Origin: a virus
Virus record (IMG/VR): IMGVR_UViG_3300026488_000018
Location: 25,721 to 89,720 of that record
Direction: 5' to 3' (one strand)
Length of the DNA: 64,000 nucleotides
Shown: in pieces, positions 1 through 64,000 of the stretch
Layout: each line of letters begins with the position of its first letter
How positions within the stretch are numbered: position 1 is the stretch's first letter
Program-made: the position numbers and the translations under genes
Notes under the pieces: generated by a model
Databases searched by the model: none
Seen by the model: the letters and a program-made list of their open reading frames with translations, nothing else
What the model was told of the DNA's origin: nothing

Positions 1-2
1 GG

Positions 3-650
3 GTGATAGTGCAAGCAGTAATAGACGGGCTAAGAGAAAGAAGAGGAAAGTACATAGCGTCGAAGAAGATAACGCCGAGTGAATATGTTGATTCGCTGAT
101 TTGGGGGTATTATGCACTGAAATATGAAAGCCCGTACAGTGGAATAGCCGAACAACTGAAGCCGGAATTCAGGGAATTTAGACGGCATCTACCAGATTGG
201 ATGCTGTATTATTTTGGATGGAAGAAGGATTATGATTTGAGTGACTATGATACAGGAGATATTGTTGAGATTGCATTTAAGATTCTCACTGGATGGACAA
301 TGAGCAAGAATGTTATTAAAGGTGGAAAGTTGAGATATGGGCAGAGAATATATGTCGAGGAGGATTTCAGGAATATTTTCGAGATTTCGAAGTTTATGGT
401 TGAGGATACGATAAATGATTTTAACGATATCGACGATTTAAAACCAGCTATACAATGGTTGAACATACTTAGTTGGACGGAGTATTTTGTAAACGATGTT
501 AATGAAATATATGACCAACTAGTTTCAAAGCTGCACGGCACCGATGATTCATGGGTGAGAGTTACTTTGTTTGGTGATAAGAACAGGGCGGAGAATGTGT
601 TGTATAAGGATTATAAGGCATGGATTATTTGGAGGGGTGCGGTGAGATGA
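3..650 (+). CDS. Hypothetical protein, possibly 5' partial
   Basis: I do not recognise this 215-residue protein. It reads from a GTG at the very edge of the window with no visible ribosome-binding site, so the true start may lie upstream. It is soluble-looking, rich in Trp and Tyr, with no signal peptide or membrane segment. Its stop overlaps the helicase start in an ATGA arrangement, so the two are probably co-translated and may share a role in DNA metabolism; that is inference from position only. Confidence 0.7.
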   Translation: MIVQAVIDGLRERRGKYIASKKITPSEYVDSLIWGYYALKYESPYSGIAEQLKPEFREFRRHLPDWMLYYFGWKKDYDLSDYDTGDIVEIAFKILTGWTMSKNVIKGGKLRYGQRIYVEEDFRNIFEISKFMVEDTINDFNDIDDLKPAIQWLNILSWTEYFVNDVNEIYDQLVSKLHGTDDSWVRVTLFGDKNRAENVLYKDYKAWIIWRGAVR

Positions 651-2608
651 TTCCGGTTTCTAACCTTTCATTTTTTGTTGATGAGAGGATTGTTAAGATT
701 TTGGAGGATAACGGTTTTACGTATTTGTATAATTTTCAGTTCGAGGCAATAAAGAGAGGACTTGCGAATAATATTATCGTGAATATTCCAACTGGGGGCG
801 GAAAAACTCTTGTTGCCGAAGTTTTGATGATTGATTATTTGTTGAAAAATAAGGGAAAGAAAGTTGTGTATGTCGCACCGCTGAGGAGTTTAGTGCGTGA
901 GAAGTGGAATGATTTTAAGAAGTGGTATCCACTGGGAATTCGTGTTGGGATGGCGATGGGCGATTATTGGTTATCGGAAGGGTCGCTGAATAATAAGGAT
1001 ATCATTGTAACAACGTATCCGAAGTTTGTGTCATTAATTAATCACAGGGAGAGTTTTTTAGATAAAGTGGGGATGATTGTTATTGATGAGTTTCACACGA
1101 TGTCACCAGAAATAGAAATCATCGGTGCGTTTGCAAAGATGTATAATTGGCGTGTTGTCGCACTGAGTGCTACGGTCGGCAATATCGAACAGTTGGCGGA
1201 TTGGTTAGATGCTGTTATTTACAGGTCAGCAGACAGACCAATCAAACTTAGCGGCGGTATTGTTTTGAAGGGTAATATTATATGGATGGATGGAAGAGTG
1301 GAGAGAAAAGGAAGTAATTGGATTGATGTTGTTAAAGATTTTGTTTTAAATGGGTTGAGCGTTTTAGTTTTTACTAACGGGCGAAGAAAAGCTGAGAAGT
1401 ATGCTAAAATGATATCAATGGAATTACCGGTTATGAATGAGGATGTAGTTGTCCAGAATATAAGTGATTTTGTTGATATGGTTAGAAGAGGAGTTATGTT
1501 TCATCACGCTGGGTTAAATAACAAAGAGCGAAGTGAAGTTGAAGATTTATTTAGAAGCGGTATTTTGAGAGTATTGGTCGCGACGAAGACGCTTGCGATG
1601 GGCGTAAATCTCCCAGCCGACGTGGTATTGATTAAGGATGTTGTAACAATTGATGGGAAGAATGTTAAATATTTGGATGTGATGGATGTTTGGCAGATGC
1701 TTGGGCGCGCCGGGCGCAAAGGCAAAAGCAAGGTGGGCATTGGTTTGATATACGCAGGTAAAAAGAGTATGGTTTCAAAGTTGATAGATAGATATTTTGA
1801 GGGGAAAGTTGAAGATGCTAGGCCGAGTTTGTTTAAGATACTGTCTGATGCAGTTGTATCGTTTTTAGCATATAAAGGTAGAGCAACAATGGAGGATATT
1901 TTAGATTTTGTGGATTGTACTTATACAGGGAGTATTAATGATAACGTGTTATTAGTAGCAACAAGAGTTATTGATACTCTCCAGCGTGATAACATTATTC
2001 GTTTAGTTGGAGATTATTATGTGTTGACAGATGATGGTAAATTGTTAGCGAGACTATTTATTAGCAAGGAAACATTCGATAAGTTTAAGAATGCTCAGGT
2101 GAACGATATATTTGATGTGTTATGGAATGTAGTAAATGCGAAAGAGTTTAGTTTGCCGAAAGTTAGCAAAAATGAGTATGCGAAGTATGAGCATATTGGG
2201 TGGATTTATGGTTTCAATGTTTATAAGTTGGACGAGAGTACTTTGTCTGTTGCAAAGGCAATAGCAATTATAATGGATTGGATAGATGGGGCGGAATTGA
2301 GGGATATTGAGAAAAAGTATAAAGTGGGATATGGCGATTTGAAGATTATGTTGGAGACAGCGGAGTGGTTAAGTTACGCCATTTATAAGGTGAGGGAGTT
2401 TTACAAATTGGATGGTGTTGATATTTGCTCGGATATGGTTTGGATGGTTAAGTATGGCGTACCGAGGGAGTTGGTACCGTTTGTAAAGAGGAGAGGCATT
2501 GGCAGGAAGAGAGCATTTCAGTTATTTGAAATAGAGAAGGCGAAAAGAAACGAGAACAAGCACTCCCAACGCGGTATTATATCTTATTGGGTTATGGGTG
2601 GTGGATAA
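647..2608 (+). CDS. Hel308/Ski2-like superfamily 2 helicase
   Basis: A 653-residue SF2 helicase. Visible motifs are Walker A PTGGGKT at about residues 48-54, a DEFH Walker B variant at 147-150, SAT at about 173, ATKTLAMGVNLP in the second RecA domain, and MLGRAGRKG (motif VI) at about 351. The order and the GRAGR motif place it with archaeal Hel308 and Ski2 enzymes, which unwind branched DNA or RNA in the 3'-5' direction. The C-terminal winged-helix and ratchet region is present but divergent. I chose the ATG at 647, after a GGAGGGGTG site, over an upstream in-frame start because it forms an ATGA overlap with the preceding gene. Together with the RadA-like, XPF-like and Cas4-like genes it would suit viral recombination or fork restart. 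Confidence 0.85.
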   Translation: MIPVSNLSFFVDERIVKILEDNGFTYLYNFQFEAIKRGLANNIIVNIPTGGGKTLVAEVLMIDYLLKNKGKKVVYVAPLRSLVREKWNDFKKWYPLGIRVGMAMGDYWLSEGSLNNKDIIVTTYPKFVSLINHRESFLDKVGMIVIDEFHTMSPEIEIIGAFAKMYNWRVVALSATVGNIEQLADWLDAVIYRSADRPIKLSGGIVLKGNIIWMDGRVERKGSNWIDVVKDFVLNGLSVLVFTNGRRKAEKYAKMISMELPVMNEDVVVQNISDFVDMVRRGVMFHHAGLNNKERSEVEDLFRSGILRVLVATKTLAMGVNLPADVVLIKDVVTIDGKNVKYLDVMDVWQMLGRAGRKGKSKVGIGLIYAGKKSMVSKLIDRYFEGKVEDARPSLFKILSDAVVSFLAYKGRATMEDILDFVDCTYTGSINDNVLLVATRVIDTLQRDNIIRLVGDYYVLTDDGKLLARLFISKETFDKFKNAQVNDIFDVLWNVVNAKEFSLPKVSKNEYAKYEHIGWIYGFNVYKLDESTLSVAKAIAIIMDWIDGAELRDIEKKYKVGYGDLKIMLETAEWLSYAIYKVREFYKLDGVDICSDMVWMVKYGVPRELVPFVKRRGIGRKRAFQLFEIEKAKRNENKHSQRGIISYWVMGGG

Positions 2609-2609
2609 T

Positions 2610-3467
2610 ATGAAGTGTCCGTTATGTGGGGGAAGGGTATTCAAGTATGACGCGACACGGGATGAAGTTTATTGTGTTAATTGTGGATATGTTTTATCAA
2701 CATCAGAAAAAATGGAGTTTATAGCGGAAATGAGTCAGAAAACACGGCGAGCAGTTGAGCCCCCCGGAAGTGTATTTAACGGTAGCGGGCGATATCGAAG
2801 ATTAAGCAGGATTAATAACAAGAATGATTTGAGCACGTATCGGATTTTAGTTTTACAGAAAGTAAAAAACGTTGTTAGAAATCTTAGGTTACCAGATGTT
2901 GTTTATGAGTGGGTGGCAAGAGAACTGAAGTCTCATGATTGGAATTGGTATTCCGGTTTAGTAGCCGCATTGCTGTGGATAGGTGCATTTAAGCACGGGT
3001 ATTATATTGAAGTGTATAAGATTGCAGAAGAATTTGAAGTGAGCGTTAAATCGGTTAGAAAATGGTATAGGTTTTTATTGAATAATGGTTATGATATGGT
3101 GATGGCAACAAGTTCTAAAATTTTGGAGAATAGGCTGAGAAACGGGGATGAAAGTTATTGTGTGAGATGTTGTGTGAGGAAGATGTATAGTATGTTGGGG
3201 GATATGGCCATATCAAAAGGCCTATCACCAGGATTATATATCGACAGTCTGTTTTTGTTATGCAAACTGTATTGTGATACGGAAGGGAGATATACCAGGT
3301 TGTATATTGATAATAGGCATAATATTTCGAGTTATAGAACGAGTGTTAAGAGGGTTTTTGATAAATTGGGTTTGGATAGCACCAGACTTAGTGTTAAAAA
3401 TGTAAAAAGTGAAATGGAAAGGTTATTGGGGGGTGTATGTCGTGACAGCGGTGATGAATCCGGCTGA
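2610..3467 (+). CDS. TFB/TFIIB-like transcription factor
   Basis: A 285-residue protein with the TFB layout. It has an N-terminal zinc ribbon (C3-P-L-C6 and C22-V-N-C25), then a linker containing RRAVEPPGS in the B-reader/linker position, then two helical segments (about 85-165 and 170-265) that read as cyclin-like repeats. TFB recruits RNA polymerase to TATA/BRE promoters. A virus-encoded version could redirect host polymerase to viral promoters such as the repeated ones in the right arm. A second Cys cluster (YCVRCC) near residue 190 is unusual. The ATG at 2610 follows GGGTGGTGG; an upstream in-frame GTG at 2598 is less likely. The cyclin repeats are divergent, so a TFB-related regulator rather than a true initiation factor is possible. 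Confidence 0.7.
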   Translation: MKCPLCGGRVFKYDATRDEVYCVNCGYVLSTSEKMEFIAEMSQKTRRAVEPPGSVFNGSGRYRRLSRINNKNDLSTYRILVLQKVKNVVRNLRLPDVVYEWVARELKSHDWNWYSGLVAALLWIGAFKHGYYIEVYKIAEEFEVSVKSVRKWYRFLLNNGYDMVMATSSKILENRLRNGDESYCVRCCVRKMYSMLGDMAISKGLSPGLYIDSLFLLCKLYCDTEGRYTRLYIDNRHNISSYRTSVKRVFDKLGLDSTRLSVKNVKSEMERLLGGVCRDSGDESG

Positions 3468-3927
3468 ATGGGAAGAGAGGGTTATTGTTAAGAGAAGTGA
3501 AAATACCAAAAGAGCGCAGAATGGTGTTGATTTGACTGTTTATAAAATAATGAGGCACAAGAGCCCAGCGTATTTGTATGAGGATAAATCGAAGATAGTT
3601 CATTCGGAAAAGGAAGAGGTTAAGCCAGATGAAAGCGGAATGATTTATCTTGAGCCGGGTGTATATGAAATTTGGTTCGGTGAAGTTGTTGAAATTCCCC
3701 CGGGTGCAAGCGGTTTCATTCTTCAGAGGAGCACGCTGAGTAGGAATGGGGTATTTATTCGGAGTGCATGGTATGATAGCGGGTTTAGAGGAAGAGCTGA
3801 GGCACTCATGATTGTCGGAAATCCGGTTTATATTGAGCTGGGGATGAGGGTAGCGCAGTTGATTTTGTTTGAGAGTGATGAGGCTGAGCTTTACAACGGA
3901 ACGTACAAGGACCAGGACGTGGATTGA
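3442..3927 (+). CDS. dUTPase / dCTP deaminase family protein
   Basis: A 161-residue all-beta nucleotide hydrolase of the dUTPase-Dcd family. It carries RSTLSRNGVF (phosphate-binding motif), a DSGFRGRAEA motif matching the family's D-x-G-Y/F-x-G, and RVAQLILF near the end. Members hydrolyse dUTP or deaminate dCTP, supplying dUMP for dTTP synthesis and keeping uracil out of DNA, which matters at high temperature. I chose the GTG at 3442, eight bases after a GGGGGGTG site; an upstream in-frame GTG at 3409 has no such site. The gene overlaps the 3' end of the TFB-like gene. Whether it is monofunctional or bifunctional cannot be told by eye. Confidence 0.8.
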   Translation: MTAVMNPAEWEERVIVKRSENTKRAQNGVDLTVYKIMRHKSPAYLYEDKSKIVHSEKEEVKPDESGMIYLEPGVYEIWFGEVVEIPPGASGFILQRSTLSRNGVFIRSAWYDSGFRGRAEALMIVGNPVYIELGMRVAQLILFESDEAELYNGTYKDQDVD

Positions 3928-3963
3928 TTTTTAAACTTTTCTTTGCAATTTTTTATGGAGGTG
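3928..3963 (+). promoter_or_regulatory. Promoter and RBS for the 3969 gene
   Basis: A TTTTTAAAC TATA-like box lies right after the dUTPase stop, followed by a T-rich stretch and a GGAGGTG ribosome-binding site at 3957-3963. The layout resembles the box upstream of 34095. Confidence 0.5.
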
Positions 3964-3968
3964 TTTCT

Positions 3969-4244
3969 GTGGAATATTACGAGAATGAAATAATAGTTGG
4001 CTATTTTAACGTCGGCAAACCACTGATAATCACCCGAGTATTGAATACAGACGGTGAAGTTATAGACGGTTTTTTTAGGTTTTATTTAGATGGAGACGTT
4101 ATTTTTGAGATGGATGTTGGCGATGTGGTTTTGATGAGTGATATTTTGAGGGATAACGCAAAAGACTTGTACACAGAGATGATTAACGGTGCGGTGTCTC
4201 TTTCACAGGATAACGGTTTGAAGGATGATAATATGTATAGGTGA
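3969..4244 (+). CDS. Hypothetical protein
   Basis: I do not recognise this 91-residue acidic protein. It starts at a GTG five bases after a GGAGGTG site. Alternating short hydrophobic strands (EIIVGYF, PLIITRVL, VIFEMDVGDVVLM) suggest a small beta-rich fold. It lies between nucleotide-metabolism genes and the portal-proximal ADP-ribosyltransferase candidate and has its own TATA-like box. Confidence 0.65.
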   Translation: MEYYENEIIVGYFNVGKPLIITRVLNTDGEVIDGFFRFYLDGDVIFEMDVGDVVLMSDILRDNAKDLYTEMINGAVSLSQDNGLKDDNMYR

Positions 4245-4249
4245 TAGTG

Positions 4250-6430
4250 ATGAGCCGAAATAAAGAAAGTGCTAGCGCCGCTGATGCGAATGCAATTTTG
4301 GCGAAATATAAAATATCTGTTACCGAGTGTGATGATGTCCCCGCCGAAGAGAGGGTTTATTTAAGTGCTGTTGATTTGGAGAGATGGGTTAGAAGATATG
4401 GCGCAACCGGGTTATGCAGGGGTCCAAGAGGCGGTATTTTTGTTAGGCTTAGTGATTATAAAAAATTGGGTGGGGCGTTACAATCTAGTGGGGAAATCGA
4501 TGAAGATGTTGCACTGAAGAGGTTAGAGAAGAAAAAAGTTAAAGTGGAATTTATCGAAAGTGGTAAATATGATGCAGAAGTTTATGATATTTTGGGTCAG
4601 AATTATATTGTAGCAAAGAATTTTGACATATTTAGTAATGTAATGCAGAAGAAATATTCTGGAAATGGGAAGGAAATAGCTGCAGCAATGCTGAGAGATA
4701 TGATTAATAGGTTGTACGGAATGTCTGAAGGCGATATGTTTTTAAGTCAGGATTACAGTAACGTTGATATTAGAAATATACACCTGATTGAGAATGGAGT
4801 AAAGAGTTTTTACGGGCTGATGATTTTGTCGATGCCGGACGAACTGTTTAATATAATGTGTAAATATGCAAAGACATTAAAAGATAATGGCAGTGTATCT
4901 GCTTCAGTCTTTACTAGAGATGAACAAGAGTATTTGTACAGCATATTTAATGTGAAAAATTGGCAACTAATAGATTTTTCATTGAAGAAGTTTTTGTTTA
5001 CAGGTTATAGTGCGTTTAGTAGATGTGATGATGTGAGTAATATTAGGAGTAATTTGGGTGATGATGTCTGGGATGTTTTGAGTGGATTGAAAAGTGTTAT
5101 GGATATAATAAAGGATGATTCCTTTAGTTTGTACAATTTTGGGTTTTTCTTATCGAAGTTTGTAATGGTTAGAAAAAGTAAAGGGAAAACAACAACAATT
5201 TTGAAGACTGATAACATAGGGAATGTTTGGGAAGATTTTTTCAAGTTTAAAAAGAAAGGATTTCTATTGGTTCGTGTTGGAGATGATTTGAAGAATGCTG
5301 TTGATGGTGATAAAACGTTTGTAGAGACTATAGTTAAACCAAGTTTTGTGATATACGGAATTTTGAGAGGCGCAGGCGTTAGTAGTAAATCAGCATGGGC
5401 AGTTTCGAAAGGCGTTAGTGTTATGGCACAGCGAACATACGGCAATTTTAACGGGATTGCACCATATTTGGATTGGTATTTGCAGAAGTTTGTGACAGGG
5501 AACGGACGACCAGTGAGAGTTCCAAATAAGTTTTCTCCAGGGATTGGGAAACTTATAAAGGCGTTGGATAATTTTGTAACCCCGATGGATTTGGGTATTT
5601 ATTTGAACTTTGTGAGAAATTATGTAAAAGAGAGGCACGGTGAACAGGTTGAAGTATATAGGAATTTAAATTTGTTTGAGGGAAGTATATTTTTAGCAAA
5701 CAATATCGCCAAAGTAGCCGACAGAGTATTGTTTAAGGATGAAAAGAGAGGGGAGAAGTATTTGAATGCATTGATGAAAGACGGTAATGTTATCAAAGGT
5801 TATACGTTGTCGACGAGTGTTAATAGAAATGATGTTGAAAAGTTTTTGCAGAGGGGATGGACGAGCGGCGTGTTGGCGAAGGCAACTATAAAGAGTGACA
5901 GCGTTGTTGGCGGGTATTTTGTTGCGGGTGGAGGTTATGTGGATGATTCAGAATTGACAGTTGAAGTTTCACATGATGGAATTAAGTTTGAGACAGTTAC
6001 GATTATACCAAAGAGACCATTGGAAAGGGGCGTATTAAGTCTGGCAGGAAAGGCGGAGAAACCTGAATTGGGCGATTATGTTAGAGATTTTATGAACTCA
6101 CTAATATTAGGGATATCACAGGTATCATATGGAAATGCAGATTATGATGAGTATATTGACGCTATATTAGGGGGACTATATGTTTATCATAAGGTGGGTG
6201 AAAAGCTGTATGGGAATGAATTTATTGAGAAAATAAAGAATGAACATCTGTGGAATAGGGTATTTGAGGCAACTATTATCGGGATTGGTGGTAACAGAAC
6301 GATAATTCCAAGCGGGAGCAAAGGTAAATACAGACCATTAAGTGTTTTAAAGTGGAAAGATAAGTTGGTGAGATTTTATAAGGATATAGGTTTGAACGAT
6401 GTCGCAGATATAATAGAGAAGGTGGTCTGA
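4250..6430 (+). CDS. Portal-proximal protein with putative ADP-ribosyltransferase domain
   Basis: A 726-residue protein with two recognisable parts. Residues about 30-72 hold a module (PAEERVYL ... RRYGATG ... GPRGGIFV) that recurs twice in the kinase-like protein at 35280. The C-terminal third matches an R-S-E ADP-ribosyltransferase layout: VYRNL with R471, a strand GYTLSTS with S521-T-S523, then KFETVTIIPK with E581. Head-morphogenesis proteins fused to ADP-ribosyltransferases are known next to phage portals, and this gene lies just upstream of the portal, so it may be packaged and injected. The canonical ExE is reduced to one Glu (K-F-E), so activity is uncertain. The ATG at 4250 follows AGGTGAT. 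Confidence 0.55.
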   Translation: MSRNKESASAADANAILAKYKISVTECDDVPAEERVYLSAVDLERWVRRYGATGLCRGPRGGIFVRLSDYKKLGGALQSSGEIDEDVALKRLEKKKVKVEFIESGKYDAEVYDILGQNYIVAKNFDIFSNVMQKKYSGNGKEIAAAMLRDMINRLYGMSEGDMFLSQDYSNVDIRNIHLIENGVKSFYGLMILSMPDELFNIMCKYAKTLKDNGSVSASVFTRDEQEYLYSIFNVKNWQLIDFSLKKFLFTGYSAFSRCDDVSNIRSNLGDDVWDVLSGLKSVMDIIKDDSFSLYNFGFFLSKFVMVRKSKGKTTTILKTDNIGNVWEDFFKFKKKGFLLVRVGDDLKNAVDGDKTFVETIVKPSFVIYGILRGAGVSSKSAWAVSKGVSVMAQRTYGNFNGIAPYLDWYLQKFVTGNGRPVRVPNKFSPGIGKLIKALDNFVTPMDLGIYLNFVRNYVKERHGEQVEVYRNLNLFEGSIFLANNIAKVADRVLFKDEKRGEKYLNALMKDGNVIKGYTLSTSVNRNDVEKFLQRGWTSGVLAKATIKSDSVVGGYFVAGGGYVDDSELTVEVSHDGIKFETVTIIPKRPLERGVLSLAGKAEKPELGDYVRDFMNSLILGISQVSYGNADYDEYIDAILGGLYVYHKVGEKLYGNEFIEKIKNEHLWNRVFEATIIGIGGNRTIIPSGSKGKYRPLSVLKWKDKLVRFYKDIGLNDVADIIEKVV

Positions 6431-6431
6431 A

Positions 6432-6689
6432 ATGTATAGCGACACGTATTTATACCCAATAGGTGATGATGATTGGGTTTTTAGTAAAATTACGAACGCG
6501 TTGGATATTAGTATTGTTGATAGAGAGGAGTTTAGAGTGTTTGAAGTTGATGAGTTAATTTTAACGGAGTTGATATATTTGAATCCGTTAATACCAGTGT
6601 TTACAGATGGGCGCGGGTATTATGTCGTTGCTAAAAAGGGCAGTGAAGAAGAAAAAATGTTGGAGGTGTTGATTAATGGGGTTGTTTGA
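6432..6689 (+). CDS. Hypothetical protein upstream of portal
   Basis: An 85-residue acidic protein that I do not recognise. It begins with the ATG directly after the previous gene and a GAAGGTGG site, and its 3' end overlaps the portal start by 14 bases. That tight coupling suggests a head-assembly role, perhaps binding the portal; this is inference. No membrane segment or motif is visible. Confidence 0.7.
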   Translation: MYSDTYLYPIGDDDWVFSKITNALDISIVDREEFRVFEVDELILTELIYLNPLIPVFTDGRGYYVVAKKGSEEEKMLEVLINGVV

Positions 6690-8751
6690 TTTCTTTTTGA
6701 ATAGGCGTGAGATTAAGAAAAACGGTGATGAACCGGAGGTGGAAATAGAATTTGCGAAGGATGGAACATTTAATGCATTAATGTATGCAGGAACAGATAA
6801 TTTGTTTGATATAAAGGGTCCACTCGATTTTAGGGGGATAAATAAGAGTGCTGTTCAGGCGGGCGTAAGCGGGTTAGCGTTAGTCCCAATTTTACCGTTT
6901 AGTTACGAGTATGTAGAAAGCCTTTATTACAATAGCGATATACTGAGAACGGTTATAACGGTATTGTTGAATGAGACGTTCGGGAATGGGTTGAGTGTTA
7001 AACCGAAGTTTACGAAGAAGTGTTTGGTATGCGGTGCAACGTATGATGAGGATGTCGATGTGTGTGAGGCTTGTGGGTCACATAGATTGGTGGGCCCCAA
7101 TGAGAATGAACGGAAAATTTTAGAGAAGTTCATAGAAAAGGCGAATATTAATAATCAACCCTTGATTGATGTGCTGAGGGATTTAGACCACAATTTGAAT
7201 GTATTTGATAACGCGTATTTGATTGTTAGAAAGAAATACGAGTATAATGACAATGGTGATTTGATAGCAGAAAAACCACTTGAGATATACAGCGGTGACC
7301 CGAAGCGTATTTATTTGGTTATGAGTAGTGATGGTCGTCCGGGTCTTACGCGCGATGGTAAGAATATGGTTTTTGTCTGTCCTGAGCACAGAGATGAGCC
7401 AGTATTGGTTCCAGTAGAGAAGTTATTGGAAGACCCTGATTATATTCCAAGGTGTCCGAAGTGCGGGCGGAAGATGCATAAGGCTGTAGCAGTTTATGAT
7501 GTAGGAGGAAGCAAGTATTTTTTTATTGATGGTGAAATTCTTCATTTGAAGAAGTTTACGCCCGGTATTGGATACGGGTACCCGCCGATAATTACACTGT
7601 TGAAGAAATTGCTTATATTGATTAAGCAGGATTCGTTTATTTTAATGGCTTATCATATGCAGAGACCGCCGCGCGGGCTCCTTGTGTTGAGAGCAGATAG
7701 GAATGCTGTTGCTAAGGCATTTATGACTGCGCGCAGTGAGGCTTATAAGAACCCATGGAATATTGTGCCGTTGGTTATTTCAGGCCCGGAGAAGGTTGTT
7801 GGGAAACGTGTAGTTGAGTGGCTTGATTTGAGTTATAAACCAGATGAAGTGACATTTACCGCGTATCGCAATGAGGTAAGACGCGTTGTTGCAAGTATGT
7901 GGCAAATTAGCCCAATTTTCCAGGGTGAGGTTAATACTGGTATTTCTAATGAGGGGTTACAAGTTACGATAACAAATAGAGCGATTATGCGTGAACAGGC
8001 TTTGATAAATAATGTGTTGAAGTGGCTGGTTAAGCAGTTGAAGGTTAATGATTGGGTTATAGAGTTAAATCCCAATGAGCCAATGGATATTTCACGCAAG
8101 CTCGACAGAATACGCCGCCGTATTGATATAGTAAAGGAGCTGGAAGAGCTCGGGTATGAAGTTGAGTTAATCCCAACGGGTGTTGACGGTATTGACTTTA
8201 AGTTCGATGGGAAGATTGAACCAAGTAAGAGGTTGAAGAGAGCGATTGAATTGTATGCAAAGAGGAAGGGGTATAGGATTAATGTTGATGATTTTATTGA
8301 AGTAATTGATGTTCTGCCGAAGGTAGGTTTAACGTTTGAGTCGTTTAAGAGGTTAATGTTGCTTGCTGAGTTGGTTGGCGGGGTTGAGAACATTATTAGA
8401 AATGTTGAGCAGGTGTTGAATATTCCACCGCTTGAGCAGATTTTGTATAGGATAAAGTATCCAGACGCTGCGAGTAATTACGAGCAGGGTGGTGTACAGA
8501 TGCTGCAAGATAACCAACAAGAAGTATTATCCCAGGAGCAGGGTATTGAAGAGAACAATGAAGGGGGTTCGTTAACGTTTGAGGATTGGCTAAATGAATT
8601 ATTAAATGAAAGTGACGAAGTAGAAGGACAGCCAGCAGAGAGCGGTGTTAAAATGTTTAATTCAGAGGAGGGTGAGAAGTTTGAGGGGCAACCTGAGATG
8701 AATAGAAAGGAGATGCCCGGTATGGAGCATCTATACGAGAGAAGAGAGTGA
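6676..8751 (+). CDS. Portal protein with zinc-binding inserts
   Basis: A 691-residue portal protein, forming the dodecameric DNA channel at the capsid vertex. The core carries phage portal features: early helices after PYSY-like segments, RPPRGLLVLRAD, then a helical stretch with MWQISPIFQGE and GLQVTITNRAIMREQA before the wing/crown region. Two Cys-rich insertions are unusual: CLVC ... CEAC at about 116-135 and CPEH ... CPKC at about 235-262, both readable as zinc ribbons. The C-terminal about 90 residues are acidic and glutamine-rich. It directly precedes the prohead protease gene, the normal portal-protease order. The zinc ribbons probably stabilise a loop at high temperature, which is inference. 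Confidence 0.85.
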   Translation: MGLFDFFLNRREIKKNGDEPEVEIEFAKDGTFNALMYAGTDNLFDIKGPLDFRGINKSAVQAGVSGLALVPILPFSYEYVESLYYNSDILRTVITVLLNETFGNGLSVKPKFTKKCLVCGATYDEDVDVCEACGSHRLVGPNENERKILEKFIEKANINNQPLIDVLRDLDHNLNVFDNAYLIVRKKYEYNDNGDLIAEKPLEIYSGDPKRIYLVMSSDGRPGLTRDGKNMVFVCPEHRDEPVLVPVEKLLEDPDYIPRCPKCGRKMHKAVAVYDVGGSKYFFIDGEILHLKKFTPGIGYGYPPIITLLKKLLILIKQDSFILMAYHMQRPPRGLLVLRADRNAVAKAFMTARSEAYKNPWNIVPLVISGPEKVVGKRVVEWLDLSYKPDEVTFTAYRNEVRRVVASMWQISPIFQGEVNTGISNEGLQVTITNRAIMREQALINNVLKWLVKQLKVNDWVIELNPNEPMDISRKLDRIRRRIDIVKELEELGYEVELIPTGVDGIDFKFDGKIEPSKRLKRAIELYAKRKGYRINVDDFIEVIDVLPKVGLTFESFKRLMLLAELVGGVENIIRNVEQVLNIPPLEQILYRIKYPDAASNYEQGGVQMLQDNQQEVLSQEQGIEENNEGGSLTFEDWLNELLNESDEVEGQPAESGVKMFNSEEGEKFEGQPEMNRKEMPGMEHLYERRE

Positions 8752-8752
8752 G

Positions 8753-8789
8753 GTTTTTATATTTTCTTTTTGAAATAATGTTGGTGGTG
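8753..8789 (+). promoter_or_regulatory. Promoter and RBS for protease gene
   Basis: A TTTTTATATTTT box follows the portal stop, then a GGTGGTGAT ribosome-binding site four bases before the ATG at 8795. Confidence 0.45.
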
Positions 8790-8794
8790 ATATA

Positions 8795-11431
8795 ATGGAA
8801 GAACTGAAAAAAATTGATATTCTGGGGAGTAGTAACGATAGATTGATTGCGGGTTGGGCGAGCGTTGAGGTTGTAGATAGGCAGGGACAGATTGTTCCAA
8901 TTGATGAACTAAATAAGGCGCTTTTGAGGTATAGTATTAGAGGCGCACCGCTTAATTATGGGCATAAAAACCACCAGGTTGGGCGTGTTATTAATTGGTA
9001 TATAATGAAACACCCGAAGACGGGTAAGTGGGGTGTTTACATTATAGGCTACATATTTAGCGGTGAGAAGATATATGATGTTGTTTGGGAGGCGATTAAA
9101 GACGGAACTCTAACAGGTTTCAGCATTGCCGGTATTGCAAATAGGAAGGAGTATGATATTGTTGATGGGAGGAGTGTTGAGGTGTTGAGAGATATCACAA
9201 TTACAGAGATAAGTGTGGTTGAGAAGCCAGCGAACCCCGAAGCTCTTATTGAGGAGATTAATAAGTTTGCTAAGAGCGGAGATGATTCGGTTATCCGTAT
9301 AATGGGTGCAAGTTTTACTAAGGGTATTATTGATGATGCGGTTAATGTTGCCAAGGAGAACGGTGTTAACGAAGAAATTGTCGCTGATATAGTCGAAGAG
9401 GCACTGAGAAAGTTCATCTGCGGTATTGCCAAGCAGTATGACAGCAAGGTGATGGCAGTATTTGATAATGAGAAGGATGCGTTTGCGTATGCCATTGAGA
9501 AGGGAGGATTTGTGATTCCGAGTTATGATGGAAAGTTTTTAGTTGTAAGAGATAAAGCACATTTTGATGTTAAGGAAGACGAGAAGATGTATATAGAAGA
9601 GTTGGATATGGGCGTAGAGAAGGTTAAAGTTGATGTTGATATGAAAGATGAAGAATTTGAGAAGAGTGAGGGCCCGGTTACAGTTAGTTCAGAGGGAATG
9701 ATGAACCCTACTTATGGAAGCAAGTGGTTAAAGAATAAGGACGAGAAGTCGAATGTGATAGGCGAAGTGATTATGAATCTTATCAGGATTAAGAAAGAGT
9801 TTAAGGATAATGAGTCGGTGTATTATTTGATTGATGATATGATTTTTAAGCTGCACGATTTGGTTGGTGGTGATGAGATGGTTAAAAGTATTGAAAGTGA
9901 TGATGATTTGAGGAGAATTTTGGTAGGTCTCCTCGATGAGGCTAAAAAATTGAGGGGATTTGTGTATAAACATACAGAAAGTCTGGCATATAAAGGTATG
10001 GCTGATGATATTGTTAAGACGTTTGAACATCTGATTGAGGAACTTGATAGCGGGCAGATTGAGGTTGCTAAGGGTGAACTTACAAAGGATGAACTGTTGA
10101 GAATATTAAGAGGAATTCTTGATGAAGCAAAGAAGATTGCTGGTTTTATTAGAGACCACACTGAGAGCGGGGCATACAGGGGAATGGCTGAAGACGTTGT
10201 AAATGGTTTAAGGGCGCTCATTGGCGACGTTGAACGCAGTATTATTCAGGTTAGGAAGGATAGTGGTGTAGCTGATGATGATATGAAGATTAAGGAAGAA
10301 GCAGAGAAGCTTAAGACAAAAATCGAGGAGATAAACGAGGTGTTTAGTAAGCAGGATGAGGGCAGGAATAGGATGATGATGATGTACGGAAGTATTATGC
10401 AGAGCATTGTCGATGAATTGGAAGCTATAATCTTTTATGCTGACGTCGCGGCAATGTTTGATATGTTTGGGTATGACGAAATTGCGGCGAATGTGAGGAG
10501 TGTTATTAGTGAGGAGCTAGAGCATGTTAGGGAGTTTACGGCGATGCTCGAGAAACTTGCTATTGGCGATAAACCAATTAAGGAAATTGAAACAAATGAG
10601 GAAGTTGCAGTTCCCACCCCCGACCAGGGTATTGTTGAAGTGAGCAAGAAGGAAAGAGGTGAGCACAAGAAGTGTATGGAGCGGTATTATAATTTTGAAG
10701 AAGGCCATTTCAAGGGTAGAGAGGGAACGGGTGAAAGGTTCGATAATTGTGTAAAAGCCCAGATGCATTGTAATGGGAAGAGTAGAGAAGAGGCTGAAAA
10801 GATATGTGGTATGATTGCTCGCAGGAAAGGTTATGCTGGCGGAAAGAAGGTTAAGAAGGGTAAGATTGATGAAATAAAAGCGAGACTTGAAGAAGTTAGA
10901 AAGGCGGCGAAGAAGAACTGTCGGAAGCGGTATTATGATGAAGATAGAGGACATTTCCGCGAGATGACTTGTCCAGATGACCCAAATGAGAAAAGTAGGT
11001 TCTGTGGTTGTGTCAGGTATCAGATGAACTGCAATGGTAAGTCTTTGGAGGAAGCTAAGGAGATATGCGGATATATAAGGTTCCATGTTAAGAAGAGTGT
11101 TGAAACTGAACTTAATATGCTTCTTGTGAAGCTGAGGGTTGCAAAGGCAAGGAAGACTGGGCACCGTAAGGGTAAGACTGAAGCACAGCGTCGAAGGGAG
11201 AGAAAACAGCAAGGTCCTGGTCGTCCTAAAGACCCTTGTCGACAGCGTTTTGTTGATAAGAATGGTTTTTACAGAAAGATGACTGACCCAAAGAACCCAA
11301 GTAAACCCGCGAGCGAGTTTTGGGGGTGTGTGAGATATGCAATGGAATGCAAGAAAATGTCATACGAAGAAGCGAAGAGTTGGTGTGGTAAGGCGAAGTA
11401 CGATGCTGTTGAGGGCGGCGGTGAGGCGTGA
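8795..11431 (+). CDS. Prohead protease with extra C-terminal domains
   Basis: An 878-residue multidomain protein. Residues 1-165 look like an XkdF-type prohead serine protease: LIAGWASVEVVD, a GHKNHQVGRV motif with a candidate catalytic His, then GTLTGFSIAG with a candidate Ser, and EISVVEKPANPEA. Next come helical repeats of about 50 residues; two clear copies contain LLDEAKKLRGFVYKHTES and ILDEAKKIAGFIRDHTES (about 370-500). A ferritin-like helical stretch follows (VDELEAIIFYADV ... EELEHVREF, about 530-595). Three Cys-rich repeats of about 55 residues end the protein, each with a leading Cys, a VRYxMxC-like core and an EEAxxxCG end (about 625-870). The protease should mature the capsid; the appendages may act in scaffolding or be cleaved. 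Confidence 0.8.
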   Translation: MEELKKIDILGSSNDRLIAGWASVEVVDRQGQIVPIDELNKALLRYSIRGAPLNYGHKNHQVGRVINWYIMKHPKTGKWGVYIIGYIFSGEKIYDVVWEAIKDGTLTGFSIAGIANRKEYDIVDGRSVEVLRDITITEISVVEKPANPEALIEEINKFAKSGDDSVIRIMGASFTKGIIDDAVNVAKENGVNEEIVADIVEEALRKFICGIAKQYDSKVMAVFDNEKDAFAYAIEKGGFVIPSYDGKFLVVRDKAHFDVKEDEKMYIEELDMGVEKVKVDVDMKDEEFEKSEGPVTVSSEGMMNPTYGSKWLKNKDEKSNVIGEVIMNLIRIKKEFKDNESVYYLIDDMIFKLHDLVGGDEMVKSIESDDDLRRILVGLLDEAKKLRGFVYKHTESLAYKGMADDIVKTFEHLIEELDSGQIEVAKGELTKDELLRILRGILDEAKKIAGFIRDHTESGAYRGMAEDVVNGLRALIGDVERSIIQVRKDSGVADDDMKIKEEAEKLKTKIEEINEVFSKQDEGRNRMMMMYGSIMQSIVDELEAIIFYADVAAMFDMFGYDEIAANVRSVISEELEHVREFTAMLEKLAIGDKPIKEIETNEEVAVPTPDQGIVEVSKKERGEHKKCMERYYNFEEGHFKGREGTGERFDNCVKAQMHCNGKSREEAEKICGMIARRKGYAGGKKVKKGKIDEIKARLEEVRKAAKKNCRKRYYDEDRGHFREMTCPDDPNEKSRFCGCVRYQMNCNGKSLEEAKEICGYIRFHVKKSVETELNMLLVKLRVAKARKTGHRKGKTEAQRRRERKQQGPGRPKDPCRQRFVDKNGFYRKMTDPKNPSKPASEFWGCVRYAMECKKMSYEEAKSWCGKAKYDAVEGGGEA

Positions 11432-11466
11432 TTTAAATATTTGTTTCCAATTTTTATTGGTGATGA
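11432..11466 (+). promoter_or_regulatory. Promoter and RBS for 11470 gene
   Basis: An ATTTAAATAT box lies at the protease stop, then a T-rich start region and TTGGTGATG as ribosome-binding site. Confidence 0.5.
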
Positions 11467-11469
11467 ATT

Positions 11470-11760
11470 ATGAATGAAGGTATTAAGTCACTGGAAAAAC
11501 GAGGTGCTAAGAGGTTTGTATTGTGGTTGGTATATTTGATTTTCGCCTTTATGTGGAATGTAAATAACGTTGATAATTTCTATAGCGGTGCGGGGTTGAG
11601 TTTGATTGCATTATCAGTGTTTACTGTAATCGATGAGAAAATAAAAGAGGGATATTTCTTTGACCCGAAGGATTTGAAGGGTAAAGGGTGGACACACGAG
11701 AAACTGGTATTCTGGTCCGCAGTTTTCGGCGCGGTATTGCTTATGATTGGTGGGGTGTGA
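11470..11760 (+). CDS. Small membrane protein
   Basis: A 96-residue protein with likely membrane helices at about 19-30, 39-52 and 77-94 (LVFWSAVFGAVLLMIGG), separated by a hydrophilic DPKDLKGKG loop. I do not recognise the family. It lies between the protease and beta-rich structural genes and has its own promoter. A holin-like or virion-membrane role is possible but unsupported beyond topology. Confidence 0.7.
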   Translation: MNEGIKSLEKRGAKRFVLWLVYLIFAFMWNVNNVDNFYSGAGLSLIALSVFTVIDEKIKEGYFFDPKDLKGKGWTHEKLVFWSAVFGAVLLMIGGV

Positions 11761-11764
11761 TGTT

Positions 11765-12286
11765 ATGGGGATTGGAAATCCTACTCTTCGTGAATATTTG
11801 AGTGTATTGGAGCGGTATGGGAGTTATATGGGCAGAAAAATTGATGAGGGTAAGTTGTTTAAAGTGTATAGACGTGTGCAAGTTAATCCAAACGGAAGTT
11901 ATAATCTTTACATCGATAATTCGACAAGCGATAGCGATGTTATAATTTCAATTCTTATTATTGAGGCTGATGGTAAAGCAAGTATAAACGTGTATAAGGA
12001 CGTTAATATTAATAGTTATGGAAGCGAGGTTACACCGGAACCATTTGTTATAGGAGATGAATTGACGATTGCGACGAAGTTCTATGAAAATGTGGATTAT
12101 AGTGGTGGGGTTCTTATTGATGGTGGACAGATTCAGTCTACACGGGGCAGACGCGGTATTGGCGGAGACCAGGAGTTTAATGTGTTTTTTAAGATAAGAG
12201 CCGGGAAGTCTTTATTGATTGAAGTTGAGAATTTGGATTCTGTTAGTATTAGAGTTGATGTTAAATTAATTGCTCATGAGGGGTGA
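11765..12286 (+). CDS. Putative virion structural protein, beta-rich
   Basis: A 173-residue protein dominated by short alternating strands (SYNLYIDN, VIISILIIEADG, VFFKIRAGKSLLIEV, SIRVDVKLIAHEG), as expected for a jelly-roll or Ig-like virion protein. There is no enzyme motif. I chose the ATG at 11765 after GGTGGGGTG; upstream in-frame TTG and GTG codons sit inside that site. Its position among fibre-like genes suggests a tail, baseplate or head decoration role. Confidence 0.6.
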   Translation: MGIGNPTLREYLSVLERYGSYMGRKIDEGKLFKVYRRVQVNPNGSYNLYIDNSTSDSDVIISILIIEADGKASINVYKDVNINSYGSEVTPEPFVIGDELTIATKFYENVDYSGGVLIDGGQIQSTRGRRGIGGDQEFNVFFKIRAGKSLLIEVENLDSVSIRVDVKLIAHEG

Positions 12287-12291
12287 TGGTA

Positions 12292-12486
12292 TTGAACGTT
12301 AAAGAGATTGCTGAGCTGGTGGCTCTGGTCAGTGACGATATAGCGGCGCTGGTATTAATAATCGTTGGTTCGTATATTGCTATTAAGATGGATTATGATA
12401 ACGGCAGCGCGTTGATTAGTTTGGGTGTTGCGTATTTGTTTGGTAGCCACGTTCCTAAAAAGCCTAAGTCCCGGGGTGAGAATTAA
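12292..12486 (+). CDS. Small two-helix membrane protein, holin-like
   Basis: A 64-residue protein with two hydrophobic helices (about 17-30 IAALVLIIVGSYIAI and 39-51) and a basic C-terminus (KKPKSRG). I chose TTG at 12292 because the GGGGTGAT site leaves the right spacing; the in-frame ATG at 12286 lies inside that site. Size and topology resemble phage holins, but no lysis enzyme is nearby and the role is unproven. It abuts the fibre gene. Confidence 0.55.
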   Translation: MNVKEIAELVALVSDDIAALVLIIVGSYIAIKMDYDNGSALISLGVAYLFGSHVPKKPKSRGEN

Positions 12487-14018
12487 TGGTTGGCAAGTTG
12501 AGATTGTATAATGATAATAGGACGAAACTACGCGAACTGTATTATGATGATACTAAAGGTATTGGAATGAGGGATGAGGTCGGTAATGAGTATGACATTG
12601 TTAGGGGGGCTTATGATTACATTATTTATGGCGAAGACATTGATGGCGATGGTATAGTAGATGTTGTCTATGCGAAGAATGGACGCACGGGGAAGATTGA
12701 ATTTGAGGGTGAAACAATATCGTATATATTAGATAAAATTTTCAATGTTAGTGAAAAGATAAACATATTATTGAGAGATGGCGTTTATGTAGCGGATAGC
12801 ACTATTAATATATCGAATAAGAATACTGTGCATATTGAGGGTGTAGGTGATGTGAGAATTGAGTGGCGCGGGAGTATGGATGATTTAAAGATTGTGAGGG
12901 TTGAAGATGTAGATAAATTTATTATTAGAAATATAGTGTTTGCAAATGTTCCACAATGGGGAGTATCGATTGGTCCGGCTTCAACGAGTAAGGGTAAGTA
13001 TGCTATAGTTGATGGTGTTAGAGTGTATGGTTCTGGATACTATACATTGGGGACGGCATTGTCAATTTGGAATTATGAGAATATTATAGTAAATAATTGT
13101 TATGTGTATGGAATGGATGATGTTATACAAATAAAGTCAACATCAAGAAAAATCAGTAATGTTTATATCATTGATAATGTTTTTGTTGATGGACGAGTAG
13201 AAGTTGGATTATCTGAAATTGATATTGATAATGTTTTTGTTGCAAATAATGTATTTGTTTCGGATAGTGAACCAACATATTTACGTTTAGAACCGAAGTT
13301 AGGGAATGTTGTTGTCAGTTCGAATATATTTGTTGCCGTCAATGAAACACATTCATATGCTGTTAGGGTTGAACGTAACGGTGTTAATGGAGAAATTTCG
13401 AATATTAATATTAGTGGGAATGTAATTGATACATATTATTTGCCAGCGCTGTATATCAATGTTGAAGATGGGATGAGCGTTGGGACGGTTAAATTTTCTG
13501 ATAATATTATTAGTGGAGTTGTTGAAACAGGTATGATACATGTAGAGAATTATGGTACGTTTGATACATTAGAAATTGTTAATAACATTTTTAATTATAG
13601 TGATAGTATTTACAACCCAAGTGTAAAGATTTATGGTGATAACCCCATAAGGTTTGTAAAAATTTGTGATAATAAATTCAAATGCACATCATCATATGTG
13701 AATATTTTTGATAGAATAATTAATATACCAGAATTTTTGTTTTTGTGTAGGAATATCGTTGAATCATTTGATGGTGAAATATTTAGGACTGAAAACAGTG
13801 GTACTACAACTTTCTCTGGTGATGGTACTACTACTCAGTTTGTAATAGCACATGGTTTAGTCTCGATGCCAAGTAAAGTTCAAGTCACTCCAATGAGCGC
13901 CGATGCGGTAGGTCCGTTTTATGTTACCGCAGATGAAACTAACATTTATGTGAACTATACTACTGCCCCACCAAGCGGAACAAACAATATTAAACTAAGC
14001 TGGTACGCAGAGGTGTGA
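12486..14018 (+). CDS. Beta-helix tail-fibre-like protein A
   Basis: A 510-residue protein. The N-terminus has a module with YDYIIYGEDIDGDGIVDVVYA (Ca-binding-like DxDxD) that is nearly identical to one in the 14481 protein and probably anchors both to the virion. The middle shows repeated rungs with N-rich turns (VHIEGVG, FIIRNIVFAN, IIVNNCYVYG, VYIIDNVFVDG, VFVANNVFV), typical of a right-handed parallel beta-helix as in pectate-lyase-like fibres and tailspikes. The last about 80 residues, starting TTTFSGDGTTTQF, look like a trimerisation or receptor-binding tip seen in tail fibres. Host adhesion is the likely role; no glycan-degrading active site is evident. Confidence 0.7.
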   Translation: MVGKLRLYNDNRTKLRELYYDDTKGIGMRDEVGNEYDIVRGAYDYIIYGEDIDGDGIVDVVYAKNGRTGKIEFEGETISYILDKIFNVSEKINILLRDGVYVADSTINISNKNTVHIEGVGDVRIEWRGSMDDLKIVRVEDVDKFIIRNIVFANVPQWGVSIGPASTSKGKYAIVDGVRVYGSGYYTLGTALSIWNYENIIVNNCYVYGMDDVIQIKSTSRKISNVYIIDNVFVDGRVEVGLSEIDIDNVFVANNVFVSDSEPTYLRLEPKLGNVVVSSNIFVAVNETHSYAVRVERNGVNGEISNINISGNVIDTYYLPALYINVEDGMSVGTVKFSDNIISGVVETGMIHVENYGTFDTLEIVNNIFNYSDSIYNPSVKIYGDNPIRFVKICDNKFKCTSSYVNIFDRIINIPEFLFLCRNIVESFDGEIFRTENSGTTTFSGDGTTTQFVIAHGLVSMPSKVQVTPMSADAVGPFYVTADETNIYVNYTTAPPSGTNNIKLSWYAEV

Positions 14019-14022
14019 ATAA

Positions 14023-14076
14023 GTGGCTATCTATACTAAATTGCGTATTACTTATGATGAGTTGAAGGTTGTATAA
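14023..14076 (+). other. 17-codon ORF, possible gene remnant
   Basis: A GTG-started 17-residue ORF (MAIYTKLRITYDELKVV) follows a GAGGTGTG site right after the fibre stop. It reads like the start of a protein cut short by TAA. The rest of the gap up to 14185 has no coding appearance, so this may be the remnant of a deleted small gene between two fibre loci. Confidence 0.3.
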
Positions 14077-14185
14077 TTTAATTTGAAGTAATGCGGGTGG
14101 GTAGTAAAGTTAACCGGGGATGATGATTTTATTGAGGGTGCGTTTTTAACTCTTTTTTATGTATTTTTATCAGGGGTGATAGTAA

Positions 14186-14470
14186 ATGAGTTATATTCCA
14201 TTGAAGAGGGTTTTGGATGTTCTTAATTTGTTTAAGTTTGATAAGGAGAGTTATGTAAAAACAAGCGTTAGGCCGAAATTGGAGGTTCATGATGAGGAAA
14301 TTGCAAGTGATGAGGTTTTGGCTGTTGCAAGCGGAGACGAGGTGGCGTTTAATAATTTGAAGGTTGATGGACGCATGATTGTAAAAGGCGCAGTGGATGT
14401 TGTCGGTGACATAGAGATAACCGGAACACTGGACATAATCGACGACGGTATTGTTAATGTCGGTTTGTGA
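14186..14470 (+). CDS. Putative structural protein with short beta-helix end
   Basis: A 94-residue protein. The second half reads as successive short strands with G/D turns (VAFNNLKVDGRMIVKGAVD, then VVGDIEITGTLDI), like a bactofilin-type or fibre-associated beta-solenoid. It starts at ATG after GGGGTGATAG and lies between the two fibre-like genes, so an accessory or adaptor role for the second fibre is plausible but not shown. Confidence 0.6.
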   Translation: MSYIPLKRVLDVLNLFKFDKESYVKTSVRPKLEVHDEEIASDEVLAVASGDEVAFNNLKVDGRMIVKGAVDVVGDIEITGTLDIIDDGIVNVGL

Positions 14471-14480
14471 GGTGATTGCT

Positions 14481-15896
14481 GTGAGTGAGTTGAGATTTAT
14501 CGGCGAAAGTGGAACGATTCAGAAAAAGTTTGTGCTAGATGAGGTTAACAATCAGCTTAAGATGGTTGATATCCCGAGCGGAAAGGAGGTTTATTTGAAC
14601 CAACCAGTGAATGTGTATGATTACATAATTTTTGGCGAGGATACAAACGGCGATGGCATCGTGGATATTATCTATGCTAAGAATGGCAAAACAGGAGAGA
14701 TTGAATTCGAGAGTGGTAACGCGAGAGAAGTTGTGCAGTATGCGTTGGATAATGGGAGAAATGTGTATGTTGCTAATGGAAAATATTATATTGATTCAAC
14801 AATAAAGATGTTATCTGATAGAGTTTTAGTGTTCGAGAGTAGAGATGCAAAATTTTATACGGATAGTGCAATTACTATGGTTGAAATAAGTAGTGTTGGG
14901 TATGACCCAGATATTGGCATATATTCAACAAAGGGTATTTTTGGTGGAACTCTAGATGGTGGAGGAGTTGCAAATCTTGTAAAGATTGTTGACGTAGAGG
15001 AGGCGATAATAAGAGGAACCGCAATGATTAATTTTGTTGATGGTATTGAAATAACAGCTCAAGATTATTGGAGTGAATGGACAAAGATAGAGGATGTGAT
15101 ATTTAGGAACTATTCTGGTTGGGCAATAAAATATACGCCTACGTCAGGGAGTGGAACAGACAGTAGGGGTGATTCATATCTAGCAAGAATTAGAGCAGAC
15201 CCTCTGGGAGGTGGAGGAGGGTTAATAAAGGTGGAGACAGGTGTAAACGCAGGAAGCATGGTGGCAGTAGATTTGGTCTTTTTTAATAGAGGACAGTATA
15301 TGATATATAGCGATGGGAGATTAGATGAAAGTGTTTTTATAAAAGTGCGGATGGAAGACCATTCTCCTAGCGGTAAAGAGTTGCTGTATTTTGATAATAA
15401 TCATATTGGATATGTGGAAATGATTTCAGTTGGTATTGGTCCGATGTTGCTTGGTAATTTTACTGATTATTTTGTATGTAACCAAGGTGGTGTTGAGATA
15501 ATTAATAGAGATACTCAATATATCATTGGCGTTGGTAGATACAAATATATTGTAGGAGCACAAGGAGATACGAGAATAACATTTGCTGGAAATGCTAACA
15601 TGACCTCAGGTAACTGGGTGTTTGATGTTAGGGATGATATAGTGAGTAATAAGTCGTTATTCCACATTACTCACGGCGGAGCTGTATATCTTGGTGCACA
15701 AGATTATTCAGATACAGTAGTAATGAATAGGTTGAGGTTTGCGAGCACAACACGACCACATTTTAATATCGTAGCAAGAAATACTCCCCCGAGTAATCCC
15801 GCGGTTGGAGATATATACTTAGATGATGGAACAAATACAGCAGATGGTAAGCCTCATTTTAGGTATTGGGATGGAACACAATGGGTGGACTTGTGA
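14481..15896 (+). CDS. Beta-helix tail-fibre-like protein B
   Basis: A 471-residue paralogue of the 12486 protein at its N-terminus: YDYIIFGEDTNGDGIVDIIYA is followed by NGKTGEIEFE in both. The body then diverges to a beta-helix with D/N-rich turns and a different C-terminal tip ending in YWDGTQWVDL, a phage tip motif, preceded by PPSNPAVGDIYLDDG. I chose the GTG at 14481 after GAGGTGAT; upstream in-frame ATGs lie inside the previous gene. Two fibres sharing an anchor but with different tips suggest alternative receptors. Confidence 0.7.
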   Translation: MSELRFIGESGTIQKKFVLDEVNNQLKMVDIPSGKEVYLNQPVNVYDYIIFGEDTNGDGIVDIIYAKNGKTGEIEFESGNAREVVQYALDNGRNVYVANGKYYIDSTIKMLSDRVLVFESRDAKFYTDSAITMVEISSVGYDPDIGIYSTKGIFGGTLDGGGVANLVKIVDVEEAIIRGTAMINFVDGIEITAQDYWSEWTKIEDVIFRNYSGWAIKYTPTSGSGTDSRGDSYLARIRADPLGGGGGLIKVETGVNAGSMVAVDLVFFNRGQYMIYSDGRLDESVFIKVRMEDHSPSGKELLYFDNNHIGYVEMISVGIGPMLLGNFTDYFVCNQGGVEIINRDTQYIIGVGRYKYIVGAQGDTRITFAGNANMTSGNWVFDVRDDIVSNKSLFHITHGGAVYLGAQDYSDTVVMNRLRFASTTRPHFNIVARNTPPSNPAVGDIYLDDGTNTADGKPHFRYWDGTQWVDL

Positions 15897-16050
15897 GGTA
15901 ATGGTATATGGTATTGGGTTGGATGAAGAGTACTAATGATGACAATCTAATCTTTCCTATTTATATTGGTTTTACAGTCTAGGCTATTTTTTCTTCATAT
16001 TTAAATGAATGTGGTGAAATTTAAATGGTAGGTTTCACGGGGTGATTGTA
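15897..16050 (+). promoter_or_regulatory. Capsid operon leader: T-rich region, promoter, RBS
   Basis: After the fibre gene come T-rich tracts (TTTCCTATTTATATTGG, then GCTATTTTTTC) that may terminate transcription. ATTTAAATG boxes at about 15999 and 16018 precede GGGGTGAT at 16039-16046. These would drive scaffold and capsid genes. Confidence 0.4.
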
Positions 16051-16051
16051 T

Positions 16052-16585
16052 ATGCCTGAGGAAGAGAAGGTTGAGGTTATGCCCACCGAGGAGGAGCAGA
16101 CTCTGCCTGTTGAGGATAATAAGGTTGAAACTAAGACTGATAATGAGATTGAGGAGATTCTTGAGAAGATTCAGGATATAGTTGCTGAGCTTGCTGACCT
16201 TGTTGCACAGGCAACTCAGCTTCAGGCCAGTGATGTTAACATTAGCGAGGAAATCGAGGAGAGCCTGAAGGGTATTGTCAGAGCGGAGCTTAATGCGTTT
16301 AAGGATGAGATTGTTAAGGCTGTTAAGGAAGAGCTCATTTCGCTCGGTATTCCTGAGAGTTATAGTGAGCTTAAGAGGAAGGATGAGGAGAAGGCTCCGG
16401 AGGGAACTGATAAGGTCGAGGTTAGTGAGAAGGAGCTTGGTAAGCTTGAGCCGGAAGTTCTTAAGGCTGCGCCGAAGAATGTTACCGGCGGGGAGGATGA
16501 GCTTTCTGTTAGAATGATGATTGTTGAGAAGATTATGAAGGGTGAGATTAAGAACCCGTTTGAGGCTTACAAGTATATAAGGTGA
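16052..16585 (+). CDS. Putative capsid scaffold protein
   Basis: A 177-residue, strongly acidic, mostly helical protein with a predicted coiled coil at about 30-110 (IEEILEKIQDIVAELADLV, then AELNAFKDEIVKAVKEEL). It sits immediately before the major capsid gene, the usual place for a scaffold or delta domain. The C-terminal 35 residues are a separate helical tail (MMIVEKIMKGEIKNPFEAY) that could bind capsid protein. Codon use shifts here toward GAG, AAG and CTT, as in the capsid gene, consistent with high expression. Start ATG at 16052 after GGGGTGAT. Confidence 0.65.
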   Translation: MPEEEKVEVMPTEEEQTLPVEDNKVETKTDNEIEEILEKIQDIVAELADLVAQATQLQASDVNISEEIEESLKGIVRAELNAFKDEIVKAVKEELISLGIPESYSELKRKDEEKAPEGTDKVEVSEKELGKLEPEVLKAAPKNVTGGEDELSVRMMIVEKIMKGEIKNPFEAYKYIR

Positions 16586-16590
16586 TTTAA

Positions 16591-17766
16591 ATGGTGTGGA
16601 GTGTTATTTCTGAAAAGGAGATAGCTGCGTTTTATGCTGGTGGAGATAGTATATTTAACGGGGCGTTCGATATTGCTAAAGCCGATGGTACCGTTAATTC
16701 TGAGCTTATTCCTAATTATCGTAACATAGTTTATGGTCCGCGCATTTGGAGAGCTCTTAACGTTGAGAGTAATGCGTTTGGTATTCTTCCTAAGACGACT
16801 TGGCCGAGCTCTGGTTGGCGTGTGAAGACTGATTTTGCTTACCAGAGCAGTGAGATTGCTATTGGTGAGACTGACAGCTTTGGTACTCCGAAGTATCCGC
16901 CGATACAGGTTGTTAGGGCGCAGCCAAAGATAGCGCTTGTTACGTTCGAGATTAGCGATGTCATGGAGGCGCTTGCTGAGGTTTCGCAGGATGACGTTGT
17001 TGGTACCGCGGAGCAGCTTCGTGTCGATATGGGTACTGAGTTTGTTAAGATGGTTAATAGGGAGCTTCTTAGGAAGGTTATTGGTAGCGCCACTGATGGA
17101 AGTGATTCTGAGGGTTCTGAGCCTGCAACGAGGTTTACTTCGCTTGATAGGGCTGTCGCGAGCCATGCGGAGGCACAGGCTTTTGGTTCCCCGGAGAGTG
17201 CGACTGTTTACGGTATTGACAGAGCGAGCGCTCCTTGGATGGATTCAGTTGTTAAGTTCGACACGAATGGTCTCGAACTTACGGATGAGCTGATAAGGCA
17301 GACTCTCGCTGAGGTTAAGAAGAATGGTGCTAACACTAATGTTATACTCACCGGTTACGATACTTATGCGAAGCTCCTCGGTATTTACATGAACTTTGTT
17401 AGGTATCTACCGGCTATGACTGAGACGCAGGTTCAGTTCGGTGTTAACGGTATTCAGACTGCGAAGGGTATTGACGCGGGTGTGAAAGTTGCTGCCCTTT
17501 ATGGAATTCCAGTGATACAGTCTGTTGATGTTCCAAGTGATGGTAACGGTTATCTGCAGAGGATGTATATGCTTGACCTTACTGACCCCGAGGGATATGG
17601 AATACCGCGCGGAAGTTTCTCAATACTTAGGCCGCCGAGCTATCTTGAGAGCAACAACTTCGTCCTGATGCAGAAGGTTGTAAGGCGTGGAGCGTACTAT
17701 ATGGCGGGTGAGCTGACTATAAGGCTGCCGCGCATGAACGCGAAGATAAGGTCAATCCTCGAGTGA
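16591..17766 (+). CDS. Major capsid protein, HK97 fold
   Basis: A 391-residue protein with the size, position and segment order of HK97-fold capsid proteins. It has an N-terminal region around RIWRALNVESNAFGILPK, an E-loop-like stretch with Ser and Thr turns, a long spine helix (VVGTAEQLRVDMGTEFVKM), an A-domain core (VILTGYDTYAKLL, IPVIQSVDVP) and a conserved end (FVLMQKVVRRGAYYMAGE). It directly follows the scaffold, and codon use is the most biased in the window, as expected for the most abundant virion protein. Confidence 0.85.
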   Translation: MVWSVISEKEIAAFYAGGDSIFNGAFDIAKADGTVNSELIPNYRNIVYGPRIWRALNVESNAFGILPKTTWPSSGWRVKTDFAYQSSEIAIGETDSFGTPKYPPIQVVRAQPKIALVTFEISDVMEALAEVSQDDVVGTAEQLRVDMGTEFVKMVNRELLRKVIGSATDGSDSEGSEPATRFTSLDRAVASHAEAQAFGSPESATVYGIDRASAPWMDSVVKFDTNGLELTDELIRQTLAEVKKNGANTNVILTGYDTYAKLLGIYMNFVRYLPAMTETQVQFGVNGIQTAKGIDAGVKVAALYGIPVIQSVDVPSDGNGYLQRMYMLDLTDPEGYGIPRGSFSILRPPSYLESNNFVLMQKVVRRGAYYMAGELTIRLPRMNAKIRSILE

Positions 17767-17835
17767 TTTCGTGTTTTCTCACTATTTATTTTTCTTGAAT
17801 TTTGTGGATTTTAGTTCTGTTTTTGAGTGATACGT
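17767..17835 (+). terminator. T-rich transcription terminator after capsid gene
   Basis: Successive T tracts (TTTTCTC, TTTATTTTTCTTG, TTTTG, TTTTTG) directly follow the capsid stop, typical of archaeal poly-T termination. The rest of the gap to 17940 holds no gene that I can see. Confidence 0.55.
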
Positions 17836-17943
17836 TTTAGAAAAGCTTCGGTGAATTTATAGTAAATTACGCGACAGTGTTGGCTGTTTATATGTAAAAC
17901 AGAAAATGATTTTTGATGACTTCGCAGCAGATTATTCACAGCG

Positions 17944-17986
17944 TTGCTTTTTAAATCTTTTTGCGGTATTATTATTGGTGAGGAGG
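17944..17986 (+). promoter_or_regulatory. Promoter with GCGGTATTATT start element
   Basis: A CTTTTTAAATC TATA box is followed about 15 bases later by GCGGTATTATT, where transcription should begin, and then GGTGAGGAGG for ribosome binding. The same arrangement recurs at 19096, 53308, 57010, 60490 and 62390. Confidence 0.6.
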
Positions 17987-17987
17987 A

Positions 17988-18752
17988 GTGAGATTTGATG
18001 TTCCGTATGATAAGCTTTATGTGACTCCTGATGAGATTAGGGCTTGGCTTGGTCTGGAGGATGAGGAAAAACTTAGTGATGAAATTCTGGTTGATTTAAT
18101 AATGGAAAAGATGGAATATGTCGACAATATTACCGATACAACTTGGAATGGCCGTATTAGAAAGGCAAGGGAGATTCATGATATTGGTAAATGGAAGGGT
18201 GGTTTCTGGTGGGGCGCTGGTGTTGAGATTCCATTAGCAAAGAGGTTTATTCGCGCGTTTGAGAAGATTAACGTGTTGTGGACAACAATTTGGGAGAACT
18301 TTGTTGTTACGCGCCGCGAGGGTCGCAATATCGGTGACTGGTGGGCTGATTACGATAACGGGGTATTGTATTTAAAGGCTTGGGTGATTTATCAGGGTGG
18401 TCGTGAGGTTGTTGTTGAGTACTATTATGGTTCAGATAGACTTCCGTTTGAGATAAGGGAGTTGACTAAGCTTTTGGTTATTCGCGATTTGATTTGGCGT
18501 GATTTCTTTGCGTTTGCGATTCCAGACGGAGCAAACGCTTCTCTTAGATATAGGGAACTTTTGGACCAAATTAATGACCGTATTTTGTATCTTGAGGAGT
18601 TGTATAGAAGTGTTAAACCCGCACAGGTGGTTGTCAAAGAATTAGGTGAATTTAGTGAGTTACCGGATATTCCCAAGTGTTGCGGTATGGATGCGGAGGA
18701 AGAAGGTTCAGGTGGTGAGTCTGGTGTAAACACTTCATACGGAGGGTGGTAA
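17988..18752 (+). CDS. Head-tail connector (adaptor) protein
   Basis: A 254-residue protein. The N-terminal VTPDEIRAWLGLED followed by helices (ILVDLIMEKMEYVDNIT) matches the start of HK97 gp6-like connector proteins, which attach beneath the portal. The centre carries a Trp-rich beta insertion (GGFWWGAG ... VLWTTIWENFVV), then ELTKLLVIRDLIW helices as in connector cores. The C-terminus is acidic and Gly/Ser-rich. Its place just downstream of the capsid gene fits. Start GTG at 17988 after GGTGAGG. Confidence 0.65.
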   Translation: MRFDVPYDKLYVTPDEIRAWLGLEDEEKLSDEILVDLIMEKMEYVDNITDTTWNGRIRKAREIHDIGKWKGGFWWGAGVEIPLAKRFIRAFEKINVLWTTIWENFVVTRREGRNIGDWWADYDNGVLYLKAWVIYQGGREVVVEYYYGSDRLPFEIRELTKLLVIRDLIWRDFFAFAIPDGANASLRYRELLDQINDRILYLEELYRSVKPAQVVVKELGEFSELPDIPKCCGMDAEEEGSGGESGVNTSYGGW

Positions 18753-18753
18753 A

Positions 18754-19104
18754 ATGAAAAAAGATTTGGTTATTATTCCTCCGGGGGCAAAAAAGGCGGG
18801 TAACGTTATAATCGAGATGAAGAGGAGTTTGGGTGATTTTAATTATATTTTGGTGGACTATAATATAGACGATTTTTCGGATGAAAATAAGGTTAGAAGG
18901 GGAATTAAAGTTCTCAGAAAAAAGATATTAGGCGAAATATTTAAGAATCCCCCTCGAAGAATCATATTATACGCGAGCGGTTCATGCTGGTACATTGCAG
19001 TGATTGCGACGGTATTGTCTAATGCAGGTATTGATTATGAAATTTGGACGTTTGAGCGGAAGGTGGATAAACCAGTTAAGACGGTGGAGGCGAAAGATAT
19101 TTAA
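18754..19104 (+). CDS. Hypothetical Rossmann-like protein
   Basis: A 116-residue protein. It has alternating strands and helices: LVIIPPG, YILVDYNID, then RRIILYASGS followed by a helix and IDYEIWTFERK. The strand, Gly-Ser turn, helix, strand and F-x-R ending resemble the C-terminal half of the partial gene at 63655, which I compare to CARF-fold proteins; the likeness is weak and by eye. It lies between the connector and the SWIM/RadA locus, starting at ATG after GGAGGGTGG. Confidence 0.6.
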   Translation: MKKDLVIIPPGAKKAGNVIIEMKRSLGDFNYILVDYNIDDFSDENKVRRGIKVLRKKILGEIFKNPPRRIILYASGSCWYIAVIATVLSNAGIDYEIWTFERKVDKPVKTVEAKDI

Positions 19105-19137
19105 ACTAACTTCGCGGTATTGTTTTTGGAGGTGTTA
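19094..19137 (+). promoter_or_regulatory. Promoter with CGCGGTATTGT start element
   Basis: An ATATTTAAAC box overlaps the previous gene's stop. It is followed by CGCGGTATTGTTTTT at about the predicted transcription start, then GGAGGTG for ribosome binding. Confidence 0.6.
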
Positions 19138-19141
19138 GGTT

Positions 19142-19390
19142 ATGTATAATGAAGATAGTGCGTTTGCTCAGTTTTTAAGTGAGTTGGGTGTGCAAGTTTC
19201 GATGGTTGCGCGGTATGGCGGGGTATTGATTATTTACCCAACTGATACAGACGTGAAGATTTTGTATATTAGAGACGAAAAGGATTTAAATAAGGCGGTG
19301 AGTAAAATTAAAGCAGAAGTTGTTTGGCTTGATGAGGATAAGCTCAGGAGGGAGATGTTGAATGCCAAGGATTTTGAAGGAGATATTTAG
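19142..19390 (+). CDS. Hypothetical protein
   Basis: An 82-residue protein that I do not recognise; alternating strands (VQVSMVARYGGVLIIYP, VKILYIRD) and a helical C-terminus suggest a small alpha/beta fold. Its 3' end overlaps the start of the SWIM-domain reading frame at 19362, so it is probably part of the same transcript as the recombinase. Confidence 0.6.
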   Translation: MYNEDSAFAQFLSELGVQVSMVARYGGVLIIYPTDTDVKILYIRDEKDLNKAVSKIKAEVVWLDEDKLRREMLNAKDFEGDI

Positions 19391-19551
19391 CCCCAAGCAC
19401 GGCGTATCATTTTTTCGAGGTAGAGGGTCGGAATGGTTGGTATATCGTTGAATGGGACATTTTGAATGATTTTTGGTGGTGTTCTTGCCCTGGGTATATG
19501 TACAGAAAGAAATGTTCGCATATTGATTATGTTAAGGGGGAGGTTGATATG
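19362..19551 (+). pseudogene. SWIM zinc-finger ORF split by +1 shift, in frame with RadA-like gene
   Basis: An ATG at 19362 opens a frame that carries MPRILKEIFSPKHGVSFF and then closes. Skipping one base in the T6 run at 19410-19415 continues it as EVEGRNGWYIVEWD, then WWCSCPGYMYRKKCSH. That is a complete SWIM CxC ... CxH zinc-binding motif, and the frame then runs without a stop into the RadA-like protein. The second half has no start codon of its own before TTG at 19462. One extra T in the run, natural or a sequencing error, would explain it; programmed +1 frameshifting is an alternative. SWIM proteins are known partners of Rad51/RadA paralogues. Confidence 0.6.
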
Positions 19552-20526
19552 GTTATAAAGTTAAGTGAGATTCTTAAGGGTAGTAGTATTAGGGAGTTTG
19601 ATAGTCCGATTAAGGCGTTGAATGAAATATTTGGCGGCGCACCGTTTACAGATTCAGCGATTTTTGGTATTGTTGCGGCATATAAGGCGGGTAAAACCCT
19701 GATGAGCATTGAACATGCTTTTTATTTTGCGAATAAGGGGTATAATGTTTTATACATTGATACAGAGGGGTCAAGCAAGACGATGTTTAAAAAGTGGGCA
19801 CCAGTATTTATGGAGAAGTACGGTTTGAGCGAGGAAGAAGTTGATAGAATTGTAATTGAAGATGTTAGGTCATTGAAGCACTTGATGAACTATCTCGGGT
19901 ATCGCATTCAAATTTATGTTAAGAAATCAAGTGGTAAAAAGAAAGGCGATATTGATGAAGATGTTGAGCCATTTGTGACGAATAAGAAGGGCGATGGTAA
20001 GACCGAGGTTAATCTTGAGCGCGTTGATGATAGAGGCCGTATTTGGTATGATGTTAAGAATTACAATATTGATTTCATTATTCTCGATAGCATGAGTAAT
20101 CCATTTAGACCAGTATTTGGAAATAGACAGCAGGATAATCCGACGAAGTCGCAGATTGAGGCGGCGATTATTCAGAAGTTAATTGAACTGCAGGAGGAAT
20201 TTAATGTTGGTGTTATTGTTACGCTACAGGCGAGTTGGAATCCGGCTGATAGTTATGCGAGTATTACCCAGACGAGAGCAAGAGGTGGGTTTAGTGTGTA
20301 TTACAACATAAAGAGAATGGTTTTTATGAATGCGCGTGATGCATCTGGATTTAGAAGTTACAGAAAGATTTGGCTCGTTCGCAGTGAAGACGCTGAACCG
20401 TGGAGTAAGGTAGGTGTTGTTAAGATTACAGACATGGGTTATGTGGATGTTCCGGTCAGTGAGTGGAAGGATGTGTTTACACCATCGGAGCTCAAATTAA
20501 TTGATATCGACTTTGAGGGGGAGTGA
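19549..20526 (+). CDS. RadA/KaiC-like recombinase ATPase
   Basis: A 325-residue RecA-fold ATPase. Walker A is AAYKAGKT at about 43-50 (the usual Gly before it is replaced, with G-I-V-A-A-Y-K-A-G-K-T), Walker B is FIILDSMS, and a VIVTLQASW strand follows at the expected L2-proximal place. It lacks the N-terminal HhH domain of cellular RadA, so it is a RadA paralogue (RadB-like or viral). The ATG at 19549 follows a strong GGGGGAGG site, although the same frame extends upstream through a SWIM domain. Basic insertions (KKSSGKKKGD, TNKKGDGK) may contact DNA. It heads the replication cluster. Confidence 0.75.
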   Translation: MVIKLSEILKGSSIREFDSPIKALNEIFGGAPFTDSAIFGIVAAYKAGKTLMSIEHAFYFANKGYNVLYIDTEGSSKTMFKKWAPVFMEKYGLSEEEVDRIVIEDVRSLKHLMNYLGYRIQIYVKKSSGKKKGDIDEDVEPFVTNKKGDGKTEVNLERVDDRGRIWYDVKNYNIDFIILDSMSNPFRPVFGNRQQDNPTKSQIEAAIIQKLIELQEEFNVGVIVTLQASWNPADSYASITQTRARGGFSVYYNIKRMVFMNARDASGFRSYRKIWLVRSEDAEPWSKVGVVKITDMGYVDVPVSEWKDVFTPSELKLIDIDFEGE

Positions 20527-20529
20527 TGT

Positions 20530-21612
20530 GTGGATGATGAGGTTATCACAAGAGAACTTTTCTTGTGGATGCGCGCTCATCACGGTTTTCCAATTTTTCC
20601 CCGCGAGGTAGGACGAAAGATAAACAATCAAGTACCACGATGGGTTGCAGATGAGCTTGATTTCTGGGAGTTTTGGGAGAGGTGGAATGTTGATAAATAT
20701 GCGAATATTTTTAGCCAGAGACAGAAGACTATAAGGCTATATGATACAATTTTGTTCGATATAGATTATCACAATGGCGGGGGGTTCCAAGAAATAGAGA
20801 AAGCTTATGAGTATTATGTGAAAGTTCACGACATGCTGAGAGATGCCGGTATTGTTTCTACGAGGGTGTATTTTACAGGAAGGGGGTTTCATGTTTATGT
20901 AGATTTTCCACCAACGAGGTTGGAGTTTTATCCAAAGGTGATAGATGAGTGGGTATTGTCAACTATCGGTGAAGAAATTTTAAAGTTTGTTGACGTTAGA
21001 GTGTTAGGTGATAGAAATAGAATGGCAAGACTTCCATTTAGTGTGAATAGTTCAACAGGAATGATGATGCTAAGGATTGATGATTTATGGGATTTGGATA
21101 CTATTATAGACAAGAATTTGGAGTTGTATGTTCCGCGGGTAAAGGATTTTGATAATGATTGGTTAGGCGAAGAATTGAAGGATATTGATGAGAAGATAGG
21201 CGAAAAGTTTAAAAATGTAAGAAGAGATAATGTTGTTAGATTGGAGGATTTGAAATTAGATAAATTGGATGATTTGCCCCCGTGCATTAGAGAGGGTATT
21301 GAACGTTTAGCTGCAACAGGAGAATTAGAGTCGACGTGGCGAATGCATATTGCAACATTTTTGATGCGTGTTTGGGGCGTCGAGAGAACGGTTGATGTTT
21401 TTAGACTGGCAGATGATTTTAATGAGGCAAAAACAAGGTATTTCATCAATTATTTTATGGAACACGATTATTATCCACTGAGTTGCAAAAAAGCCAGGGC
21501 ACTGGGTATTTGTAATACGAAGAAGTGTGTATTTGAGGATTTAACTGGAGGATGGTTAGGGGCGTTACTTATTGGAGGGGATAATGATGAAAAAGATAAC
21601 AACGAACGGTGA
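20530..21612 (+). CDS. DNA primase, PriS-type with PriL-like Cys domain
   Basis: A 360-residue archaeo-eukaryotic primase. The catalytic part has D77-I-D79, then FTGRGFHVYVDF with H121, then RMARLPFSVNS, the three AEP motifs. The C-terminal part has four Cys positions (PPC, then SCKKARALGIC and KKC) arranged like the PriL iron-sulphur domain, so catalytic and initiation parts seem fused, as in some archaeal plasmid primases. It starts at GTG 20530 after GGGGGAGTG and overlaps the polymerase gene, so it should prime viral DNA synthesis for that enzyme. Confidence 0.75.
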   Translation: MDDEVITRELFLWMRAHHGFPIFPREVGRKINNQVPRWVADELDFWEFWERWNVDKYANIFSQRQKTIRLYDTILFDIDYHNGGGFQEIEKAYEYYVKVHDMLRDAGIVSTRVYFTGRGFHVYVDFPPTRLEFYPKVIDEWVLSTIGEEILKFVDVRVLGDRNRMARLPFSVNSSTGMMMLRIDDLWDLDTIIDKNLELYVPRVKDFDNDWLGEELKDIDEKIGEKFKNVRRDNVVRLEDLKLDKLDDLPPCIREGIERLAATGELESTWRMHIATFLMRVWGVERTVDVFRLADDFNEAKTRYFINYFMEHDYYPLSCKKARALGICNTKKCVFEDLTGGWLGALLIGGDNDEKDNNER

Positions 21613-23785
21613 ACTTACGTATTTTACTGTTAATAGGGATGATGATGTTTTTGTCCGAGTGATGGGTATTGAAGATGGTGAAGTTTTTATAGTTGACGCG
21701 CCAATTAGAGATTATTTGTTTATAGATAAGGATATATCGCAAAGTGTTAAGGATAAAATCAAGAGTTTAGGAGGTATTTTTGTTAATGTTGATATGCGTA
21801 CAGGTGATGAATATAAGAAGCCAGTTGTTAAAGTGGAACTTAGCGAACCAAGTGCAAACGAGTATGTGTCAAGATTAGCGAAGTTGCACAATGTTGGAGT
21901 TTATGAGGATGGTATAAGTTTTACGCGCAGGCTGTTTATTGATGAGATTGCGCAAGTTAAGTATAGGGATTTTGTGTTTTTTGATATTGAAACTGACAGT
22001 AGTTTTGGATTTCCTAAGGAATATGGCAAGTACCCGTTTTTGAGTATTTCTGTATGGGCAAGTGATGGTTCGTGGAGTGATTGGTTTTACATAAAGGATT
22101 ATGATTCGGAACAGGATATGCTGAGGGATTTTATAGCACTGTTACAGAAGAAGAAAATAAGTTTTGTTGTTGGGTGGAATGTTGATTTCGATTATTTCCA
22201 TACGAAGGAGAGATTGAAGTATTTTGGCATGTATGACGAAATGCGGTATTGGCGATTGGTATCAAGATTGGATTTAATGGAGCAATATAAGAAGGCTCGC
22301 CCCGGGTTGGGGAGTTACAGTTTGCATAATGTTAGTATTGAGGAGGGATTTTCGAGGATTAAGGAAATGACTAAGCTACCACACGAGATGACGAGGCAGG
22401 AGTTGTATGAATATAACATGTATGATAGTGAGATTTTACAGTTGATTAATGATAGGTATCAACTTGTTGACGTTGCAAAAGAGGTTGCTCATTATGTTAA
22501 TTTACCAATGAGTGCAGCTCAATCTACTGTTGCGCGATTGGAAACTAAGATGTTTAGACGGTTACACGAACTGGGTTATGTTGGCGTAAGAAGAAATGTT
22601 AATGTTGGTGATGTTGATTATCAGGGTGCAATTGTTTTAGACCCAGTTCCCGGTGTTCACAAAAATGTTATTGTTATAGATTTTAGGTCACTGTATCCCA
22701 CAACGATTATTAACAAGAATATTGATATTCGTGGGTTCAACGGCGAGGTATTTCCATATGTAGTGAAGGAAGCGCTGGATAATAGGTTGAAACATAAACT
22801 CAAGTGGAAGGAATATGAAAAGAAGGCAGAAGAGTGTAAAGAGGGGGGTGACGACGAGTGTGCGAAGGAATATGAACGATTAGCTTTTATTGAGAAGTTG
22901 AAGAGTGACGCTCTTAAGATTGTTGTGAATGGTTATTATGGTGCGAATGCAAACAAGTATTATTATTTCTTCGACCCTGATGTTGCGGCTGCAATTACAG
23001 CAGGCGGCCGAGAAATGCTGATGAAAACCAAAAAATATTTGGAGGATGTGTGGAAATTCCAAATAATTTATGGCGACACTGATTCATTGTTTGTGAAAGT
23101 TGATGACGCATTTAAGGGTAAAGATGTCGATAAACATGAGATTGAGGAGTTCGCGGAGATTATTGCAGCAGATGTAAATGAATATGTTAAGCCATGGGTA
23201 GTTGACGTTGACAAGTTAATCCGCCGTATTATCTTTTTGAGCGATAAAAAGGGAAGGGGTATTAAGAAGAGGTATGCGTATGTTGATTTTGACGGGAAGA
23301 TTAAGATTAAAGGATTGGAAGTTGTTAAAGGTGATTGGCCAAAGTTGACGAAGTGGCTTCAGATGGAAATATTGAAGAAGATTTTGTTGGAAGATGCGAG
23401 TAGAAAGGATATAATGTTATTTGTCAAGGATGTGAAGCGCAGGATGTATAATGGCGAGTTCGACGAATGGTTGATTATAACGAAGAATCTATCAAGAGAA
23501 GTTCATGAGTATGACCAGGGTAGGAAGTTACCTCCGCATGTTACTGCGTATATTAAGGCTGAACAACGTGGAACACCATTTGCAACGCGCCAGGTATCGT
23601 TTGTTTGGACTGTAGGGAAAGAGCGCGGTGTTCCCGAGCCGGAGCCGGTTGTGAGAGTGAGTGATGTAAAGAAGTATAGGCTTGATTATGATTATTATTG
23701 GGAGCATGTTATTTATCCGCCAGCAAAGAGAGTTATAGATAGCGTTTATCCCGTAAATATGTCGATTTTGAATTGGATTAAGTAG
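21584..23785 (+). CDS. polB: Family B DNA polymerase
   Basis: A 733-residue replicative polymerase. Exonuclease motifs are D134-I-E-T, VVGWNVDFDY and YNMYDSEI; polymerase motifs are DFRSLYPTTI (A, about 366), KIVVNGYYGA (B) and YGDTDSLFVK (C, about 495). All catalytic acidic residues are present, so both synthesis and proofreading should work. It is slightly shorter than cellular archaeal PolB, mainly at the N-terminus. The ATG at 21584 follows GGAGGGG and overlaps the primase gene by 29 bases, suggesting coordinated translation. Confidence 0.93.
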   Translation: MMKKITTNGELTYFTVNRDDDVFVRVMGIEDGEVFIVDAPIRDYLFIDKDISQSVKDKIKSLGGIFVNVDMRTGDEYKKPVVKVELSEPSANEYVSRLAKLHNVGVYEDGISFTRRLFIDEIAQVKYRDFVFFDIETDSSFGFPKEYGKYPFLSISVWASDGSWSDWFYIKDYDSEQDMLRDFIALLQKKKISFVVGWNVDFDYFHTKERLKYFGMYDEMRYWRLVSRLDLMEQYKKARPGLGSYSLHNVSIEEGFSRIKEMTKLPHEMTRQELYEYNMYDSEILQLINDRYQLVDVAKEVAHYVNLPMSAAQSTVARLETKMFRRLHELGYVGVRRNVNVGDVDYQGAIVLDPVPGVHKNVIVIDFRSLYPTTIINKNIDIRGFNGEVFPYVVKEALDNRLKHKLKWKEYEKKAEECKEGGDDECAKEYERLAFIEKLKSDALKIVVNGYYGANANKYYYFFDPDVAAAITAGGREMLMKTKKYLEDVWKFQIIYGDTDSLFVKVDDAFKGKDVDKHEIEEFAEIIAADVNEYVKPWVVDVDKLIRRIIFLSDKKGRGIKKRYAYVDFDGKIKIKGLEVVKGDWPKLTKWLQMEILKKILLEDASRKDIMLFVKDVKRRMYNGEFDEWLIITKNLSREVHEYDQGRKLPPHVTAYIKAEQRGTPFATRQVSFVWTVGKERGVPEPEPVVRVSDVKKYRLDYDYYWEHVIYPPAKRVIDSVYPVNMSILNWIK

Positions 23786-23787
23786 GA

Positions 23788-23827
23788 TAAAGCTTTATAA
23801 ATGAGTTTGTGGTATATAGGTTGGAGG
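23788..23827 (+). promoter_or_regulatory. Promoter for RPA-like gene
   Basis: An AAAGCTTTATAAATG TATA box begins three bases after the polymerase stop, followed by TTGGAGGTG. It starts a new transcript for the RPA-like and nuclease genes. Confidence 0.65.
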
Positions 23828-23836
23828 TGTTTGTTA

Positions 23837-24631
23837 ATGGAGAGGCCTTCTGTGGAGGAAATTAGGAAGTTTCTTAGGGAGAATTACGGTCCCGAATGGG
23901 AGGACAGGATTGAGCTCGGGTATAAGTTGTGGGAAAAGAGGTATGGGAAGAGGAATTATTCCGGAAGCATAAATACAAATGCAAGGTACACACCAATACA
24001 TGTAAGTGAGCTTAGGGATAGAATACTCGCAGAGATTGAGGGTATTGTCATTGAGAAGGATGAGTTTTCGTATTGGGGTTGTCCGGTATGTTTTAGGAGT
24101 GCGAATAAGGGTTGCCAGCATTTGGACAATGGTGAAGTTGAGCCGGTTGTTTTGACTGTTGAGAAGATGGTTGTAAATGATGGTACGGGTGATTTAACTG
24201 TATCAAAGATTTTTAAGCCGGACGAGCCGAATATAGTTGAGAATATTTCGATAGGTGATTTGATTAAGGTCCGCGGGTACGTGCGTATTAATGGCGACGA
24301 GAAGAGGCTGTATCTTAATGAAGTTGAGATAGTGAAAGCAGTTCCGAGAGATGAAGAAGATGTTGATGTTCAGGTGAGGGGGAATCTTACTAAGCAAGAT
24401 GATGTCTCAAGTGGAGAGACACAACAGTCAAACAATCAGTCAACGGTAATTCGTATAGATGATTTAGCCGAGCCACTGAAAGGCTTTCTGCGGTATCTCT
24501 CCAATACGGGTGGTATGAAGAAGAGTGTTGCTGAGGCTGTTATGGACAGGAAGGGGCTTACATGGGATGATGTGAAGGATTATGTTGAAATTAAGGATGA
24601 TACAGTTGTTCTTAAGGAGGGTATAATATGA
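23837..24631 (+). CDS. RPA-like single-stranded DNA-binding protein
   Basis: A 264-residue protein. After an N-terminal helical part comes an OB-fold with a zinc ribbon inserted: GCPVCFRSANKGCQHL, then VVNDGTGDLTVSKIF and IGDLIKVRGYVRINGD, the pattern of archaeal RPA. A Gln/Ser-rich linker leads to a C-terminal helical (winged-helix-like) tail that may bind partners. It should coat single-stranded viral DNA during replication. It has its own promoter and an ATGA overlap with the nuclease gene. Confidence 0.75.
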   Translation: MERPSVEEIRKFLRENYGPEWEDRIELGYKLWEKRYGKRNYSGSINTNARYTPIHVSELRDRILAEIEGIVIEKDEFSYWGCPVCFRSANKGCQHLDNGEVEPVVLTVEKMVVNDGTGDLTVSKIFKPDEPNIVENISIGDLIKVRGYVRINGDEKRLYLNEVEIVKAVPRDEEDVDVQVRGNLTKQDDVSSGETQQSNNQSTVIRIDDLAEPLKGFLRYLSNTGGMKKSVAEAVMDRKGLTWDDVKDYVEIKDDTVVLKEGII

Positions 24632-25470
24632 ACTTTGAACAATGGCTCGAGAGGAGGTATATTTCTCATTTTATGATGGATGCAATTGATTGGGACCGCA
24701 CGGGTGAGCACGTTACGGATTATGCTCACCCTTGTCCCCGTCAAATTTATTACAAGTTGATTATGCGTAGAAAGGACCCAACGATAGAGAAGAGGTTAAT
24801 AGATGAGAGCAAGGCTAACATTTTTTGGCTGGGTAAGAAGTATCACGAAATACCACTGAGTAACGTTGTATTTAAGAATGGTAGAATAACTGTTGTTAAC
24901 GATGTATGGGAACATTATACCGTGGAAGATACAGATGAGGGGTTTAAGGTTTATGATGACAATGGGTTGTATCTTGGTATTTGGGGCCATGAATTTCCAA
25001 TTTATGATGAGGATTTAAATATTCAGGGAAGAATTGATGACCTTGTATGGTTCGACGGGAAATTGTATATTGTAGATAAGAAGACTGCATCATATATTCC
25101 AAGTGAACCGTATGAGCAGTATAAGAATCAAGTCAGAATTTATGCAGGCCTTTTGCACAAGAATGTTGGTATTGATGCTGATGAGGGGGCGATTTTGTTT
25201 ATTCGAAAGAAGGATATGGTTACGCGCGCTTTCACGTTTGAATTGGGTGATTTGGATAAACTATATGAGTGGTTTAAGGATAGGGTGTTAACTATTCGCG
25301 AGATGATTGAGAAGAGGGAGTTACCCGGGAAGGTTGAGGGGAAATGGTGCCAATGGTGTGATTTTAGAGGTTTATGCGAGATGGATGCAGTAGATGTTCC
25401 GCTAAATATGGATAAACTTTATTACAATAGACCAAAACAGTCAACATTGTTAGAGGTGGTGAAGAAGTGA
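24628..25470 (+). CDS. Cas4/RecB-like PD-(D/E)XK nuclease
   Basis: A 280-residue nuclease. PCPRQIYY near residue 32 gives the first Cys of an iron-sulphur cluster, and CQWCDFRGLC near 245 gives the other three. Between them are GRIDDLVWFDG, YIVDKKT and NQVRIYAGLL, the D, (D/E)xK and Q motifs of Cas4 and AddB-like enzymes. Such viral Cas4 proteins resect DNA ends for recombination; some are proposed to interfere with CRISPR adaptation, but no cas1 or cas2 lies nearby. It overlaps both neighbours by 4 bases. Confidence 0.8.
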   Translation: MNFEQWLERRYISHFMMDAIDWDRTGEHVTDYAHPCPRQIYYKLIMRRKDPTIEKRLIDESKANIFWLGKKYHEIPLSNVVFKNGRITVVNDVWEHYTVEDTDEGFKVYDDNGLYLGIWGHEFPIYDEDLNIQGRIDDLVWFDGKLYIVDKKTASYIPSEPYEQYKNQVRIYAGLLHKNVGIDADEGAILFIRKKDMVTRAFTFELGDLDKLYEWFKDRVLTIREMIEKRELPGKVEGKWCQWCDFRGLCEMDAVDVPLNMDKLYYNRPKQSTLLEVVKK

Positions 25471-26228
25471 TTATAGTTGATAAACAAGAGGTTGCTGGGT
25501 TGAAGCGGGCAATTAATGCAGTTAAATCGGATAATAAAAAGCACGATAGACAGCAGAAACTCGATGCATTACTTAGTATTGCTGATGAGGTTAAAGATTT
25601 GAGGGTTGACTATATTATTATTGGGGAGGAGAAGGCGTATTGTTGTGAGAGAAAAGAGATTTCTGATATGCTTGGAGCTTTGCGCGAGGGAAGGTTTTGG
25701 AACCAGCTTAGGAATTTACATATTGAATGTGAAGAAATTAGAAAGAAGTACGGTGTGGAAGCTTATCCAATTTTAATATTGGAAGGTAATGAATATGCCC
25801 AGATGAGGAAGAAGCGAGGGAGGTTAACATATAACCAATGGATTGGAATACTCGCCGGCATTGCTGAGATGGGTATTGGACTTATTAAGACAGGAAGTTT
25901 TGATGGGACAATTAGCGCATTGAAGTTGTTGGATAAGAGGGTGGGGAAGAGTTCCACGAAGTATAGTAGAGTTCCAATTAAGAAGGAATTATTTAACTCA
26001 ATTGACGAGGAAGCTGTACATATGCTAGGTGTTATTAAGAATGTTGGAGTAAAGAAAGCATTGAAGTTACTTAGGAAGTATGGTTCAGTTTATGATGTTG
26101 TTATGCTTGATGTTGATACTCTAAAAAAAGAACTCGGTCAGAAGACTGGTGAACATGTATATGAGGTAATACATTTCAATTTTAAGGAAAATAAAACTCT
26201 CGAGGATTATGTGAAGAGAGGTGGTTGA
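25467..26228 (+). CDS. XPF/ERCC4-like structure-specific nuclease
   Basis: A 253-residue protein with the ERCC4 nuclease core: DYIIIGEEKAYCCERKEISDML with the E-R-K triad, then LREGRFWNQLRNL, then YPILILEGN. A C-terminal helix-hairpin-helix pair follows (LGVIKNVGVKKALKLLRKYGS). This is the short Hef/XPF nuclease without the helicase half, cutting branched DNA such as forks or flaps. With the Hel308-like and RadA-like proteins it forms a plausible viral recombination set. GTG start in a GTGA overlap with the upstream gene. Confidence 0.8.
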   Translation: MIIVDKQEVAGLKRAINAVKSDNKKHDRQQKLDALLSIADEVKDLRVDYIIIGEEKAYCCERKEISDMLGALREGRFWNQLRNLHIECEEIRKKYGVEAYPILILEGNEYAQMRKKRGRLTYNQWIGILAGIAEMGIGLIKTGSFDGTISALKLLDKRVGKSSTKYSRVPIKKELFNSIDEEAVHMLGVIKNVGVKKALKLLRKYGSVYDVVMLDVDTLKKELGQKTGEHVYEVIHFNFKENKTLEDYVKRGG

Positions 26229-26229
26229 G

Positions 26230-26541
26230 ATGCGTGTTATTGAGCTGGAGGGGGAGTATAGATATGAGTATCCATTTTTAGTGCGAGGTGTTAGTGGTAG
26301 AATGGAGTTTGTGTTTAAGGGTTTTAACCCACCGGCTTTTATTGGAGATATGATGGAAGAAATATGGAACACGGAGTATGTGAATGTCATTGATATGGAA
26401 AATAAGATAAAGAACATTGTTGTTAAGTATGTCAGTGATGATATAAGTGAGTTTAGCGTATCTTTTGTTTATGGAAATAGAACTGACGTATTTAGGTGGG
26501 TGGTTGATTTTGATGATATGGGGGACGAGGAAGAAGATTGA
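26230..26541 (+). CDS. Hypothetical protein
   Basis: A 103-residue acidic protein that I do not recognise. Strand-rich N-terminus (RVIELEGEYRYEYPFLV, GRMEFVFKG) and an acidic DDMGDEEED end. Start ATG 26230 after GAGAGGTGG; the upstream GTG at 26221 lies within that site. It overlaps the next gene by 29 bases. Confidence 0.6.
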   Translation: MRVIELEGEYRYEYPFLVRGVSGRMEFVFKGFNPPAFIGDMMEEIWNTEYVNVIDMENKIKNIVVKYVSDDISEFSVSFVYGNRTDVFRWVVDFDDMGDEEED

Positions 26542-27022
26542 TTTACAGTTAGGTGAGGATGATTATGTTGGTCTAATGAATGTTAGTTCTGAACACGGGT
26601 TTGAGGTAACTAAAGATTATGTTGGCAATTTAGATGATGAGTTGGCGCGGGTACCGTATTTCGGGGTTGTTCAGGAGAATGATGGCTGGGATAATGATGA
26701 GCCACATGTAATTTTTTCCAGGAATGGCCAAATATTTTTTGCCTTTGGTGAGCCAAAATACATGTTGGAAAGAATAGTAAGGAATGTGTTAAAAGGTGGT
26801 TATAAAAAGTTCGCGAATATTAATACAGATTATAATATGGCTTTAGTTGTGGGTAGCCAAGAAGACGGTAGGATTAAACACGTTTATTTGGTTCACAATG
26901 CAGGCAGAATGTTTTATAATGACTGGATATATTCAAACGCTACAGTGACTGCTGACATGAAAGAACTGCTCCCGCGTATTGTTTATGATTGGTGGAATGA
27001 CGTTGTTGTATGGAGGTGGTAA
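26513..27022 (+). CDS. Degenerate class II amidotransferase-like paralogue
   Basis: A 169-residue protein whose second half lines up with the amidotransferase at 28298: both have a P-Y/F-F segment, a D-x-N/Y-P-h-h-F strand, an FVF or FAF strand, R/HNxxxxhYYN and an almost identical IVYDWWND near the end. It lacks the N-terminal MCGI with the catalytic Cys, so it is probably inactive as an amidotransferase. A partner or structural role beside the active copy is likely. The start is uncertain; ATG 26513 follows AGGTGGGTGG. Confidence 0.5.
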   Translation: MIWGTRKKIDLQLGEDDYVGLMNVSSEHGFEVTKDYVGNLDDELARVPYFGVVQENDGWDNDEPHVIFSRNGQIFFAFGEPKYMLERIVRNVLKGGYKKFANINTDYNMALVVGSQEDGRIKHVYLVHNAGRMFYNDWIYSNATVTADMKELLPRIVYDWWNDVVVWRW

Positions 27023-27024
27023 TA

Positions 27025-27258
27025 ATGATAGGGAAGGGAATTTTTAAGATTGATGATTATATAAGGTTTGGAGAGATGATAGATTGTATGGTTGAAAACG
27101 GCGCAGTTAATTTTATTTTGGTTCCAAAGAAGAATATGTTGGTTGTTGCGTGTAGACTGAGGGATAAGGATAAAGTGATTAAATGCGCAGAGGATTTTAG
27201 CATTGATGGTATTACAGTGAGAGGCGGAATGTCGTGGATAAAGATTAAACTGGGGTGA
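27025..27258 (+). CDS. Hypothetical small alpha/beta protein
   Basis: A 77-residue protein that I do not recognise. It has a helix around DYIRFGEMIDCMV, strands FILVPKKNMLVVACRL and SWIKIKL. Start ATG 27025 after GGAGGTGG. It lies in the run leading to queC and is probably in the same operon. Confidence 0.6.
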   Translation: MIGKGIFKIDDYIRFGEMIDCMVENGAVNFILVPKKNMLVVACRLRDKDKVIKCAEDFSIDGITVRGGMSWIKIKLG

Positions 27259-27263
27259 AGTTA

Positions 27264-27458
27264 ATGGTTTTCGCTGATGTTAGATTTAAGCGAAACGGAC
27301 ATGTTAAGTTTTATACAGATGGGGATAATATTGTTGCAGATTTAGGGGTTATTAAGTTGTATAAGAAGATGAATGGAAGTTCTTTTAGAGAGTTGATACA
27401 TGAGTTTGCTGTTGATATGGACGATGAGATTGTTGAGGAGGTTGTTGTAGATGAGTAA
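27264..27458 (+). CDS. Hypothetical protein upstream of queC
   Basis: A 64-residue acidic protein that I do not recognise, with strands MVFADVRFK, VKFYTDG, NIVADLGVIKLY. ATG 27264 follows GGGGTGAAG. Its 3' end overlaps the queC start by 8 bases, so it is translated with the 7-deazaguanine genes. Confidence 0.55.
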   Translation: MVFADVRFKRNGHVKFYTDGDNIVADLGVIKLYKKMNGSSFRELIHEFAVDMDDEIVEEVVVDE

Positions 27459-28284
27459 GGTTGTTATGGGACTTAGCGGAGGATTGGATAGTGTAACTTT
27501 GATGCATTATTATGCTAAATTGAAGAATTGGGAAGTATACCCAGTATTTTTCTATTATGGTCAGAAGCATGGTGTTGAGTGGAGGTATGCAAAGGAGAAT
27601 GTTAAGATTTTGCAAGATGAAGGGTATAACGTCCACGACCTTATAGGAGTTGATATGAGCTTTTATAGCGACTTTATAGCAGGGTATTCTAATTTGGTTG
27701 AAGGAGGAGATGATGTACCAAGACTTGAAGATGTTTTGGGGGAGCCGAATGTTCCGACTTATGTTCCTTTTAGGAATGCAATATTTGCGATGTTGCTTGC
27801 GGGTTATGCAGAATCTCATGGCGCAGAGTACGTGTCACTTGGTATTGAACAAGTTGATGCTTATTCGGGGTATTGGGATACGACGCTGGAATTTGCGAGA
27901 AGGGTGGATGAGGTGTTTGAGCTTAATAGACAAAATAGGATTCACTTGATTGCACCGTTTGTGACACTCGATAAGGCAAAGGAAATAATTATCGGATATA
28001 ATATTGGTGTTGATTATAGTAAGACTTGGACGAGTTATAAGGTTGCTGGTGTAGATGAAGATGGGAATCCGATAGCATGGACAGATGCGCCAAATTCGAG
28101 GGAGAGAATACTCGCATTTGCAAAAGTGGGGTTGAGAGACCCAATCAAGTATGACAGGGAGATAGATTGGGATAAGCTAATTGAGATGTATCAGAGATAT
28201 GATGTTAAGAGGGATTTTAAGAAAGTGTTATCCGAAGTTGAAAAGAATTTGGAGTGCCAGTTAAGCAAGAAATGGTATTGTTGA
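27451..28284 (+). CDS. queC: QueC-like ATP-dependent synthase without zinc cysteines
   Basis: A 277-residue PP-loop enzyme: VVMGLSGGLDS (residues 4-14) is the ATP pyrophosphatase loop, and PFRNAIFAMLLAGYAE and SLGIEQVDAYSGYWD match QueC. QueC turns 7-carboxy-7-deazaguanine into preQ0. In the family the C-terminus binds zinc through four Cys (TxSCY, CGxCxSC); here the aligned region reads TWTSY ... AWTDAPNS, so all are lost. That resembles specialised QueC domains paired with amidotransferases that act on the nitrile of preQ0. The amidotransferase gene follows directly, so the pair may make archaeosine base. Symbol given for family, not proven reaction. Confidence 0.8.
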   Translation: MSKVVMGLSGGLDSVTLMHYYAKLKNWEVYPVFFYYGQKHGVEWRYAKENVKILQDEGYNVHDLIGVDMSFYSDFIAGYSNLVEGGDDVPRLEDVLGEPNVPTYVPFRNAIFAMLLAGYAESHGAEYVSLGIEQVDAYSGYWDTTLEFARRVDEVFELNRQNRIHLIAPFVTLDKAKEIIIGYNIGVDYSKTWTSYKVAGVDEDGNPIAWTDAPNSRERILAFAKVGLRDPIKYDREIDWDKLIEMYQRYDVKRDFKKVLSEVEKNLECQLSKKWYC

Positions 28285-28297
28285 GGGGGATTGTACA

Positions 28298-28933
28298 ATG
28301 TGCGGTATTGTTGGTTTTAAGGAGTATGTTTCTAATTTTATGGAGGTTTTGGAGAGGAATTCACAGCGTGGTGGGTATTCTTTCGGCTGTGTCATGTTTG
28401 ATAGTGGGGCAGATGTTATAAAGGCAAGACATGACAGGTGGAAGGATTTGATAAAAGATGTGAAGTTTCCATTTTTTGCCCAATTTAGGGCACCAACAAC
28501 GGGGGAACAGGATGAATTTAGGTGGGACGAAAATTATCCACTAATTTTCGAAAAAGATGGGTATGATGTTTATGTATTTGGTAATTGTGTAACGAACGAT
28601 GAATGGTTTAAGAGAGTGAAGGATGAAGATAATAATAACGACATTTACTATATAGGCAAAAATGTTTTAAACAGGGGTTGGAGTTATTTAAGTGAAATTG
28701 AGGGTGTGTTTGCACTGGTGTTTGTGTTTGCTAAAGGAAACAGGGTTGAAAGGGTTATAATGGCGAGGAATACGTATCCGCTGTATTACAATGAAGTGTT
28801 TTATAGTTCGGTTAAATTTGAAGGCCAGAAACCACTGCGCAACGGTATTGTTTATGACTGGTGGAATGATGAAGTGATAGATGAATTTGAGCCATGGGAT
28901 GTTCCATATTTGCTTGAGGAGGTGTTTGGATGA
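28298..28933 (+). CDS. Class II glutamine amidotransferase (GAT of GAT-QueC type)
   Basis: A 211-residue N-terminal-nucleophile amidotransferase. MCGIVGF exposes Cys2 after Met removal; ERNSQRGGYSFG, AQFRAPTTGEQ and VFGNCVTNDEWF follow in the order of the glutaminase fold. In archaea a GAT domain fused to QueC converts preQ0 to archaeosine; phage GAT-QueC proteins are linked to archaeosine in DNA. Here the GAT is a separate protein between queC and queE, implying a two-subunit version. It shares IVYDWWND with the decayed paralogue at 26513. Confidence 0.75.
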   Translation: MCGIVGFKEYVSNFMEVLERNSQRGGYSFGCVMFDSGADVIKARHDRWKDLIKDVKFPFFAQFRAPTTGEQDEFRWDENYPLIFEKDGYDVYVFGNCVTNDEWFKRVKDEDNNNDIYYIGKNVLNRGWSYLSEIEGVFALVFVFAKGNRVERVIMARNTYPLYYNEVFYSSVKFEGQKPLRNGIVYDWWNDEVIDEFEPWDVPYLLEEVFG

Positions 28934-29646
28934 TTCTTACAGAGCCAATTGATGAGAAGTTGGATAAGATACCATTGAGTGAAGTGTTTGAGAGTATTCA
29001 GGGTGAAGGTCCTTTTATGGGCCGTAGAGCATTATTTATACGCTTTGCCGGTTGTAATTTGGCAAATGTTTGCAAGTCATGTGATACAGATTTCCGGGCG
29101 CGTATGTTTGTCACTAAGGAGTGGATTGTTCAGAGAATAATGGATTATGTTAATAAGGGCGGATGGCTTGTTGTATTTACTGGCGGTGAACCAGGACTGT
29201 ATAAGCATGTTATAGATGATATTGTTTGGGAGGTTAAGTGTAAGTCACCCAAGGATGTTCAGTTTCAAGTAGAAACGAACGGTATTATTAAGATGGGCGA
29301 TGAGTTTATCGTGCAGGGCGGTATTGTTGTTGTTAGCCCAAAGAAGGGGTTTGAGGAGTACGCATTGAAGAATTACGCTGGTAAGAATTATGCTCATTTC
29401 AAGGTTGTTGTTGGTGCTCCTAAAGATGACCCAGCATTCTGGAGTTGTGATGAAGGCGAAGGATTTATAAATAAGTTTTTGGAAGAACATTCAAAGAGTA
29501 ACGTTTGGGTGATGCCGTGGGGTGGAGATGAAGAAACTTTGAAACGGACGAGACGTTGCGCTTGGGAGATGGCTGTCAGGTTGGGTATTAATTATTCGGA
29601 TAGGCTTCACGTTGTTACGTATGGTGAAAGTATTTCGGGGGTGTGA
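28930..29646 (+). CDS. queE: QueE radical SAM 7-carboxy-7-deazaguanine synthase
   Basis: A 238-residue radical SAM enzyme. ESIQGEGPFMGRRALFIRF is typical QueE. The cluster Cys are C42, C48 and C51 in CNLANVCKSCDTDF, a C-x5-C-x2-C spacing slightly wider than the usual C-x3-C-x2-C. FTGGEPGLY binds SAM, and QVETNG follows. It converts 6-carboxytetrahydropterin to 7-carboxy-7-deazaguanine. Start ATG in an ATGA overlap with the amidotransferase gene. Confidence 0.88.
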   Translation: MILTEPIDEKLDKIPLSEVFESIQGEGPFMGRRALFIRFAGCNLANVCKSCDTDFRARMFVTKEWIVQRIMDYVNKGGWLVVFTGGEPGLYKHVIDDIVWEVKCKSPKDVQFQVETNGIIKMGDEFIVQGGIVVVSPKKGFEEYALKNYAGKNYAHFKVVVGAPKDDPAFWSCDEGEGFINKFLEEHSKSNVWVMPWGGDEETLKRTRRCAWEMAVRLGINYSDRLHVVTYGESISGV

Positions 29647-29648
29647 TT

Positions 29649-30128
29649 ATGGAGAGTGTCAATGGTTTTAAGATTGTGGATAATGAATATCTTGAGTGGA
29701 GCGATGATTTTGATTCAGGGCATTTCTTGTTTTTCGATTATCCAAGTAAATGTAGAAGACCACATGGACATTCGTTTGAAATAAAGGTTAAAATTTGGGG
29801 GGTCCCGAACGAGAACGGTGTAATTTTTGATTTTAATCACCTAAAGGAAATAGTGAAAGAACTCGACCATAAGATGTTTATACCCGAGAGAGCAGTGGTT
29901 AAGAGAGAAGATGGTTTTGTTGAAGTTGTCACACAGAATGGTGGGTATTTGAAATTGCCAGAGAACGAGGTTATTATCGTGCCGTATAAGAATGTAACGA
30001 GCGAATTTTTAAGTAGGTTTGTTTTGAGACTTATTGCTGAAAAGGCGGGTTATAATGTTAACCACATTGAGGTTTGTATTAAGGAAGATAAGAGAAGTAT
30101 GGTCTGTGCTGAGGCTTATAGGGGGTGA
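29649..30128 (+). CDS. queD: QueD 6-carboxytetrahydropterin synthase
   Basis: A 159-residue T-fold enzyme. H25 in DSGHFLF and H39-G-H41 in CRRPHGHSFE are the zinc ligands, C35 is the catalytic Cys, and FDFNHLKEIVKELDHKMF gives the conserved D-x-N-x-L and LDH motifs. It turns dihydroneopterin triphosphate into 6-carboxytetrahydropterin. ATG 29649 follows GGGGGTGTG; the in-frame GTG at 29643 is within that site. Confidence 0.88.
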   Translation: MESVNGFKIVDNEYLEWSDDFDSGHFLFFDYPSKCRRPHGHSFEIKVKIWGVPNENGVIFDFNHLKEIVKELDHKMFIPERAVVKREDGFVEVVTQNGGYLKLPENEVIIVPYKNVTSEFLSRFVLRLIAEKAGYNVNHIEVCIKEDKRSMVCAEAYRG

Positions 30129-30134
30129 GTTGTT

Positions 30135-30737
30135 ATGAGTAATGTTAAACCAAGGGAAAGGGTTGTTGAAGCCATGAGGGTTCTTGTTGAGACTCTTAAT
30201 AAGGAGTATGGTTGGTTTAATAAAGAAGAGCTGGAGAATACCCCAATAAGAGTTGCGAAATTCTTTGAAGAGTGGTATCAGATGGCAAAGGAAAATGTTG
30301 AGGAGCATATAAAGACATTTGAGACGACCTATGACGGGTTTGTTATGGACACACATATTCCGGTTATTGGAATGTGTAGTCATCACATGCTTCCTATTAT
30401 CGGTGAAATGCATATTGTTTATATACCAGGTACTGATGAAGACGGGAAACTTAAGGTTGTTGGACTTTCGAAGCTTAGTAGAATTGCAAAGAGACATATG
30501 TATCAGCCCATGATTCAGGAGGAGTTTACGGAGAAAGTTCTTAATGATTTGATTGAAGAGATTAATCCGATGTGGGCTATGGTGGTTGTGAAAGCTCAAC
30601 ATGATTGTAAGAGGATTCGTGGTGCAAGAGATATTAATTCAGAGATGATTACCGTTAGAATTTGGCCTAATAACGAGAAGGGGCGCGAACTTGAAAAGAA
30701 GGCTATTGAGTATTTGAAGCTCGCTGGCGTTCTTTGA
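30135..30737 (+). CDS. folE: GTP cyclohydrolase I (FolE)
   Basis: A 200-residue type IA GTP cyclohydrolase: IGMCSHHMLPIIG holds C81 and H83/H84, and AQHDCKRIRGARD gives the second zinc Cys. GLSKLSRI completes the active site. It feeds dihydroneopterin triphosphate to QueD, so folE, queD, queE and queC make a self-sufficient preQ0 pathway from GTP. Many archaea use MptA instead of FolE, so a viral FolE supplies a step some hosts lack in this form. ATG after GGGGGTGAG. Confidence 0.92.
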   Translation: MSNVKPRERVVEAMRVLVETLNKEYGWFNKEELENTPIRVAKFFEEWYQMAKENVEEHIKTFETTYDGFVMDTHIPVIGMCSHHMLPIIGEMHIVYIPGTDEDGKLKVVGLSKLSRIAKRHMYQPMIQEEFTEKVLNDLIEEINPMWAMVVVKAQHDCKRIRGARDINSEMITVRIWPNNEKGRELEKKAIEYLKLAGVL

Positions 30738-30842
30738 GGCGTAAAATACACCCAAGATTTTTGAATTTTTGTTTTATTTTTTACACATTGTATGTTAAAA
30801 ACTTTTGTCGAGTATTGTTATTGACGGTTATCAGGGGGAGAT
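30738..30842 (+). promoter_or_regulatory. Terminator and promoter between folE and nrdJ
   Basis: T-rich tracts (TTTTTG, TTTTTG, TTTTATTTTTTAC) at about 30760-30783 should end the preQ0 transcript. A GTTAAAAACTTTTG box at about 30793 is followed by CGAGTATTGTTATTG near the expected start and GGGGGAG as ribosome-binding site. Confidence 0.5.
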
Positions 30843-30845
30843 ATA

Positions 30846-33800
30846 ATGGTCGAGTATATTAAGAAGAGGGATGGAAGAATTGTTAAGTTTGACAGAAGTA
30901 GAATTGAAAATGCTGTCAGGAAGGCTTTTCTTGATGCCAATAATGGGTATGATGAAAACGACGTGAAGAAAGTTACTCGCGCCGTGCTGTATCGCATTAC
31001 TCAGTTGTATGGCGAGGATGATATTCCAAGCGTGGAAGAGATTAACGATATTGTTGAAATAACACTGATGAAGCACGGGTATTATGATGTTGCGAAGAAG
31101 TTCATAATGTATCGCAAGAAGAAGGAAGATGAGCGCAAGGAGAAGATGCGTATTTGGGGGCTTAAAGAGTGGGTTGATGACCCCGTTCTAAAGAAGTTTA
31201 GTATTAACGCGTTGAGGGTTCTCGCTTCGCGGTATCCAATTAAGGACGAGAATGGTAATATTGTTGAGCTCCCGAGTGAGATTTTCAGACGTGTTGCTGT
31301 TGGTGTTGCTATTGCCGAGATGTTGTATGATAAGAAGGTGTTTGATAAGAACGGCGGTCACAGAGCGCGGTATCCAGAGGTTTTTGAAGGTGAAGAGCTC
31401 GAAAAGCTTGGGGTGGAAATTTTTGGGTATAAACTGAATCGTTATATGTGGGAGAGGCTTTATGAGAGGTTTAAGGAACTTGCCGATGAAGGCAAAATGA
31501 AGGTTTCTTGGGAGCAGTTTGTTGAGCTGGTTAAGGATGGTAAGATTACTAAGAATGCGGAGAAGTATGCTAAAGAGTGGTATGAGTTAATGGTTAATCA
31601 GTACATGATGCCTAACACGCCAACGATTAGCAATGCAGGAAGACCGTTTTATATGTTATCAGCATGTTTTGTGAATTATTTAGAAGATAGTTTAGAAGGG
31701 ATTATGAAAACAGCCCATGATATAGCAATTATAAGTAAGTATGGTGGTGGTAATGGAGTTGATTTAACTGTGTTGAGGCCAGAAGGGGATAAGGTTTCGA
31801 AGACAAGTGGCGTGAGTTCGGGACCCGTTTCGTTTCTGCATATGTTTGATGCTATTAGTAATGTTATTAAAGAAGGTGGGATAAGGCGTTCAGCTGGCAT
31901 GGCTGTTATGCAGTATTGGCATCCAGACATTGATAAGTTTATTTATGCAAAGAAAGATAACGATGGTAAGAGTGTCCTCACCACGTTTAATATCAGTGTT
32001 GGTCTTTGGGAGGAGTTCTGGGAGAAACTTGAGAAGGGTGAAGAGTTTGAATTGATTAATCCGCGCGATGGTTCTGTCTGGGGCAAGAAGGATGCGAGGA
32101 AGTTTTTTGAGGAACTTGCTTATATGGCTTGGGCGAAGGCTGACCCCGGTGTGCTGTATTTTGATAGACACAATCAGTATAATATTATGCGTGAGAAGTG
32201 GGGCGATATTACCGCGACTAATCCGTGTCTAACTGGAGATGCTTTGGTTGTTACCCCCGCAGGTCTAAAGAGAATGGACGAACTGAGAGAGGGAGATATG
32301 GTTTACGTTGGTAACGGGAAGTTTGAGAAGATTGTGAAGTTTTATGATTTAGGTGAACAAGACGTGTACCGTATTGTTACAAGGATGGGGTTTGAGATTA
32401 AAGCGACGGGTGACCACAGGTTTATGACGAGTCGTGGTGTTAAGAGAGTTGATGAGATGAAGGTCGACGACACAGTATTTGTTTGGATGAATTGGAAGAG
32501 GCAGGAGTATGGTGTTGGTGAATTTGTTCCAGATGTAATTGTTAAGATTGAATATGTTGGTAAGGAGCGTGTTTACGATTTCGAAACTGATGGCAATAAG
32601 TGGTTCTTTGCGAACGGTATTTATAATTTGGATTGCGGTGAAGAAGCTTTGTATCCTTACGAGGCATGCAATTTACTGAGTATTAATCTGTGGAAGTTTG
32701 TAAAGGAGGATGAAAATGGTAATAAGTATTTTGATTGGGATGAATATGCTAAGGTTATTAAGAGCGCCGTGAGAATGCTTGATGATGTAATTGAGGTGAA
32801 TAAGTATCCTCTTCCGGAGATTAACGAGATGGTAAAGAAGACGCGGCGCGTTGGTCTTGGCTTTATGGGTATTGCTGAGGCACTGTTTGAGCTGGGTATT
32901 CCATATAATAGCAAGGAAGCATATGATTTAATGAAGAAGTGGGCGGAGACTAACCAGTATTTTGCCATGGTAGAGAGCGTTGAGCTTGCAAAGGAGAGAG
33001 GTGAGTTTCCGGCGTTTGAAGAGAGCGGTTATGTTAGGGGAGAACTCCCCGTCGCTGGGTATTATGAAGTTCCAAGAGAGGAGTGGAATTATGATTGGGA
33101 TGGTTTAGTTGAAGAAATAAAGAAGCATGGTATCAGGAATGCGTTTCTTACTACTGCGCCCCCAACGGGTTCGGTTTCAATGATTGCTGATACTTCAAGC
33201 GGTATTGAACCACAGTTTGCGCTTGCGTATAAGAAGAGTGTTACAATTGGTGAATTCTACTACATCGACCCAGTATTTGAAAGAGTGTTGAAGGAGAGAG
33301 GTATTTACTCGGATGATTTAATTAAGAAGATTGTCGATAACGGTGGTTCAGTGCAGGGTATTGAAGAAGTTCCAGAAGATATTAGAAGAGTGTTTGTTAC
33401 GGCAATGGATATTCATTGGATGGACCATATTCTGGCGCAGGCGGTATTCCAGTTGTGGACTGATGTGAGTATTTCAAAGACGATTAATATGCCCGAAAAT
33501 GCAACGGTAGAGGATGTTAAGGCTGCGTATTTGATGGGTCATTATCTCGGGTTGAAGGGTGTCACAGTGTATCGCATGAACAGTTTAACTTATCAGGTAT
33601 TGTCAACGGAGAAGAACAAGAGGAAAGAGCCAGAGATGAGCGATTACGCGAAGGAGACATTCGAAAGAATTTTGAATGAACACGAATGGTTAAAGTCGTA
33701 TATCAACCTCGAAGAAATTAGTGGTTATAAGTTAAAGCAGAAGAACGGTGGATTGTTTTTGAATGTTGGTTTTGAGTTTCCAAGAAAAGAACCGACCCCC

Positions 33801-34043
33801 CAGCAGGGTATTGATTTGAGTAAAGTGGGCGAGTTGATTGAGAAGTATGCTAAGAGTGGAGAGAGTATTGTTGATGATGATGTATTTAAGGCAATTGATG
33901 AAGAACTTCGTAAAAAAGGCCTACTTGGCACCGCGTATTGTCCAATATGCTGGGAGAAGGATAGGGTATTAAGCCCAGTTGTGTTCGAGGCGGGGTGTAA
34001 GACGTGTAAGAGATGTGGTTGGAGCGCTTGTACAGTTGCTTAA
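30846..34043 (+). CDS. nrdJ: Class II (B12-dependent) ribonucleotide reductase with mini-intein
   Basis: A 1065-residue precursor; removing residues 461-596 gives a 929-residue enzyme. An ATP-cone opens the protein (YIKKRDGRIVKFDRSRIENAV). The core has SNAGRPFYMLSACFV with an active-site Cys, the finger-loop region NPC|GEEALYPYEACNLLSINL with Cys, and APPTGSVSMIADTSSGIEP. The C-terminal CPIC ... CKTCKRCGW holds zinc and redox Cys typical of NrdJ. No NrdB subunit is nearby, consistent with class II. It reduces ribonucleotides for viral DNA synthesis. ATG after GGGGGAG, with its own promoter. Confidence 0.9.
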   Translation: MVEYIKKRDGRIVKFDRSRIENAVRKAFLDANNGYDENDVKKVTRAVLYRITQLYGEDDIPSVEEINDIVEITLMKHGYYDVAKKFIMYRKKKEDERKEKMRIWGLKEWVDDPVLKKFSINALRVLASRYPIKDENGNIVELPSEIFRRVAVGVAIAEMLYDKKVFDKNGGHRARYPEVFEGEELEKLGVEIFGYKLNRYMWERLYERFKELADEGKMKVSWEQFVELVKDGKITKNAEKYAKEWYELMVNQYMMPNTPTISNAGRPFYMLSACFVNYLEDSLEGIMKTAHDIAIISKYGGGNGVDLTVLRPEGDKVSKTSGVSSGPVSFLHMFDAISNVIKEGGIRRSAGMAVMQYWHPDIDKFIYAKKDNDGKSVLTTFNISVGLWEEFWEKLEKGEEFELINPRDGSVWGKKDARKFFEELAYMAWAKADPGVLYFDRHNQYNIMREKWGDITATNPCLTGDALVVTPAGLKRMDELREGDMVYVGNGKFEKIVKFYDLGEQDVYRIVTRMGFEIKATGDHRFMTSRGVKRVDEMKVDDTVFVWMNWKRQEYGVGEFVPDVIVKIEYVGKERVYDFETDGNKWFFANGIYNLDCGEEALYPYEACNLLSINLWKFVKEDENGNKYFDWDEYAKVIKSAVRMLDDVIEVNKYPLPEINEMVKKTRRVGLGFMGIAEALFELGIPYNSKEAYDLMKKWAETNQYFAMVESVELAKERGEFPAFEESGYVRGELPVAGYYEVPREEWNYDWDGLVEEIKKHGIRNAFLTTAPPTGSVSMIADTSSGIEPQFALAYKKSVTIGEFYYIDPVFERVLKERGIYSDDLIKKIVDNGGSVQGIEEVPEDIRRVFVTAMDIHWMDHILAQAVFQLWTDVSISKTINMPENATVEDVKAAYLMGHYLGLKGVTVYRMNSLTYQVLSTEKNKRKEPEMSDYAKETFERILNEHEWLKSYINLEEISGYKLKQKNGGLFLNVGFEFPRKEPTPQQGIDLSKVGELIEKYAKSGESIVDDDVFKAIDEELRKKGLLGTAYCPICWEKDRVLSPVVFEAGCKTCKRCGWSACTVA
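32226..32633 (+). other. Mini-intein in NrdJ (136 residues)
   Basis: An in-frame insertion splits the conserved NPC|GEEALYPYEACNL motif. It begins with CLTGDALVVTP (block A), has TGDHRF with the block B T-x-x-H, and ends with RVYDFE ... FFANGIYNLD (blocks F/G) just before the +1 Cys. There is no homing endonuclease, so it is a splicing-only or formerly mobile element. The C-terminal residue is Asp, not Asn, and the penultimate residue is Leu, not His, both unusual for splicing. Confidence 0.85.
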
Positions 34044-34047
34044 TTAG

Positions 34048-34092
34048 GCTAAAGCTTTTTAAACTTTTCTTTTGTATTATTTACGGTGGTGT
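34048..34092 (+). promoter_or_regulatory. Promoter for 34095 gene
   Basis: An AAAGCTTTTTAAAC box is followed by TTTGTATTATTTACGG near the expected start and GGTGGTG just before the ATG. Confidence 0.6.
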
Positions 34093-34094
34093 AA

Positions 34095-34268
34095 ATGTAT
34101 GTAGTTGAGAAAGACGGTAAGGTGGTAGGCGCGTTTAACGCTTACAATGTGTTTTTCATTGATGAAGTGCTTAAGATGAATTTTATCGAGATTGCTAATA
34201 GGTACGGTATTGATGAGGTTATAATGTGGCTCAGAAAACTGGGGTATACTGTTAAGGAGGTTGATTGA
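34095..34268 (+). CDS. Small hypothetical protein
   Basis: A 57-residue protein directly behind a TATA promoter and GGTGGTG site. MYVVEKDGKVVGAFNAYNVF gives two strands; the rest (EIANRYGIDEVIMWLRKLGY) reads as a helix-turn-helix-like pair, so a small DNA-binding protein is possible. It ends one base before the phosphoesterase start. Confidence 0.6.
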   Translation: MYVVEKDGKVVGAFNAYNVFFIDEVLKMNFIEIANRYGIDEVIMWLRKLGYTVKEVD

Positions 34269-34910
34269 ATGGGGAGGTTTTTGTTTGTTAGTGATTTACA
34301 TGTGAATGACGAAAATTATGAGCGGACTTTGGAAGGACTGAATAACATAGTATCGAAATATGATGTCGATTTTATAGTTAGCGGGGGCGATAACGGTGAG
34401 GTGGATAATAATTTTCTGGATAGTCTGAATGCTTGCTTTTATTCGATATATGGTAACCATGATACGATTGAGTGGGTGAAAGATTTTAACGGACATTGGC
34501 TACATGATGGTATGCATGTGATTGGTGATTTTTCACTGTTGGCATGGAATGGGATTTTTGGGTTTAGTGAAAAATACCCCAAGTGGTACCATCGTAGCTT
34601 AGATGATTTTATTCGTTTTGGGTATAGCTGGGCTAACGCAAGACCAGATGTGTTTGTAAGTCATGAGATACCATACTATAACAGGTTTGGCAAGCAAGTA
34701 CAGGAATATTTGAGTGTTATGAATTACGGTGTAAAGATGATAAAGCCGAGAGTATGGCTTAATGGCCACATCCACAGAGGCGTTATAATAGACAGAGACA
34801 CATTCCAGGGTATTGTTTATGTGAATGTCGAGAGTAAGGGAAAGAAAGTTAGCGGTGTTATCGTTGAAAAAGATGGTGATGAAATTAATATAACAATTGT
34901 AGAGGGATGA
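34269..34910 (+). CDS. Calcineurin-like metallophosphoesterase
   Basis: A 213-residue two-metal phosphoesterase with all family motifs in order: SDLHVND, SGGDNGE (GGD form), YGNHD, VSHE and NGHIHRG. It could hydrolyse nucleic-acid ends, nucleotides or phosphoproteins; the substrate cannot be told from sequence. A second member lies at 40262 with distinct motifs. It follows the previous gene without a gap. Confidence 0.85.
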   Translation: MGRFLFVSDLHVNDENYERTLEGLNNIVSKYDVDFIVSGGDNGEVDNNFLDSLNACFYSIYGNHDTIEWVKDFNGHWLHDGMHVIGDFSLLAWNGIFGFSEKYPKWYHRSLDDFIRFGYSWANARPDVFVSHEIPYYNRFGKQVQEYLSVMNYGVKMIKPRVWLNGHIHRGVIIDRDTFQGIVYVNVESKGKKVSGVIVEKDGDEINITIVEG

Positions 34911-34913
34911 CGG

Positions 34914-35111
34914 ATGACTGTGGTAGTGTATCGTTGGTATTATGGTGAGTATAAAGAGTTGTTTAGGATTACAGGCAATAAAGTGTCGAATGAGTATGGA
35001 GAGATGTTTTTGAGAGAATTAGGGATACCAATGAATGAGGATGCGGTATTTAAGAGTCTTAAATCGAATGGGGTTTATTTAGTTGAAAGGGTGGGTGATG
35101 AGAGTGATTGA
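34914..35111 (+). CDS. Small hypothetical protein
   Basis: A 65-residue protein that I do not recognise, with strands VVVYRWYYGEYKELFRITG and GVYLVERVG flanking a short helix (EYGEMFLRELG). It overlaps the next gene by 14 bases. The next protein has a similar strand-helix plan, so the two may be distant relatives. Confidence 0.55.
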   Translation: MTVVVYRWYYGEYKELFRITGNKVSNEYGEMFLRELGIPMNEDAVFKSLKSNGVYLVERVGDESD

Positions 35112-35280
35112 GGTTGTACGTATTATCGGTGATAAAGTTATTCCTCTTTTTACTGTTGATGGTGATGAGTTTAGTAATATAGAGCTTGCGCGCGAGTATG
35201 GGTTTGACGGCATGGATGAAGAGAAAATCAAGAAGCTTCTCTGGGATAATCCATATCTTAATTATAGGGAGGTGGAGTGA
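35098..35280 (+). CDS. Small hypothetical protein
   Basis: A 60-residue protein: an N-terminal strand pair (RVIEVVRIIGDKVIPLFTVDG) and a helical end (EEKIKKLLWDNPYL). Start ATG 35098 after GGGTGGGTG. It overlaps the kinase-like gene start in an ATGA-like junction. Confidence 0.55.
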   Translation: MRVIEVVRIIGDKVIPLFTVDGDEFSNIELAREYGFDGMDEEKIKKLLWDNPYLNYREVE

Positions 35281-37625
35281 TGCAGGGTGCAGAAAAATTC
35301 CAAGGGAAGTCTTATTCAGAAGTTCCACCCGAGTATAGGTATTATGTTGATGAAGAAGAGGAGAGTAAATTTAGGGCAATGGGTGTTCCTATATATGAGG
35401 GTCCACATGGTGGGAAGTTTATAGATAGACGCGATTTGATTAGACACGGTGAGAGAAATCCAATTGAAGTGTCAAGTACGAATATTATTAAGTTGAAACA
35501 GTATTACGACGCTTTATTGGAACGAGGCAGTATTGATTCGGATGAGATGAAGAATGTGATAGCGGCGTTGAATTGGGTAAGATTTAAGGGAATGGCCCGC
35601 AAGGTGGGTGATTTGAGTGTTATTGATGATAAAATTGCTAAGGTCGAGAAATTAGATATAAATTCGTTAAATAGGGATATTTTGTTTAAAGTTCAGTTTA
35701 AGGACGGAACATACGCGTATATGAAGAAGCTTTTTCCTGATGAAATGATAGAGGTTAGGGTTGCCGGTATTACAGGACATATTGTTAGTAATATGTTGGA
35801 GAAGATTGTTGAAAGTGATGTTTTGAAGAAGCTATTACCGAAAGGGCGTTTGGTTAATTACAACGGCGATTGGTATTTTATGACAGATGAAGTGTATGGT
35901 GTTTTGGGTGTTAACGCGAGGGATAAGCTGAAGGATATTGATTTCAATAGTGACGACATGATAGATTTGATGGCGGGTTTGATTGTAATTGGGTTAGGTG
36001 ATTTACATTTTGCTAATGTATTCTATGAGCCAAACGCAAAGATAATAATTCCATTTGATTTTGATTTCGCAGGAAGTAACATTAAAATTACAAATTTTGG
36101 ACCACTTGATTTTATTGCGAGGGTTGATAAGGATAAGTTTAAGGATTTGGATTTCAGGAAACTTGCCGATAAAGTTGTTGAAAAATTTGAAAAATATAAC
36201 GGTGAACTACGTCAGTATTTGTCAGATGAAGAAGATGTATTGAAGACGTATATTAATGCAGATGAGCGGGACGTTGATTTTGCGATTGAGAGTTTTTATG
36301 AGTGGTTTAATAGACTTGGAAAAATTGTTCAGATGTATAAGGATGGAATGATAAATGGTTTTGGGATGTTAGTTAATGTTGGTTCGGCGAGACCAAAAGT
36401 TAATATTAGGGCGTTTATCGGCGATGATTTATTTAATGAGTTGATAAATGATTTTTCGAAAGCCGCAAAGGTACCGGCTGAGTATAGGTTGTATATTAAT
36501 AACTGGCAGGCCCAACGATTTAGGCGCAAGGGTATTAAAGTTTACAGAGGCCCGCGTGGTGGGCTGTATGTTGATATCAGAGAGTTAAAGAATAGAGGTG
36601 TTAATACAGACGAAGTTAAGGTGGTTGAGGAGTTTAAACCGGAGTTACTGGAGGATTCTAAGAATTTGAATGCTATTATTGCCAGGGTTGCAGAAGAACC
36701 AAAATTACGTGTGGCCGTTGTTAACGAATTGAGGAAGGGTATTGATTACATGATAGAGAAACTTATTGATTACAAGTTAGGGCAGAATAGGGAGGAGTAT
36801 TTGTTACATTATCGCAGAGCAGTGAATGCAGCATTTGTGCTAAATGCGTTGAATGGGAAAGCAATGGCGAATGATATGAACAACGATAATTACAAGGTGG
36901 TATCGTTTAGTGATGTTGGTGCGCAACCGGGTGTTATAAATGTGACATCGATGTTTATAGGAGAATTTCTGGATGGGTCACATATTTTTGCAAAGGAGTT
37001 GACGGATGATGCCGAGTGGGTTGTAAATAATTATGTTGCCCCAGCGTTGATTAAGGTATTGGTTGGTCGCGAGTATTCGGACTTTATTCCAACACCGCGT
37101 ATTATAGTGAAGGATGGTAGAGTGTTTGTTGGGACGAGTGAGGTGTATGGAGTTACTGGCATGGATTTAATGGGTATTCAAGATATTGAGTTAAAGAACG
37201 TGGATAGGTTCATGGATTTTCTCGCCGCTCACTATGTTGTTGGTTTGGATGATAGCCACGAGTCAAATTACTTCATAGATCCAGAGAACGGAGTATTTGT
37301 ACAGTTTGATGTTGATTATGCGTTTATGAGGGGTGGAACGGAGCTTCATATAGGTACTATGGTGGAAAAATTAGCAGAGTGGTACGGTTTTGATGCAACG
37401 GAGGTAAAGAGAAGAGGGATAGAGAAGTTGTTACAAAAAGAAAAGGAGATAATGTTCACTATAAGAGCGTTACGCGCGTCGTTAGATGTTTATGATATGC
37501 CCGAGGATAAGAAGGAGATAATGAAGAAGGGTATTGATAGAGCAGGCGCGTTTATGTTTGAACTTATCAGGAAAGCAAAGAAAGACCCAGACGAAGCTAT
37601 ACGGTATTTGGACAGCAAAATTTGA
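35280..37625 (+). CDS. Tandem kinase-like protein with repeated GPRGG modules
   Basis: A 781-residue protein built of two similar halves. Each half opens with a short module (VPPEYRYYV ... GPHGG at 14-57; VPAEYRLYI ... GPRGG at 398-441) also found in the 4250 protein. Each then has a kinase-like fold: half one shows a nucleotide-binding strand with MKKLF, catalytic GD241LHFAN246 and metal-binding FD260FD262; half two keeps D658SHESN and FD677VDYA in degenerate form. The GDLHxxN and DxD pattern matches aminoglycoside-phosphotransferase and HipA-like kinases. Target unknown; a packaged host-modifying kinase is conceivable. ATG 35280 follows GGAGGTG. Confidence 0.6.
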   Translation: MQGAEKFQGKSYSEVPPEYRYYVDEEEESKFRAMGVPIYEGPHGGKFIDRRDLIRHGERNPIEVSSTNIIKLKQYYDALLERGSIDSDEMKNVIAALNWVRFKGMARKVGDLSVIDDKIAKVEKLDINSLNRDILFKVQFKDGTYAYMKKLFPDEMIEVRVAGITGHIVSNMLEKIVESDVLKKLLPKGRLVNYNGDWYFMTDEVYGVLGVNARDKLKDIDFNSDDMIDLMAGLIVIGLGDLHFANVFYEPNAKIIIPFDFDFAGSNIKITNFGPLDFIARVDKDKFKDLDFRKLADKVVEKFEKYNGELRQYLSDEEDVLKTYINADERDVDFAIESFYEWFNRLGKIVQMYKDGMINGFGMLVNVGSARPKVNIRAFIGDDLFNELINDFSKAAKVPAEYRLYINNWQAQRFRRKGIKVYRGPRGGLYVDIRELKNRGVNTDEVKVVEEFKPELLEDSKNLNAIIARVAEEPKLRVAVVNELRKGIDYMIEKLIDYKLGQNREEYLLHYRRAVNAAFVLNALNGKAMANDMNNDNYKVVSFSDVGAQPGVINVTSMFIGEFLDGSHIFAKELTDDAEWVVNNYVAPALIKVLVGREYSDFIPTPRIIVKDGRVFVGTSEVYGVTGMDLMGIQDIELKNVDRFMDFLAAHYVVGLDDSHESNYFIDPENGVFVQFDVDYAFMRGGTELHIGTMVEKLAEWYGFDATEVKRRGIEKLLQKEKEIMFTIRALRASLDVYDMPEDKKEIMKKGIDRAGAFMFELIRKAKKDPDEAIRYLDSKI

Positions 37626-37671
37626 TGTTTATTATAAAGAGTAGGAATGAATATCTAATGGGGGTATTGAA

Positions 37672-37935
37672 ATGGAGGACGATGTTATTTTTACTGAGAT
37701 TGAAAAGGTGATAGAACAGAAGAAGAAACGATACGAGCGGGCTCTACTTGAAGAGGAGGAAGCAGGTAGAACGTTAACAAGAGTTACAGATTTAGAGAAT
37801 TCTCTTATTGATGCGTATATTAAGTACCTCAGGATGAAGTATTGGGTGAAAGAACATAAAGTTGTTGCAAGTAAAGATGCTTTACGCGAGATTGACGAAT
37901 TTTTTGAACTTGTCGAACAGGATGATACTGATTGA
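37672..37935 (+). CDS. Hypothetical coiled-coil protein upstream of terminase
   Basis: An 87-residue, mostly helical acidic/basic protein (EIEKVIEQKKKRYERALLEEEE, then LENSLIDAYIKYLRMKYW). Its size, coiled-coil character and place just before the large terminase are consistent with a small terminase or DNA-recognition subunit, but no HTH is visible and I cannot confirm it. ATG after a GGGGGT site. Confidence 0.6.
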   Translation: MEDDVIFTEIEKVIEQKKKRYERALLEEEEAGRTLTRVTDLENSLIDAYIKYLRMKYWVKEHKVVASKDALREIDEFFELVEQDDTD

Positions 37936-38036
37936 TAGTTGCGAGGATAACTGATGGATGGGCTGTTAGCGGGATTACTAAGAGTGGCGGTGTTTGTGAG
38001 AAGAAACCGGAATCCTTATGGAGGGAATATGTATGA
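37932..38036 (+). CDS. 34-residue ORF coupled to terminase
   Basis: A TTG-started ORF (MIVARITDGWAVSGITK ...) begins inside the previous stop and ends in an ATGA overlap with the terminase start. The double overlap is what suggests it is translated. It contains one Cys and no recognisable motif. It could equally be chance. Confidence 0.35.
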   Translation: MIVARITDGWAVSGITKSGGVCEKKPESLWREYV

Positions 38037-39433
38037 GCAAGAAAGTTGTTGTTGATGAAGAATATCTAAAAAAGAAAGAAAAACTCAGGGAGTATGCCAG
38101 AAAACATCCAGTCGAGTTTTTTAAATGGATTACAGGGTTTGAACCTCGCCCGTTTCAGAAAAAATTTATGAAGACTAATAAGAGGCGTGTTATTGTTGTT
38201 ACATCACGTCAGATTGGAAAATCGGAAGTTACTGCAGTTAAAGCAATTTGGAAAGCATGGTTGTTTGATAATCAATACATTTTAATTCTGAGTCCAACGT
38301 TGAGACAGTCGCAGGAGTTGTTTAAGAAGGTTAAACGCAATATTAACAATCGCAGAGTTGTATATGAAGATGTTATTAGGACGACTCAAACAGAGATTGA
38401 GTTTACGAACGGGAGTATTATTAAAGTGATACCAGGCACGGAAACGAGTGTTCGTGGTTTTACGGCGGATATGGTTATTATTGATGAGGCGGCATATGTT
38501 AGTGAGGAGGTATATGGTGCTGTAGAGCCCGTTGTTGCTGTTAAGAGGGGACAAATGATTTTAATTTCTACCCCCGGACCCCCACGCGGTATATTTTACA
38601 GGATTTGGACTGAGGGCGACCCCAAGGTTTGGGAGAAGATTCGTGCTACGTTTGAAGAAGCGAATTATGACCCAGAGTTTGTCGAAAACTATAGAAGAAC
38701 TCACACTGAAGTTGAGTATAAGCGTGAGATACTCGGTATTTTTGCCGATGATGAAAGTGAGACGTTGTTTACAGTTGAAATGGTTGAGGGTGCAATGGAT
38801 AAGAAGTTAGGTAAGCGTGGTATTATGAAACCTGAGGATGGTTTTGTTTATTACGTGGGTGTTGATGTTGCGCGCCTGGGTGGAGATTACACCGCTATTG
38901 CAGTGGTGGGCATTCCAGTGGAGTTATTTGAAGAGGATGTTAATGAAGATGATTTTTATGCAGAAGTTCATCACATTTATTTGCGTAAAGAAAACATTTC
39001 GCGCATAATAGGGTATTTGAAAAAGGAGGTAATACCAAAATGGAACCCAGTTCGCATCGGTATTGATACGATAGGTGTTGGCGCAGGTGTGGTGGATATT
39101 TTGAAGGATGAGCTTGGCGATGATAGGATTGTTGAAATTAAGGCGGTCGGTAATGACCGTATTGAGATGTACATGTTAATGAAGCGTTTGCTTGAGGAGA
39201 AGAGGATATTACTTCCGAATGACCCAGTTATAACCGAACATTTTTCGAATTATGAGGTAAGGTATAGCTCAACCGGAAGAGTGCAGATAAAGAAAAAATC
39301 CGATGGTCACGATGATATTGCAGACGCTATTACATATGCAGTTTGGACAGCATTCAATGACACAGTCCACGGTATTGTTAAGGTCGATACTATTGAGGGT
39401 GTTGATATTGATAAGTTGTTGATGGGGTGGTGA
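38033..39433 (+). CDS. terL: Terminase large subunit
   Basis: A 466-residue packaging motor. The ATPase half has PFQKKFMK (adenine/Q motif), TSRQIGKS (Walker A), MVIIDEAAY (Walker B with catalytic Glu) and ISTPGPP (coupling motif). The nuclease half has VDVARLGGDYTAI, IGIDTIGVG and DGHDDIADA with the metal-binding acids. It pumps and cuts viral DNA at the portal. It is about 30 kb from the portal gene, an unusual separation. ATG 38033 follows GGAGGG. Confidence 0.93.
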   Translation: MSKKVVVDEEYLKKKEKLREYARKHPVEFFKWITGFEPRPFQKKFMKTNKRRVIVVTSRQIGKSEVTAVKAIWKAWLFDNQYILILSPTLRQSQELFKKVKRNINNRRVVYEDVIRTTQTEIEFTNGSIIKVIPGTETSVRGFTADMVIIDEAAYVSEEVYGAVEPVVAVKRGQMILISTPGPPRGIFYRIWTEGDPKVWEKIRATFEEANYDPEFVENYRRTHTEVEYKREILGIFADDESETLFTVEMVEGAMDKKLGKRGIMKPEDGFVYYVGVDVARLGGDYTAIAVVGIPVELFEEDVNEDDFYAEVHHIYLRKENISRIIGYLKKEVIPKWNPVRIGIDTIGVGAGVVDILKDELGDDRIVEIKAVGNDRIEMYMLMKRLLEEKRILLPNDPVITEHFSNYEVRYSSTGRVQIKKKSDGHDDIADAITYAVWTAFNDTVHGIVKVDTIEGVDIDKLLMGW

Positions 39434-39435
39434 TA

Positions 39436-39789
39436 TTGGCAAGGCCCCGGAAGGAACCGAGCGGGCAAAATGTTTCCATTTATTTGAGTAAGAAAGCCCA
39501 ACAGTATGTTGAACGAGCGCGGAAGATGCTTATGGAGAATGATAGATTGGTATATGGTGATGAATTTGTTGAGAAGGAGCTAAGAAAGACAAAGAATGGG
39601 CGTTACACAATGAGTCATATTATTAACATGCTGATTGAATATGGTTTTGATGTGTTTAAGAATAATATTAATGAAGTATATCAGCGAGAAAAACAGAAGA
39701 AGCAAGGATTGGATAATCCAGTTATTAGGATGTTGCTTGAAGAGGAGATGAAGAGGAGGATGTTTAAAGCGATGTTTGATATATGGTGA
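39436..39789 (+). CDS. Putative ribbon-helix-helix-type DNA-binding protein
   Basis: A 117-residue basic protein. SGQNVSIYLSKKAQQYVERARKML fits a short beta strand followed by a helix as in RHH or CopG-like proteins, and YTMSHIINMLIEYGFD gives the second helix. The C-terminus is a long charged helix (EEEMKRRMFKAMF). TTG 39436 chosen after GGGGTGGTGAT; it overlaps the terminase stop region closely. Regulatory or packaging-associated DNA binding is plausible. Confidence 0.5.
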   Translation: MARPRKEPSGQNVSIYLSKKAQQYVERARKMLMENDRLVYGDEFVEKELRKTKNGRYTMSHIINMLIEYGFDVFKNNINEVYQREKQKKQGLDNPVIRMLLEEEMKRRMFKAMFDIW

Positions 39790-39803
39790 GGAGGTGTGTT
39801 GAG

Positions 39804-40247
39804 TTGACGATACTTAATACGGACCCTTTGAGAAATCCCGCTGGTTATATGCGTTGGAAACAACAGCAGTTTGGAATAAAAGGAACTCCAATTGAACTTT
39901 GGAATGAAGCTAAAATGCCCCCGAGCGCAATTTCATGTAGTCGTGACGCTACTGTGTGGGTAAATGGAGGTTTTTTCATTTGTAGAGATTGTTATGAGAA
40001 GTTAAATTGTAAGCAGAGTATTTATGCAAAGTTTACACTTACTCCAACACCGAATACTTGTGCATTTTGTGGTAGACAAGTGTATGCAGCATTTTATGTT
40101 TATAAGATTGCACTGACACTTGGTGAACTGTGGGGTATTCTTGGAAAGAAAGGTTCTCGGTATTTGAAGGTTGATGGTGATAAAATAGTTAGGGGTGCGA
40201 GGTGGAGAAAAGGCAGTAGAAATAAATCGAAAGTGTATTACATTTGA
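39804..40247 (+). CDS. Putative zinc-ribbon protein
   Basis: A 147-residue basic protein with two Cys groups: CSRDATVWVNGGFFICRDC near 50 and NTCAFCGRQVY near 88, which together could bind one or two zincs. The end is very basic (GARWRKGSRNKSKVYY), suggesting nucleic-acid binding. Family not recognised. TTG at 39804 chosen because GAGGAGGTG lies eight bases before it; an in-frame ATG at 39783 is the alternative. Confidence 0.5.
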   Translation: MTILNTDPLRNPAGYMRWKQQQFGIKGTPIELWNEAKMPPSAISCSRDATVWVNGGFFICRDCYEKLNCKQSIYAKFTLTPTPNTCAFCGRQVYAAFYVYKIALTLGELWGILGKKGSRYLKVDGDKIVRGARWRKGSRNKSKVYYI

Positions 40248-40261
40248 TGGGGATGATTTGA

Positions 40262-40843
40262 TTGACCGATGGTTTGTCGGGTTTTTGTTATTTTGATATT
40301 TTATCGAGTGTTAATGCGTGGGTGATTGCAGATACACACTTGTATCATAAGAATATGGTTAAAAAGTATAACCGCCCGGGGGGGTATGAGGACATATTTT
40401 GGCAGAGTTGGAAGAGAAAAGTTAAATATCGCGATTATGTTTTTATTTTGGGTGATTATTGTTTTGTAAAACCATCTAAGTGTTATGTAGGTGATTTACC
40501 TGGCGTGAAGGTGTTAGTTCGTGGTAATCATGATGGAATAAAGAAGGGCAGAATTTTTAAATACGGTTTTGATGTTATTTGTGATGCGGCGCTTGTTAGG
40601 GTTCATTTAAAACCTGGCGATGCAAGGTGGGTATTGTTGACACATAAGAGATTTACGAATTGGAGTGTGTTACCAAAGAAGATAGTTGCTAACATTCACG
40701 GACATTCACACACTAAACGCCCGCTGTATAGTAGTGGCGGAAGATTTATAAATGTTAGTGCTGAACATTTATTGTATGAGTTTGCTGAAATAAGGGATTT
40801 AATAATGATGAGATACAATCCAAAAGTTTTTAAATCAGTTTGA
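40262..40843 (+). CDS. Calcineurin-like phosphoesterase (second copy)
   Basis: A 193-residue phosphoesterase: VIADTHLYH, FILGDYCF, VRGNHDG, LTHKRF and IHGHSHTKR give all metal ligands. The ADTHLxH ... HGHSH style is of the phage or YfcE-like group and differs from the 34269 protein. Substrate unknown. TTG start at 40262 after GGGGATGAT. Confidence 0.8.
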   Translation: MTDGLSGFCYFDILSSVNAWVIADTHLYHKNMVKKYNRPGGYEDIFWQSWKRKVKYRDYVFILGDYCFVKPSKCYVGDLPGVKVLVRGNHDGIKKGRIFKYGFDVICDAALVRVHLKPGDARWVLLTHKRFTNWSVLPKKIVANIHGHSHTKRPLYSSGGRFINVSAEHLLYEFAEIRDLIMMRYNPKVFKSV

Positions 40844-40866
40844 TAAAATAAGAAACGCAAGGAGGT
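40825..40866 (+). promoter_or_regulatory. Promoter for 40874 gene
   Basis: An AAAGTTTTTAAATC box overlaps the phosphoesterase 3' end, followed by AGGAGGTG before the ATG. Confidence 0.5.
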
Positions 40867-40873
40867 GTTGTAT

Positions 40874-41182
40874 ATGACGGAGGTTAAGTTTAGCCAAGTT
40901 TTTGGAAAGGGTCCCGGAAAGAGTCTTAGTGAGATACCGAATATAAAGGAGCTCGAAAATCAGAGTTTTACTGTCTTTGGTGCGGAGGAATATAATGGAA
41001 AATACGGAAAGTATTGGATAATTTATACTGATAGGGGCGAGTATAAGACTTCGAGTGGTGTTGTTGGCAGCCAGGCGATGCGTATTGACCAGTATGTTCG
41101 CGAGAATCCAGGCGTGGATGGTGTTAGGGTTAAACTCATAAAGTATAAGCATTATATGAAGTTTACGGACCCGGACGATTGA
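40874..41182 (+). CDS. Hypothetical protein
   Basis: A 102-residue basic protein that I do not recognise: an N-terminal GKGPGKSLSEIPN segment, then strands (SFTVFGAEEY, YWIIYTDRGEYKTSS) and VRVKLIKYKHYMKF. Beta-strand content and basic end suggest a small OB-like or DNA-binding protein; this is only a guess. Own promoter and a hairpin terminator at its end. Confidence 0.6.
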   Translation: MTEVKFSQVFGKGPGKSLSEIPNIKELENQSFTVFGAEEYNGKYGKYWIIYTDRGEYKTSSGVVGSQAMRIDQYVRENPGVDGVRVKLIKYKHYMKFTDPDD

Positions 41183-41210
41183 TTCCGGGTAACTATTTGT
41201 ATTTTTTATT
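41169..41210 (+). terminator. Hairpin and T-rich terminator
   Basis: ACCCGGA (41169-41175) and TCCGGGT (41184-41190) form a 7-bp stem with an 8-base loop around the stop codon, followed by TTTGTATTTTTTATT. Confidence 0.5.
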
Positions 41211-41224
41211 GGAGGTGTTGCGTT

Positions 41225-41977
41225 GTGAGATTGGCTATTATTGCGCCGAAGGCATATTTTCCGCTGACTAAGAATTATAGCGATGATTATGGATTATTTC
41301 TCGCACATTGGGTGAGAGATAATAATGAATTCGCAGAGATGGTTGAGAATTTGAATTTTAGTATAAAAATTCTCGACAATGGTGCTGCGGAAGGACAACT
41401 TATTTACGATGTAGATATGTTAATGACTTTAGCTGATAAGATAGGCGCGGATGAAATTATTATCCCAGATGTATTTAGGAATTTCAGCAGAAGCTGGGCA
41501 AACGTCGTGCGGTATTATGATGTTATTCGTGATGCGGGGTTTAGGCCATTTGTTGTATTGCAGGGCGCAACTATTAATGAATTGGAGAAGTTTTGGGTGA
41601 ATATATACGAGAGTGGTTATAAGGATGCGGTGATAGGGTTAGGCAATGAAGTATTTTTACAAGCGGATAGGAGTAGTAAGCAACCAAGGAATAAGTTTGT
41701 TTGGTATATGCTGAGTAAACATCCATGGATTGTTGATTACGATATTCACTATCTCGGATATTCGACTATTTGGGATTGGCTTTATGCCCCGCGGTTTATC
41801 AGGGGCAGTGATAGCGGTATTTTCCTTAAGGCGGCAAAGTTGAGAATGCTGGAAATTCCAGATAAACATATTTCGGGGTATCATCTTGAGGTGGACGAGC
41901 CGTTTAATAATGACGTGTATTCGCGGGCGAAGTATCTGATCGAGAAAACGAAAATGCGTATTGATAGGGGGTGGTGA
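41225..41977 (+). CDS. DpdA-like tRNA/DNA-guanine transglycosylase
   Basis: A 250-residue TIM-barrel-type protein with landmarks of viral DpdA (TGT superfamily): ILDNGAAEG, EIIIPDVFRN, FRPFVVLQGATINE, DAVIGLGNEVF, IHYLGYSTIWDW and FIRGSDSGIF, where D196 is the candidate nucleophile. TGT enzymes exchange guanine for 7-deazaguanine bases in tRNA; DpdA does this in DNA. With the queC-folE cluster 11 kb upstream it would put preQ0 or archaeosine into viral DNA. It lacks the long TGT C-terminus and lies apart from the synthesis genes. GTG start after GGAGGTG. Confidence 0.65.
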   Translation: MRLAIIAPKAYFPLTKNYSDDYGLFLAHWVRDNNEFAEMVENLNFSIKILDNGAAEGQLIYDVDMLMTLADKIGADEIIIPDVFRNFSRSWANVVRYYDVIRDAGFRPFVVLQGATINELEKFWVNIYESGYKDAVIGLGNEVFLQADRSSKQPRNKFVWYMLSKHPWIVDYDIHYLGYSTIWDWLYAPRFIRGSDSGIFLKAAKLRMLEIPDKHISGYHLEVDEPFNNDVYSRAKYLIEKTKMRIDRGW

Positions 41978-41981
41978 TTAC

Positions 41982-42248
41982 ATGCTTAATTTTAATATTG
42001 AAGGTGTTCCAGAAAGGATTCTGGTTAAGTATTATGATGAGAATGGTGAGGAGCACATTGTGAAGGCGGAGATTGGTGAATTTGGCGAGGCTCATATCAA
42101 GTATAACGTATTTTATGATTGGGATGAGTATAAGGTTATGATTGATAGCGATTTCGCGGAGATGGTGGAGGATATCATAAACAATTCACCGAAGTTTGAG
42201 CTTGTTGTTAATGGCGGGGAGCTGATTGTTTCAGGCGATGTTGAGTGA
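41982..42248 (+). CDS. Hypothetical protein
   Basis: An 88-residue acidic, strand-rich protein (FNIEGVPERILVKYYDENG, AHIKYNVFYDWDEYKVMID, FELVVNGGELIV). I do not recognise it. It follows the DpdA-like gene by four bases after GGGGTGGTGAT, so it is probably co-expressed with it. Confidence 0.6.
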   Translation: MLNFNIEGVPERILVKYYDENGEEHIVKAEIGEFGEAHIKYNVFYDWDEYKVMIDSDFAEMVEDIINNSPKFELVVNGGELIVSGDVE

Positions 42249-42360
42249 GGCGGTTTTTCTTTCATTTTTCGATTTTCCCAGAAACCCAGCAACCAGGGGC
42301 AGTTCTCGGTATTGATTACGAATGGGTATTATAGATGTATCGCGCGGGGGAGGAGTGATG
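42249..42360 (+). other. Intergenic region with T-rich tract and two GGTATT copies
   Basis: A T-rich tract (TTTTTCTTTCATTTTTCG) suitable for termination, then TCTCGGTATTGATT and GGGTATTATAG, then GGGGGAGGAG before the next ATG. Confidence 0.4.
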
Positions 42361-42364
42361 TTGT

Positions 42365-43120
42365 ATGATTCCATATGAAATAAATTTTGTTCCAATGGAT
42401 GAAAAATTTGGCCTCAAATGGCGGGGCAAAGATGGAATTTGGCGCAAATATATATTAAAAAACAACGAGATGTTAATGGCGCGGAGATATAAAGATAATT
42501 CAATGTGGGTGTACATCTGCACTAATAAGGACGTAATTAAAGGGAAAAGGATGATGATAAGGTATATAGGAGGAGATGAAGGAGATGTTGTAATAGGAAA
42601 AGGATATGAGAGAGTATCTTGGTATTGTTGGAGGATACCAGAGAGCAGGTTTTTTTCTTGGGTATGGAAGTATGATATAGGAGAAGTGTTTAGGGATTTG
42701 TATTTACACGGTTGGCAGGTTTTCAGGATTTATAAGAAGGATGGTAAACGGTATACTTGGAAGAGCGATTATAGTGTGGATTATAATGGCCCTTTGGTTG
42801 TTTTAGGCAGGGGACGTTACGAGCACAAGAGCAAGCGTGTTCGGAGTGGTTTTATAAAGAAAGTTTCCACGAGCGAAGTGAAGTTGTTCGGTTTTGTTCC
42901 ATTCGCGCGGTTTAGTTTTTGCAGTGATGGCCGTTTGAACAGGGTATTTCCTTGTGAGGGCGACGCCATCCAAGACGGGGTATTTTCTTTAGATTTCGCG
43001 CGTTCTTGGCTGAGCGAGGAGTTCTTCGAGGCGCTGGTCGAGGGCCACAGGGTATTGTTTGACGTGTACGGCTCAGGCGAGTTTTTCTTTCGAGGTATTG
43101 AGTTTGATTGGGCTTTGTAG
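42365..43120 (+). CDS. Hypothetical protein
   Basis: A 251-residue basic, aromatic-rich protein (many Trp, Phe, Tyr, Arg and Lys) that I do not recognise; WKYDIGEVFRDLYLHGWQVF and SRFFSWVW are notable. The base composition changes part-way through: the last third is GC-rich with several GGTATT words, unlike the first two thirds, as if the end were recombined. It marks the boundary to the accessory arm. Confidence 0.55.
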   Translation: MIPYEINFVPMDEKFGLKWRGKDGIWRKYILKNNEMLMARRYKDNSMWVYICTNKDVIKGKRMMIRYIGGDEGDVVIGKGYERVSWYCWRIPESRFFSWVWKYDIGEVFRDLYLHGWQVFRIYKKDGKRYTWKSDYSVDYNGPLVVLGRGRYEHKSKRVRSGFIKKVSTSEVKLFGFVPFARFSFCSDGRLNRVFPCEGDAIQDGVFSLDFARSWLSEEFFEALVEGHRVLFDVYGSGEFFFRGIEFDWAL

Positions 43121-43399
43121 TTGCCCATTTTTGTTTCTGTTTGCGCGGTATTGGCTTTATTCTTGAATGGTCGTTTATTTTTTCGCGATTTTGGGCTTGG
43201 ATAGGTTACCCTATTTGAGAATTTTTCGCAAAGGATGAATTTCCGCACTGTCAATGCAGCATTTAATCTTAATTTGAGTTAGAGCGTAACATTGATGTGG
43301 TTCGATTCGGCCCCATTCGATGTTGATTATTGTTCCTCGAGCAAGTTCGAGCGAGGTTTTCCCTATATCCCCCGCAGCGCCGCGCGTTATAGCTGGGTG
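43121..43399 (+). other. AT-rich non-coding region before tandem repeat
   Basis: No convincing gene. It holds GCGCGGTATTGG, T-rich tracts (TTTATTTTTTCGCG), and a GGTTACCC near 43206. It separates the late 42365 gene from the 12-bp repeat array. Confidence 0.5.
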
Positions 43400-43597
43400 A
43401 TGAGAAATCTAATGAGAAATTCAATGAGATTTTTCATGCGTAATTTAATGAGAAATCCCATCAGTTTTTCAATGAGAAATCTCATGAGAAATTTAATGAG
43501 AAATCCAGTGAGAAATTCAATGAGAAATCTCACCAGTTTTTTAATGAGAAGTTCAGAGTTTTTTAATGAGAATGATGAGAAATTTAATGAGAAATTG
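43400..43597 (+). repeat. 12-bp tandem repeat array (ATGAGAAATNNA)
   Basis: Copies of ATGAGAAAT start at 43400, 43412, 43424 (variant), 43436 (variant), 43448, 43472, 43484, 43496, 43508 (GTG variant), 43520, 43544, 43575 and 43587. ATCAGTTTT and ACCAGTTTT occupy the 12-bp phase at 43460 and 43532. The period is exactly 12 bp over about 150 bp. It lies just upstream of the 43612 gene. Confidence 0.85.
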
Positions 43598-43611
43598 CGA
43601 GGGTGGTTTGT

Positions 43612-44064
43612 ATGGCCGGTTTTGTTAAGGCGAAGATTGTTCAGATGGGCTCCGACGAGCGCGTATATATAGGAAGATTCGCACGTATTCTCGGCTGGTC
43701 GCCAGGAGATAAGTTGATGTGTTATAAGAACAAGGACGGTAGCGTGTATTGCCAGAAGACGCGAGATGAGTTTCACTGGAACGCAAGGTTTTATAAGGGG
43801 GGTTATATTAGGTTTACAAAAGGTTTGGTTAATTTTAGAAAGGGAGATAGATTGAGCGTTGCTTTAGATGCAGAACACATGGGTATTAGAATTTTCAACA
43901 TGTCAAATCCCAGCGCAGTATCGTTTAGAGTGAGTGAAGAAGAGCTGTGCGATAAGATTAAGGAAATGACTGGTGTAAGGAAGGGTGAGATGTATGAGTT
44001 GTTCGTTGATTTCAACCAGGACGGGGTACCTTTGATTGGTATTAAAAAGGTGAGCGAAGATTGA
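43612..44064 (+). CDS. Putative AbrB-like DNA-binding protein, two repeats
   Basis: A 150-residue protein. Two segments resemble swapped-hairpin (AbrB/MazE) strands: RVYIGRFARILGWSPGDKLMCY, followed by a second YIRFTKGLVNFRKGDRLSVAL. Each has a hydrophobic-G-L/V-x-x-G-D pattern. If right, it could bind DNA, perhaps the tandem repeat that ends 15 bases before its start. The C-terminus (ELCDKIKEMTGV ...) is helical. The assignment is tentative. Confidence 0.45.
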   Translation: MAGFVKAKIVQMGSDERVYIGRFARILGWSPGDKLMCYKNKDGSVYCQKTRDEFHWNARFYKGGYIRFTKGLVNFRKGDRLSVALDAEHMGIRIFNMSNPSAVSFRVSEEELCDKIKEMTGVRKGEMYELFVDFNQDGVPLIGIKKVSED

Positions 44065-44886
44065 GCCATCGGCTAAATTCGCGGTATTATTTTGAGCCTT
44101 TTTTCTTTTTTCATATGGGTATGTTTGAGCATTTGGCCCACGATTTTACGGTTATTTTTCACGCGCAGTTTTGAGCGAATGTATGAATTCATCAGGCAGT
44201 TTTGGTTATTCGGCTAAGAATAGAATAGGATTTTGAGCTAACAATTTTTCGGCGCGGCCTTGGGTTGAACGGAAAAATTTTCGGAATAAGTGTATATACA
44301 GAAATTCCATCCGGGCACCTCAGACGGGGATATTTTCTTAGAGCGGTTTTGTGTATATGCAGAAATGAGCAATGTGTCGTTTTTCTAGTTTGGTATTACC
44401 GCAACTAGACGTTGAGTTGAAGATGTTCCTCGACAGGGTGAGTGCGTTTATTCCTGGGCGGTATAAGGGCATTATTATTTCGCAGCAGGGTATCACCTGT
44501 ATTATCGGAGTGTGGTATTTATTTTCTGGAGCAGTACAGGTATTGTCATTCCAATGGCGGTACGCAGTATTGTTTCTCAAGAGCGTTGGCACGGTATTGT
44601 TTTCTCTGGTTGGGGCTAGTTTGTGCTGCATTGTTATCACCTTGATGTGTTTTATGTTTATGTCACGTATTTAAAGGTTTCGCCCATTTGTAAGGGGCAA
44701 AATCTATATATAGGGGTTCGTATTTTAATAAGAGCGGAAGGGGCTTTTATTTCTATAAGAAATAAACATAATGTATAGAGTTATTCACTCGAGCTTTATC
44801 TCTCTTCTTAGAAGAAATACGGCAGAGCTACCACGGTGTACAAGTTTTAAATGGTTTTAATTTTTATTTTTAAGCGTGGGAATTTC
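44065..44886 (+). other. Long mostly non-coding region with repeats
   Basis: Over 800 bases with no gene that I trust. It contains GTATTA/GTATTG words (44087, 44390, 44530s-44590s), two copies of a GTGTATATRCAGAAAT element (44290 and 44351), a possible ATG ORF at 44372-44674 that would encode a 100-residue hydrophobic protein but has no ribosome-binding site, and a CTATATATAGGGG sequence near 44702. An AGAAATACGGCA word at 44813 recurs at 54897. Confidence 0.5.
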
Positions 44887-44934
44887 AACCGCAAGGTTTT
44901 TAAATGCTAGGTGCTTATATTAAAGCGAGGTGAT
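44887..44934 (+). promoter_or_regulatory. Repeated right-arm promoter, copy 1
   Basis: AACCGCAAGGTTTTTAAATG box, then CTTATATTAAAGCGAGGTGAT. First of a family of near-identical promoters; the short leader carries the ribosome-binding site. Confidence 0.7.
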
Positions 44935-44938
44935 GTGT

Positions 44939-45151
44939 ATGAAGCGCTGCGAAGAAGTCTTACTGAACGCCGGATATATATTCGCCCGCCCGGATGAGGG
45001 TTTTTACGTTGTTGAGTTGTTCGGCAAGGTGTGGATAATTATTTCCAACGAAACCCCAGAAAGCTTGCAAGAAAAACTGCGCAGTATTGCTTCCCCCAAG
45101 GAGTTGAGAAGAGAGTTTTATTGCGTTGAGGCGGTTAAGTTGCAGTTGTAA
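44939..45151 (+). CDS. Hypothetical small protein
   Basis: A 70-residue protein, family unknown: a helix (RCEEVLLNAGY), strands (FYVVELFGKVWIIIS) and a helical end. ATG 44939 is four bases after GAGGTGAT. Single gene under its own promoter. Confidence 0.7.
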   Translation: MKRCEEVLLNAGYIFARPDEGFYVVELFGKVWIIISNETPESLQEKLRSIASPKELRREFYCVEAVKLQL

Positions 45152-45206
45152 TGAGTTAGATGGTGATTTTTTTTGTTTGATGTTGATATGTTAAATGTTT
45201 TTATTT

Positions 45207-45254
45207 AACCGAAAGCTTTATAAAGGTTAAAGGCTAATATAATAGCGAGGTGAT
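45207..45254 (+). promoter_or_regulatory. Repeated right-arm promoter, copy 2
   Basis: AACCGAAAGCTTTATAAAGG box, then TTAAAGGCTAATATAATAG and CGAGGTGAT; almost identical to the copy at 49079. Confidence 0.8.
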
Positions 45255-45259
45255 GCTAA

Positions 45260-45562
45260 ATGCACGTCAATATTAAGGTGCTAGGAAGAATATTCCCCGT
45301 TAACGTGGTAGCGATGAAAGAAGATGAAAAAGAAATTGTTTACTATTTAGATGATGACGAAAAATTAAGGTTAAACGAGATTGTAGATATTCTTCCAAAA
45401 GAGAAGTGTTCTTTGTACGAAGAAGACAGGTTTTGGAATTTATATAGATTTGAATGCCATATTGACGGTGTTATTTACCGATACGGAAGAAATAAAGATA
45501 CAGGGGATGTAGAATATTTCGGTATTATAGCAGATGATAAAACTATTTGGTTGATCTTTTAA
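45260..45562 (+). CDS. Hypothetical small protein
   Basis: A 100-residue acidic beta-rich protein (VNIKVLGRIFPVNVVAM, EIVYYLDDD, WNLYRFECHIDGVIYRYG). Not recognised. Monocistronic, five bases after GAGGTGAT. Confidence 0.7.
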   Translation: MHVNIKVLGRIFPVNVVAMKEDEKEIVYYLDDDEKLRLNEIVDILPKEKCSLYEEDRFWNLYRFECHIDGVIYRYGRNKDTGDVEYFGIIADDKTIWLIF

Positions 45563-45608
45563 CGTTTTTAATTTTCTTATTTTAGGTAGGTGTTAAATGG
45601 TTTTATTT

Positions 45609-45656
45609 AACCGCAAAGTTTATAAAGGCTAAGCGCGTATGTTAAAGCGAGGTGAT
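45609..45656 (+). promoter_or_regulatory. Repeated right-arm promoter, copy 3
   Basis: AACCGCAAAGTTTATAAAGG box followed by CTAAGCGCGTATGTTAAAG and CGAGGTGAT. Confidence 0.8.
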
Positions 45657-45662
45657 TGCAAG

Positions 45663-46049
45663 ATGCCGAGCAGATACGTATATGAAGTTAAAGCAGATGA
45701 CGAGATTTACCTTGTCGCGGCGTATGGCAGGGAGGAGGCGCTTAGGATGGTATTTCCTAACGCCGAGGTGGAGGACAACAAGAAAGACCTGCTGTATTTC
45801 AAAGTCGGCAACAAGCGCGGTATTGTTTTTGTTGTTAAGAGGTGGGTTGATGATTCCATGGTGAGGAAGACAGCACGGGGCTACTATGTTGATGTGATGA
45901 ACGGCTACGCACTGATGAATGAAGATGAACTTAACGCTTTCTTGGAGAAGTACAAAACCTTTAGACCAAGGATTGCCCGCTGTATTGTCACGGTGGATGG
46001 TTTTGGACGACGCGAGAATGTAATTGAGGTAGAACTCGAGGGGAGGTGA
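45663..46049 (+). CDS. Hypothetical protein
   Basis: A 128-residue alpha/beta protein with no recognisable family: RYVYEVKADDEIYLVAAYG, a short helix, FKVGNKRGIVFVVKRWV, helix EDELNAFLEKY, end strand ARCIVTVDG. ATG 45663 after GAGGTGATTGCAAG. Its stop overlaps the RBS region of the broken gene at 46056. Confidence 0.65.
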   Translation: MPSRYVYEVKADDEIYLVAAYGREEALRMVFPNAEVEDNKKDLLYFKVGNKRGIVFVVKRWVDDSMVRKTARGYYVDVMNGYALMNEDELNAFLEKYKTFRPRIARCIVTVDGFGRRENVIEVELEGR

Positions 46050-46055
46050 TTCGAT

Positions 46056-46344
46056 ATGGTCGTCGAGGTCGAAAAACCCCCGCGGTATTGTCATTTTTTA
46101 CGGCGGCAGGAAGTTCGAGCTCCGGGGTGACTGGCTGGGTGATACAAGTTTTATCGCACGGGCGGATGATGCGAAAAATTTTAAAGACTCACTGGACTGG
46201 GTATTTGATTTCGAAGAGGATGAGATGTGGTTTTATAGAGATGATTTTGAGGGAGATATTGAACTCGTTTGAGATGCAGATACAGCGAAGGTGTGGTTTA
46301 AAATTTACACGCCCGGCAAGGTGTACATCATCGAAGCCTTTTAA
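46056..46344 (+). pseudogene. Broken small gene: frameshift plus in-frame TGA
   Basis: From ATG 46056 (after GAGGTGATTCG) the frame reads MVVEVEKPP and soon stops. Dropping one base in the A5C5 run at 46072-46081 continues as RGIVIFYGGRKFELRGDW, a plausible protein of about 95 residues. An in-frame TGA at 46270-46272 interrupts it before a coherent end (DADTAKVWFKIY ... EAF) at 46344. Two lesions suggest real decay, although either could be a sequence error. Confidence 0.5.
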
Positions 46345-46400
46345 CCCCCGGCCACGGTATTGCCTTTATTTTTTGAGAGAGTTTTACACGGTGATGCAGT

Positions 46401-46706
46401 ATGTATGAGAATGTTATCAGGGGTTTTGTTAGGGATGTTATTTCGACAGGCAAAGAGGAGATAACCGTGAGCAAAGGGTATTTACTTTCGCTTTACGCAA
46501 TGGCGAAGGAAACACGTTTCGATAGGGAGAGTAGTGTTATCGATAGTGGTGTCTGGCGCGGCGCCCCGTTCGTGGAGGTTTACGAGAGTTTCGACGTCGA
46601 CGGTATTATCATAAGCTTCGATGTAGTATTTGGAGCAGACGGTATTGGCGATATTTCAGTTGTAATATCATGGGATGATGAGGAGATTTTCGTATTGGAG
46701 GGGTGA
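46401..46706 (+). CDS. Hypothetical protein, paralogue of 51276
   Basis: A 101-residue acidic protein: N-terminal helix (NVIRGFVRDVI), then EEITVSKGYLLSLYAMAKETR, then strands. It resembles the 51276 protein in layout (helix, IQVNREELIVLYKTFKK, strands ending in VIRG/VLEG), so the two are probably distant paralogues. Preceded by GGTATTGCC and GGTGATG. Confidence 0.6.
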   Translation: MYENVIRGFVRDVISTGKEEITVSKGYLLSLYAMAKETRFDRESSVIDSGVWRGAPFVEVYESFDVDGIIISFDVVFGADGIGDISVVISWDDEEIFVLEG

Positions 46707-46712
46707 TACGTC

Positions 46713-46976
46713 ATGGCGCAGTTGGAGGTTACTGAGAAGGGCGAAAAGTTTCTTGAACGGTTTATTGGTAAAAGGAGTTTCTCCCCGGCGGTTGAGATGT
46801 TGAGCGTAGTGCAGGAGAATCTTATTTACGTCGACGAAGATGACGATGCGGTATCTTTGTTTGAGGCACTGAGTATTGTCTATGAGCAGGCCACGGAAGA
46901 ATCTTTTCCGGTGGAGTGGTATTGTTTATTCAAGTCGTTGTTAAATTTGGGTTACGTGAAGGTGGTGCAAAGGTGA
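46713..46976 (+). CDS. Hypothetical small protein
   Basis: An 87-residue mostly helical acidic protein (EKGEKFLERFIG, VEMLSVVQENL, SLFEALSIVYEQA). Not recognised. ATG follows GGAGGGGTGAT, six bases after the previous gene, so co-transcribed with it. Confidence 0.6.
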   Translation: MAQLEVTEKGEKFLERFIGKRSFSPAVEMLSVVQENLIYVDEDDDAVSLFEALSIVYEQATEESFPVEWYCLFKSLLNLGYVKVVQR

Positions 46977-46981
46977 TAGGT

Positions 46982-47030
46982 GACCAAAAGCTTTATAAAG
47001 GCTAAGGGCGTATATGTTGATGGAGGTGAT
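46982..47030 (+). promoter_or_regulatory. Repeated right-arm promoter, copy 4
   Basis: GACCAAAAGCTTTATAAAGG box then CTAAGGGCGTATATGTTG and GGAGGTGAT. Confidence 0.75.
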
Positions 47031-47033
47031 ATG

Positions 47034-47522
47034 ATGAAGGTTTGGAAGCTGGAGGAATTTGAGGAAATAAATCCTGACCTTGCTGAGGAGTTCGCCCTGG
47101 CGAAGGGCAAGAAGAAAGTCTCCCCCGAAAAACTGAAGGAGCTCGGTATTAATACTGAGAAGGGTGGTATTGTCGCCTTCAGGAGGGGGTATTCAATTAT
47201 CGAGCTGGAGAGCGGCGAGGTTTACGTCGTGGAGGGTATCATCGACGTTGGCAAAAGGAAGAGGAAGAATGCAGACACAAGTGGTGTGAGGAAGAGCCGC
47301 GGTGTAAGAGGCGAAAAGACGCGTATTATATTGAGCGAAATAAAGAAACTCCTGGATGAGAAGAAGGAGATTCGCATGGGCGAGGCATGGAGAATTCTCA
47401 AAGATAAGGGGCTGGTAAAGTATAGAGCTCATCTATATAATGTAGTAACCAAGCACTGCAGTATTGTTTATGATGAGGGCAGTAAGAGGCGCGAGATTAT
47501 CATCAAGGGTGTGAATCTCTGA
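47034..47522 (+). CDS. Winged-helix-type paralogue 1
   Basis: A 162-residue protein. The C-terminal about 75 residues (KTRIILSEIKKLL ... AWRILKDKGLV ... AHLYNVVTKHC ... IIIKG) align with the ends of the 50170 and 53357 proteins, giving a three-member family. The pattern of three helices then a hairpin with R/G-rich turn fits a winged helix. The N-terminal half differs and has strands around GGIVAFRRGYSIIELESG. Likely a DNA-binding regulator. Starts could be ATG 47031 or 47034. Confidence 0.6.
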   Translation: MKVWKLEEFEEINPDLAEEFALAKGKKKVSPEKLKELGINTEKGGIVAFRRGYSIIELESGEVYVVEGIIDVGKRKRKNADTSGVRKSRGVRGEKTRIILSEIKKLLDEKKEIRMGEAWRILKDKGLVKYRAHLYNVVTKHCSIVYDEGSKRREIIIKGVNL

Positions 47523-47562
47523 AGATTATCTTTTTGTTCTTATTTTTCCTCAACACAGGAAG

Positions 47563-47580
47563 CAATACTGCGCAGTATTG
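47563..47580. repeat. 18-bp perfect palindrome containing GTATTG
   Basis: CAATACTGCGCAGTATTG reads identically on both strands and carries the right-arm motif word in both orientations. It is 20 bases upstream of the 47600 start, in place of a normal promoter start element. Confidence 0.85.
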
Positions 47581-47599
47581 TTATTGGGGGTGGTTTAGG

Positions 47600-47830
47600 G
47601 TGTTTTATGTTTTTGATGGGGAGAATAAGGTTCTTCGCAAGGTGAGTGAAATTCCAAGCACTGGTACGTATTTAATTGGCCGCGACGAGGCGGAATTTGT
47701 TGCGTATCTTATTTTTATCATGGATGAGGGCGAGCGGTATTACCTTAACGTGGAAGATGGTAAAGTTAAGAGCGTTACGCGAGCTAAAGGCGTTATTTGT
47801 ATAGACCCTTCGTGGAAAGTGGAGATTTAA
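47600..47830 (+). CDS. Hypothetical small protein
   Basis: A 76-residue protein: strands FYVFDGENKVLRKV and YYLNVEDGKVKSVT around a hydrophobic AEFVAYLIFIMDE helix. GTG 47600 chosen with GGGGGTGG nearby. No family recognised. Confidence 0.5.
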   Translation: MFYVFDGENKVLRKVSEIPSTGTYLIGRDEAEFVAYLIFIMDEGERYYLNVEDGKVKSVTRAKGVICIDPSWKVEI

Positions 47831-47834
47831 GCTT

Positions 47835-47970
47835 TTATCCGCCGATTTTTGCGGAGCGATTTTTAATTTTTTCGCATGTGTCGTTCGCGATTTTAGGGGT
47901 TTTAGTTTTTTCGTTGTTTAAGCTAGGTTATTTAGTTAATTTTTGCTATTCTAACGCAACGCAGGGAACA
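47835..47970 (+). repeat. Dispersed ~130-bp repeat, copy 1
   Basis: Shares its order of segments with 53098-53270: TTATCCG ... ATTTTT near the start, and a strong block TTGTTTAAGCTAGG, TTAATTTTTGC, TTCTAACGCA at the end. The matching ORFs (47797 and 53097 frames) share LFKLGY, NFC and SNA, but neither has a ribosome-binding site. Confidence 0.6.
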
Positions 47971-48030
47971 GAACCATCCCGCCCGCGGTATTGTTCTATC
48001 GAGGCGAGGTTGGGTTGATTCCTAGTAGGA

Positions 48031-48080
48031 AATCGCAAGGTTTATAAAGAATGGAACATATAATGAAAAGTGAGGTGGTT
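48031..48080 (+). promoter_or_regulatory. Repeated right-arm promoter, copy 5
   Basis: AATCGCAAGGTTTATAAAG box, CATATAATGAAAAG and TGAGGTGG. Confidence 0.7.
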
Positions 48081-48084
48081 GGGC

Positions 48085-48318
48085 ATGGCATGTGATTATA
48101 CTGCAGCGATTGATACAATTTCAGACTACGGTGGGTTCGTTATTGAGTCTGATGAGGAAGTCGCAATTATGCGCTTTAAGGAGGGTGTATTTATTGTTAC
48201 CATGAGGGGAAGACCTGAAAATTGTATGCCTGTGCATGGGAAAAACGTTAGCATCGACGCTATTTCCAATCTTCCATATGTTACAGGTTTTTGGCCTGTT
48301 GACCTGGTGGAACTTTGA
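48085..48318 (+). CDS. Hypothetical small protein
   Basis: A 77-residue protein: helix (YTAAIDTISDYG), strands GFVIESDEEVAIMRFKEGVFIVTMRG. Not recognised; its size and helix-hairpin plan resemble the 44939 protein. ATG 48085 after GAGGTGG. Confidence 0.65.
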   Translation: MACDYTAAIDTISDYGGFVIESDEEVAIMRFKEGVFIVTMRGRPENCMPVHGKNVSIDAISNLPYVTGFWPVDLVEL

Positions 48319-48350
48319 TTTTTCTTTTTATTGGTGAGTATTCTTATGAA

Positions 48351-48403
48351 GAATCGTAAAGTTTATAAAGGGTTAAGGCTATAATAAAAGCGAAGGAGGT
48401 GAT
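48351..48403 (+). promoter_or_regulatory. Repeated right-arm promoter, copy 6
   Basis: AATCGTAAAGTTTATAAAG box, GGCTATAATAAAAGCG and AAGGAGGTGAT. Confidence 0.75.
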
Positions 48404-48406
48404 ATG

Positions 48407-48769
48407 ATGGGCGCCAAAAAACATGTAGCCATTGTTTGCCCGTATTGTAGGGATGTTGAGCTTATTGTGGATGGTAGGGTTTATGACTGGGTGCACAAGG
48501 TAAAAACTACCGAGATTTGTGAGGCAGTTAAGATGGATGAAAATTTGGATTATGAGTTGGAAGACTTAGGTATTGACACTGAGGAGTCTTATTGGGTACA
48601 CGATGGTTGCGGTTATCAATATGCAGGAGACATCGCTGATTTGGGTGTTGTCTTCCACGTCGATGAGGAGGATAATATCGTTTTAGACAAGGTAGGGACA
48701 TATTGGAAGGAAAACATCAATGAGTTGAAGAACATATTGTCGCGGGAGTTCGGGAAGATGGTTAAGTGA
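48407..48769 (+). CDS. Hypothetical protein with Cys pairs
   Basis: A 120-residue acidic protein. CPYCRD near residue 12 and single Cys at about 43 and 69 (DGCGYQY) could make one zinc site. The rest alternates short strands and helices. Family unknown. Monocistronic with its own promoter; ATG 48404 is an alternative start. Confidence 0.6.
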   Translation: MGAKKHVAIVCPYCRDVELIVDGRVYDWVHKVKTTEICEAVKMDENLDYELEDLGIDTEESYWVHDGCGYQYAGDIADLGVVFHVDEEDNIVLDKVGTYWKENINELKNILSREFGKMVK

Positions 48770-48788
48770 CTTTTCCATTGTTTTTATA

Positions 48789-48836
48789 GACCGCGGGGTT
48801 TATGAAGACTAAATACTATATGATTTCGGAGGTGAT
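48789..48836 (+). promoter_or_regulatory. Repeated right-arm promoter, degenerate copy
   Basis: ACCGCGGGGTTTATGAAG box (TATA weakened to TTTATGAA), ATACTATATG and GGAGGTGAT. Confidence 0.55.
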
Positions 48837-48841
48837 AAACA

Positions 48842-49075
48842 ATGAGGTTTAGTCCTTATACCATAGAGGAAAATGAGGTTATTGTAATTGGTTCTGAGGG
48901 TATTTTCCTTATTACAGAGGTTCCGGATTTAAAGGGCTTGGCACGGTATAGTAATGAAACTTACTTTGGCGAGGAAGACGGTGAGGAGCACATTTTCCGC
49001 GTTGGAAGAATTGTTAATGTTACTAAGACAGAGGGGTCTTATATTGCAGTATTTGAGTTGGTTCAAGCAGACTGA
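48842..49075 (+). CDS. Hypothetical small protein
   Basis: A 77-residue acidic beta-rich protein (EVIVIGSEGIFLITEV, HIFRVGRIVNVTK, YIAVFELV). Not recognised. Its weaker promoter suggests lower expression than its neighbours. Confidence 0.65.
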   Translation: MRFSPYTIEENEVIVIGSEGIFLITEVPDLKGLARYSNETYFGEEDGEEHIFRVGRIVNVTKTEGSYIAVFELVQAD

Positions 49076-49078
49076 GCT

Positions 49079-49126
49079 TACCGCAAGCTTTATAAAGGTT
49101 AAAGGCTAATATAATAGCGAGGTGAT
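49079..49126 (+). promoter_or_regulatory. Repeated right-arm promoter, copy 7
   Basis: ACCGCAAGCTTTATAAAGG box then TTAAAGGCTAATATAATAG and CGAGGTGAT; matches copy 2 almost base for base. Confidence 0.8.
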
Positions 49127-49132
49127 ATGGCA

Positions 49133-49480
49133 ATGTGTGAGATTAAAAAACGCATAGGTAATTACGCCCGGTTTAAGGATTGCACCGTCGATGCTTTGCA
49201 GAACTTGCTCGAGGTGTGGGGGAACGAAAACAACCTCGAAGAAAGACAGAACGGCGGTATTTCCATTAGGGAGGTATTCGAAATCGCAAGTATGTTGGGT
49301 GAGGAGAATGTGCGGGTGGATGGTTACATCATATACCCCCCAAGAGAAGACGCCCGCATCACAGTCGACACAATTAAAGTTCGCGGTATTGATATAGGCG
49401 AAGTATTAGCCCAGACAAGAACGAGAAGCCCGGATGATGTATGGGAGGAAGGAGATTGGACCTGTGCATGGTGGGATTGA
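49133..49480 (+). CDS. Hypothetical protein
   Basis: A 115-residue acidic protein: helical first half (CTVDALQNLLEVWGNENN, REVFEIASMLG) then strands. Not recognised. ATG 49133 is preferred over 49127, which touches the GAGGTGAT site. Confidence 0.6.
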   Translation: MCEIKKRIGNYARFKDCTVDALQNLLEVWGNENNLEERQNGGISIREVFEIASMLGEENVRVDGYIIYPPREDARITVDTIKVRGIDIGEVLAQTRTRSPDDVWEEGDWTCAWWD

Positions 49481-49522
49481 TGTTTTCTATTTTTTCACAT
49501 ATAACGGTGGAGGTGATACCAG

Positions 49523-49867
49523 ATGGAGGTTGTAAGTTTTGATGATTTGGTGAAGAACGCTGAGCATAGGAATAGAACAAATGATTTCCCGATTCGCGGT
49601 ATTATCAACAAAGCCCGCGAGCTCGGTATTGTCTATCACGTTAGAAGTGGATTAGCTGGGGATGGTATTATAGAGCACGTGTATAGAACGAATTTCGGTG
49701 AGGAGTTAGTTGTTACGGAGTTTGCGGGTGATAAACTCTCAATGGAGTGGAATGGTGTCACGTACGAAGAACCGACAACAACCAAAAGATTTATAAAGGT
49801 TAAGGGCGCATATATGTTTGAAAAGAGAGGTGATTCCCGTGAGCGGATGGGTTATACTGTGTATTGA
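49523..49867 (+). CDS. Hypothetical protein with next promoter inside its 3' end
   Basis: A 114-residue protein that I do not recognise (FDDLVKNAEH helix; strands GIVYHVRSG, EELVVTEF). ATG after GGAGGTGATACCAG. The repeated promoter for the next gene (49791-49834) lies within its last 25 codons, which therefore serve two roles. Confidence 0.6.
   Translation: MEVVSFDDLVKNAEHRNRTNDFPIRGIINKARELGIVYHVRSGLAGDGIIEHVYRTNFGEELVVTEFAGDKLSMEWNGVTYEEPTTTKRFIKVKGAYMFEKRGDSRERMGYTVY
49791..49834 (+). promoter_or_regulatory. Repeated right-arm promoter, intragenic copy 8
   Basis: ACCAAAAGATTTATAAAGG box then TTAAGGGCGCATATATG and GAGAGGTGAT, inside the upstream coding sequence. Confidence 0.7.
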
Positions 49868-50183
49868 TTCGGATGTCATTATTGGCGCAGATTACGCACG
49901 CAATAAGGAAGAACTGGACGAGCTCCTCGAGCTGTATATGGACGAATGCCAAAATTACGCAGTATTGTCTATTACGGATGTTCGCAGAATATGCGCCAAG
50001 CACAGGGATGAGCTGGGTATAGTCCTCGCGATAGACGATAATGGTATGCTCGGATTTGAGAAGTTTTATAATATCGATGAGATTGACGAAATAATCGCCC
50101 GCACCAGGGCAAACTACCTGGTATTGTTTGATGATGATATTGAATGGCTCTGCGAGGAGGTGAAGATTAATGGTTGGTGTTAA
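49839..50183 (+). CDS. Hypothetical protein
   Basis: A 114-residue acidic alpha/beta protein: VILCIDSDVIIGADYARNKEEL, then VLSITDVRRI, then GIVLAIDDNG. It ends with ANYLVLFDDD and a helix. Not recognised. GTG start five bases after GAGGTGAT; overlaps both neighbours. Confidence 0.6.
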   Translation: MSGWVILCIDSDVIIGADYARNKEELDELLELYMDECQNYAVLSITDVRRICAKHRDELGIVLAIDDNGMLGFEKFYNIDEIDEIIARTRANYLVLFDDDIEWLCEEVKINGWC

Positions 50184-50616
50184 ATTTATTGAAGGTGATT
50201 TCGATACGTCTGATTGGGAGGAAATACCGGCTGAGAAGTTCCTTAGAGAGGTGTACAGAGTTGATAAGAGCGCGTACGAAAAACTTAGGCGCGGATTAAA
50301 TGAGTTAGGAAGTGTCAAGTTAAAGCGAAAGAAAGTCGGTCGCAATTGGGTATACTTCGACGGAAAGAATTATGTAATTATCGAAAAACCCCAGCGCGGC
50401 GACAAAACGCGTATTGTATTGAATGAGGTGAGGAAGCTACTCGAGCGTAAGAGTGGCGGTGTTACAGTTAGGGAAGTTTACGATTCACTTAGGCAGAAGG
50501 GTATTGCAGTACATCGTCCGTTCGTGTTTAACGTTATTAAGAAGAATTGTGAGTATGTGTATGAACAGACAAAAGGAGGGAGACGTTACATGGTTATTAA
50601 GGGGGTGAAGGTTTAA
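50170..50616 (+). CDS. Winged-helix-type paralogue 2
   Basis: A 148-residue protein whose C-terminal domain (KTRIVLNEVRKLLERKSGG ... VYDSLRQKGI ... FVFNVIKKNCEYVYE ... VIKGVKV) matches the 47034 and 53357 proteins. The N-terminal half is basic (KLKRKKVGRNWVYFDGKNYV). A DNA-binding regulator is likely. ATG after GAGGTGAAG; overlaps the previous gene by 14 bases and abuts the next. Confidence 0.6.
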   Translation: MVGVKFIEGDFDTSDWEEIPAEKFLREVYRVDKSAYEKLRRGLNELGSVKLKRKKVGRNWVYFDGKNYVIIEKPQRGDKTRIVLNEVRKLLERKSGGVTVREVYDSLRQKGIAVHRPFVFNVIKKNCEYVYEQTKGGRRYMVIKGVKV

Positions 50617-50849
50617 TGTGCAATGAGCGCGAAGTTCTCATTTCAGTTTTTGAATTTTTACATGACATCGAACCCTTCGAAGATGATATTTGGCAATTCG
50701 AAAAACACGAGGACGGCCGCTGTATTGAGTTTAGGGTGTATGATAAAGAGCGTAACAGGATGGGTTGGCTCAGGCGTTGCGCGCGCGGCCTGGTATTTTC
50801 ATATGGCGGTTGGGAGGTTATCGAAGACTTCTTGGGGGAGATGATGTAA
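50616..50849 (+). CDS. Hypothetical small protein
   Basis: A 77-residue protein with strands IEFRVYDKERNRMGWLRR and RGLVFSYGGWEVIEDF after an N-terminal helix (REVLISVFEFLHDI). Not recognised. Start overlaps the previous stop by one base; part of a tight five-gene run to 51566. Confidence 0.6.
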   Translation: MCNEREVLISVFEFLHDIEPFEDDIWQFEKHEDGRCIEFRVYDKERNRMGWLRRCARGLVFSYGGWEVIEDFLGEMM

Positions 50850-51032
50850 ATGCGCGTGGTGTTAGATGTCCCGGTTGAGCGCGGTGAAGATTACATTCGC
50901 GTAGGTAGGGTGAGATTTGACTTATGTTCCGATTGTCCATTGGACGACGAGGAGATTGTAATAATGCTCCTGGTATCAGCCCTGGGTATTGGTCTAGGCG
51001 ATGATTTCGAGATTATCGAGGTGAGCGAATGA
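50850..51032 (+). CDS. Hypothetical small protein
   Basis: A 60-residue acidic protein: strands RVVLDVPVERG and RVGRVRFDLC, then a hydrophobic helix IVIMLLVSALGIGL that may contact membrane or partner. Not recognised. ATG directly follows the previous stop, after GGGGGAGATGATG. Confidence 0.55.
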   Translation: MRVVLDVPVERGEDYIRVGRVRFDLCSDCPLDDEEIVIMLLVSALGIGLGDDFEIIEVSE

Positions 51033-51274
51033 TGTTCCACGCGGGCTGTATTATCGCATATCTGAATGAAGAGTATTACAAAGACGAGTACGGTAATGTG
51101 TTTGTCGGGTCGAGCTGGGTTGGAAAAACAGATGGCCCCGTAGAGGATTTCATCAAGGAGAAGATTAAGGAATACTACAATCACAACTGCAACCACGGTA
51201 TTGTTCTCCGTTTCAAGCACGGGGTATTACGTATTAACGAGCAAGGTGAGGCCTGGATTGAGGAGGTGGTTTAA
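51029..51274 (+). CDS. Hypothetical small protein
   Basis: An 81-residue protein: strands CIIAYLNEEYY and NVFVGSSWVG, helix EDFIKEKIKEYYNHN, strands GIVLRFKHGVLRI. Not recognised. In an ATGA overlap with the previous gene. Confidence 0.6.
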   Translation: MMFHAGCIIAYLNEEYYKDEYGNVFVGSSWVGKTDGPVEDFIKEKIKEYYNHNCNHGIVLRFKHGVLRINEQGEAWIEEVV

Positions 51275-51275
51275 C

Positions 51276-51566
51276 ATGGCGTGGGAGGTAGAGTTTATTA
51301 AATACATAATCGAGAAGAGCGAAATTCAGGTGAACAGGGAAGAGCTTATTGTTTTATACAAGACTTTCAAGAAGCGTCATCCAGTGAAGTCGTATTCAAT
51401 ACAGGGCGTAGACGAGCACGGCGTTTATGTTAAGGAGGTGTTTAATATCCCAGACACAGGATACGTCGAATTCACTGCGCGGTATTGTATCGATAAAGGC
51501 GTAACAGACGTAGAACTGAGGGTGTATCCATTGAACGGCAGAGCGGTTGTTATTAGGGGTGAATAA
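51276..51566 (+). CDS. Hypothetical protein, paralogue of 46401
   Basis: A 96-residue protein: helix EFIKYIIEKSE, IQVNREELIVLYKTFKKRH, then strands ending in VIRGE. The same plan as the 46401 protein; likely paralogues from arm duplication. ATG after GAGGAGGTGG, two bases after the previous stop. Confidence 0.6.
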   Translation: MAWEVEFIKYIIEKSEIQVNREELIVLYKTFKKRHPVKSYSIQGVDEHGVYVKEVFNIPDTGYVEFTARYCIDKGVTDVELRVYPLNGRAVVIRGE

Positions 51567-51856
51567 GTGTATATACGGAAATTACGGGGGCAGGTTATTT
51601 AATGAGAACTCCCCCCGCTAGAGAAGCGGTTATTTATACCTATTCTCAGCATAGCGCGGTATTGTTTTTATTCCAATCGTTGGAGCGTATTTAGTACAAA
51701 GTGTGAGTAATTGGTTTTTCAATAGTATGGGAGTATTGTTTTCTATTTTAGTGTGATGATAGTGTTGCCCCTCGATGGATGTGAGGACTCCTGTTATCCC
51801 TGACATACAAAACACCAAGTTTTAATTAAATCTTTCAAGCTTTATAAATTTTGCGG
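51567..51856 (+). other. Non-coding region with repeat element and hairpin
   Basis: Holds a GTGTATATACGGAAAT copy at 51567-51582 (with the leading GAATAA it matches the copy at 44285 nearly perfectly), a small CCGCT/AGCGG hairpin at 51615-51629 followed by TTATTTAT, a GCGCGGTATTGTTTTT word at 51656, a GGAGTATTGTTTTC word at 51730, and a TTTATAAA box near 51840. No gene seen. Confidence 0.5.
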
Positions 51857-51906
51857 TTACCAAAAACTTTATAAATGCTAAAAGCTATAATAAAAATCGA
51901 GGTGAT
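51857..51906 (+). promoter_or_regulatory. Repeated right-arm promoter, copy 9
   Basis: TACCAAAAACTTTATAAATG box, AAAGCTATAATAAAAATCG and GAGGTGAT. Confidence 0.8.
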
Positions 51907-51910
51907 TGAT

Positions 51911-52225
51911 ATGATGAAGAGCAAAGTAGATTTAACAACATATGGTGTAAATGTTGTAGACCCCCTTGAGAGAGAAATACAAGAATACGTTGCACTTCAA
52001 GCTAAGGTGAAAGAACTTGAAAAACTTCTTGCTGAAAAGAGGAAATATATTATTGAACGTCTTGGAGAAGGAACTTATACCATTGGTGATTACAAAGTTT
52101 CAATAACGACGCAAGTGAGGCGTTATCTTAAAACGAAAGATGTGAAAGAATTTCTCGCTCGGCGCGGGGTATTAAATGATTTCCTCGAAGAGAAAGAAAT
52201 TACTGTGCTGAGCATTCGTAGGTGA
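51911..52225 (+). CDS. Hypothetical coiled-coil protein
   Basis: A 104-residue protein with a coiled coil at about 20-50 (EYVALQAKVKELEKLLAEK) followed by a beta hairpin (GEGTYTIGDYKVSITTQ) and helices. The coiled coil plus hairpin resembles phage Gam- or Gp157-type small proteins, but I would not assign it. ATG 51914 is an alternative start. Confidence 0.6.
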   Translation: MMKSKVDLTTYGVNVVDPLEREIQEYVALQAKVKELEKLLAEKRKYIIERLGEGTYTIGDYKVSITTQVRRYLKTKDVKEFLARRGVLNDFLEEKEITVLSIRR

Positions 52226-52579
52226 TTTTTTCTTATTTTTTGTTGTGCAGTGTTGTTTCTTCTAACGCGGGGGTGGAAGCGTTTTTATCGAAATGTGATA
52301 ATATTATTTGCCAACACAACAGCGGTATTGTTTTTATTATAGAACGTTAAGTAAAGGTTTTATTCAAGGCAGTGTGAAGGTCTTTTTTACAAAATGAGAG
52401 AAGCGCAAGTGCGTGCATTACTTACACGGTTGGGAAAGAGTTTTTATTCAGTGTAGTGAAAGCAATATTTATTGCTATGAGTAGTGATGAATTTTTTCTT
52501 CAGCGTAGTATTATTGGTATTTTAACCGTATACGAGAAAGAGTTTTAAAATTAAGTGTGAGGGTTAAATAAAAGTATTT
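52226..52579 (+). other. Non-coding region with motif words
   Basis: No gene seen in this stretch of more than 350 bases. It starts with T-rich terminator-like tracts, has AGCGGTATTGTTTTTATT at 52321, TTGGTATTTTAACC near 52510, and several AAGAGTTTT repeats (GAAAGAGTTTTT at 52435, GAAAGAGTTTTA at 52539). Confidence 0.5.
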
Positions 52580-52668
52580 AACCGCAAACTTTATAAAGCT
52601 TAAAAGCTATAATAAAAATCGAAAAATTAAATAATGCAGTTAAAGCAAAAATAAAAAAAGAGGTGATG
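52580..52668 (+). promoter_or_regulatory. Repeated right-arm promoter with extended leader
   Basis: AACCGCAAACTTTATAAAG box, AAAGCTATAATAAAAATCG as in other copies, but the GAGGTGAT site follows about 45 bases later instead of immediately, giving a longer AT-rich leader. Confidence 0.75.
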
Positions 52669-52671
52669 TAG

Positions 52672-53022
52672 ATGAGAATAGAAAGCAATTTTTACGCACC
52701 CGAAGAAAAAATTTATTACATAGAATTTGAAGAGGGTTCTTCAAGAAAAGAATTAAAACTTAAAGTGGAAAAACTTGATTACAAAGATGAAGAAGAAAGT
52801 ATTTATATTGTGAGTGAGAAAAGCTTTAACGAATTATTTAAATTTTTAAACTCCAACAACAAAGCATTTTATTCTACCGAGTGTGAAGAAGTAAATTTAA
52901 TTTATAACTACGAAGAAGAAAATTTTGTTTACAGCATTGAGTACGATATTAATTCGTTAAAGCCAGTAAGAATTTCTATTTACATTAAAGATGTGAATTA
53001 TTCTTTGCACTTTATTGTTTAA
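52672..53022 (+). CDS. AT-rich hypothetical protein
   Basis: A 116-residue protein rich in Glu, Lys, Tyr, Asn and Ile, not recognised. Its codons (GAA, AAA, TTT, TTA) and AT-rich leader differ strongly from adjacent GC-rich genes, suggesting recent acquisition from another genome. Strands KIYYIEFEEG, SIYIVSEK and VRISIYIKDVNYSLHFIV dominate. Confidence 0.65.
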   Translation: MRIESNFYAPEEKIYYIEFEEGSSRKELKLKVEKLDYKDEEESIYIVSEKSFNELFKFLNSNNKAFYSTECEEVNLIYNYEEENFVYSIEYDINSLKPVRISIYIKDVNYSLHFIV

Positions 53023-53306
53023 TTTTTTATTTTTTGACGGAAAAAATCATTTCTCATAGCGCGGAAGAAGCGCCGGCGTTTGCGTAATAACTTTGATTGG
53101 CTTATTATCCGGATTTTTCGGCGAGGAGTTTATTTATTAGCCGTTGTTTATGGAGCGGTTTATATAATATCACGTTCACCTCTCCCGGAGTAACGGAGGT
53201 TAAGATTTTGTTTTTGTTTAAGCTAGGGTATTTTACTAATTTTTGCGCTTCTAACGCATCGGGAGAAGTTATAAATAAAAGCCCTAAAATCAGTTCTGAC
53301 AAGAAT
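53023..53306 (+). repeat. Non-coding region with dispersed repeat, copy 2
   Basis: From 53098 to 53270 this parallels 47835-47970, sharing TTGTTTAAGCTAGG, TAATTTTTGC and TTCTAACGCA. The remainder has T-rich tracts after the 52672 gene and no convincing ORF. Confidence 0.6.
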
Positions 53307-53349
53307 CAAAAGCTTTATAAACCAGCAGCGCCGTATTGTTTATCGAGGT
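53307..53349 (+). promoter_or_regulatory. Promoter with GCGCCGTATTGTTT start element
   Basis: CAAAAGCTTTATAAACC TATA box, then GCGCCGTATTGTTTATCG where the transcript should begin, then GAGGTG. Confidence 0.75.
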
Positions 53350-53356
53350 GTTCAAG

Positions 53357-53794
53357 ATGAGGGCGAAGAGCGTCCGGGTGAAGGATATAAAAAAGCTCCT
53401 TCCCAAGCTCGGTGTGGAGGAGGTTTCTCTTCCCTTTGATGATGGCGATGTTGTTGCTTTTTCCTTTTCGAGGAGGGGCGATAACATCTTCGCAGTGGTG
53501 TGCAACCAGGAGGAGCGCTTTGAAATTCCCATTAACCCCGAGGATTACAAGCGGTATCTCAAATACGGCGACGCGCGGTATCGTCCAAGACGGAGGAGCT
53601 CGAGCGTTGTATTAAATGAAGTGAAGAAAGTCCTTGCAGAGCGCGGCGAGGTGACCCTCCCCGAGCTATATAAGATGCTCTCGAGCAAAGGCGTAGTGCG
53701 GTATCGTTCTCATCTTTATCAAGTTGTAAGGAATAACTTTGTGGTGGATTATATCGAGCGCGGCGGTAGGCGGGTTCTTCTCATTCGGGGCTAA
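53357..53794 (+). CDS. Winged-helix-type paralogue 3
   Basis: A 145-residue basic protein; its C-terminal domain (SSVVLNEVKKVLAERGE ... LYKMLSSKGVV ... HLYQVVRNNFVVDYIERGG) is the third member of the 47034/50170 family. The N-terminal half (VKDIKKLLPKLGVEEVSLPF ... VVAFSFSRRG) is distinct but also ends in a strand pair. Higher GC than neighbours. A DNA-binding regulator is likely. Confidence 0.6.
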   Translation: MRAKSVRVKDIKKLLPKLGVEEVSLPFDDGDVVAFSFSRRGDNIFAVVCNQEERFEIPINPEDYKRYLKYGDARYRPRRRSSSVVLNEVKKVLAERGEVTLPELYKMLSSKGVVRYRSHLYQVVRNNFVVDYIERGGRRVLLIRG

Positions 53795-53838
53795 ATTTTA
53801 TACTTTTTTGCGATATTTTTATTAGGGTGATGTTCTAT

Positions 53839-54174
53839 ATGGTGGTATTACAAGACGTAATGTACGACGGGGGCACAATCACTATCATGTGCGATGACGA
53901 TATTTTCATTTTTGAAGTTATAAAGGAGATTGTTCACAACGAGGACTGGAGCTTTGTTGTTGTTAAAATTAAATGCGATTCTCACGATTTCGAGAGAGTA
54001 ATAAAAAAGATTCTCACTCAATGTGTATCGAGTAAAAAGCACGAGAACGGTGAGCTCGTTTATTACGCCCGGTGCGATAACTTCGAGGCGCTTTTGTATT
54101 TTAACCCCGAGTCAATGAAACTACAGCGGCTCCTGTTGTATTATCAACGCAAGATGTACGTTGTAGAGTGTTGA
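53839..54174 (+). CDS. Hypothetical protein
   Basis: A 111-residue protein with alternating strands and helices (GTITIMCDDDIFIFEVIKEIV, SFVVVKIKCDSHDFERVIKKI, LVYYARCDNFEALLYF). The repeated strand-helix plan and spaced Cys suggest a ferredoxin-like fold; not assigned. ATG 53839 after GGGTGATG. Confidence 0.6.
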   Translation: MVVLQDVMYDGGTITIMCDDDIFIFEVIKEIVHNEDWSFVVVKIKCDSHDFERVIKKILTQCVSSKKHENGELVYYARCDNFEALLYFNPESMKLQRLLLYYQRKMYVVEC

Positions 54175-54221
54175 CGTTATTTTAAAAGAGCGTGTTGAAA
54201 TACTATTGAGGTGATGTCATA

Positions 54222-54494
54222 ATGTTTCCGCAGTTTAGTATGTATAAAAAAGTTAAAGGCTCTGTGACCGTTTCGGGTGTTGCCGCTGGCGGTTCATCCA
54301 AAGTCACGATAACCATTCCAGGCAATGTTGTTATTATAGGTGTTCCCAAGGTGAGCACTTCTACTTCTAATGCAGATGTTGAGGTCGTTAACGGTGGCGA
54401 GCGCGAGTTCACCGTCAGGGCGATTAATCTCGACTCCACTAACGCTCAGGATATTGTCGTTAATTACGAGGCGCTGGTTGCAATTGGCTCATAA
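54222..54494 (+). CDS. Putative beta-sandwich structural protein
   Basis: A 90-residue protein of Gly, Ser, Thr and Val-rich strands (KVKGSVTVSGVAAGGSSKVTI, VVIIGVPKVSTS, EFTVRAINLDS), as in small Ig-like virion decoration or fibre proteins. ATG after GAGGTGATGTCATA. A T-rich terminator (CGCGTTTTTATTTTTTC) follows its stop. A role on the capsid or tail is inference. Confidence 0.55.
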   Translation: MFPQFSMYKKVKGSVTVSGVAAGGSSKVTITIPGNVVIIGVPKVSTSTSNADVEVVNGGEREFTVRAINLDSTNAQDIVVNYEALVAIGS

Positions 54495-54521
54495 CGCGCG
54501 TTTTTATTTTTTCTTTTGGGC

Positions 54522-54562
54522 TAAAGATTAATAAACCCAACTACGGTATTTTCTTTCGGTGG
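54522..54562 (+). promoter_or_regulatory. Promoter for small membrane ORF
   Basis: GATTAATAAACCC box followed by CTACGGTATTTTC near the predicted start, then TCGGTGG. Confidence 0.45.
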
Positions 54563-54567
54563 TATTA

Positions 54568-54684
54568 ATGAGCGAAGATGAGCTCGAGCTTTTAATTCAA
54601 CTAAGCACGGCAGAGTTCATCAAGGTGCTTATTACGTACATTTTGATTCTGATTGTGATTGCGTTATTGGCGAAAGCTTTTTAA
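54568..54684 (+). CDS. 38-residue single-helix membrane protein
   Basis: MSEDELELLIQL leads into one membrane helix (VLITYILILIVIALLA) with a Lys-containing end. The acidic N-terminus should face outward or inward accordingly. No family. Its 3' end overlaps the TATA box of the next transcription unit. Confidence 0.55.
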   Translation: MSEDELELLIQLSTAEFIKVLITYILILIVIALLAKAF

Positions 54685-55093
54685 ATGTTTGTGGTGTAAT
54701 ATATTTGGAGGAGCTCCTCCCCAGGCGCCTGGGCTTTGGTTGTTATTGCTATTCATACGTCACCGCGCGCGGGTTAGAGGTGAGTCTCGAACTTTAAATT
54801 TCGCACGGGCTCAGAGTCTCTCTAACGCTCTTTAAGAAAACTTCCAAACTAAGAAAACATCTCATCTAAACTTAACATCACATCTCATCTAAAAAAGAAA
54901 TACGGCAAAAGTTTTCGGTATTGTTTAAGAGTTTTCGAAAATTTGTTTGGGTATTGTTTAAGATGAAGAGTTAAGATTTAAATGTGAAGAAAGGTTTAAA
55001 AGTTTAAAGGTTTGAAAGTGAAGTAAAGTTTGAAGATGATAAAAGTTTGAAGGTTTGAAAGTTTAAAGGTTTGAAAGTTTACTAAGCACGGGG
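54673..55093 (+). ncRNA. Candidate structured non-coding RNA or origin region
   Basis: An AAAGCTTTTTAAATG promoter is followed at the expected start distance by two abutting palindromes: GGAGGAGCTCCTCC (54707-54720) and CCCAGGCGCCTGGG (54720-54733). A GTTAGAG/CTCTAAC inverted repeat (54773-54779 with 54820-54826) follows. Then come doubled CATCTCATCTAAA words on a pyrimidine-rich stretch, and from about 54960 a purine-rich stretch with tandem GAAAGTTTAAAGGTTT-like repeats. No protein gene fits. It could encode a structured RNA or mark an origin. Confidence 0.45.
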
Positions 55094-55101
55094 GTATGAA
55101 A

Positions 55102-55446
55102 ATGAGTGTGTATTATTACGCGCTGTTTGAGCGGGGTAGAAAGAAATTCGCGGTTTATCTCGGCTCAGGTATTGATGAGGTTGGTATTGAATGGTTTAAA
55201 GATATCGCGCGGACAGTGGAAGAGATGGACGAGGCGTTGGAGAATGACGATATTCTCGCAACCTTAGCAACTGCGTATTTTCTGAAGAAGTTGAAGTTTG
55301 ATTTGGATGTTACAACGCGCGGGTGTTTGACTAAGACGTTGGCTGTGTGGGGCTTGGTATGGATTATGGTCTGGGTCGGTGAAGCCAAGTTCCTGGGTAT
55401 TGTTTCAGAGTACGAGATGGGCGATGATATCGAGGTCATCAACTGA
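55102..55446 (+). CDS. Hypothetical protein
   Basis: A 114-residue protein. The first half is strand and helix (YYALFERGRKKFAVYLG); a helical, Trp-rich hydrophobic stretch (TLAVWGLVWIMVWVG) at about 82-96 could be membrane-associated. It ends with KFLGIVSEYE, encoded by a 20-base sequence repeated at 55771. ATG 55096 is an alternative start. Confidence 0.55.
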   Translation: MSVYYYALFERGRKKFAVYLGSGIDEVGIEWFKDIARTVEEMDEALENDDILATLATAYFLKKLKFDLDVTTRGCLTKTLAVWGLVWIMVWVGEAKFLGIVSEYEMGDDIEVIN

Positions 55447-55460
55447 GGAGGGGTATTGCT

Positions 55461-55769
55461 GTGCTGGAGTATTGGATTGATTTAGACGTTCTTTACGAGT
55501 TGAACAATTACATTCGGAAACACAAAGTAACCGTCATCAAGGACTACACGGTATTGTACGGTGTAGAAGATGATTTCATCGAGGTGCTGAATTTAAAGAG
55601 CGGGGAGGTTGCTTTTAGAGCGGAGTTCGAGCCGGTGGGTGGTATCGAGCTTCTGGTGAAAAAGGTCGAGATTTACCCGGATGTGATAGGCTTTGGCGCG
55701 TTCAATCACTGGCTGGGTGAGTTCATTTCAAGGGTGAAGGATAATGAGCGATTACTGGACCGGGATTAA
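55461..55769 (+). CDS. Hypothetical protein
   Basis: A 102-residue acidic protein: helix (DVLYELNNYIRKHK), strands TVIKDYTVLYG, FIEVLNLKSGEVAFRAEF and LLVKKVEIYP. Not recognised. GTG start after GAGGAGGGG. Overlaps the next small ORF by 26 bases. Confidence 0.6.
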   Translation: MLEYWIDLDVLYELNNYIRKHKVTVIKDYTVLYGVEDDFIEVLNLKSGEVAFRAEFEPVGGIELLVKKVEIYPDVIGFGAFNHWLGEFISRVKDNERLLDRD

Positions 55770-55884
55770 GTTCCTGGGTATTGTTTCGTATTTCCCGAGC
55801 GAGGGTATTTACGCGGTGAGCACGGGCAAGAGCGTTATTTTCACGAGCGATATCGGCGCATGGATTTCAATGAGCTGCAATTAA
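55744..55884 (+). CDS. 46-residue ORF sharing KFLGIVS with its neighbour
   Basis: A short ORF (MSDYWTGIKFLGIVSYFP ...) overlapping the previous gene. Its KFLGIVS is encoded by the same AAGTTCCTGGGTATTGTTTC as in the 55102 gene, pointing to a local duplication. It may be a truncated copy; translation is uncertain. Confidence 0.4.
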   Translation: MSDYWTGIKFLGIVSYFPSEGIYAVSTGKSVIFTSDIGAWISMSCN

Positions 55885-56125
55885 CCCCCCGCGGGGTCAC
55901 TTAACAGGCGCGGTATTACCCAGTCAGCGCGGTATTGTCTTTACTAGAGCGGTGAGTTGTGGGAGTGTGCCGCGGCATTGCCCCCGTTGAAATGAATGAC
56001 CATGCAATTGCTGCAGTATTGCGGTGTTATTTCAACGAGCAGGGTATTGTGATATTGTTATTGATGAGGTGAGTAATTGCAGGGAGCGTCGCGGTATTGT
56101 TTTTAATGGGTGGGGAGGTGTAACG
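55885..56125 (+). other. Non-coding stretch dense in GTATT words
   Basis: About 240 bases with GCGCGGTATTACC, GCGCGGTATTGTC, GCAGTATTGCGG, GGGTATTGTGATATTG and CGCGGTATTGTTTTT in close succession (about 55908-56100). No ORF is convincing. Confidence 0.55.
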
Positions 56126-56194
56126 ATGAACTGGATTGCGGCATTCTTTTTCGCGTATTTTTTGTTAGGAGCGGTTGTTAATTTGATTTGGTAG
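56126..56194 (+). CDS. 22-residue single-helix membrane peptide
   Basis: MNWIAAFFFAYFLLG plus VVNLIW, almost entirely hydrophobic, with a good ribosome-binding site (GGGGAGGTG) ten bases upstream. It resembles the next small ORF (AALFMVFAYL ...). A membrane micropeptide is plausible. Confidence 0.4.
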   Translation: MNWIAAFFFAYFLLGAVVNLIW

Positions 56195-56204
56195 AGCAAT
56201 TGAG

Positions 56205-56300
56205 GTGGGTGTTCTTGAAGAGCAGCACAGCCCTGGGTATTATTTGACGAGCGCGGCATTGTTCATGGTGTTCGCGTATTTGATGTGGTTGTTATTATGA
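56205..56300 (+). CDS. 31-residue possible membrane peptide
   Basis: A GTG-started ORF with a hydrophilic start and a hydrophobic end (TSAALFMVFAYLMWLLL). Weak ribosome-binding site. Similar hydrophobic core to the 56126 peptide, so it may be a duplicate. Confidence 0.3.
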   Translation: MGVLEEQHSPGYYLTSAALFMVFAYLMWLLL

Positions 56301-56323
56301 TTGGCGATGTTAATTAAGCCATC

Positions 56324-56368
56324 AACCGCAAACTTTATAAAGGCTAAAGGCGTATATGCTATTGGTGA
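56324..56368 (+). promoter_or_regulatory. Repeated right-arm promoter, copy 11
   Basis: AACCGCAAACTTTATAAAGG box, CTAAAGGCGTATATGC and TTGGTGATG. Confidence 0.8.
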
Positions 56369-56374
56369 TGCATG

Positions 56375-57006
56375 ATGGTGGCTGCCAACAGGTTTAAGCT
56401 TGAAGGGCTTGTTTTGGAAGATATTATGGCTTTTCACAAGACGAGGAGGTTCAATTTGGGAAAAACAAGTGGTATGTTATTAGAGATATCGGCAAGAAAA
56501 CAGGCATCAGGTTCCGGGAGGTTGGTATTGTTGTTGATGAGTTGATTGAGAAGGGTTATCTCAGGGTTAGGAAGAAATATGGCAGGAATTATCTTCTGCT
56601 AACGAAAAAGGGCAGGGAGTATTACATGGAGAATTTTGGTGACTGGAAGGAGAAGGTGCTGATTAAACTTGAGAGGGGTGAATGGGTTGTTCTTGCCATC
56701 GGTTACCGGGAAGGTGAGTATTGGGATATTTCAGATAAAATACATTCGGTTCTTGATTGGAACAGAGATGTAAAAGAAAATTGGATTAGGAATACGCGCT
56801 TGGATGAGTATGTTTGGAAAATTATTGTTCCGCGCGATGCCGGTGAGGAAGCTTTTCGGAAGTTAAAGGATATGGGTGTCGACATTATTTTGGAGGTTGG
56901 AGAGCACGCTGTTACCAGTTGGTTATCATGGGTTATGTATATTGGGCATGTCGCGTCGGACGTTGGAAAGACGAACGATTACACAAACCCCGCACTCGCA
57001 GAGTAA
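56375..57006 (+). pseudogene. Winged-helix regulator split by -1 frameshift
   Basis: From ATG 56375 the frame reads RFKLEGLVLEDIMAF. Moving back one base at the T4 run 56431-56434 gives SQDEEVQFGKNKWYVIRD, IGKKTGIRFREVGIVVDEL and IEKGYLRVRKKYGRNYLLL. This is a winged helix with a recognition helix and beta wing, then an about 100-residue second domain, ending at 57006. One missing T explains the split; programmed slippage is possible. The product would be a DNA-binding regulator. Confidence 0.6.
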
Positions 57007-57008
57007 AG

Positions 57009-57060
57009 TCACAATCTTTATAAACCAGCTGCGCAGTATTGTTTTCCAAATGGGGTGGTT
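57009..57060 (+). promoter_or_regulatory. Promoter with GCGCAGTATTGTTTT start element
   Basis: CAATCTTTATAAACCAG box, GCGCAGTATTGTTTTCC at the expected start, then GGGGTGG. Confidence 0.7.
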
Positions 57061-57065
57061 TTACG

Positions 57066-57920
57066 ATGAGGGTTTTTCGCGTTATGAGCGAGGAGGAGTT
57101 CAATTGTCTGATGGAGAAGGGTTGTGGGTATTGTTTCAAGCGCGATTGGAAGGGCCGCGCGGTGAAGGAGAAGTGGTTCGCGCTGGACGAGGGCTATATT
57201 GCAGCAATTCTTGGGCGGGGTATGTTTCACGGGCGCCGTGTGAAGGATGCGTATCGTTATGTTGTGGAGTTTGATATTCGTGGGTATTGGGGCAAGGCGA
57301 AGCACGAGCTGGGCTATTTAAACATTCCTCTACTGGTAAACAAGCCATTTCACTGCCGCATTGTTTCTTGGTGGGGAGCGGATGAGTGGTTCGAGGAGAG
57401 AGGTAAGACATTACTAAACCCGGTTGGGTATTACTGGAACAGGAACGGTGAGTTGCGCCGTATTGTCGATAGAAAGGAGCTGAAGAATATTGCCCTGAAC
57501 GGGAATGAAGAGCAGGGTTTATTTGTTAGGGCGGATTTTGTTAAGGATGTTTTTGAGGCGCCGTATTATTGCAAGTTGTGTGGCAAGAGCTTCGCGCGGG
57601 TGGAGCAGGCGGTAGCTCATATCGAGAGCGTTCACGGTGCGGTGGATGAGTCGGGCGAGTGTATCGACGCGGTTGGAATGTATGCCGAGGTGGTTGACGC
57701 TGTAGAGCGAGGCTTACTTTATGAGGGCGGTCTTGTTGGCGGGGTTAAGCTGCTGGGTATTGGTTACGGCGGGGTATTGCTTCGTATTGTTGATGGTTGG
57801 GTTGATATTCGCAACCTCGCGCGACTGGGCGTGAGGACTATTTTCGACGACGCTTCATTCGTATTGCCCCACGATGTTGTGATTAAGTTTGTGAAGAAGT
57901 ACGGAGGTGTTGCTAAATGA
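57066..57920 (+). CDS. Hypothetical protein with C2H2-like zinc finger
   Basis: A 284-residue protein. A classical-looking finger (YYCKLCGKSFARVEQAVAHI with a His 5 later) sits at about 165-187. The N-terminal part is mixed strand and helix (MRVFRVMSEEEFN ... GYIAAILGRGMF ... YRYVVEFDIRGYW), reminiscent of small ART- or RNA 2'-phosphotransferase-like folds, but without clear active-site residues. The C-terminus carries repeated short strands. Unusually rich in GTATT words in all three phases. Confidence 0.6.
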   Translation: MRVFRVMSEEEFNCLMEKGCGYCFKRDWKGRAVKEKWFALDEGYIAAILGRGMFHGRRVKDAYRYVVEFDIRGYWGKAKHELGYLNIPLLVNKPFHCRIVSWWGADEWFEERGKTLLNPVGYYWNRNGELRRIVDRKELKNIALNGNEEQGLFVRADFVKDVFEAPYYCKLCGKSFARVEQAVAHIESVHGAVDESGECIDAVGMYAEVVDAVERGLLYEGGLVGGVKLLGIGYGGVLLRIVDGWVDIRNLARLGVRTIFDDASFVLPHDVVIKFVKKYGGVAK

Positions 57921-58153
57921 TTAGGTTTGTGGTATTTTATTCAACGCAGAGTAAGAAGCGTGTTGTTGGCGTATTTGAGACAGATAATGCTTTCATTAAG
58001 CCAGACACAGGCGAGCTCAGGATTTGGGTCGGCGGCGACGGCTGGGTATTTACTATCGGCGAGGATGAGATTGGGTCGGTTCTTAGCCAGTTGGTTGATG
58101 GTAAGGATGTTATCATTGTCCACGGCGCGGCGCTGAACAGGGTTGTAGGGTGA
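57917..58153 (+). CDS. Hypothetical small protein
   Basis: A 78-residue beta-rich protein (RFVVFYSTQSKKRVVGVFET, ELRIWVGGDGWVFTIG, DVIIVHG). ATGA overlap with the previous gene. Not recognised; similar style to the 48842 protein. Confidence 0.6.
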   Translation: MIRFVVFYSTQSKKRVVGVFETDNAFIKPDTGELRIWVGGDGWVFTIGEDEIGSVLSQLVDGKDVIIVHGAALNRVVG

Positions 58154-58159
58154 TTTAAA

Positions 58160-58459
58160 ATGCCCAAATATTTTTGTGTAGAAGGTTGGGATGAAAACGG
58201 CAAATATATTGGTGAAGAATGTTATCCACGCGAATTTAAGGCAATTATTCTTGAATTTTTGGATAGTGTTAAAATTTATGTCGAGGGTAAAGACGAAATT
58301 GGAGATTATTGGACAAGGTATACTGTTGATAAGAGAAAATGGTGGAAGGCGTTTGAGGGTATGATGTGGAAGTATAGTGGTATTGATGTTGAGATTGTGG
58401 CCATGTTGGGACATTTTGCATGGATATTTAGAGATGCGAAAATAATAGATATTGGTTGA
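58160..58459 (+). CDS. Hypothetical protein
   Basis: A 99-residue aromatic-rich protein (YFCVEGWDENGKYIG, FLDSVKIYVEG, KRKWWKAFEGMMWKYSG). Not recognised; codons are more AT-rich than neighbours. ATG after GGGTGATTTAAA. Confidence 0.6.
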   Translation: MPKYFCVEGWDENGKYIGEECYPREFKAIILEFLDSVKIYVEGKDEIGDYWTRYTVDKRKWWKAFEGMMWKYSGIDVEIVAMLGHFAWIFRDAKIIDIG

Positions 58460-58510
58460 AAAAAGTTGTAATGAAGCGTCATTGATGCTTTGGAGGAATA
58501 GCGATGATTG

Positions 58511-58572
58511 CAGCAAAAACTTTATAAAGGGCAAGGTGTTAATTATAATCGAAAAACAAAAGCTGGGGGTGG
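58511..58572 (+). promoter_or_regulatory. Repeated right-arm promoter, copy 12
   Basis: GCAAAAACTTTATAAAGGG box, GTTAATTATAATCG and GGGGGTGG. Confidence 0.7.
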
Positions 58573-58578
58573 TAGGCA

Positions 58579-58857
58579 ATGACGTGGCAGGTCGAGACTC
58601 TTGATGGTGGCTGGATTTGGAATTTCAATGCGGAGAAGCCAAGCGAGAGTTTTCTTGAGAATATACTGCCGAATGTTAAGTTCGAGGTTCTTCCTGGCCT
58701 TGCCATAAAGGTCAGAGACCCGCTGTTCGGGGAGGCTGTGCTCTTCCCAATGTGGAAGGATGAGGATGGTCTTAGAAAGATTGTTGCTTGGCAGGGCTGG
58801 GTTAAGTTTAAGGGATTAAGGGTAGAGTTGTTTGTGAAGAATCGGAATGTGTTTTGA
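58579..58857 (+). CDS. Hypothetical protein
   Basis: A 92-residue protein, Trp-rich, likely beta (TWQVETLDGGWIWNFNAE, FEVLPGLAIKVRDP, KIVAWQGWVKFKGLRVELFV). Not recognised. Own promoter. Confidence 0.6.
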   Translation: MTWQVETLDGGWIWNFNAEKPSESFLENILPNVKFEVLPGLAIKVRDPLFGEAVLFPMWKDEDGLRKIVAWQGWVKFKGLRVELFVKNRNVF

Positions 58858-58929
58858 TTCTTATTTTTATTGACAGGTTTTTGTTTTTGTTTAGTTTTGC
58901 TTATGTTATGTTTTGTGGGGTGATGAAGA

Positions 58930-59094
58930 ATGATTAACAGCATTATCATTATGAAGGATGGTAAAGAGATTTTTGGTATAGATGTTGGTGCATATCTTGA
59001 AGATTTATACGCCGAGTATGGTGCGGGGCGATGGCGCGTAGTAATAATTGATAGCAATGGTAAAGTTGTTTATGACAAAGAGGAAAAATATTAG
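58930..59094 (+). CDS. 54-residue hypothetical protein
   Basis: MINSIIIMKDGKEIFGIDVG, a helix (AYLEDLYAEYG) and WRVVIIDSNGKVVYD. Good ribosome-binding site (GGGGTGATG). Layout echoes the 34914/35098 proteins: strand pair, helix, strand pair. Function unknown. Confidence 0.55.
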   Translation: MINSIIIMKDGKEIFGIDVGAYLEDLYAEYGAGRWRVVIIDSNGKVVYDKEEKY

Positions 59095-59116
59095 GAGTTT
59101 GTTTGGGGTGAATAGT

Positions 59117-59785
59117 ATGGTCGGCATTAGCGGTATTCGTGATAGACAAGTTGAGTTGGTTAAGAAGGATGGTTACAAGGTTGTTGTGTTTGGCGGTTGG
59201 CCGCGGTGGGAGGAGTATTTTGAGCGATATCTGGATTTGGAGTTCATAGATAAGGATGGTAATGTTGTTGAGTTGAGACCGGAATTTCAATGGCAGTGGA
59301 AGCAGAATTACCCCGAGTTGGTGGTTGAGGATATAGTGAAGCATAGGGCTGTTATAGGTGCATTGAATGATGGCGCGAGAGATTGGCTTTACGGCGATTT
59401 GCTGTATCGGGGTATTAATAAGTGGTTGTTCGTGAGGTATCTTCTTGTGCGGTATAAAAAATGGGTTGCAGAGGAGAGAAATAAGGCATATACAATGTGG
59501 AAGAAAAACGAGCCGTATTGGAACAGGTATAACGGTATTGTGAGGAGGGAAGGGTTGGGTTATATTCCAACTCAGTTAGATGTTGAAGTTGCGTATAAGT
59601 ACGGATATTGGAAGGGTTATTACGATGCTATGAGAAAAGTTAGAGCTGATTTAAAGACGATGGCTATGACCCCGAGGTATGTAATATGGAACGGTAAACG
59701 TCCGGGTATTGTTATTGATACGAAGATTAGTCGTGGTTGGCTGGCGCTGGTTAGGCGGCTGTACGATGTCAGGTTTGAGAAGTGA
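59117..59785 (+). CDS. Hypothetical protein
   Basis: A 222-residue protein, very rich in Trp, Tyr and Arg (KHRAVIGALNDGARDWLYGD, KWLFVRYLLVRYKKWVAEE, YKYGYWKGYYDAMRK). Mostly helical and basic in the centre, suggesting nucleic-acid or virion contacts; not assigned. ATG 59117 after GGGGTG. Confidence 0.55.
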   Translation: MVGISGIRDRQVELVKKDGYKVVVFGGWPRWEEYFERYLDLEFIDKDGNVVELRPEFQWQWKQNYPELVVEDIVKHRAVIGALNDGARDWLYGDLLYRGINKWLFVRYLLVRYKKWVAEERNKAYTMWKKNEPYWNRYNGIVRREGLGYIPTQLDVEVAYKYGYWKGYYDAMRKVRADLKTMAMTPRYVIWNGKRPGIVIDTKISRGWLALVRRLYDVRFEK

Positions 59786-59945
59786 TGGGTATGTAGAGAA
59801 CGCGCTGGGCGAATTCGTAAGACGAAATTTTGAACAGACAGGTAAGACACCACTATACCTCAGCCGCGGTATTGCTTTGTACCGAAGGGGAGATGTTATA
59901 GTTCAGGACGAGGTGAGCGATATTAGGATGGCGATTATGTTTTAG
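59766..59945 (+). CDS. 59-residue hypothetical protein
   Basis: A short protein (YVENALGEFVRRNFEQTGK helix; LYLSRGIALYRRGDVIVQDE hairpin). It overlaps the end of the preceding gene; start uncertain. Unknown family. Confidence 0.45.
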   Translation: MSGLRSDGYVENALGEFVRRNFEQTGKTPLYLSRGIALYRRGDVIVQDEVSDIRMAIMF

Positions 59946-60101
59946 TGGAGGCGATGGAAGCATATGCACCACGGGCGAGGTAAGGCTGTATCGCTGGTGG
60001 TTAAGACGGATGATGTTGTTGAGTAATGATGTTTTATTTCGCGCGGGTTTGAGGTTTGTCCCTTTTAACATTTGGTGGTGTATCTTTATTGGGTGATGAA
60101 C

Positions 60102-60326
60102 TTGGATAAGGCGCCGCTGGGTATTGTGTTGACGGCGGTTGTTATTTTGAGTGTGTTCGGGGGTATTATGTATTTGAGCGGTGATAATACATACGAGCAG
60201 AAGACGTATAACTTTGACGAGCGCGACAGGGTGTTTGATTGCGTCATCGGTGCTAACGACACAGTATTATCGTGTAAGTATTTGGATGATGGTTCGAGTA
60301 TAGATTGGCTCCCGGCGCTGAGGTGA
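60102..60326 (+). CDS. Small membrane-anchored protein
   Basis: A 74-residue protein: one N-terminal membrane helix (LGIVLTAVVILSVFGGIMYL) followed by an acidic exposed domain with two Cys (FDCVIG, LSCKYL) that could form a disulphide outside. TTG 60102 follows GGGTGAT; ATG 60096 lies within it. Unknown function, perhaps envelope or exclusion related. Confidence 0.55.
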   Translation: MDKAPLGIVLTAVVILSVFGGIMYLSGDNTYEQKTYNFDERDRVFDCVIGANDTVLSCKYLDDGSSIDWLPALR

Positions 60327-60330
60327 TGCA

Positions 60331-60471
60331 ATGGATGGACTATACGAGAAAGTGTTGATTTTCTTTTTGGGAGCAGTGATTGGCCCCGTAATCGGAACTT
60401 TAAATACCCTAGCGTTGGTATTGTCTTTCGTAGCTGTTGTTGTGCTGATGAATGGGGGGGCGCAGGCTTAG
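60331..60471 (+). CDS. 46-residue two-helix membrane protein
   Basis: Hydrophobic segments LIFFLGAVIGPVIGTL and LALVLSFVAVVVLM. ATG after GAGGTGATGCA, four bases after the previous gene, so the two membrane proteins are probably made together. Holin-like topology, role unproven. Confidence 0.5.
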   Translation: MDGLYEKVLIFFLGAVIGPVIGTLNTLALVLSFVAVVVLMNGGAQA

Positions 60472-60485
60472 GAGACAGTTCGAGG

Positions 60486-60535
60486 AGTGACGAAAACTTT
60501 AAAACCCCCGCCCGCAGTATTGTTTTTTGAAGGTG
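60486..60535 (+). promoter_or_regulatory. Promoter with CCGCAGTATTGTTTT start element
   Basis: GAAAACTTTAAAACCCC box, CCGCAGTATTGTTTTTTG, then AAGGTGATG. Confidence 0.65.
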
Positions 60536-60915
60536 ATGAATGATGGTAGGGTCAGCGTTGAGAATAGTTTAGTTTTTGATATTAAGTTTGATTTTATGGG
60601 TTTGGTGAGATATATCGGAATTGTTATATCAAGAATGGGAAGGCTAGGTGGAAAGATGATGATAGTTTCGCAGGAATATTAAAGCTGAAGTTCCCTTATT
60701 TCGGAAAGAACGTAAAGATAGTTCTTGATAATTTCATGAGGGAGATACATCTGGGGGGGATAATATTTGATAACAGAAGCACAATGATGGTGTTTAAGAA
60801 TTGGTATAAACATATTGGTGAAGACGAGTTTTGGAAAATTGTCGCAGACGCTTTTAGGAGGGATTTGGAGTATTATTTGTCGGGAGGTGATGTTAACGCT
60901 TATGATAGACGATGA
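60536..60915 (+). pseudogene. Broken gene, frameshift near ATATAT
   Basis: From ATG 60536 the frame reads MNDGRVSVENSLVFDIKF and FMGLVRY. Deleting two bases at the GAGATATATCGG site (about 60609-60616) continues as RNCYIKNGKARWKDDDSFAG, LKLKFPYFGKNVKIVLDNF and a long tail to TGA at 60913. The joined protein of about 126 residues is coherent, whereas the undisturbed frame ends early. A dinucleotide expansion is the likely lesion. The first ATG almost touches its GAAGGTG site, so the start is unsure. Confidence 0.5.
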
Positions 60916-60959
60916 AGAGGCGCTTGGTATTAACGCGGTTTATTTTGGAGGTGTTTACG

Positions 60960-61853
60960 GTGATTGATGGGTTTATTCGTTATCCCAAGATTTATAGGTT
61001 AGGTCACGAGAAGAATCGTGGCATTTTCGAGCGCGGTATTGTTTATGTCACGGAGAAGGTCGATGGGGCGAATTTTCGGTTTATGAATGATGGAGGTAGG
61101 CTTAGGTACGGCAGTAGGCGGAGAGAACTTACGGGTGTTGATGATGTTGGTCAGTTTAGGAGGGCGGTTGAGAAGGTCCTCGAGTTCGAGCCCGGCGATT
61201 TGCACGAGGGTTGGGTGTATTTTGTCGAGTATATGATTCCGCACACAATTCAGTACGATTGGAACAGAACCCCACTGTTCCTGGGTATTGATATTTGGAA
61301 TGGCGAGAAATGGTTGAGTTATGATGAGGCAGAGAAGGAATTTGCGCGGCTGGGTATTGAAATTGTTCCACTGGTTGATGTGCGAGATGTGAGCGAGATT
61401 GATGAGCATTATTTGGATAAGGTAATTCCTAAGTCGAAGTATTACAACGGCGAGGCAGAAGGCGTGGTGTTCAAGAATTACGATTTGCAGATTTTCGCAA
61501 AGTTGGTATCGGAGAGGTTCAAGGAGAGGAATGAGAAGGTGTTCGGCAAGAGCAAGAAGAAAGCTCGTCAGGAAGGTTGTGAGGCGTATTTATTGGAAAA
61601 GTACGTTCCCCCGCGCCGCGTTGAGAAAGTCATCCAGGCGCTGGTTGATGAGGGTTATAGGTTGAGCATGGAGTTAATGACAGTATTGCCAAGACGGGTA
61701 TTAGAAGATGTTATCGAAGAGGAAGGCGCTGAGATTTTCAGAGAGAATTGCACGGTTGATTTCAGGAAGTTCAGGAAGTTGATTTCCAGACGGTGTTATA
61801 ACGTATTGCAGAGGATGCTAGCTGTACAGAGCGTTATCGATAAAGGAGCATAA
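60960..61853 (+). CDS. RNA/DNA ligase-type nucleotidyltransferase
   Basis: A 297-residue covalent nucleotidyltransferase. TEKVDGANFRF is motif I with the AMP-accepting Lys, YGSRR and EYM follow (motif III region), then GIDIW, EGVVFKNY (motif IV) and FAKLVS (motif V with Lys). This is closest to T4 Rnl2-like and archaeal RNA ligases. It could repair host-cleaved RNA or join nicks. The C-terminus is a helical domain with two Cys. GTG 60960 follows TTGGAGGTG; an ATG at 60912 overlaps the upstream stop but lacks a site. Confidence 0.75.
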   Translation: MIDGFIRYPKIYRLGHEKNRGIFERGIVYVTEKVDGANFRFMNDGGRLRYGSRRRELTGVDDVGQFRRAVEKVLEFEPGDLHEGWVYFVEYMIPHTIQYDWNRTPLFLGIDIWNGEKWLSYDEAEKEFARLGIEIVPLVDVRDVSEIDEHYLDKVIPKSKYYNGEAEGVVFKNYDLQIFAKLVSERFKERNEKVFGKSKKKARQEGCEAYLLEKYVPPRRVEKVIQALVDEGYRLSMELMTVLPRRVLEDVIEEEGAEIFRENCTVDFRKFRKLISRRCYNVLQRMLAVQSVIDKGA

Positions 61854-62030
61854 GGTTTATAAAGGGTGAAGTTATATGAATTATTAAGCAGTTTGAGATG
61901 GCTGGGAGTTTGTAAAGGTGGTCGGCGGGGTTGTTGGGATTGGTGTAATCAGAGGGATTAACGAACGCAGCTAAATTCGTGGTAACTATAATCAGTAACT
62001 GAACCACGGTATTGTTTTTTGGAGGTGAGT
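61849..62030 (+). promoter_or_regulatory. TATA box and short intergenic region
   Basis: ATAAGGTTTATAAAGGG overlaps the ligase stop, with GTTATATGAATTATT downstream as in other right-arm promoters but no gene directly after it. A second start region, CCACGGTATTGTTTTTTGG at about 62004 with GGAGGTGAG, serves the 62034 gene. Confidence 0.5.
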
Positions 62031-62033
62031 AGG

Positions 62034-62348
62034 ATGAAAGTGTATGTTGTTGTTGAATGGGCTATCGATTATTTTTACAAGGTTTGGGGCGTATTTTCAA
62101 CCAAGGAGAAGGCTGAATAGTTTGTAGAGAAATTAAAACGGCTTAGTAAGATTACATCGCCGGAACTTTTAGACGGTGAACTTCATATCGATGAAGTGGA
62201 ACTAGACGATGATAGTGTATATCTCGTTGAGTGTAGGTGGTTTAATGATAGTGGCGAGGTAGTTCACAGGTATTATAGTAGGTTGACAAAGGATAGAAAC
62301 TATCACGATAAGGGTATTGGATATGAGTGCAGAGTAGTGGAAGATTAA
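62034..62348 (+). pseudogene. Small gene with in-frame TAG at codon 29
   Basis: ATG 62034 after GGAGGTGAG opens MKVYVVVEWAIDYFYKVWGV ... KEKAE, then TAG (62118-62120), and the same frame continues FVEKLKRLSKITSPELLDG, IDEVELDDDSVYLVECRWF to TAA at 62348. The codon pattern is normal on both sides, so this is either a recent nonsense mutation, a suppressed amber codon, or an error. The full product would have 104 residues. Confidence 0.55.
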
Positions 62349-62384
62349 GTATGCAATGAGACTGAGAAGAGAATTACAGACGTG

Positions 62385-62427
62385 GTGGTAGCAAAGTTAA
62401 AGCCCGCAGTATTGTTTTTGGAGGTGA
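62385..62427 (+). promoter_or_regulatory. Promoter with CCGCAGTATTGTTTT start element
   Basis: GCAAAGTTAAAGC box (weak), CCGCAGTATTGTTTTTGG and GGAGGTGAT. Confidence 0.55.
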
Positions 62428-62433
62428 TGCAGA

Positions 62434-62523
62434 ATGAATTGGATAGGTGAGTTGTTAGATGCAATTGAAGGCGCAGGGTATCTTATTTCGAAAGTCTGCG
62501 TTGAATTATGCAGAGCAGCCTGA
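62434..62523 (+). CDS. 29-residue ORF
   Basis: A short ORF (MNWIGELLDAIEGAGYLISK ...) with a strong ribosome-binding site and promoter. Amphipathic helix with two Cys near the end. It starts with MNWI like the 56126 peptide. May be a micropeptide. Confidence 0.4.
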   Translation: MNWIGELLDAIEGAGYLISKVCVELCRAA

Positions 62524-62534
62524 GGTGAAGTTTC

Positions 62535-62729
62535 ATGGATGATGAGTGCGTTAAAGAATATATGGAATTTATTGAGTTTCTAGAGAGGGTTGGTGTTGAT
62601 TATGTTGAGTTGGGAAATGATGTGGGATTCATCGTACCAAATGATTTTGGGGGTTTTGGTAATTTTAAATGTCTGCGGATTGCATGGAAGGGTATGGTTA
62701 GAATTGCTGTGGTGATGAAAAATGACTAA
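62535..62729 (+). CDS. 64-residue hypothetical protein
   Basis: An acidic helix (CVKEYMEFIEFLERVG) then strands (VELGNDVGFIVPND, FKCLRIAWKGMVRIAVVM). The plan resembles the 44939 and 48085 proteins. ATG after GAGGTGAAG. Confidence 0.55.
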   Translation: MDDECVKEYMEFIEFLERVGVDYVELGNDVGFIVPNDFGGFGNFKCLRIAWKGMVRIAVVMKND

Positions 62730-62808
62730 TGCTGAGTTTGTTGTAGTTGCAGATTGTAATTCTTCTGGTTATGTGGCTGGTTGTTATATTTATTGCACTT
62801 TCTATTAA
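62722..62808 (+). CDS. 28-residue ORF overlapping previous gene
   Basis: A short ORF with four Cys (VADCNSSGYVAGCYIYCTF has three, plus none after). It overlaps the previous gene by 8 bases after GTGATG. Translation is uncertain; it could be the remnant of a longer gene. Confidence 0.3.
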   Translation: MTNAEFVVVADCNSSGYVAGCYIYCTFY

Positions 62809-62830
62809 GGACGATGGGGGGTGATGTGCA

Positions 62831-63310
62831 ATGAAGATTAAGTTTGGTGATTTGAATATTAATTTGTATGTTGAATGGAGGTTATGGCCATCGTTTCATA
62901 AGGATAATGTTGAATTTAAGGTCAGTAGGTTCAGGAAGGGTATTCGTGTTATAAATTCTTATGGTGATATTGCAGTAATTAAGGTGAATCCCGATAGTTA
63001 TTTCATCAGAAAATTATTGGTTGAAAATCGGGACTTTTTGAGGGATATTCTTTTGAGTGATTGGGTTCGGCGTTATGGGGAGAGGCATGTTATTATTTTC
63101 AAAGATGGTAAATGGCTGAGTGTTTTGGCGTATGCGTATGAGCCTGCAGAAGATTGTATTACGTATTATTATGTGGTGAATAACAACGCGGTAGATGATA
63201 AGAAGGTTATACCTAAAGATTCGATTCTTGTTGTTGTGGATGTTAAGTATGGTGTTCCAATTTATGGAAGTATTTTTGGAGGTACTAAGAATGAAGGAGA
63301 AGATTCTTGA
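62831..63310 (+). CDS. Hypothetical protein
   Basis: A 159-residue alpha/beta protein (KIKFGDLNINLYVEWRLW, IAVIKVNPDSYFIRKLL, HVIIFKDGKWLSVLAYAY, DSILVVVDVKYG). Not recognised. ATG after GGGGGTGATG. Overlaps the next gene by 20 bases. Confidence 0.6.
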   Translation: MKIKFGDLNINLYVEWRLWPSFHKDNVEFKVSRFRKGIRVINSYGDIAVIKVNPDSYFIRKLLVENRDFLRDILLSDWVRRYGERHVIIFKDGKWLSVLAYAYEPAEDCITYYYVVNNNAVDDKKVIPKDSILVVVDVKYGVPIYGSIFGGTKNEGEDS

Positions 63311-63416
63311 GTTTCTTGAGTTTATGGAAGAGAATGGTGCCGAGGTTAATTATGAATATTTGATTGCTAGATGGCGCAAGAATGGGTTTAGTGGTGAATT
63401 TGAGTTTGGTGTGTAA
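63291..63416 (+). CDS. 41-residue hypothetical protein
   Basis: A small helical protein (KILEFLEFMEENGAEVNYEY, IARWRKNGFSG). Its start after TTGGAGGTAC and helix-turn-helix-like pair suggest a small DNA-binding protein at most; unassigned. Confidence 0.5.
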   Translation: MKEKILEFLEFMEENGAEVNYEYLIARWRKNGFSGEFEFGV

Positions 63417-63425
63417 TTTGTTGTA

Positions 63426-63605
63426 TTGAACGATGGCTTTTTGTTTATATATAGTTCGAATAGGATGGAGTTTGATGAAATTAAGGATAGGATTTATGGT
63501 GCTGTATATTTCCCGGTTAGTGAGGTTGATAGGATTGGAGATATTGTGAAGAGTATTATACCATTGCCAAATACGATGGGAATGTTTGAACCAAAAACTT
63601 TATAA
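63426..63605 (+). CDS. 59-residue hypothetical protein ending in a promoter
   Basis: A TTG-started ORF (MNDGFLFIYSSNRMEFDEIK ... FPVSEVDRIGDIVKSI ...) whose stop codon lies inside the TTTATAAA box of the next gene. No clear ribosome-binding site, so the start is uncertain, but codon use looks real. Confidence 0.4.
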   Translation: MNDGFLFIYSSNRMEFDEIKDRIYGAVYFPVSEVDRIGDIVKSIIPLPNTMGMFEPKTL

Positions 63606-63648
63606 AGTCTAAAGCCGTAGTATAGAATGACACGAACGGTGGGAGGGC
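63588..63648 (+). promoter_or_regulatory. Repeated right-arm promoter, last copy
   Basis: AACCAAAAACTTTATAAAG box, CTAAAGCCGTAGTATAG and GGGAGGG before the ATG. Confidence 0.75.
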
Positions 63649-63654
63649 TCGAAG

Positions 63655-64000
63655 ATGAGGAAGGTGTTCGTGAACCTGACTGCCCACAACCTTACGGAAG
63701 AGCAGGTCGAGGAAGCCAAGAGGAGGTTTGGCGTTAGTGAGTTTCTTAGCGCTGAGGATATACTGGATAAAGAAGTTGTTGCGAAGCTAAGGCAGAGCCC
63801 CGGTAATATCGAAGAACTTAGAGCACTTGCGCTTGATGTTGCAGAGGTGCTTGAGCAGTATGCTAGGAAGAATAATGTGGAGCTTTACGTTCACCTACCG
63901 GCGGGAAGCCCAGCGTTTATGTGGGTGTTATCATTAGTGTGGCCATATGGTTGGGCAATACCGGTGTTTAGTCATAGCCGTAGGGAGGTCATAGAGGAGA
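63655..64000 (+). CDS. Csx20/CARF-like protein, partial (runs off window)
   Basis: The first 115 residues of a protein cut by the window edge. It opens with KVFVNLTAHNLTEEQVEEAK and RRFGVSEFL, then a helical part, then VELYVHLPAGSPAFMWVLSL and AIPVFSHSRREVIEE. Strand, H-x-LTxEQ helix, Gly-Ser turn, helix and PVF-x-S-x-R-R-x-x-x-E match how I recall Csx20-type ring-nuclease proteins (CARF fold), which degrade cyclic oligoadenylate. A virus could use this to blunt type III CRISPR. Csx15-like and unrelated Rossmann folds are alternatives. Strong promoter of the repeated class. Confidence 0.45.
   Translation, partial: MRKVFVNLTAHNLTEEQVEEAKRRFGVSEFLSAEDILDKEVVAKLRQSPGNIEELRALALDVAEVLEQYARKNNVELYVHLPAGSPAFMWVLSLVWPYGWAIPVFSHSRREVIEE

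What the first reader, a model, noticed from the sequence alone, without database searches (positions are those of the whole stretch)
27451..30737. Complete viral preQ0 pathway with a free amidotransferase and zinc-less QueC
folE, queD, queE and queC lie together with a separate class II amidotransferase. In described systems this amidotransferase is fused to QueC (GAT-QueC) and makes archaeosine. Here QueC has lost all four zinc Cys (TWTSY ... AWTDAPNS in place of TxSCY ... CGxCxSC) while keeping SGGLDS. A split GAT plus QueC-like pair suggests the enzyme amidates preQ0 to archaeosine base, perhaps while also doing the QueC step, an arrangement I do not know to be described.
Basis: partly seen in the sequence, partly recalled or inferred. 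Interest (0 to 1): 0.72.

Follow-up and report, generated by a model that had tools for sequence, protein, structure and literature searches.

The report
Viral guanine-modification operon with zinc-free QueC
A tailed virus, probably of archaea, carries its own gene set for making a modified guanine and putting it into its DNA; the last enzyme of the pathway is split into two proteins and has lost its usual zinc site, and both traits turn out to recur separately across many viruses.

Summary
QueC, a free class II amidotransferase (GAT), QueE, QueD and FolE form one tight operon at 27451-30737. QueC keeps its ATP and substrate motifs, but all four zinc cysteines are gone. The 89.7-kb record holds no second QueC.

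The interpretation needs correcting. Split GAT beside QueC is widespread: KVP40, nt-1 and 6E35.1a (6E351A) have it, as do 73 of 146 non-redundant QueC loci surveyed. Zinc loss is a separate trait: 21 of 146 loci lack the site, with at least three origins, and 18 of those 21 have no GAT nearby. Phage 6E351A, with QueC, split GAT and QueF, has about 15% of its dG as dPreQ1 (PMC12028318). So such a pair delivers preQ0 and does not mainly make archaeosine.

I also found the missing inserter: a divergent DpdA/TGT-like transglycosylase at 41225-41977, missed by Pfam and PHROGs, identified by a family profile and fold matches. No QueF or ArcS was found.

Best reading: the GAT feeds glutamine ammonia to a zinc-free QueC that makes preQ0, and the DpdA-like enzyme inserts it, probably as dPreQ0. 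dG+ remains possible. New variant of a known kind.

The parts
27451..28284 (+). zinc-less QueC (277 aa), only PF06508 gene of the record
   Evidence: PF06508 E 1.6e-34; below the NCBIfam QueC equivalog cut-off, 104 of 150.3 bits; motifs and lost Cys; single copy
28298..28933 (+). free class II glutamine amidotransferase (211 aa), 13 bases after queC
   Evidence: profile of relatives E 3.6e-24; invariant C2, R24, G25, N96, D115; AF2 pLDDT 91 and Foldseek to GlmS/PurF/EgtC glutaminases
28930..29646 (+). QueE, radical SAM 7-carboxy-7-deazaguanine synthase
   Evidence: PF04055; QueE PHROG 1.9e-36
29643..30128 (+). QueD, 6-carboxytetrahydropterin synthase
   Evidence: PF01242 E 2.6e-17
30135..30737 (+). 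FolE, GTP cyclohydrolase I
   Evidence: PF01227 E 5.6e-38
41225..41977 (+). divergent DpdA/TGT-like base transglycosylase (250 aa), outside the finding's coordinates
   Evidence: profile of QueC-linked small DpdAs E 4.2e-20 with the window left out, 3.8e-60 with it in; invariant D51, H175, G178, D196; Foldseek PDB top hits tRNA-guanine transglycosylase 7.8e-07, DpdA 7ui4 2.4e-05; viral library hits incl. phage queuine tRNA-ribosyltransferases; PF01702 and PHROGs miss it
26447..27022 (+). ORF upstream of queC resembling the C-terminal half of the GAT, no N-terminal Cys: probable degenerate GAT paralogue (role unknown, membership uncertain)
   Evidence: pairwise BLASTP E 1e-09, 29% over 136 aa, shared IVYDWWND; no Pfam or PHROG hit

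Best explanation
This is a viral DNA-modification module. FolE, QueD and QueE make 7-carboxy-7-deazaguanine (CDG) from GTP. The QueC protein is a zinc-free member of the QueC family that adenylates CDG and converts it, via the amide ADG, to preQ0. The free GAT is the glutaminase subunit of this enzyme: it hydrolyses glutamine and hands ammonia to QueC, so the pair works as a two-part, glutamine-dependent preQ0 synthase. A divergent DpdA-like transglycosylase encoded 10.5 kb downstream exchanges guanine in the viral DNA for the product, most likely giving dPreQ0, as protection against host restriction. Shown here by sequence and fold: gene identities, operon, intact catalytic residues, loss of the zinc site, TGT fold of the inserter. 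Inferred: GAT-QueC contact, ammonia transfer, activity without zinc, the inserted base, the anti-restriction role.
For: Complete FolE-QueD-QueE-QueC operon. Residues essential in E. coli QueC by mutagenesis (Y35, R99, Y131, Y189; PMC13329287) are all kept (Y36, R108, Y141, Y196). GAT lies directly downstream of QueC here and in 54 other of 146 non-redundant loci, near it in 18 more, so the partnership is conserved across distant viruses. GAT catalytic residues invariant in 33 members; fold of a glutaminase. Phage 6E351A has QueC + split GAT + QueF + DpdA2 and 15% of dG modified, mass fitting dPreQ1, which QueF makes from preQ0 (PMC12028318): a QueC/split-GAT virus delivers free preQ0. nt-1, with the same pair, has mainly dPreQ0 (PMC6884629). 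30 of 73 GAT-bearing loci also carry a QueF-like gene. Zinc-less QueCs L167, L171, L174 sit beside QueF and a DpdA, which suggests that zinc-less QueC still yields preQ0. DpdA-like gene found. No QueF (only a sub-threshold hit inside FolE) and no ArcS domain in the record.
Against: Fused Gat-QueC in phage 9g gives dG+, not dPreQ0 (PMC6884629), so GAT presence can go with archaeosine. nt-1 DNA is only about 0.1% modified and contains some dG+. In 6E351A, QueF could drain preQ0 away from a G+ reaction that would otherwise dominate. Both comparison phages keep the zinc site, so the zinc-less case is untested. No structure of a GAT-QueC complex could be made. The DpdA-like protein is far from known DpdAs (17-27% identity to its own family).
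Confidence: 0.55

Rival explanations
1. One reading: the GAT-QueC pair makes the archaeosine base (G+). The ADG-adenylate, instead of losing AMP to give the nitrile, is attacked by a second ammonia from the GAT and yields the amidine; DpdA then inserts G+, giving dG+.
For: Fused Gat-QueC of phage 9g plus DpdA puts dG+ into E. coli DNA even without host queC (PMC6884629). Split GAT is homologous to that GAT domain (E 4e-13 to 6e-14). No QueF or ArcS in the record to use preQ0 otherwise.
Against: Viruses with the split pair carry dPreQ1 (6E351A) or mainly dPreQ0 (nt-1). Split GAT co-occurs with QueF in 30 of 73 loci. The QueC of the split clade is phylogenetically apart from 9g-type fused QueC.
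Confidence: 0.28
2. Zinc loss stops the enzyme at the amide: QueC plus GAT is an ADG synthetase and the DNA carries dADG, as in Campylobacter phages.
For: dADG is a known viral base (PMC8306585). Loss of a conserved site next to the substrate pocket could abolish the second step.
Against: Campylobacter phage CP220 QueC keeps all four zinc Cys, so dADG does not need zinc loss. Zinc-less QueC occurs beside QueF, which needs preQ0. The Tyr required for preQ0 formation is kept.
Confidence: 0.08
3. The pathway boosts archaeosine or queuosine in host tRNA rather than modifying viral DNA.
For: The record lacks a canonical TGT/DpdA by PF01702; an archaeal host would use preQ0 for tRNA.
Against: A divergent DpdA-like gene is present, and its family lies near QueC in at least twenty other viral loci.
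Confidence: 0.07

Closest known systems
Schizotequatrovirus preQ0/preQ1 cluster (KVP40, nt-1, 6E351A)
   Same: FolE, QueD, QueC and transglycosylase; QueC followed directly by a free GAT (KVP40.0124/0125, nt-1 VPFG_00172/173, 6E35.1a p0049/p0048); GAT of the same family
   Different: Their QueC keeps the zinc site; DpdA2 instead of the small DpdA-like protein; KVP40 and 6E351A also have QueF; the GAT is not named as part of the pathway in the papers I could read (PMC8056088, PMC12028318)
Gat-QueC of phage 9g and Crenarchaeota
   Same: Class II GAT plus QueC; GAT domains homologous
   Different: One fused polypeptide, zinc site intact in 9g, and 9g makes dG+ (PMC6884629); here two proteins and no zinc site
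Canonical QueC (TIGR00364, E. coli and B. subtilis, PDB 2pg3 and 3bl5)
   Same: PF06508 family and all four residues shown essential by mutagenesis; 2pg3 E 1.5e-11
   Different: No zinc motif, YWDT in place of YPDC, C-terminal extension, below the equivalog cut-off
Halovirus HVTV-1 preQ1 cluster (archaeal tailed virus)
   Same: Archaeal tailed virus with FolE, QueD, QueE, QueC
   Different: Zinc site intact, QueF present, no split GAT in the stretch read; DNA carries dPreQ1 (PMC6884629)
Zinc-less QueC of L020-L025 (IMG/VR)
   Same: Closest relatives (44-46% identity), zinc-less, DpdA-like of the same family next to QueC
   Different: No GAT in the records searched whole, FolE2 instead of FolE

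Membership tests
QueC (PF06508) | PF06508 match above gathering score | tested here: met
   119.7 bits against 22
QueC (PF06508) | SGGxDS, YxQxHxxE and VPxRN motifs | tested here: met
   SGGLDS, YGQKHGVE, VPFRN
QueC (PF06508) | YPDC motif | tested here: inconclusive
   YWDT: Tyr and Asp kept, Pro and Cys not; YWD is the rule in the split-GAT clade
Canonical QueC | C(x)8CxxCxxC zinc site | tested here: not met
   all four Cys replaced: S, W, A, S
Canonical QueC | NCBIfam TIGR00364 equivalog cut-off | tested here: not met
   104 of 150.3 bits
Canonical QueC | makes preQ0 from CDG | not testable with these tools
   needs an enzyme assay
Class II glutamine amidotransferase | Cys directly after the initiator Met and conserved Asn/Asp of the glutaminase site | tested here: met
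   C2, N96, D115 invariant in 33 members
Class II glutamine amidotransferase | Ntn-hydrolase glutaminase fold | tested here: met
   Foldseek to GlmS 1.6e-07, EgtC, PurF
Class II glutamine amidotransferase | direct Pfam match | tested here: not met
   none for the window protein; 19 of 33 relatives match GATase_6
Gat-QueC | GAT and QueC in one polypeptide | tested here: not met
   two ORFs in different frames, 13 bases apart
Gat-QueC | makes archaeosine | not testable with these tools
   needs nucleoside MS
DpdA (DNA 7-deazaguanine transglycosylase) | TGT-type fold | tested here: met
   Foldseek TGT 7.8e-07, DpdA 7ui4 2.4e-05; model pLDDT 76, pTM 0.78
DpdA (DNA 7-deazaguanine transglycosylase) | two conserved catalytic Asp positions | tested here: met
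   D51 and D196 invariant in 25 members and aligned with those of 9g and CAjan-like DpdA
DpdA (DNA 7-deazaguanine transglycosylase) | PF01702 match | tested here: not met
   no match in the record
DpdA (DNA 7-deazaguanine transglycosylase) | inserts the base into DNA | not testable with these tools
   needs an assay; assignment to a DpdA3 or DpdA4 subfamily could not be checked because that paper is not held

The most novel reading that the evidence does not exclude
A zinc-free QueC with a separate GAT subunit makes the archaeosine base directly, by a second ammonolysis of the ADG-adenylate, and a divergent DpdA inserts it: another way to dG+, in an archaeal virus, showing that zinc is dispensable in the QueC reactions and that GAT delivery decides between nitrile and amidine.
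Probability: 0.22. Interest if true: 0.68.

Novelty: new variant of a known kind. Interest (0 to 1): 0.5.

Why it matters
It brings to light a family of free glutaminases tied to QueC in dozens of viruses, including well-studied vibriophages, where it is annotated as hypothetical or left out of the pathway. It also shows that the zinc site, a hallmark of QueC, has been lost at least three times, so natural zinc-free enzymes exist to test what the zinc does. And it supplies a likely base-inserting enzyme that standard family searches miss, which bears on how complete current counts of 7-deazaguanine viruses are.

Tried and rejected
Searches of the record for known inserters with PF01702, DpdA1 and DpdA2 profiles found nothing, which first suggested polymerase-borne incorporation as proposed for Campylobacter phages; dropped once the L020-type DpdA profile hit 41225-41977. 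Single-sequence searches of IMG/VR with the GAT and QueC found almost nothing; alignments were needed. The idea that zinc loss and split GAT are one co-evolved innovation was rejected by the cross-table and by whole-record searches. A single origin of zinc-less QueC was rejected (p-AU 1.9e-06). A first count of zinc status by regular expression misread several loci and was replaced by an alignment-based count. A sub-threshold QueF hit in the record is the FolE gene itself, a fold relative. Two key papers, Cui 2023 NAR and the 2024 MMBR review, are not held, so earlier mention of the split GAT or of this DpdA group there is not excluded. The host could not be named: the nearest terminase is that of Halogranum tailed virus 1 at 29%.
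Full report
What is there. The window is bases 25721-89720 of an 89,720-base virus record. It encodes a family B DNA polymerase, an archaeal/eukaryotic-type primase large subunit, a helicase with an archaeal helicase domain and a T4-type terminase. Its terminase is closest to that of Halogranum tailed virus 1 and its polymerase to those of haloarchaeal tailed viruses, at 27-29% identity. It is therefore probably an archaeal tailed virus; the host is not known. At 27451-30737, on the + strand, lie queC, a free GAT, queE, queD and folE, overlapping or separated by a few bases. The record holds one PF06508 gene only.

The QueC. The protein matches PF06508 at E 1.6e-34 but falls below the NCBIfam QueC cut-off. 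A 2026 study of the family showed by mutagenesis that Y35, R99, Y131 and Y189 of E. coli QueC are needed for activity (PMC13329287). All four are kept (Y36, R108, Y141, Y196). The zinc motif is not: its four Cys read S, W, A, S. In an alignment of 146 non-redundant QueCs, 21 lack the site. They fall into several lineages: the window with L020-L025 (weakly joined, support 60/90); L100 with L103; and a larger group with L157-L165, L167, L171-L174, L184 and a Flavobacterium phage. With the zinc columns removed from the tree, four changes are needed and a single zinc-less clade is rejected (p-AU 1.9e-06). One of the four changes could be a regain, since L176 and L178 with intact sites sit inside a zinc-less group. 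At least three separate losses is the safe statement.

The GAT. The window protein has no Pfam hit, but a profile of its relatives finds it at E 3.6e-24. It carries the expected Cys2, Asn96 and Asp115, invariant across 33 members. Its predicted structure (pLDDT 91) matches the glutaminase domains of GlmS, EgtC and PurF. The family profile also recognises the GAT domain of the fused Gat-QueC of phages 9g and JG054.

How common the arrangement is. The free GAT follows QueC directly in Vibrio phages KVP40, nt-1, 1.081.O, 2.275.O and 6E35.1a. In the survey it is adjacent in 55 and nearby in 18 of 146 loci. The sample was drawn by similarity to the window-type QueC, so this is not a frequency among all viruses. 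In published gene lists of these phages that I could read, QueD, FolE, QueC, QueE, DpdA2 and QueF are named but not the GAT (PMC8056088, PMC12028318). Whether other papers name it could not be checked.

The two traits are independent. Of 73 GAT-linked QueCs, 70 keep the zinc site. Of 21 zinc-less QueCs, 18 have no GAT in the stretch seen, and whole-record searches of eleven IMG/VR records and one 160-kb phage genome with zinc-less QueC found no GAT, while L100's record has one. The window is the only case found where a zinc-less QueC and a GAT are directly adjacent.

What the pair makes. Fused Gat-QueC of 9g leads to dG+ (PMC6884629). The split pair has been measured only indirectly. Phage 6E351A (record 6E35.1a) has QueC, split GAT, QueF and DpdA2, and 15% of its dG has a mass fitting dPreQ1 (PMC12028318). 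QueF makes preQ1 from preQ0, so preQ0 is released. nt-1 has mostly dPreQ0 with traces of dADG and dG+ (PMC6884629). Thirty of 73 GAT-bearing loci carry a QueF-like gene. These facts favour ammonia supply for preQ0 synthesis over archaeosine synthesis as the general role of the split GAT. Chemically, the ADG-adenylate formed in the second step can lose AMP to give the nitrile, or be attacked by ammonia to give the amidine. A GAT could push it the second way, so G+ in the window virus stays open. This last point is inference.

The inserter. PF01702, PHROGs and DpdA1/DpdA2 profiles find no transglycosylase. The closest zinc-less QueC loci, L020-L025, have a small DpdA-like gene right after QueC. 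Its profile hits window 41225-41977. With the window left out of the profile the hit is E 4.2e-20, and the next protein of the virus is at 0.085. The model (pLDDT 76, pTM 0.78) matches tRNA-guanine transglycosylases and the solved DpdA 7ui4 and several phage queuine tRNA-ribosyltransferases. Asp51 and Asp196 are invariant and line up with those of 9g and CAjan-like DpdA. So the virus very likely encodes its own inserter, which also argues against a role limited to host tRNA. From memory, a 2023 paper defines DpdA3 and an archaeal-virus DpdA4; I could not test whether this protein is one of them.

Verdict. I file the QueC as a zinc-less member of PF06508, not as a canonical QueC, and the whole as a new variant of the known viral 7-deazaguanine systems.

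Noticed in passing
window 41225-41977: Divergent DpdA/TGT-like transglycosylase that Pfam and PHROGs miss; became part of the finding.
   Followed up: yes
window 26447-27022: ORF just upstream of the operon whose C-terminal half resembles the GAT (E 1e-09, shared IVYDWWND) but lacks the N-terminal Cys: probable degenerate GAT paralogue.
   Followed up: partly
window 30846-34043: Ribonucleotide reductase large subunit (ATP cone, barrel) with a mini-intein in the barrel domain (PF14890 E 2.5e-10), directly downstream of folE.
   Followed up: partly
L020-L025 (IMG/VR): Zinc-less QueC viruses with FolE2 in place of FolE, a uracil-DNA-glycosylase domain fused to a family A DNA polymerase (L020), and an unknown 236-aa gene upstream of QueC.
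   Followed up: no
L122, L126, L127: Archaeoglobus, Geoglobus and Ferroglobus MAGs with QueC-QueE-QueD operons, zinc site intact, related to the viral QueC.
   Followed up: no
window 35277-37625: 782-aa ORF in the same gene row with no Pfam or PHROG match.
   Followed up: no

What the first reader, a model, noticed from the sequence alone, without database searches (positions are those of the whole stretch)
42300..62410. Strand-biased GTATTG word in every codon phase and in non-coding DNA
On the + strand a word of GC-rich lead plus GTATTG (often GCGCGGTATTGTTT or CTGGGTATTG) recurs far above chance. Between 55.0 and 58.2 kb my hand count is about 20 GTATTG on the + strand and none of CAATAC, where about one per strand would be expected. 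Within genes it is read as GGT-ATT-G (Gly-Ile, 55395), GTA-TTG (Val-Leu, 55553, 57774, 57862) and TAT-TGx (Tyr-Cys/Trp, 57127, 57283), so codon preference cannot explain it. It is also dense in non-coding DNA (55908-56100). This points to selection at DNA or RNA level: a Chi-like recombination site, a primase or packaging signal, an RNA processing site, or a modification target.
Basis: seen in the sequence. Interest (0 to 1): 0.82.

Follow-up and report, generated by a model that had tools for sequence, protein, structure and literature searches.

The report
One-strand GGTATTG word in archaeal virus
The genome of a tailed virus of heat-loving archaea is studded, on one DNA strand only, with a short sequence (core GGTATTG) about five times more often than chance, inside and between genes alike, so something probably reads that sequence, but what reads it is not yet known.

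Summary
GTATTG occurs 224 times on the + strand and 10 times on the other strand of the 89.7-kb virus record. In genes it occurs 176 times against 73±6.5 when synonymous codons are shuffled (z=16), in all three reading phases. GCGGTATTG occurs 11 times in non-coding DNA against 0.26 expected. The reverse complement is at chance level. Non-coding copies give the fuller motif CNSGGTATTGTTTTT. An unbiased codon-aware scan ranks overlapping pieces of this word first. Druskaviruses, MCP relatives, Thermococcales DNA and other word-bearing viral contigs lack the effect. The record is an uncultured tailed archaeal virus: Druskaviridae-like capsid, PolB, PriL, Hel308, QueC/D/E, hyperthermophile-type proteome, every gene on the + strand. 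The word is best read as a protein-recognised, one-strand site specific to this virus. The closest known signature is the nick-associated words of phage tf and its relatives (one strand, coding and non-coding alike). I favour a viral DNA-strand-processing site (nick or primer start), p about 0.4. A non-template-strand transcription element (ops-like, CGGTA) is the main rival, p about 0.3. No reader protein was identified, and the decisive strand test cannot be made here because all genes point one way.

The parts
1..64000 (+). Strand-exclusive word GGTATTG (extended CNSGGTATTGTTTTT): 163 GTATTG on + and 7 on - in the window; whole record GGTATTG +141/-2
55169..57866 (+).
55770..56239 (+). Non-coding stretch with 6 GGTATT / 5 GTATTG, e.g. 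AGTCAGCGCGGTATTGTCTTTACT at 55932 and AGCGTCGCGGTATTGTTTTTAAT at 56094
53314..53341 (+). Promoter-like example: TTTATAAA box then CCAGCAGCGCCGTATTGTTT with SD and ATG; the word falls about 19 nt after the start of the TATA box (where the open complex would melt). Similar at 57036, 60517, 60418, 46357, 19117
6676..8751 (+). Portal protein gene (places the record among tailed archaeal viruses)
16591..17766 (+). Major capsid protein, nearest named relatives Druskaviridae (HVTV-1, HCTV-1), 27% identity
38033..39433 (+). Terminase large subunit
19498..26228 (+). Replication/recombination block, candidate source of a reader protein: RecA/DnaB-like ATPase 19498-20526, PriL 20530-21612, PolB 21587-23785, OB-fold protein 23837-24631, RecB/Cas4-like nuclease 24628-25470, ERCC4 nuclease 25467-26228
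27451..30737 (+). 7-deazaguanine (preQ0) pathway: QueC 27451-28284, unknown phrog_12378 28298-28933, QueE 28930-29646, QueD 29649-30128, GTP cyclohydrolase I 30135-30737

Best explanation
The + strand carries a graded recognition site, C-N-[CG]-G-G-T-A-T-T-G-T-T with a C-rich approach and a T-rich exit, about 24 nt in all. I infer that it is read as single-strand or strand-oriented DNA by a viral (or virus-specific) DNA-processing protein, in the way nick-associated words mark one strand of phage tf and its relatives: as a site of strand-specific nicking or primer start during unidirectional replication or packaging. Shown here: the site, its strand exclusivity, its independence of reading phase, its presence in non-coding DNA and its absence from relatives.
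For: Strand-exclusive, phase-independent and genome-wide excess with a neutral reverse word. Graded tolerance of one-base variants, not copied blocks. Defined footprint -13 to +10. Density in non-coding DNA at least as high as in genes and no link to start codons overall. Known nick words behave the same way: in my control tf's TACTRTGMC is 14 top / 0 bottom, in two reading phases, and stays on the top strand inside leftward genes. In 61 Pseudomonas phages the nick motif averages 9.0 per genome vs 0.7 by chance and lies mostly on the coding strand, with 88% in CDS (PMC11780129). GC skew is of one sign along the record and as strong in non-coding DNA (0.37) as at fourfold sites (0.34), as expected if one strand is treated differently throughout. 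The virus has its own PolB, PriL, RecB-like nuclease and ERCC4 nuclease.
Against: The site is about five times denser than any published nick word and its specificity is looser than tf's. No HNH, HUH or other nickase was recognised (many small proteins match nothing). Spacing is clustered, with no upper limit (CV 1.2, gaps to 5.3 kb), which does not favour a priming signal. Every gene is on the + strand, so a transcription-level reading is equally compatible with the strand bias.
Confidence: 0.4

Rival explanations
1. A transcription element read in the non-template strand of the RNA polymerase bubble (pause or factor-loading site, working like the bacterial ops element or NusG-dependent T-rich pauses), placed on the sense strand because transcription runs one way.
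For: All called genes except two tiny doubtful ones are on +. The core CGGTA equals bases C3-A7 of ops (GGCGGTAGCGTG), of which G4, G5 and A7 are essential for RfaH recruitment and C3 and T6 reduce it (PMC5995543). The T-rich exit TTGTTT fits the TTNTTT pause motif read by NusG (PMC12288461). GTAT is enriched 18-19 nt after TTTATA/TTTAAA (13 seen vs 3.7 expected), where the open complex would melt.
Against: Sites are not concentrated in leaders or near starts. No NusG/Spt5 (KOW) homologue was recognised among the scanned proteins. The elemental-pause spacing (G-10, Y-1, G+1) does not fit this motif. The promoter cases are few and partly paralogous. A five-base match to ops can be chance.
Confidence: 0.3
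2. A Chi-like site at which a viral or host end-resecting nuclease/helicase is regulated from one direction.
For: Short, GC-led, non-palindromic, orientation-specific, graded, lineage-specific word; the virus encodes RecB/Cas4-like nuclease, Hel308, RadA-like and ERCC4 proteins.
Against: No Chi site or RecBCD/AddAB-type enzyme is known from archaea (own knowledge). Chi sites I know of are several-fold sparser. The word is not enriched in the Thermococcales DNA sampled (18 and 18 per strand in 449 kb), though the host is unproven.
Confidence: 0.12
3. An mRNA-level element (binding site of an RNA-binding protein or a processing site) carried by all viral transcripts.
For: Sense strand only, phase-independent; the virus encodes an RNA ligase (60960-61853) and two calcineurin-type phosphoesterases.
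Against: No supporting RNA structure around sites; no Rfam match. In the promoter-like cases the word would lie at or upstream of the expected transcription start and would not be in the RNA (inferred from TATA spacing).
Confidence: 0.09
4. Target of the virus's own DNA base modification (7-deazaguanine insertion at G in a fixed motif).
For: QueC, QueE, QueD and GTP cyclohydrolase I are encoded together; Druskaviridae virus HVTV-1 carries 7-deazaguanine DNA, and DpdA of phage CAjan modifies specific GA and GGC motifs (PMC8306585).
Against: Does not explain why one orientation of the motif is enriched; known motifs are 2-3 bases; no TGT/DpdA domain was recognised; HVTV-1 has no comparable one-strand word.
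Confidence: 0.05
5. Ordinary: codon-pair usage, amino-acid preference or composition skew.
For: The + strand is GT-rich and Gly-Ile (GGT-ATT) is frequent; relatives' top words are of this single-phase kind.
Against: z=16 over a null that keeps protein and codon usage, excess in all three phases, and 5 to 40-fold excess in non-coding DNA.
Confidence: 0.02

Closest known systems
Nick-associated one-strand words of phages tf/LUZ24 group (TACTRTGMC), phiKMV group and T5
   Same: Over-represented word almost exclusively on one strand, through genes in several phases and between genes, function unknown (PMC3517423, PMC11780129; my tf control: 14/0).
   Different: Here the density is about 1 per 0.6 kb instead of 1 per 3-5 kb, the motif is graded, no breaks have been shown, and the virus is archaeal. 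The T5 word (RGCGC) is not strand-exclusive by count.
ops element / RfaH and NusG TTNTTT pauses
   Same: Read in one (non-template) strand; CGGTA core and T-rich exit resemble these.
   Different: ops occurs once or a few times per operon leader (own knowledge), while this word is spread through gene bodies; no NusG/Spt5 paralogue found.
Chi sites
   Same: Short, orientation-specific, over-represented, lineage-specific.
   Different: Much denser; no RecBCD/AddAB; unknown in archaea.
Strand-biased EcoP15 sites of phage T7 (type III restriction evasion)
   Same: All copies in one orientation (36 of 36 in T7; PMC3874151).
   Different: There one orientation is absent; here the reverse word sits at its chance level (8 vs 8.7) and the forward word is enriched.
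Druskaviridae (HVTV-1, HCTV-1, HCTV-5) and relatives
   Same: Capsid and portal homologues, RNR, RadA-like, RecB-like, ERCC4/Hef, Que genes, near-absence of GATC.
   Different: 27% MCP identity, all genes on one strand, hyperthermophile-type proteins, and the word, which druskaviruses lack.

Membership tests
Nick-associated one-strand words (tf/T5/phiKMV class) | Word over-represented and confined to one DNA strand | tested here: met
   GGTATTG +141/-2; codon-null z about 15
Nick-associated one-strand words (tf/T5/phiKMV class) | Word keeps its DNA strand irrespective of gene direction | tested here: inconclusive
   No leftward genes in this record to test it; met in tf
Nick-associated one-strand words (tf/T5/phiKMV class) | Ligatable single-strand break at the word in virion DNA | not testable with these tools
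   Needs native DNA
Nick-associated one-strand words (tf/T5/phiKMV class) | Same word in related viruses | tested here: not met
   Druskaviruses, 36 MCP relatives and other contigs lack it
ops/NusG-type pause element | Consensus elemental pause (G-10, Y-1, G+1) around the word | tested here: not met
   Base profile after the core has no fitting Y-1 G+1 at the right spacing; G at +8 is depleted
ops/NusG-type pause element | NusG/Spt5 paralogue in the virus | tested here: not met
   None in the Pfam scans, which covered most but not all proteins
Chi site | Attenuates a RecBCD/AddAB-type nuclease from one side | not testable with these tools
   Biochemical; no such complex recognised in the scanned proteins
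Type III restriction strand bias | Reverse orientation depleted below chance | tested here: not met
   CAATAC 8 vs 8.7, AATACC 12 vs 7.9
DpdA modification motif | TGT/DpdA enzyme plus preQ0 pathway | tested here: inconclusive
   Pathway present; no recognisable TGT domain, phrog_12378 protein unassigned
Druskaviridae (virus) | Homologous MCP and portal | tested here: met
   27% and about 23% identity; distant, so I call it Druskaviridae-like and not a member

The most novel reading that the evidence does not exclude
A virus-wide, strand-specific sequence code read on the non-template DNA strand by the archaeal transcription machinery or a viral factor attached to it: the same element at the melting edge of some promoters and about every 0.5 kb through gene bodies, strong enough to shape protein sequences. 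No archaeal counterpart of ops is known to me.
Probability: 0.18. Interest if true: 0.85.

Novelty: new variant of a known kind. Interest (0 to 1): 0.6.

Why it matters
One-strand words in viral genomes have been known since the T5 nicks, but their purpose is unexplained. This virus offers a signal far denser than any published case, with a clear motif, in archaea that include genetically tractable heat-loving species. Finding its reader would link sequence to function in a class of signals with no accepted role, and could reveal either a new DNA-strand-processing system or an archaeal transcription element.

Tried and rejected
(1) Codon usage, codon context and composition as sole cause: rejected. 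(2) Short mobile repeat copied around: rejected; flanks do not match beyond the motif and one-base variants are enriched in graded fashion. (3) Promoter or start-codon signal: only a handful of sites; no overall link to starts or SD. (4) Attenuator or hairpin: upstream RNA not more stable than shuffled; no Rfam match. (5) Same word in relatives: absent. HVTV-1's CTCGGGCA (15:1) looked promising, but it is not significant against many similar words and is absent in HCTV-1 and HCTV-5. Words such as AGACCC, CTGGTGG, GGTACT in MCP relatives are single-phase codon effects. GTGGGC in L114 and L116 is weak and not on one strand over the whole contig. (6) Host by CRISPR spacers: 601 Thermococcales spacers gave matches no better than a reversed control. 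(7) Type III restriction evasion: rejected because the reverse word is not depleted. (8) T5 nick word resemblance (GCGCGG): not informative; that word is rare and unbiased in the T5 stretch searched. (10) Viral-contig searches with portal, MCP, PolB and RNR alone found nothing; TerL found one distant contig.
Full report
What was checked. The window is bases 25721-89720 of an 89,720-base virus record. I fetched the remaining 25.7 kb and analysed the whole record. GTATTG occurs 163 times on the + strand and 7 times on the - strand of the window, 224 and 10 in the whole record; GGTATTG 141 and 2.

Is it more than chance? Against an order-2 Markov model GGTATT is the most enriched 6-mer (208 vs 65 in the window) and CGGTATTG the most enriched 8-mer (43 vs 2.8). 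Genes were called by a simple codon-score script: 129 genes, two of them tiny and doubtful on the - strand, all others on +. Shuffling synonymous codons within each gene, which keeps every protein and its codon usage, gives 72.9+-6.5 GTATTG where 176 are seen, and each of the three phases exceeds its own null (44 vs 11.9, 108 vs 50.1, 24 vs 10.9). GGTATT is 214 vs 93.9. The reverse word is at its null (8 vs 8.7). A stricter null that also preserves codon-junction dinucleotides still leaves z about 10. In 13.5 kb of non-coding DNA GTATTG is 45 vs 10.9 and GCGGTATTG 11 vs 0.26. A blind scan of all 6-mers and 7-mers, ranked by the second-best phase so that single-phase codon effects drop out, puts overlapping pieces of GCGGTATTGT at the top of this virus with z above 8. 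In every other virus scanned the best such word has z of 6.1 or less, and in the larger genomes it occurs about equally on both strands.

The motif. In coding sites the consensus is C-N-[CG]-GGTATTG-T-[TC]; free of coding constraint it is C-G-C-GGTATTG-TTTTT with a C-rich approach from about -10. Both inner T positions (TaT) tolerate almost nothing; A to G, last T to C, and the outer G positions are partly tolerated. Sites are irregularly spaced (CV 1.2, gaps up to 5.3 kb), not tied to start codons or SD sequences overall, without special RNA structure. In about six places the word lies 17-19 nt after the start of a TATA box, and GTAT is over-represented 18-19 nt after TATA-like hexamers (13 vs 3.7), which is where an archaeal open complex would melt; some of these promoters are repeats of one another.

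What carries it. Portal, major capsid protein, head protease, terminase and tail proteins mark a tailed virus; PolB, PriL, Hel308, a RadA-like ATPase, ERCC4 and RecB/Cas4-like nucleases, an intein-bearing ribonucleotide reductase and ThyX are present. Capsid and portal are nearest to Druskaviridae among named viruses, at 27% and 23% identity. The proteome has the hyperthermophile signature (IVYWREL 0.45, charged-minus-polar 0.13, (E+K)/(Q+H) 5.4). The left end of the record is the 3' end of a tRNA that I read as tRNA-Leu, differing from the Thermococcales gene at 1 of 39 bases, and the reductase gene matches Thermococcales DNA at 66-72% over several hundred bases. This suggests but does not prove a Thermococcales-like host; 601 Thermococcales spacers gave no match above control. 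A 2026 preprint describes three head-tailed Thermococcales virus families, one of them with PolB (PMC12934983); I could not compare sequences. A preQ0 pathway (QueC, QueE, QueD, GTP cyclohydrolase) suggests 7-deazaguanine DNA as in HVTV-1 (PMC8306585).

Relatives. HVTV-1, HCTV-1 and HCTV-5, vir335, vir519, 36 IMG/VR contigs with a homologous capsid gene, 73 Thermococcales loci and about 85 viral contigs fetched because they contain the word were tested. None shows the one-strand, multi-phase excess. Some relatives have a top word, but it sits in one codon phase and is a codon or protein effect. The trait is therefore private to this virus among what could be searched; near-identical records may have been withheld by the tool.

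What it most likely is. The combination of one-strand exclusivity, phase independence, even presence in non-coding DNA, graded specificity and a roughly 24-nt footprint points to recognition by a protein (inference). The published class with the same genomic signature is the nick-associated words: tf's TACTRTGMC, which I recounted as 14 on the top strand and none on the bottom, including two inside leftward genes, and its spread over 61 Pseudomonas phages at 9.0 copies against 0.7 expected, mostly on the coding strand, 88% in genes (PMC11780129). I therefore favour a strand-specific DNA-processing site (nick or primer start), confidence 0.4. The chief rival, 0.3, is a transcription element read in the non-template strand: all genes run one way, the core CGGTA equals ops bases C3-A7 that matter for RfaH recruitment (PMC5995543), TTGTTT fits the NusG motif TTNTTT (PMC12288461), and some promoters hold the word at the melting edge. 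Against it, sites are not in leaders, the elemental-pause spacing does not fit, and no NusG/Spt5 paralogue was found. Chi-like action, an mRNA element and base modification remain possible at lower odds. Because every gene is on the + strand, the sequence alone cannot separate DNA-level from transcription-level readers; that is the main limit of this report.

Verdict. I rate it a new variant of a known kind (one-strand over-represented viral words), the first I know of in an archaeal tailed virus and much denser than earlier cases.

Noticed in passing
27451-30737: Gene cluster for 7-deazaguanine (preQ0) synthesis: QueC, QueE, QueD and GTP cyclohydrolase I, with an unassigned protein (phrog_12378, 28298-28933) between QueC and QueE that could be the DNA transglycosylase.
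   Followed up: partly
whole record; window 1-64000: GATC is almost absent (7 found vs 183 expected in the record); it is also 0 in the Druskaviridae stretches examined. CTAG and GTAC are mildly avoided.
   Followed up: partly
whole record: G exceeds C very strongly on + (GC skew about 0.42 in the window), equally in non-coding DNA and at fourfold sites, with no switch along 90 kb.
   Followed up: partly
L009:1-38: The left end of the record is the 3' end of a tRNA (read as tRNA-Leu, CCA encoded), one base different from Thermococcales genes; possible attachment site or truncated viral tRNA, though no integrase was recognised.
   Followed up: partly
44887-63630 (12 copies): Family of near-identical promoter-plus-SD blocks, CCGNAAGCTTTATAAAGGNTAANGGC...GCGAGGTGATG, in front of small genes in the right third.
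   Followed up: partly
30846-34043: Ribonucleotide reductase large subunit with an intein-like insertion (about residues 462-595); 66-72% DNA identity to Thermococcales genes.
   Followed up: partly
43400-43620: Tandem 12-bp repeats (ATGAGAAATCTA-like) forming a short array.
   Followed up: no
60960-61853; 34269-34910; 40262-40843: An RNA ligase (PF09414) and two calcineurin-type phosphoesterases, a possible RNA repair set.
   Followed up: no
51820-51859: A leftward promoter-like block (TATA plus BRE on the - strand) with no clear leftward gene; possible antisense transcript.
   Followed up: no
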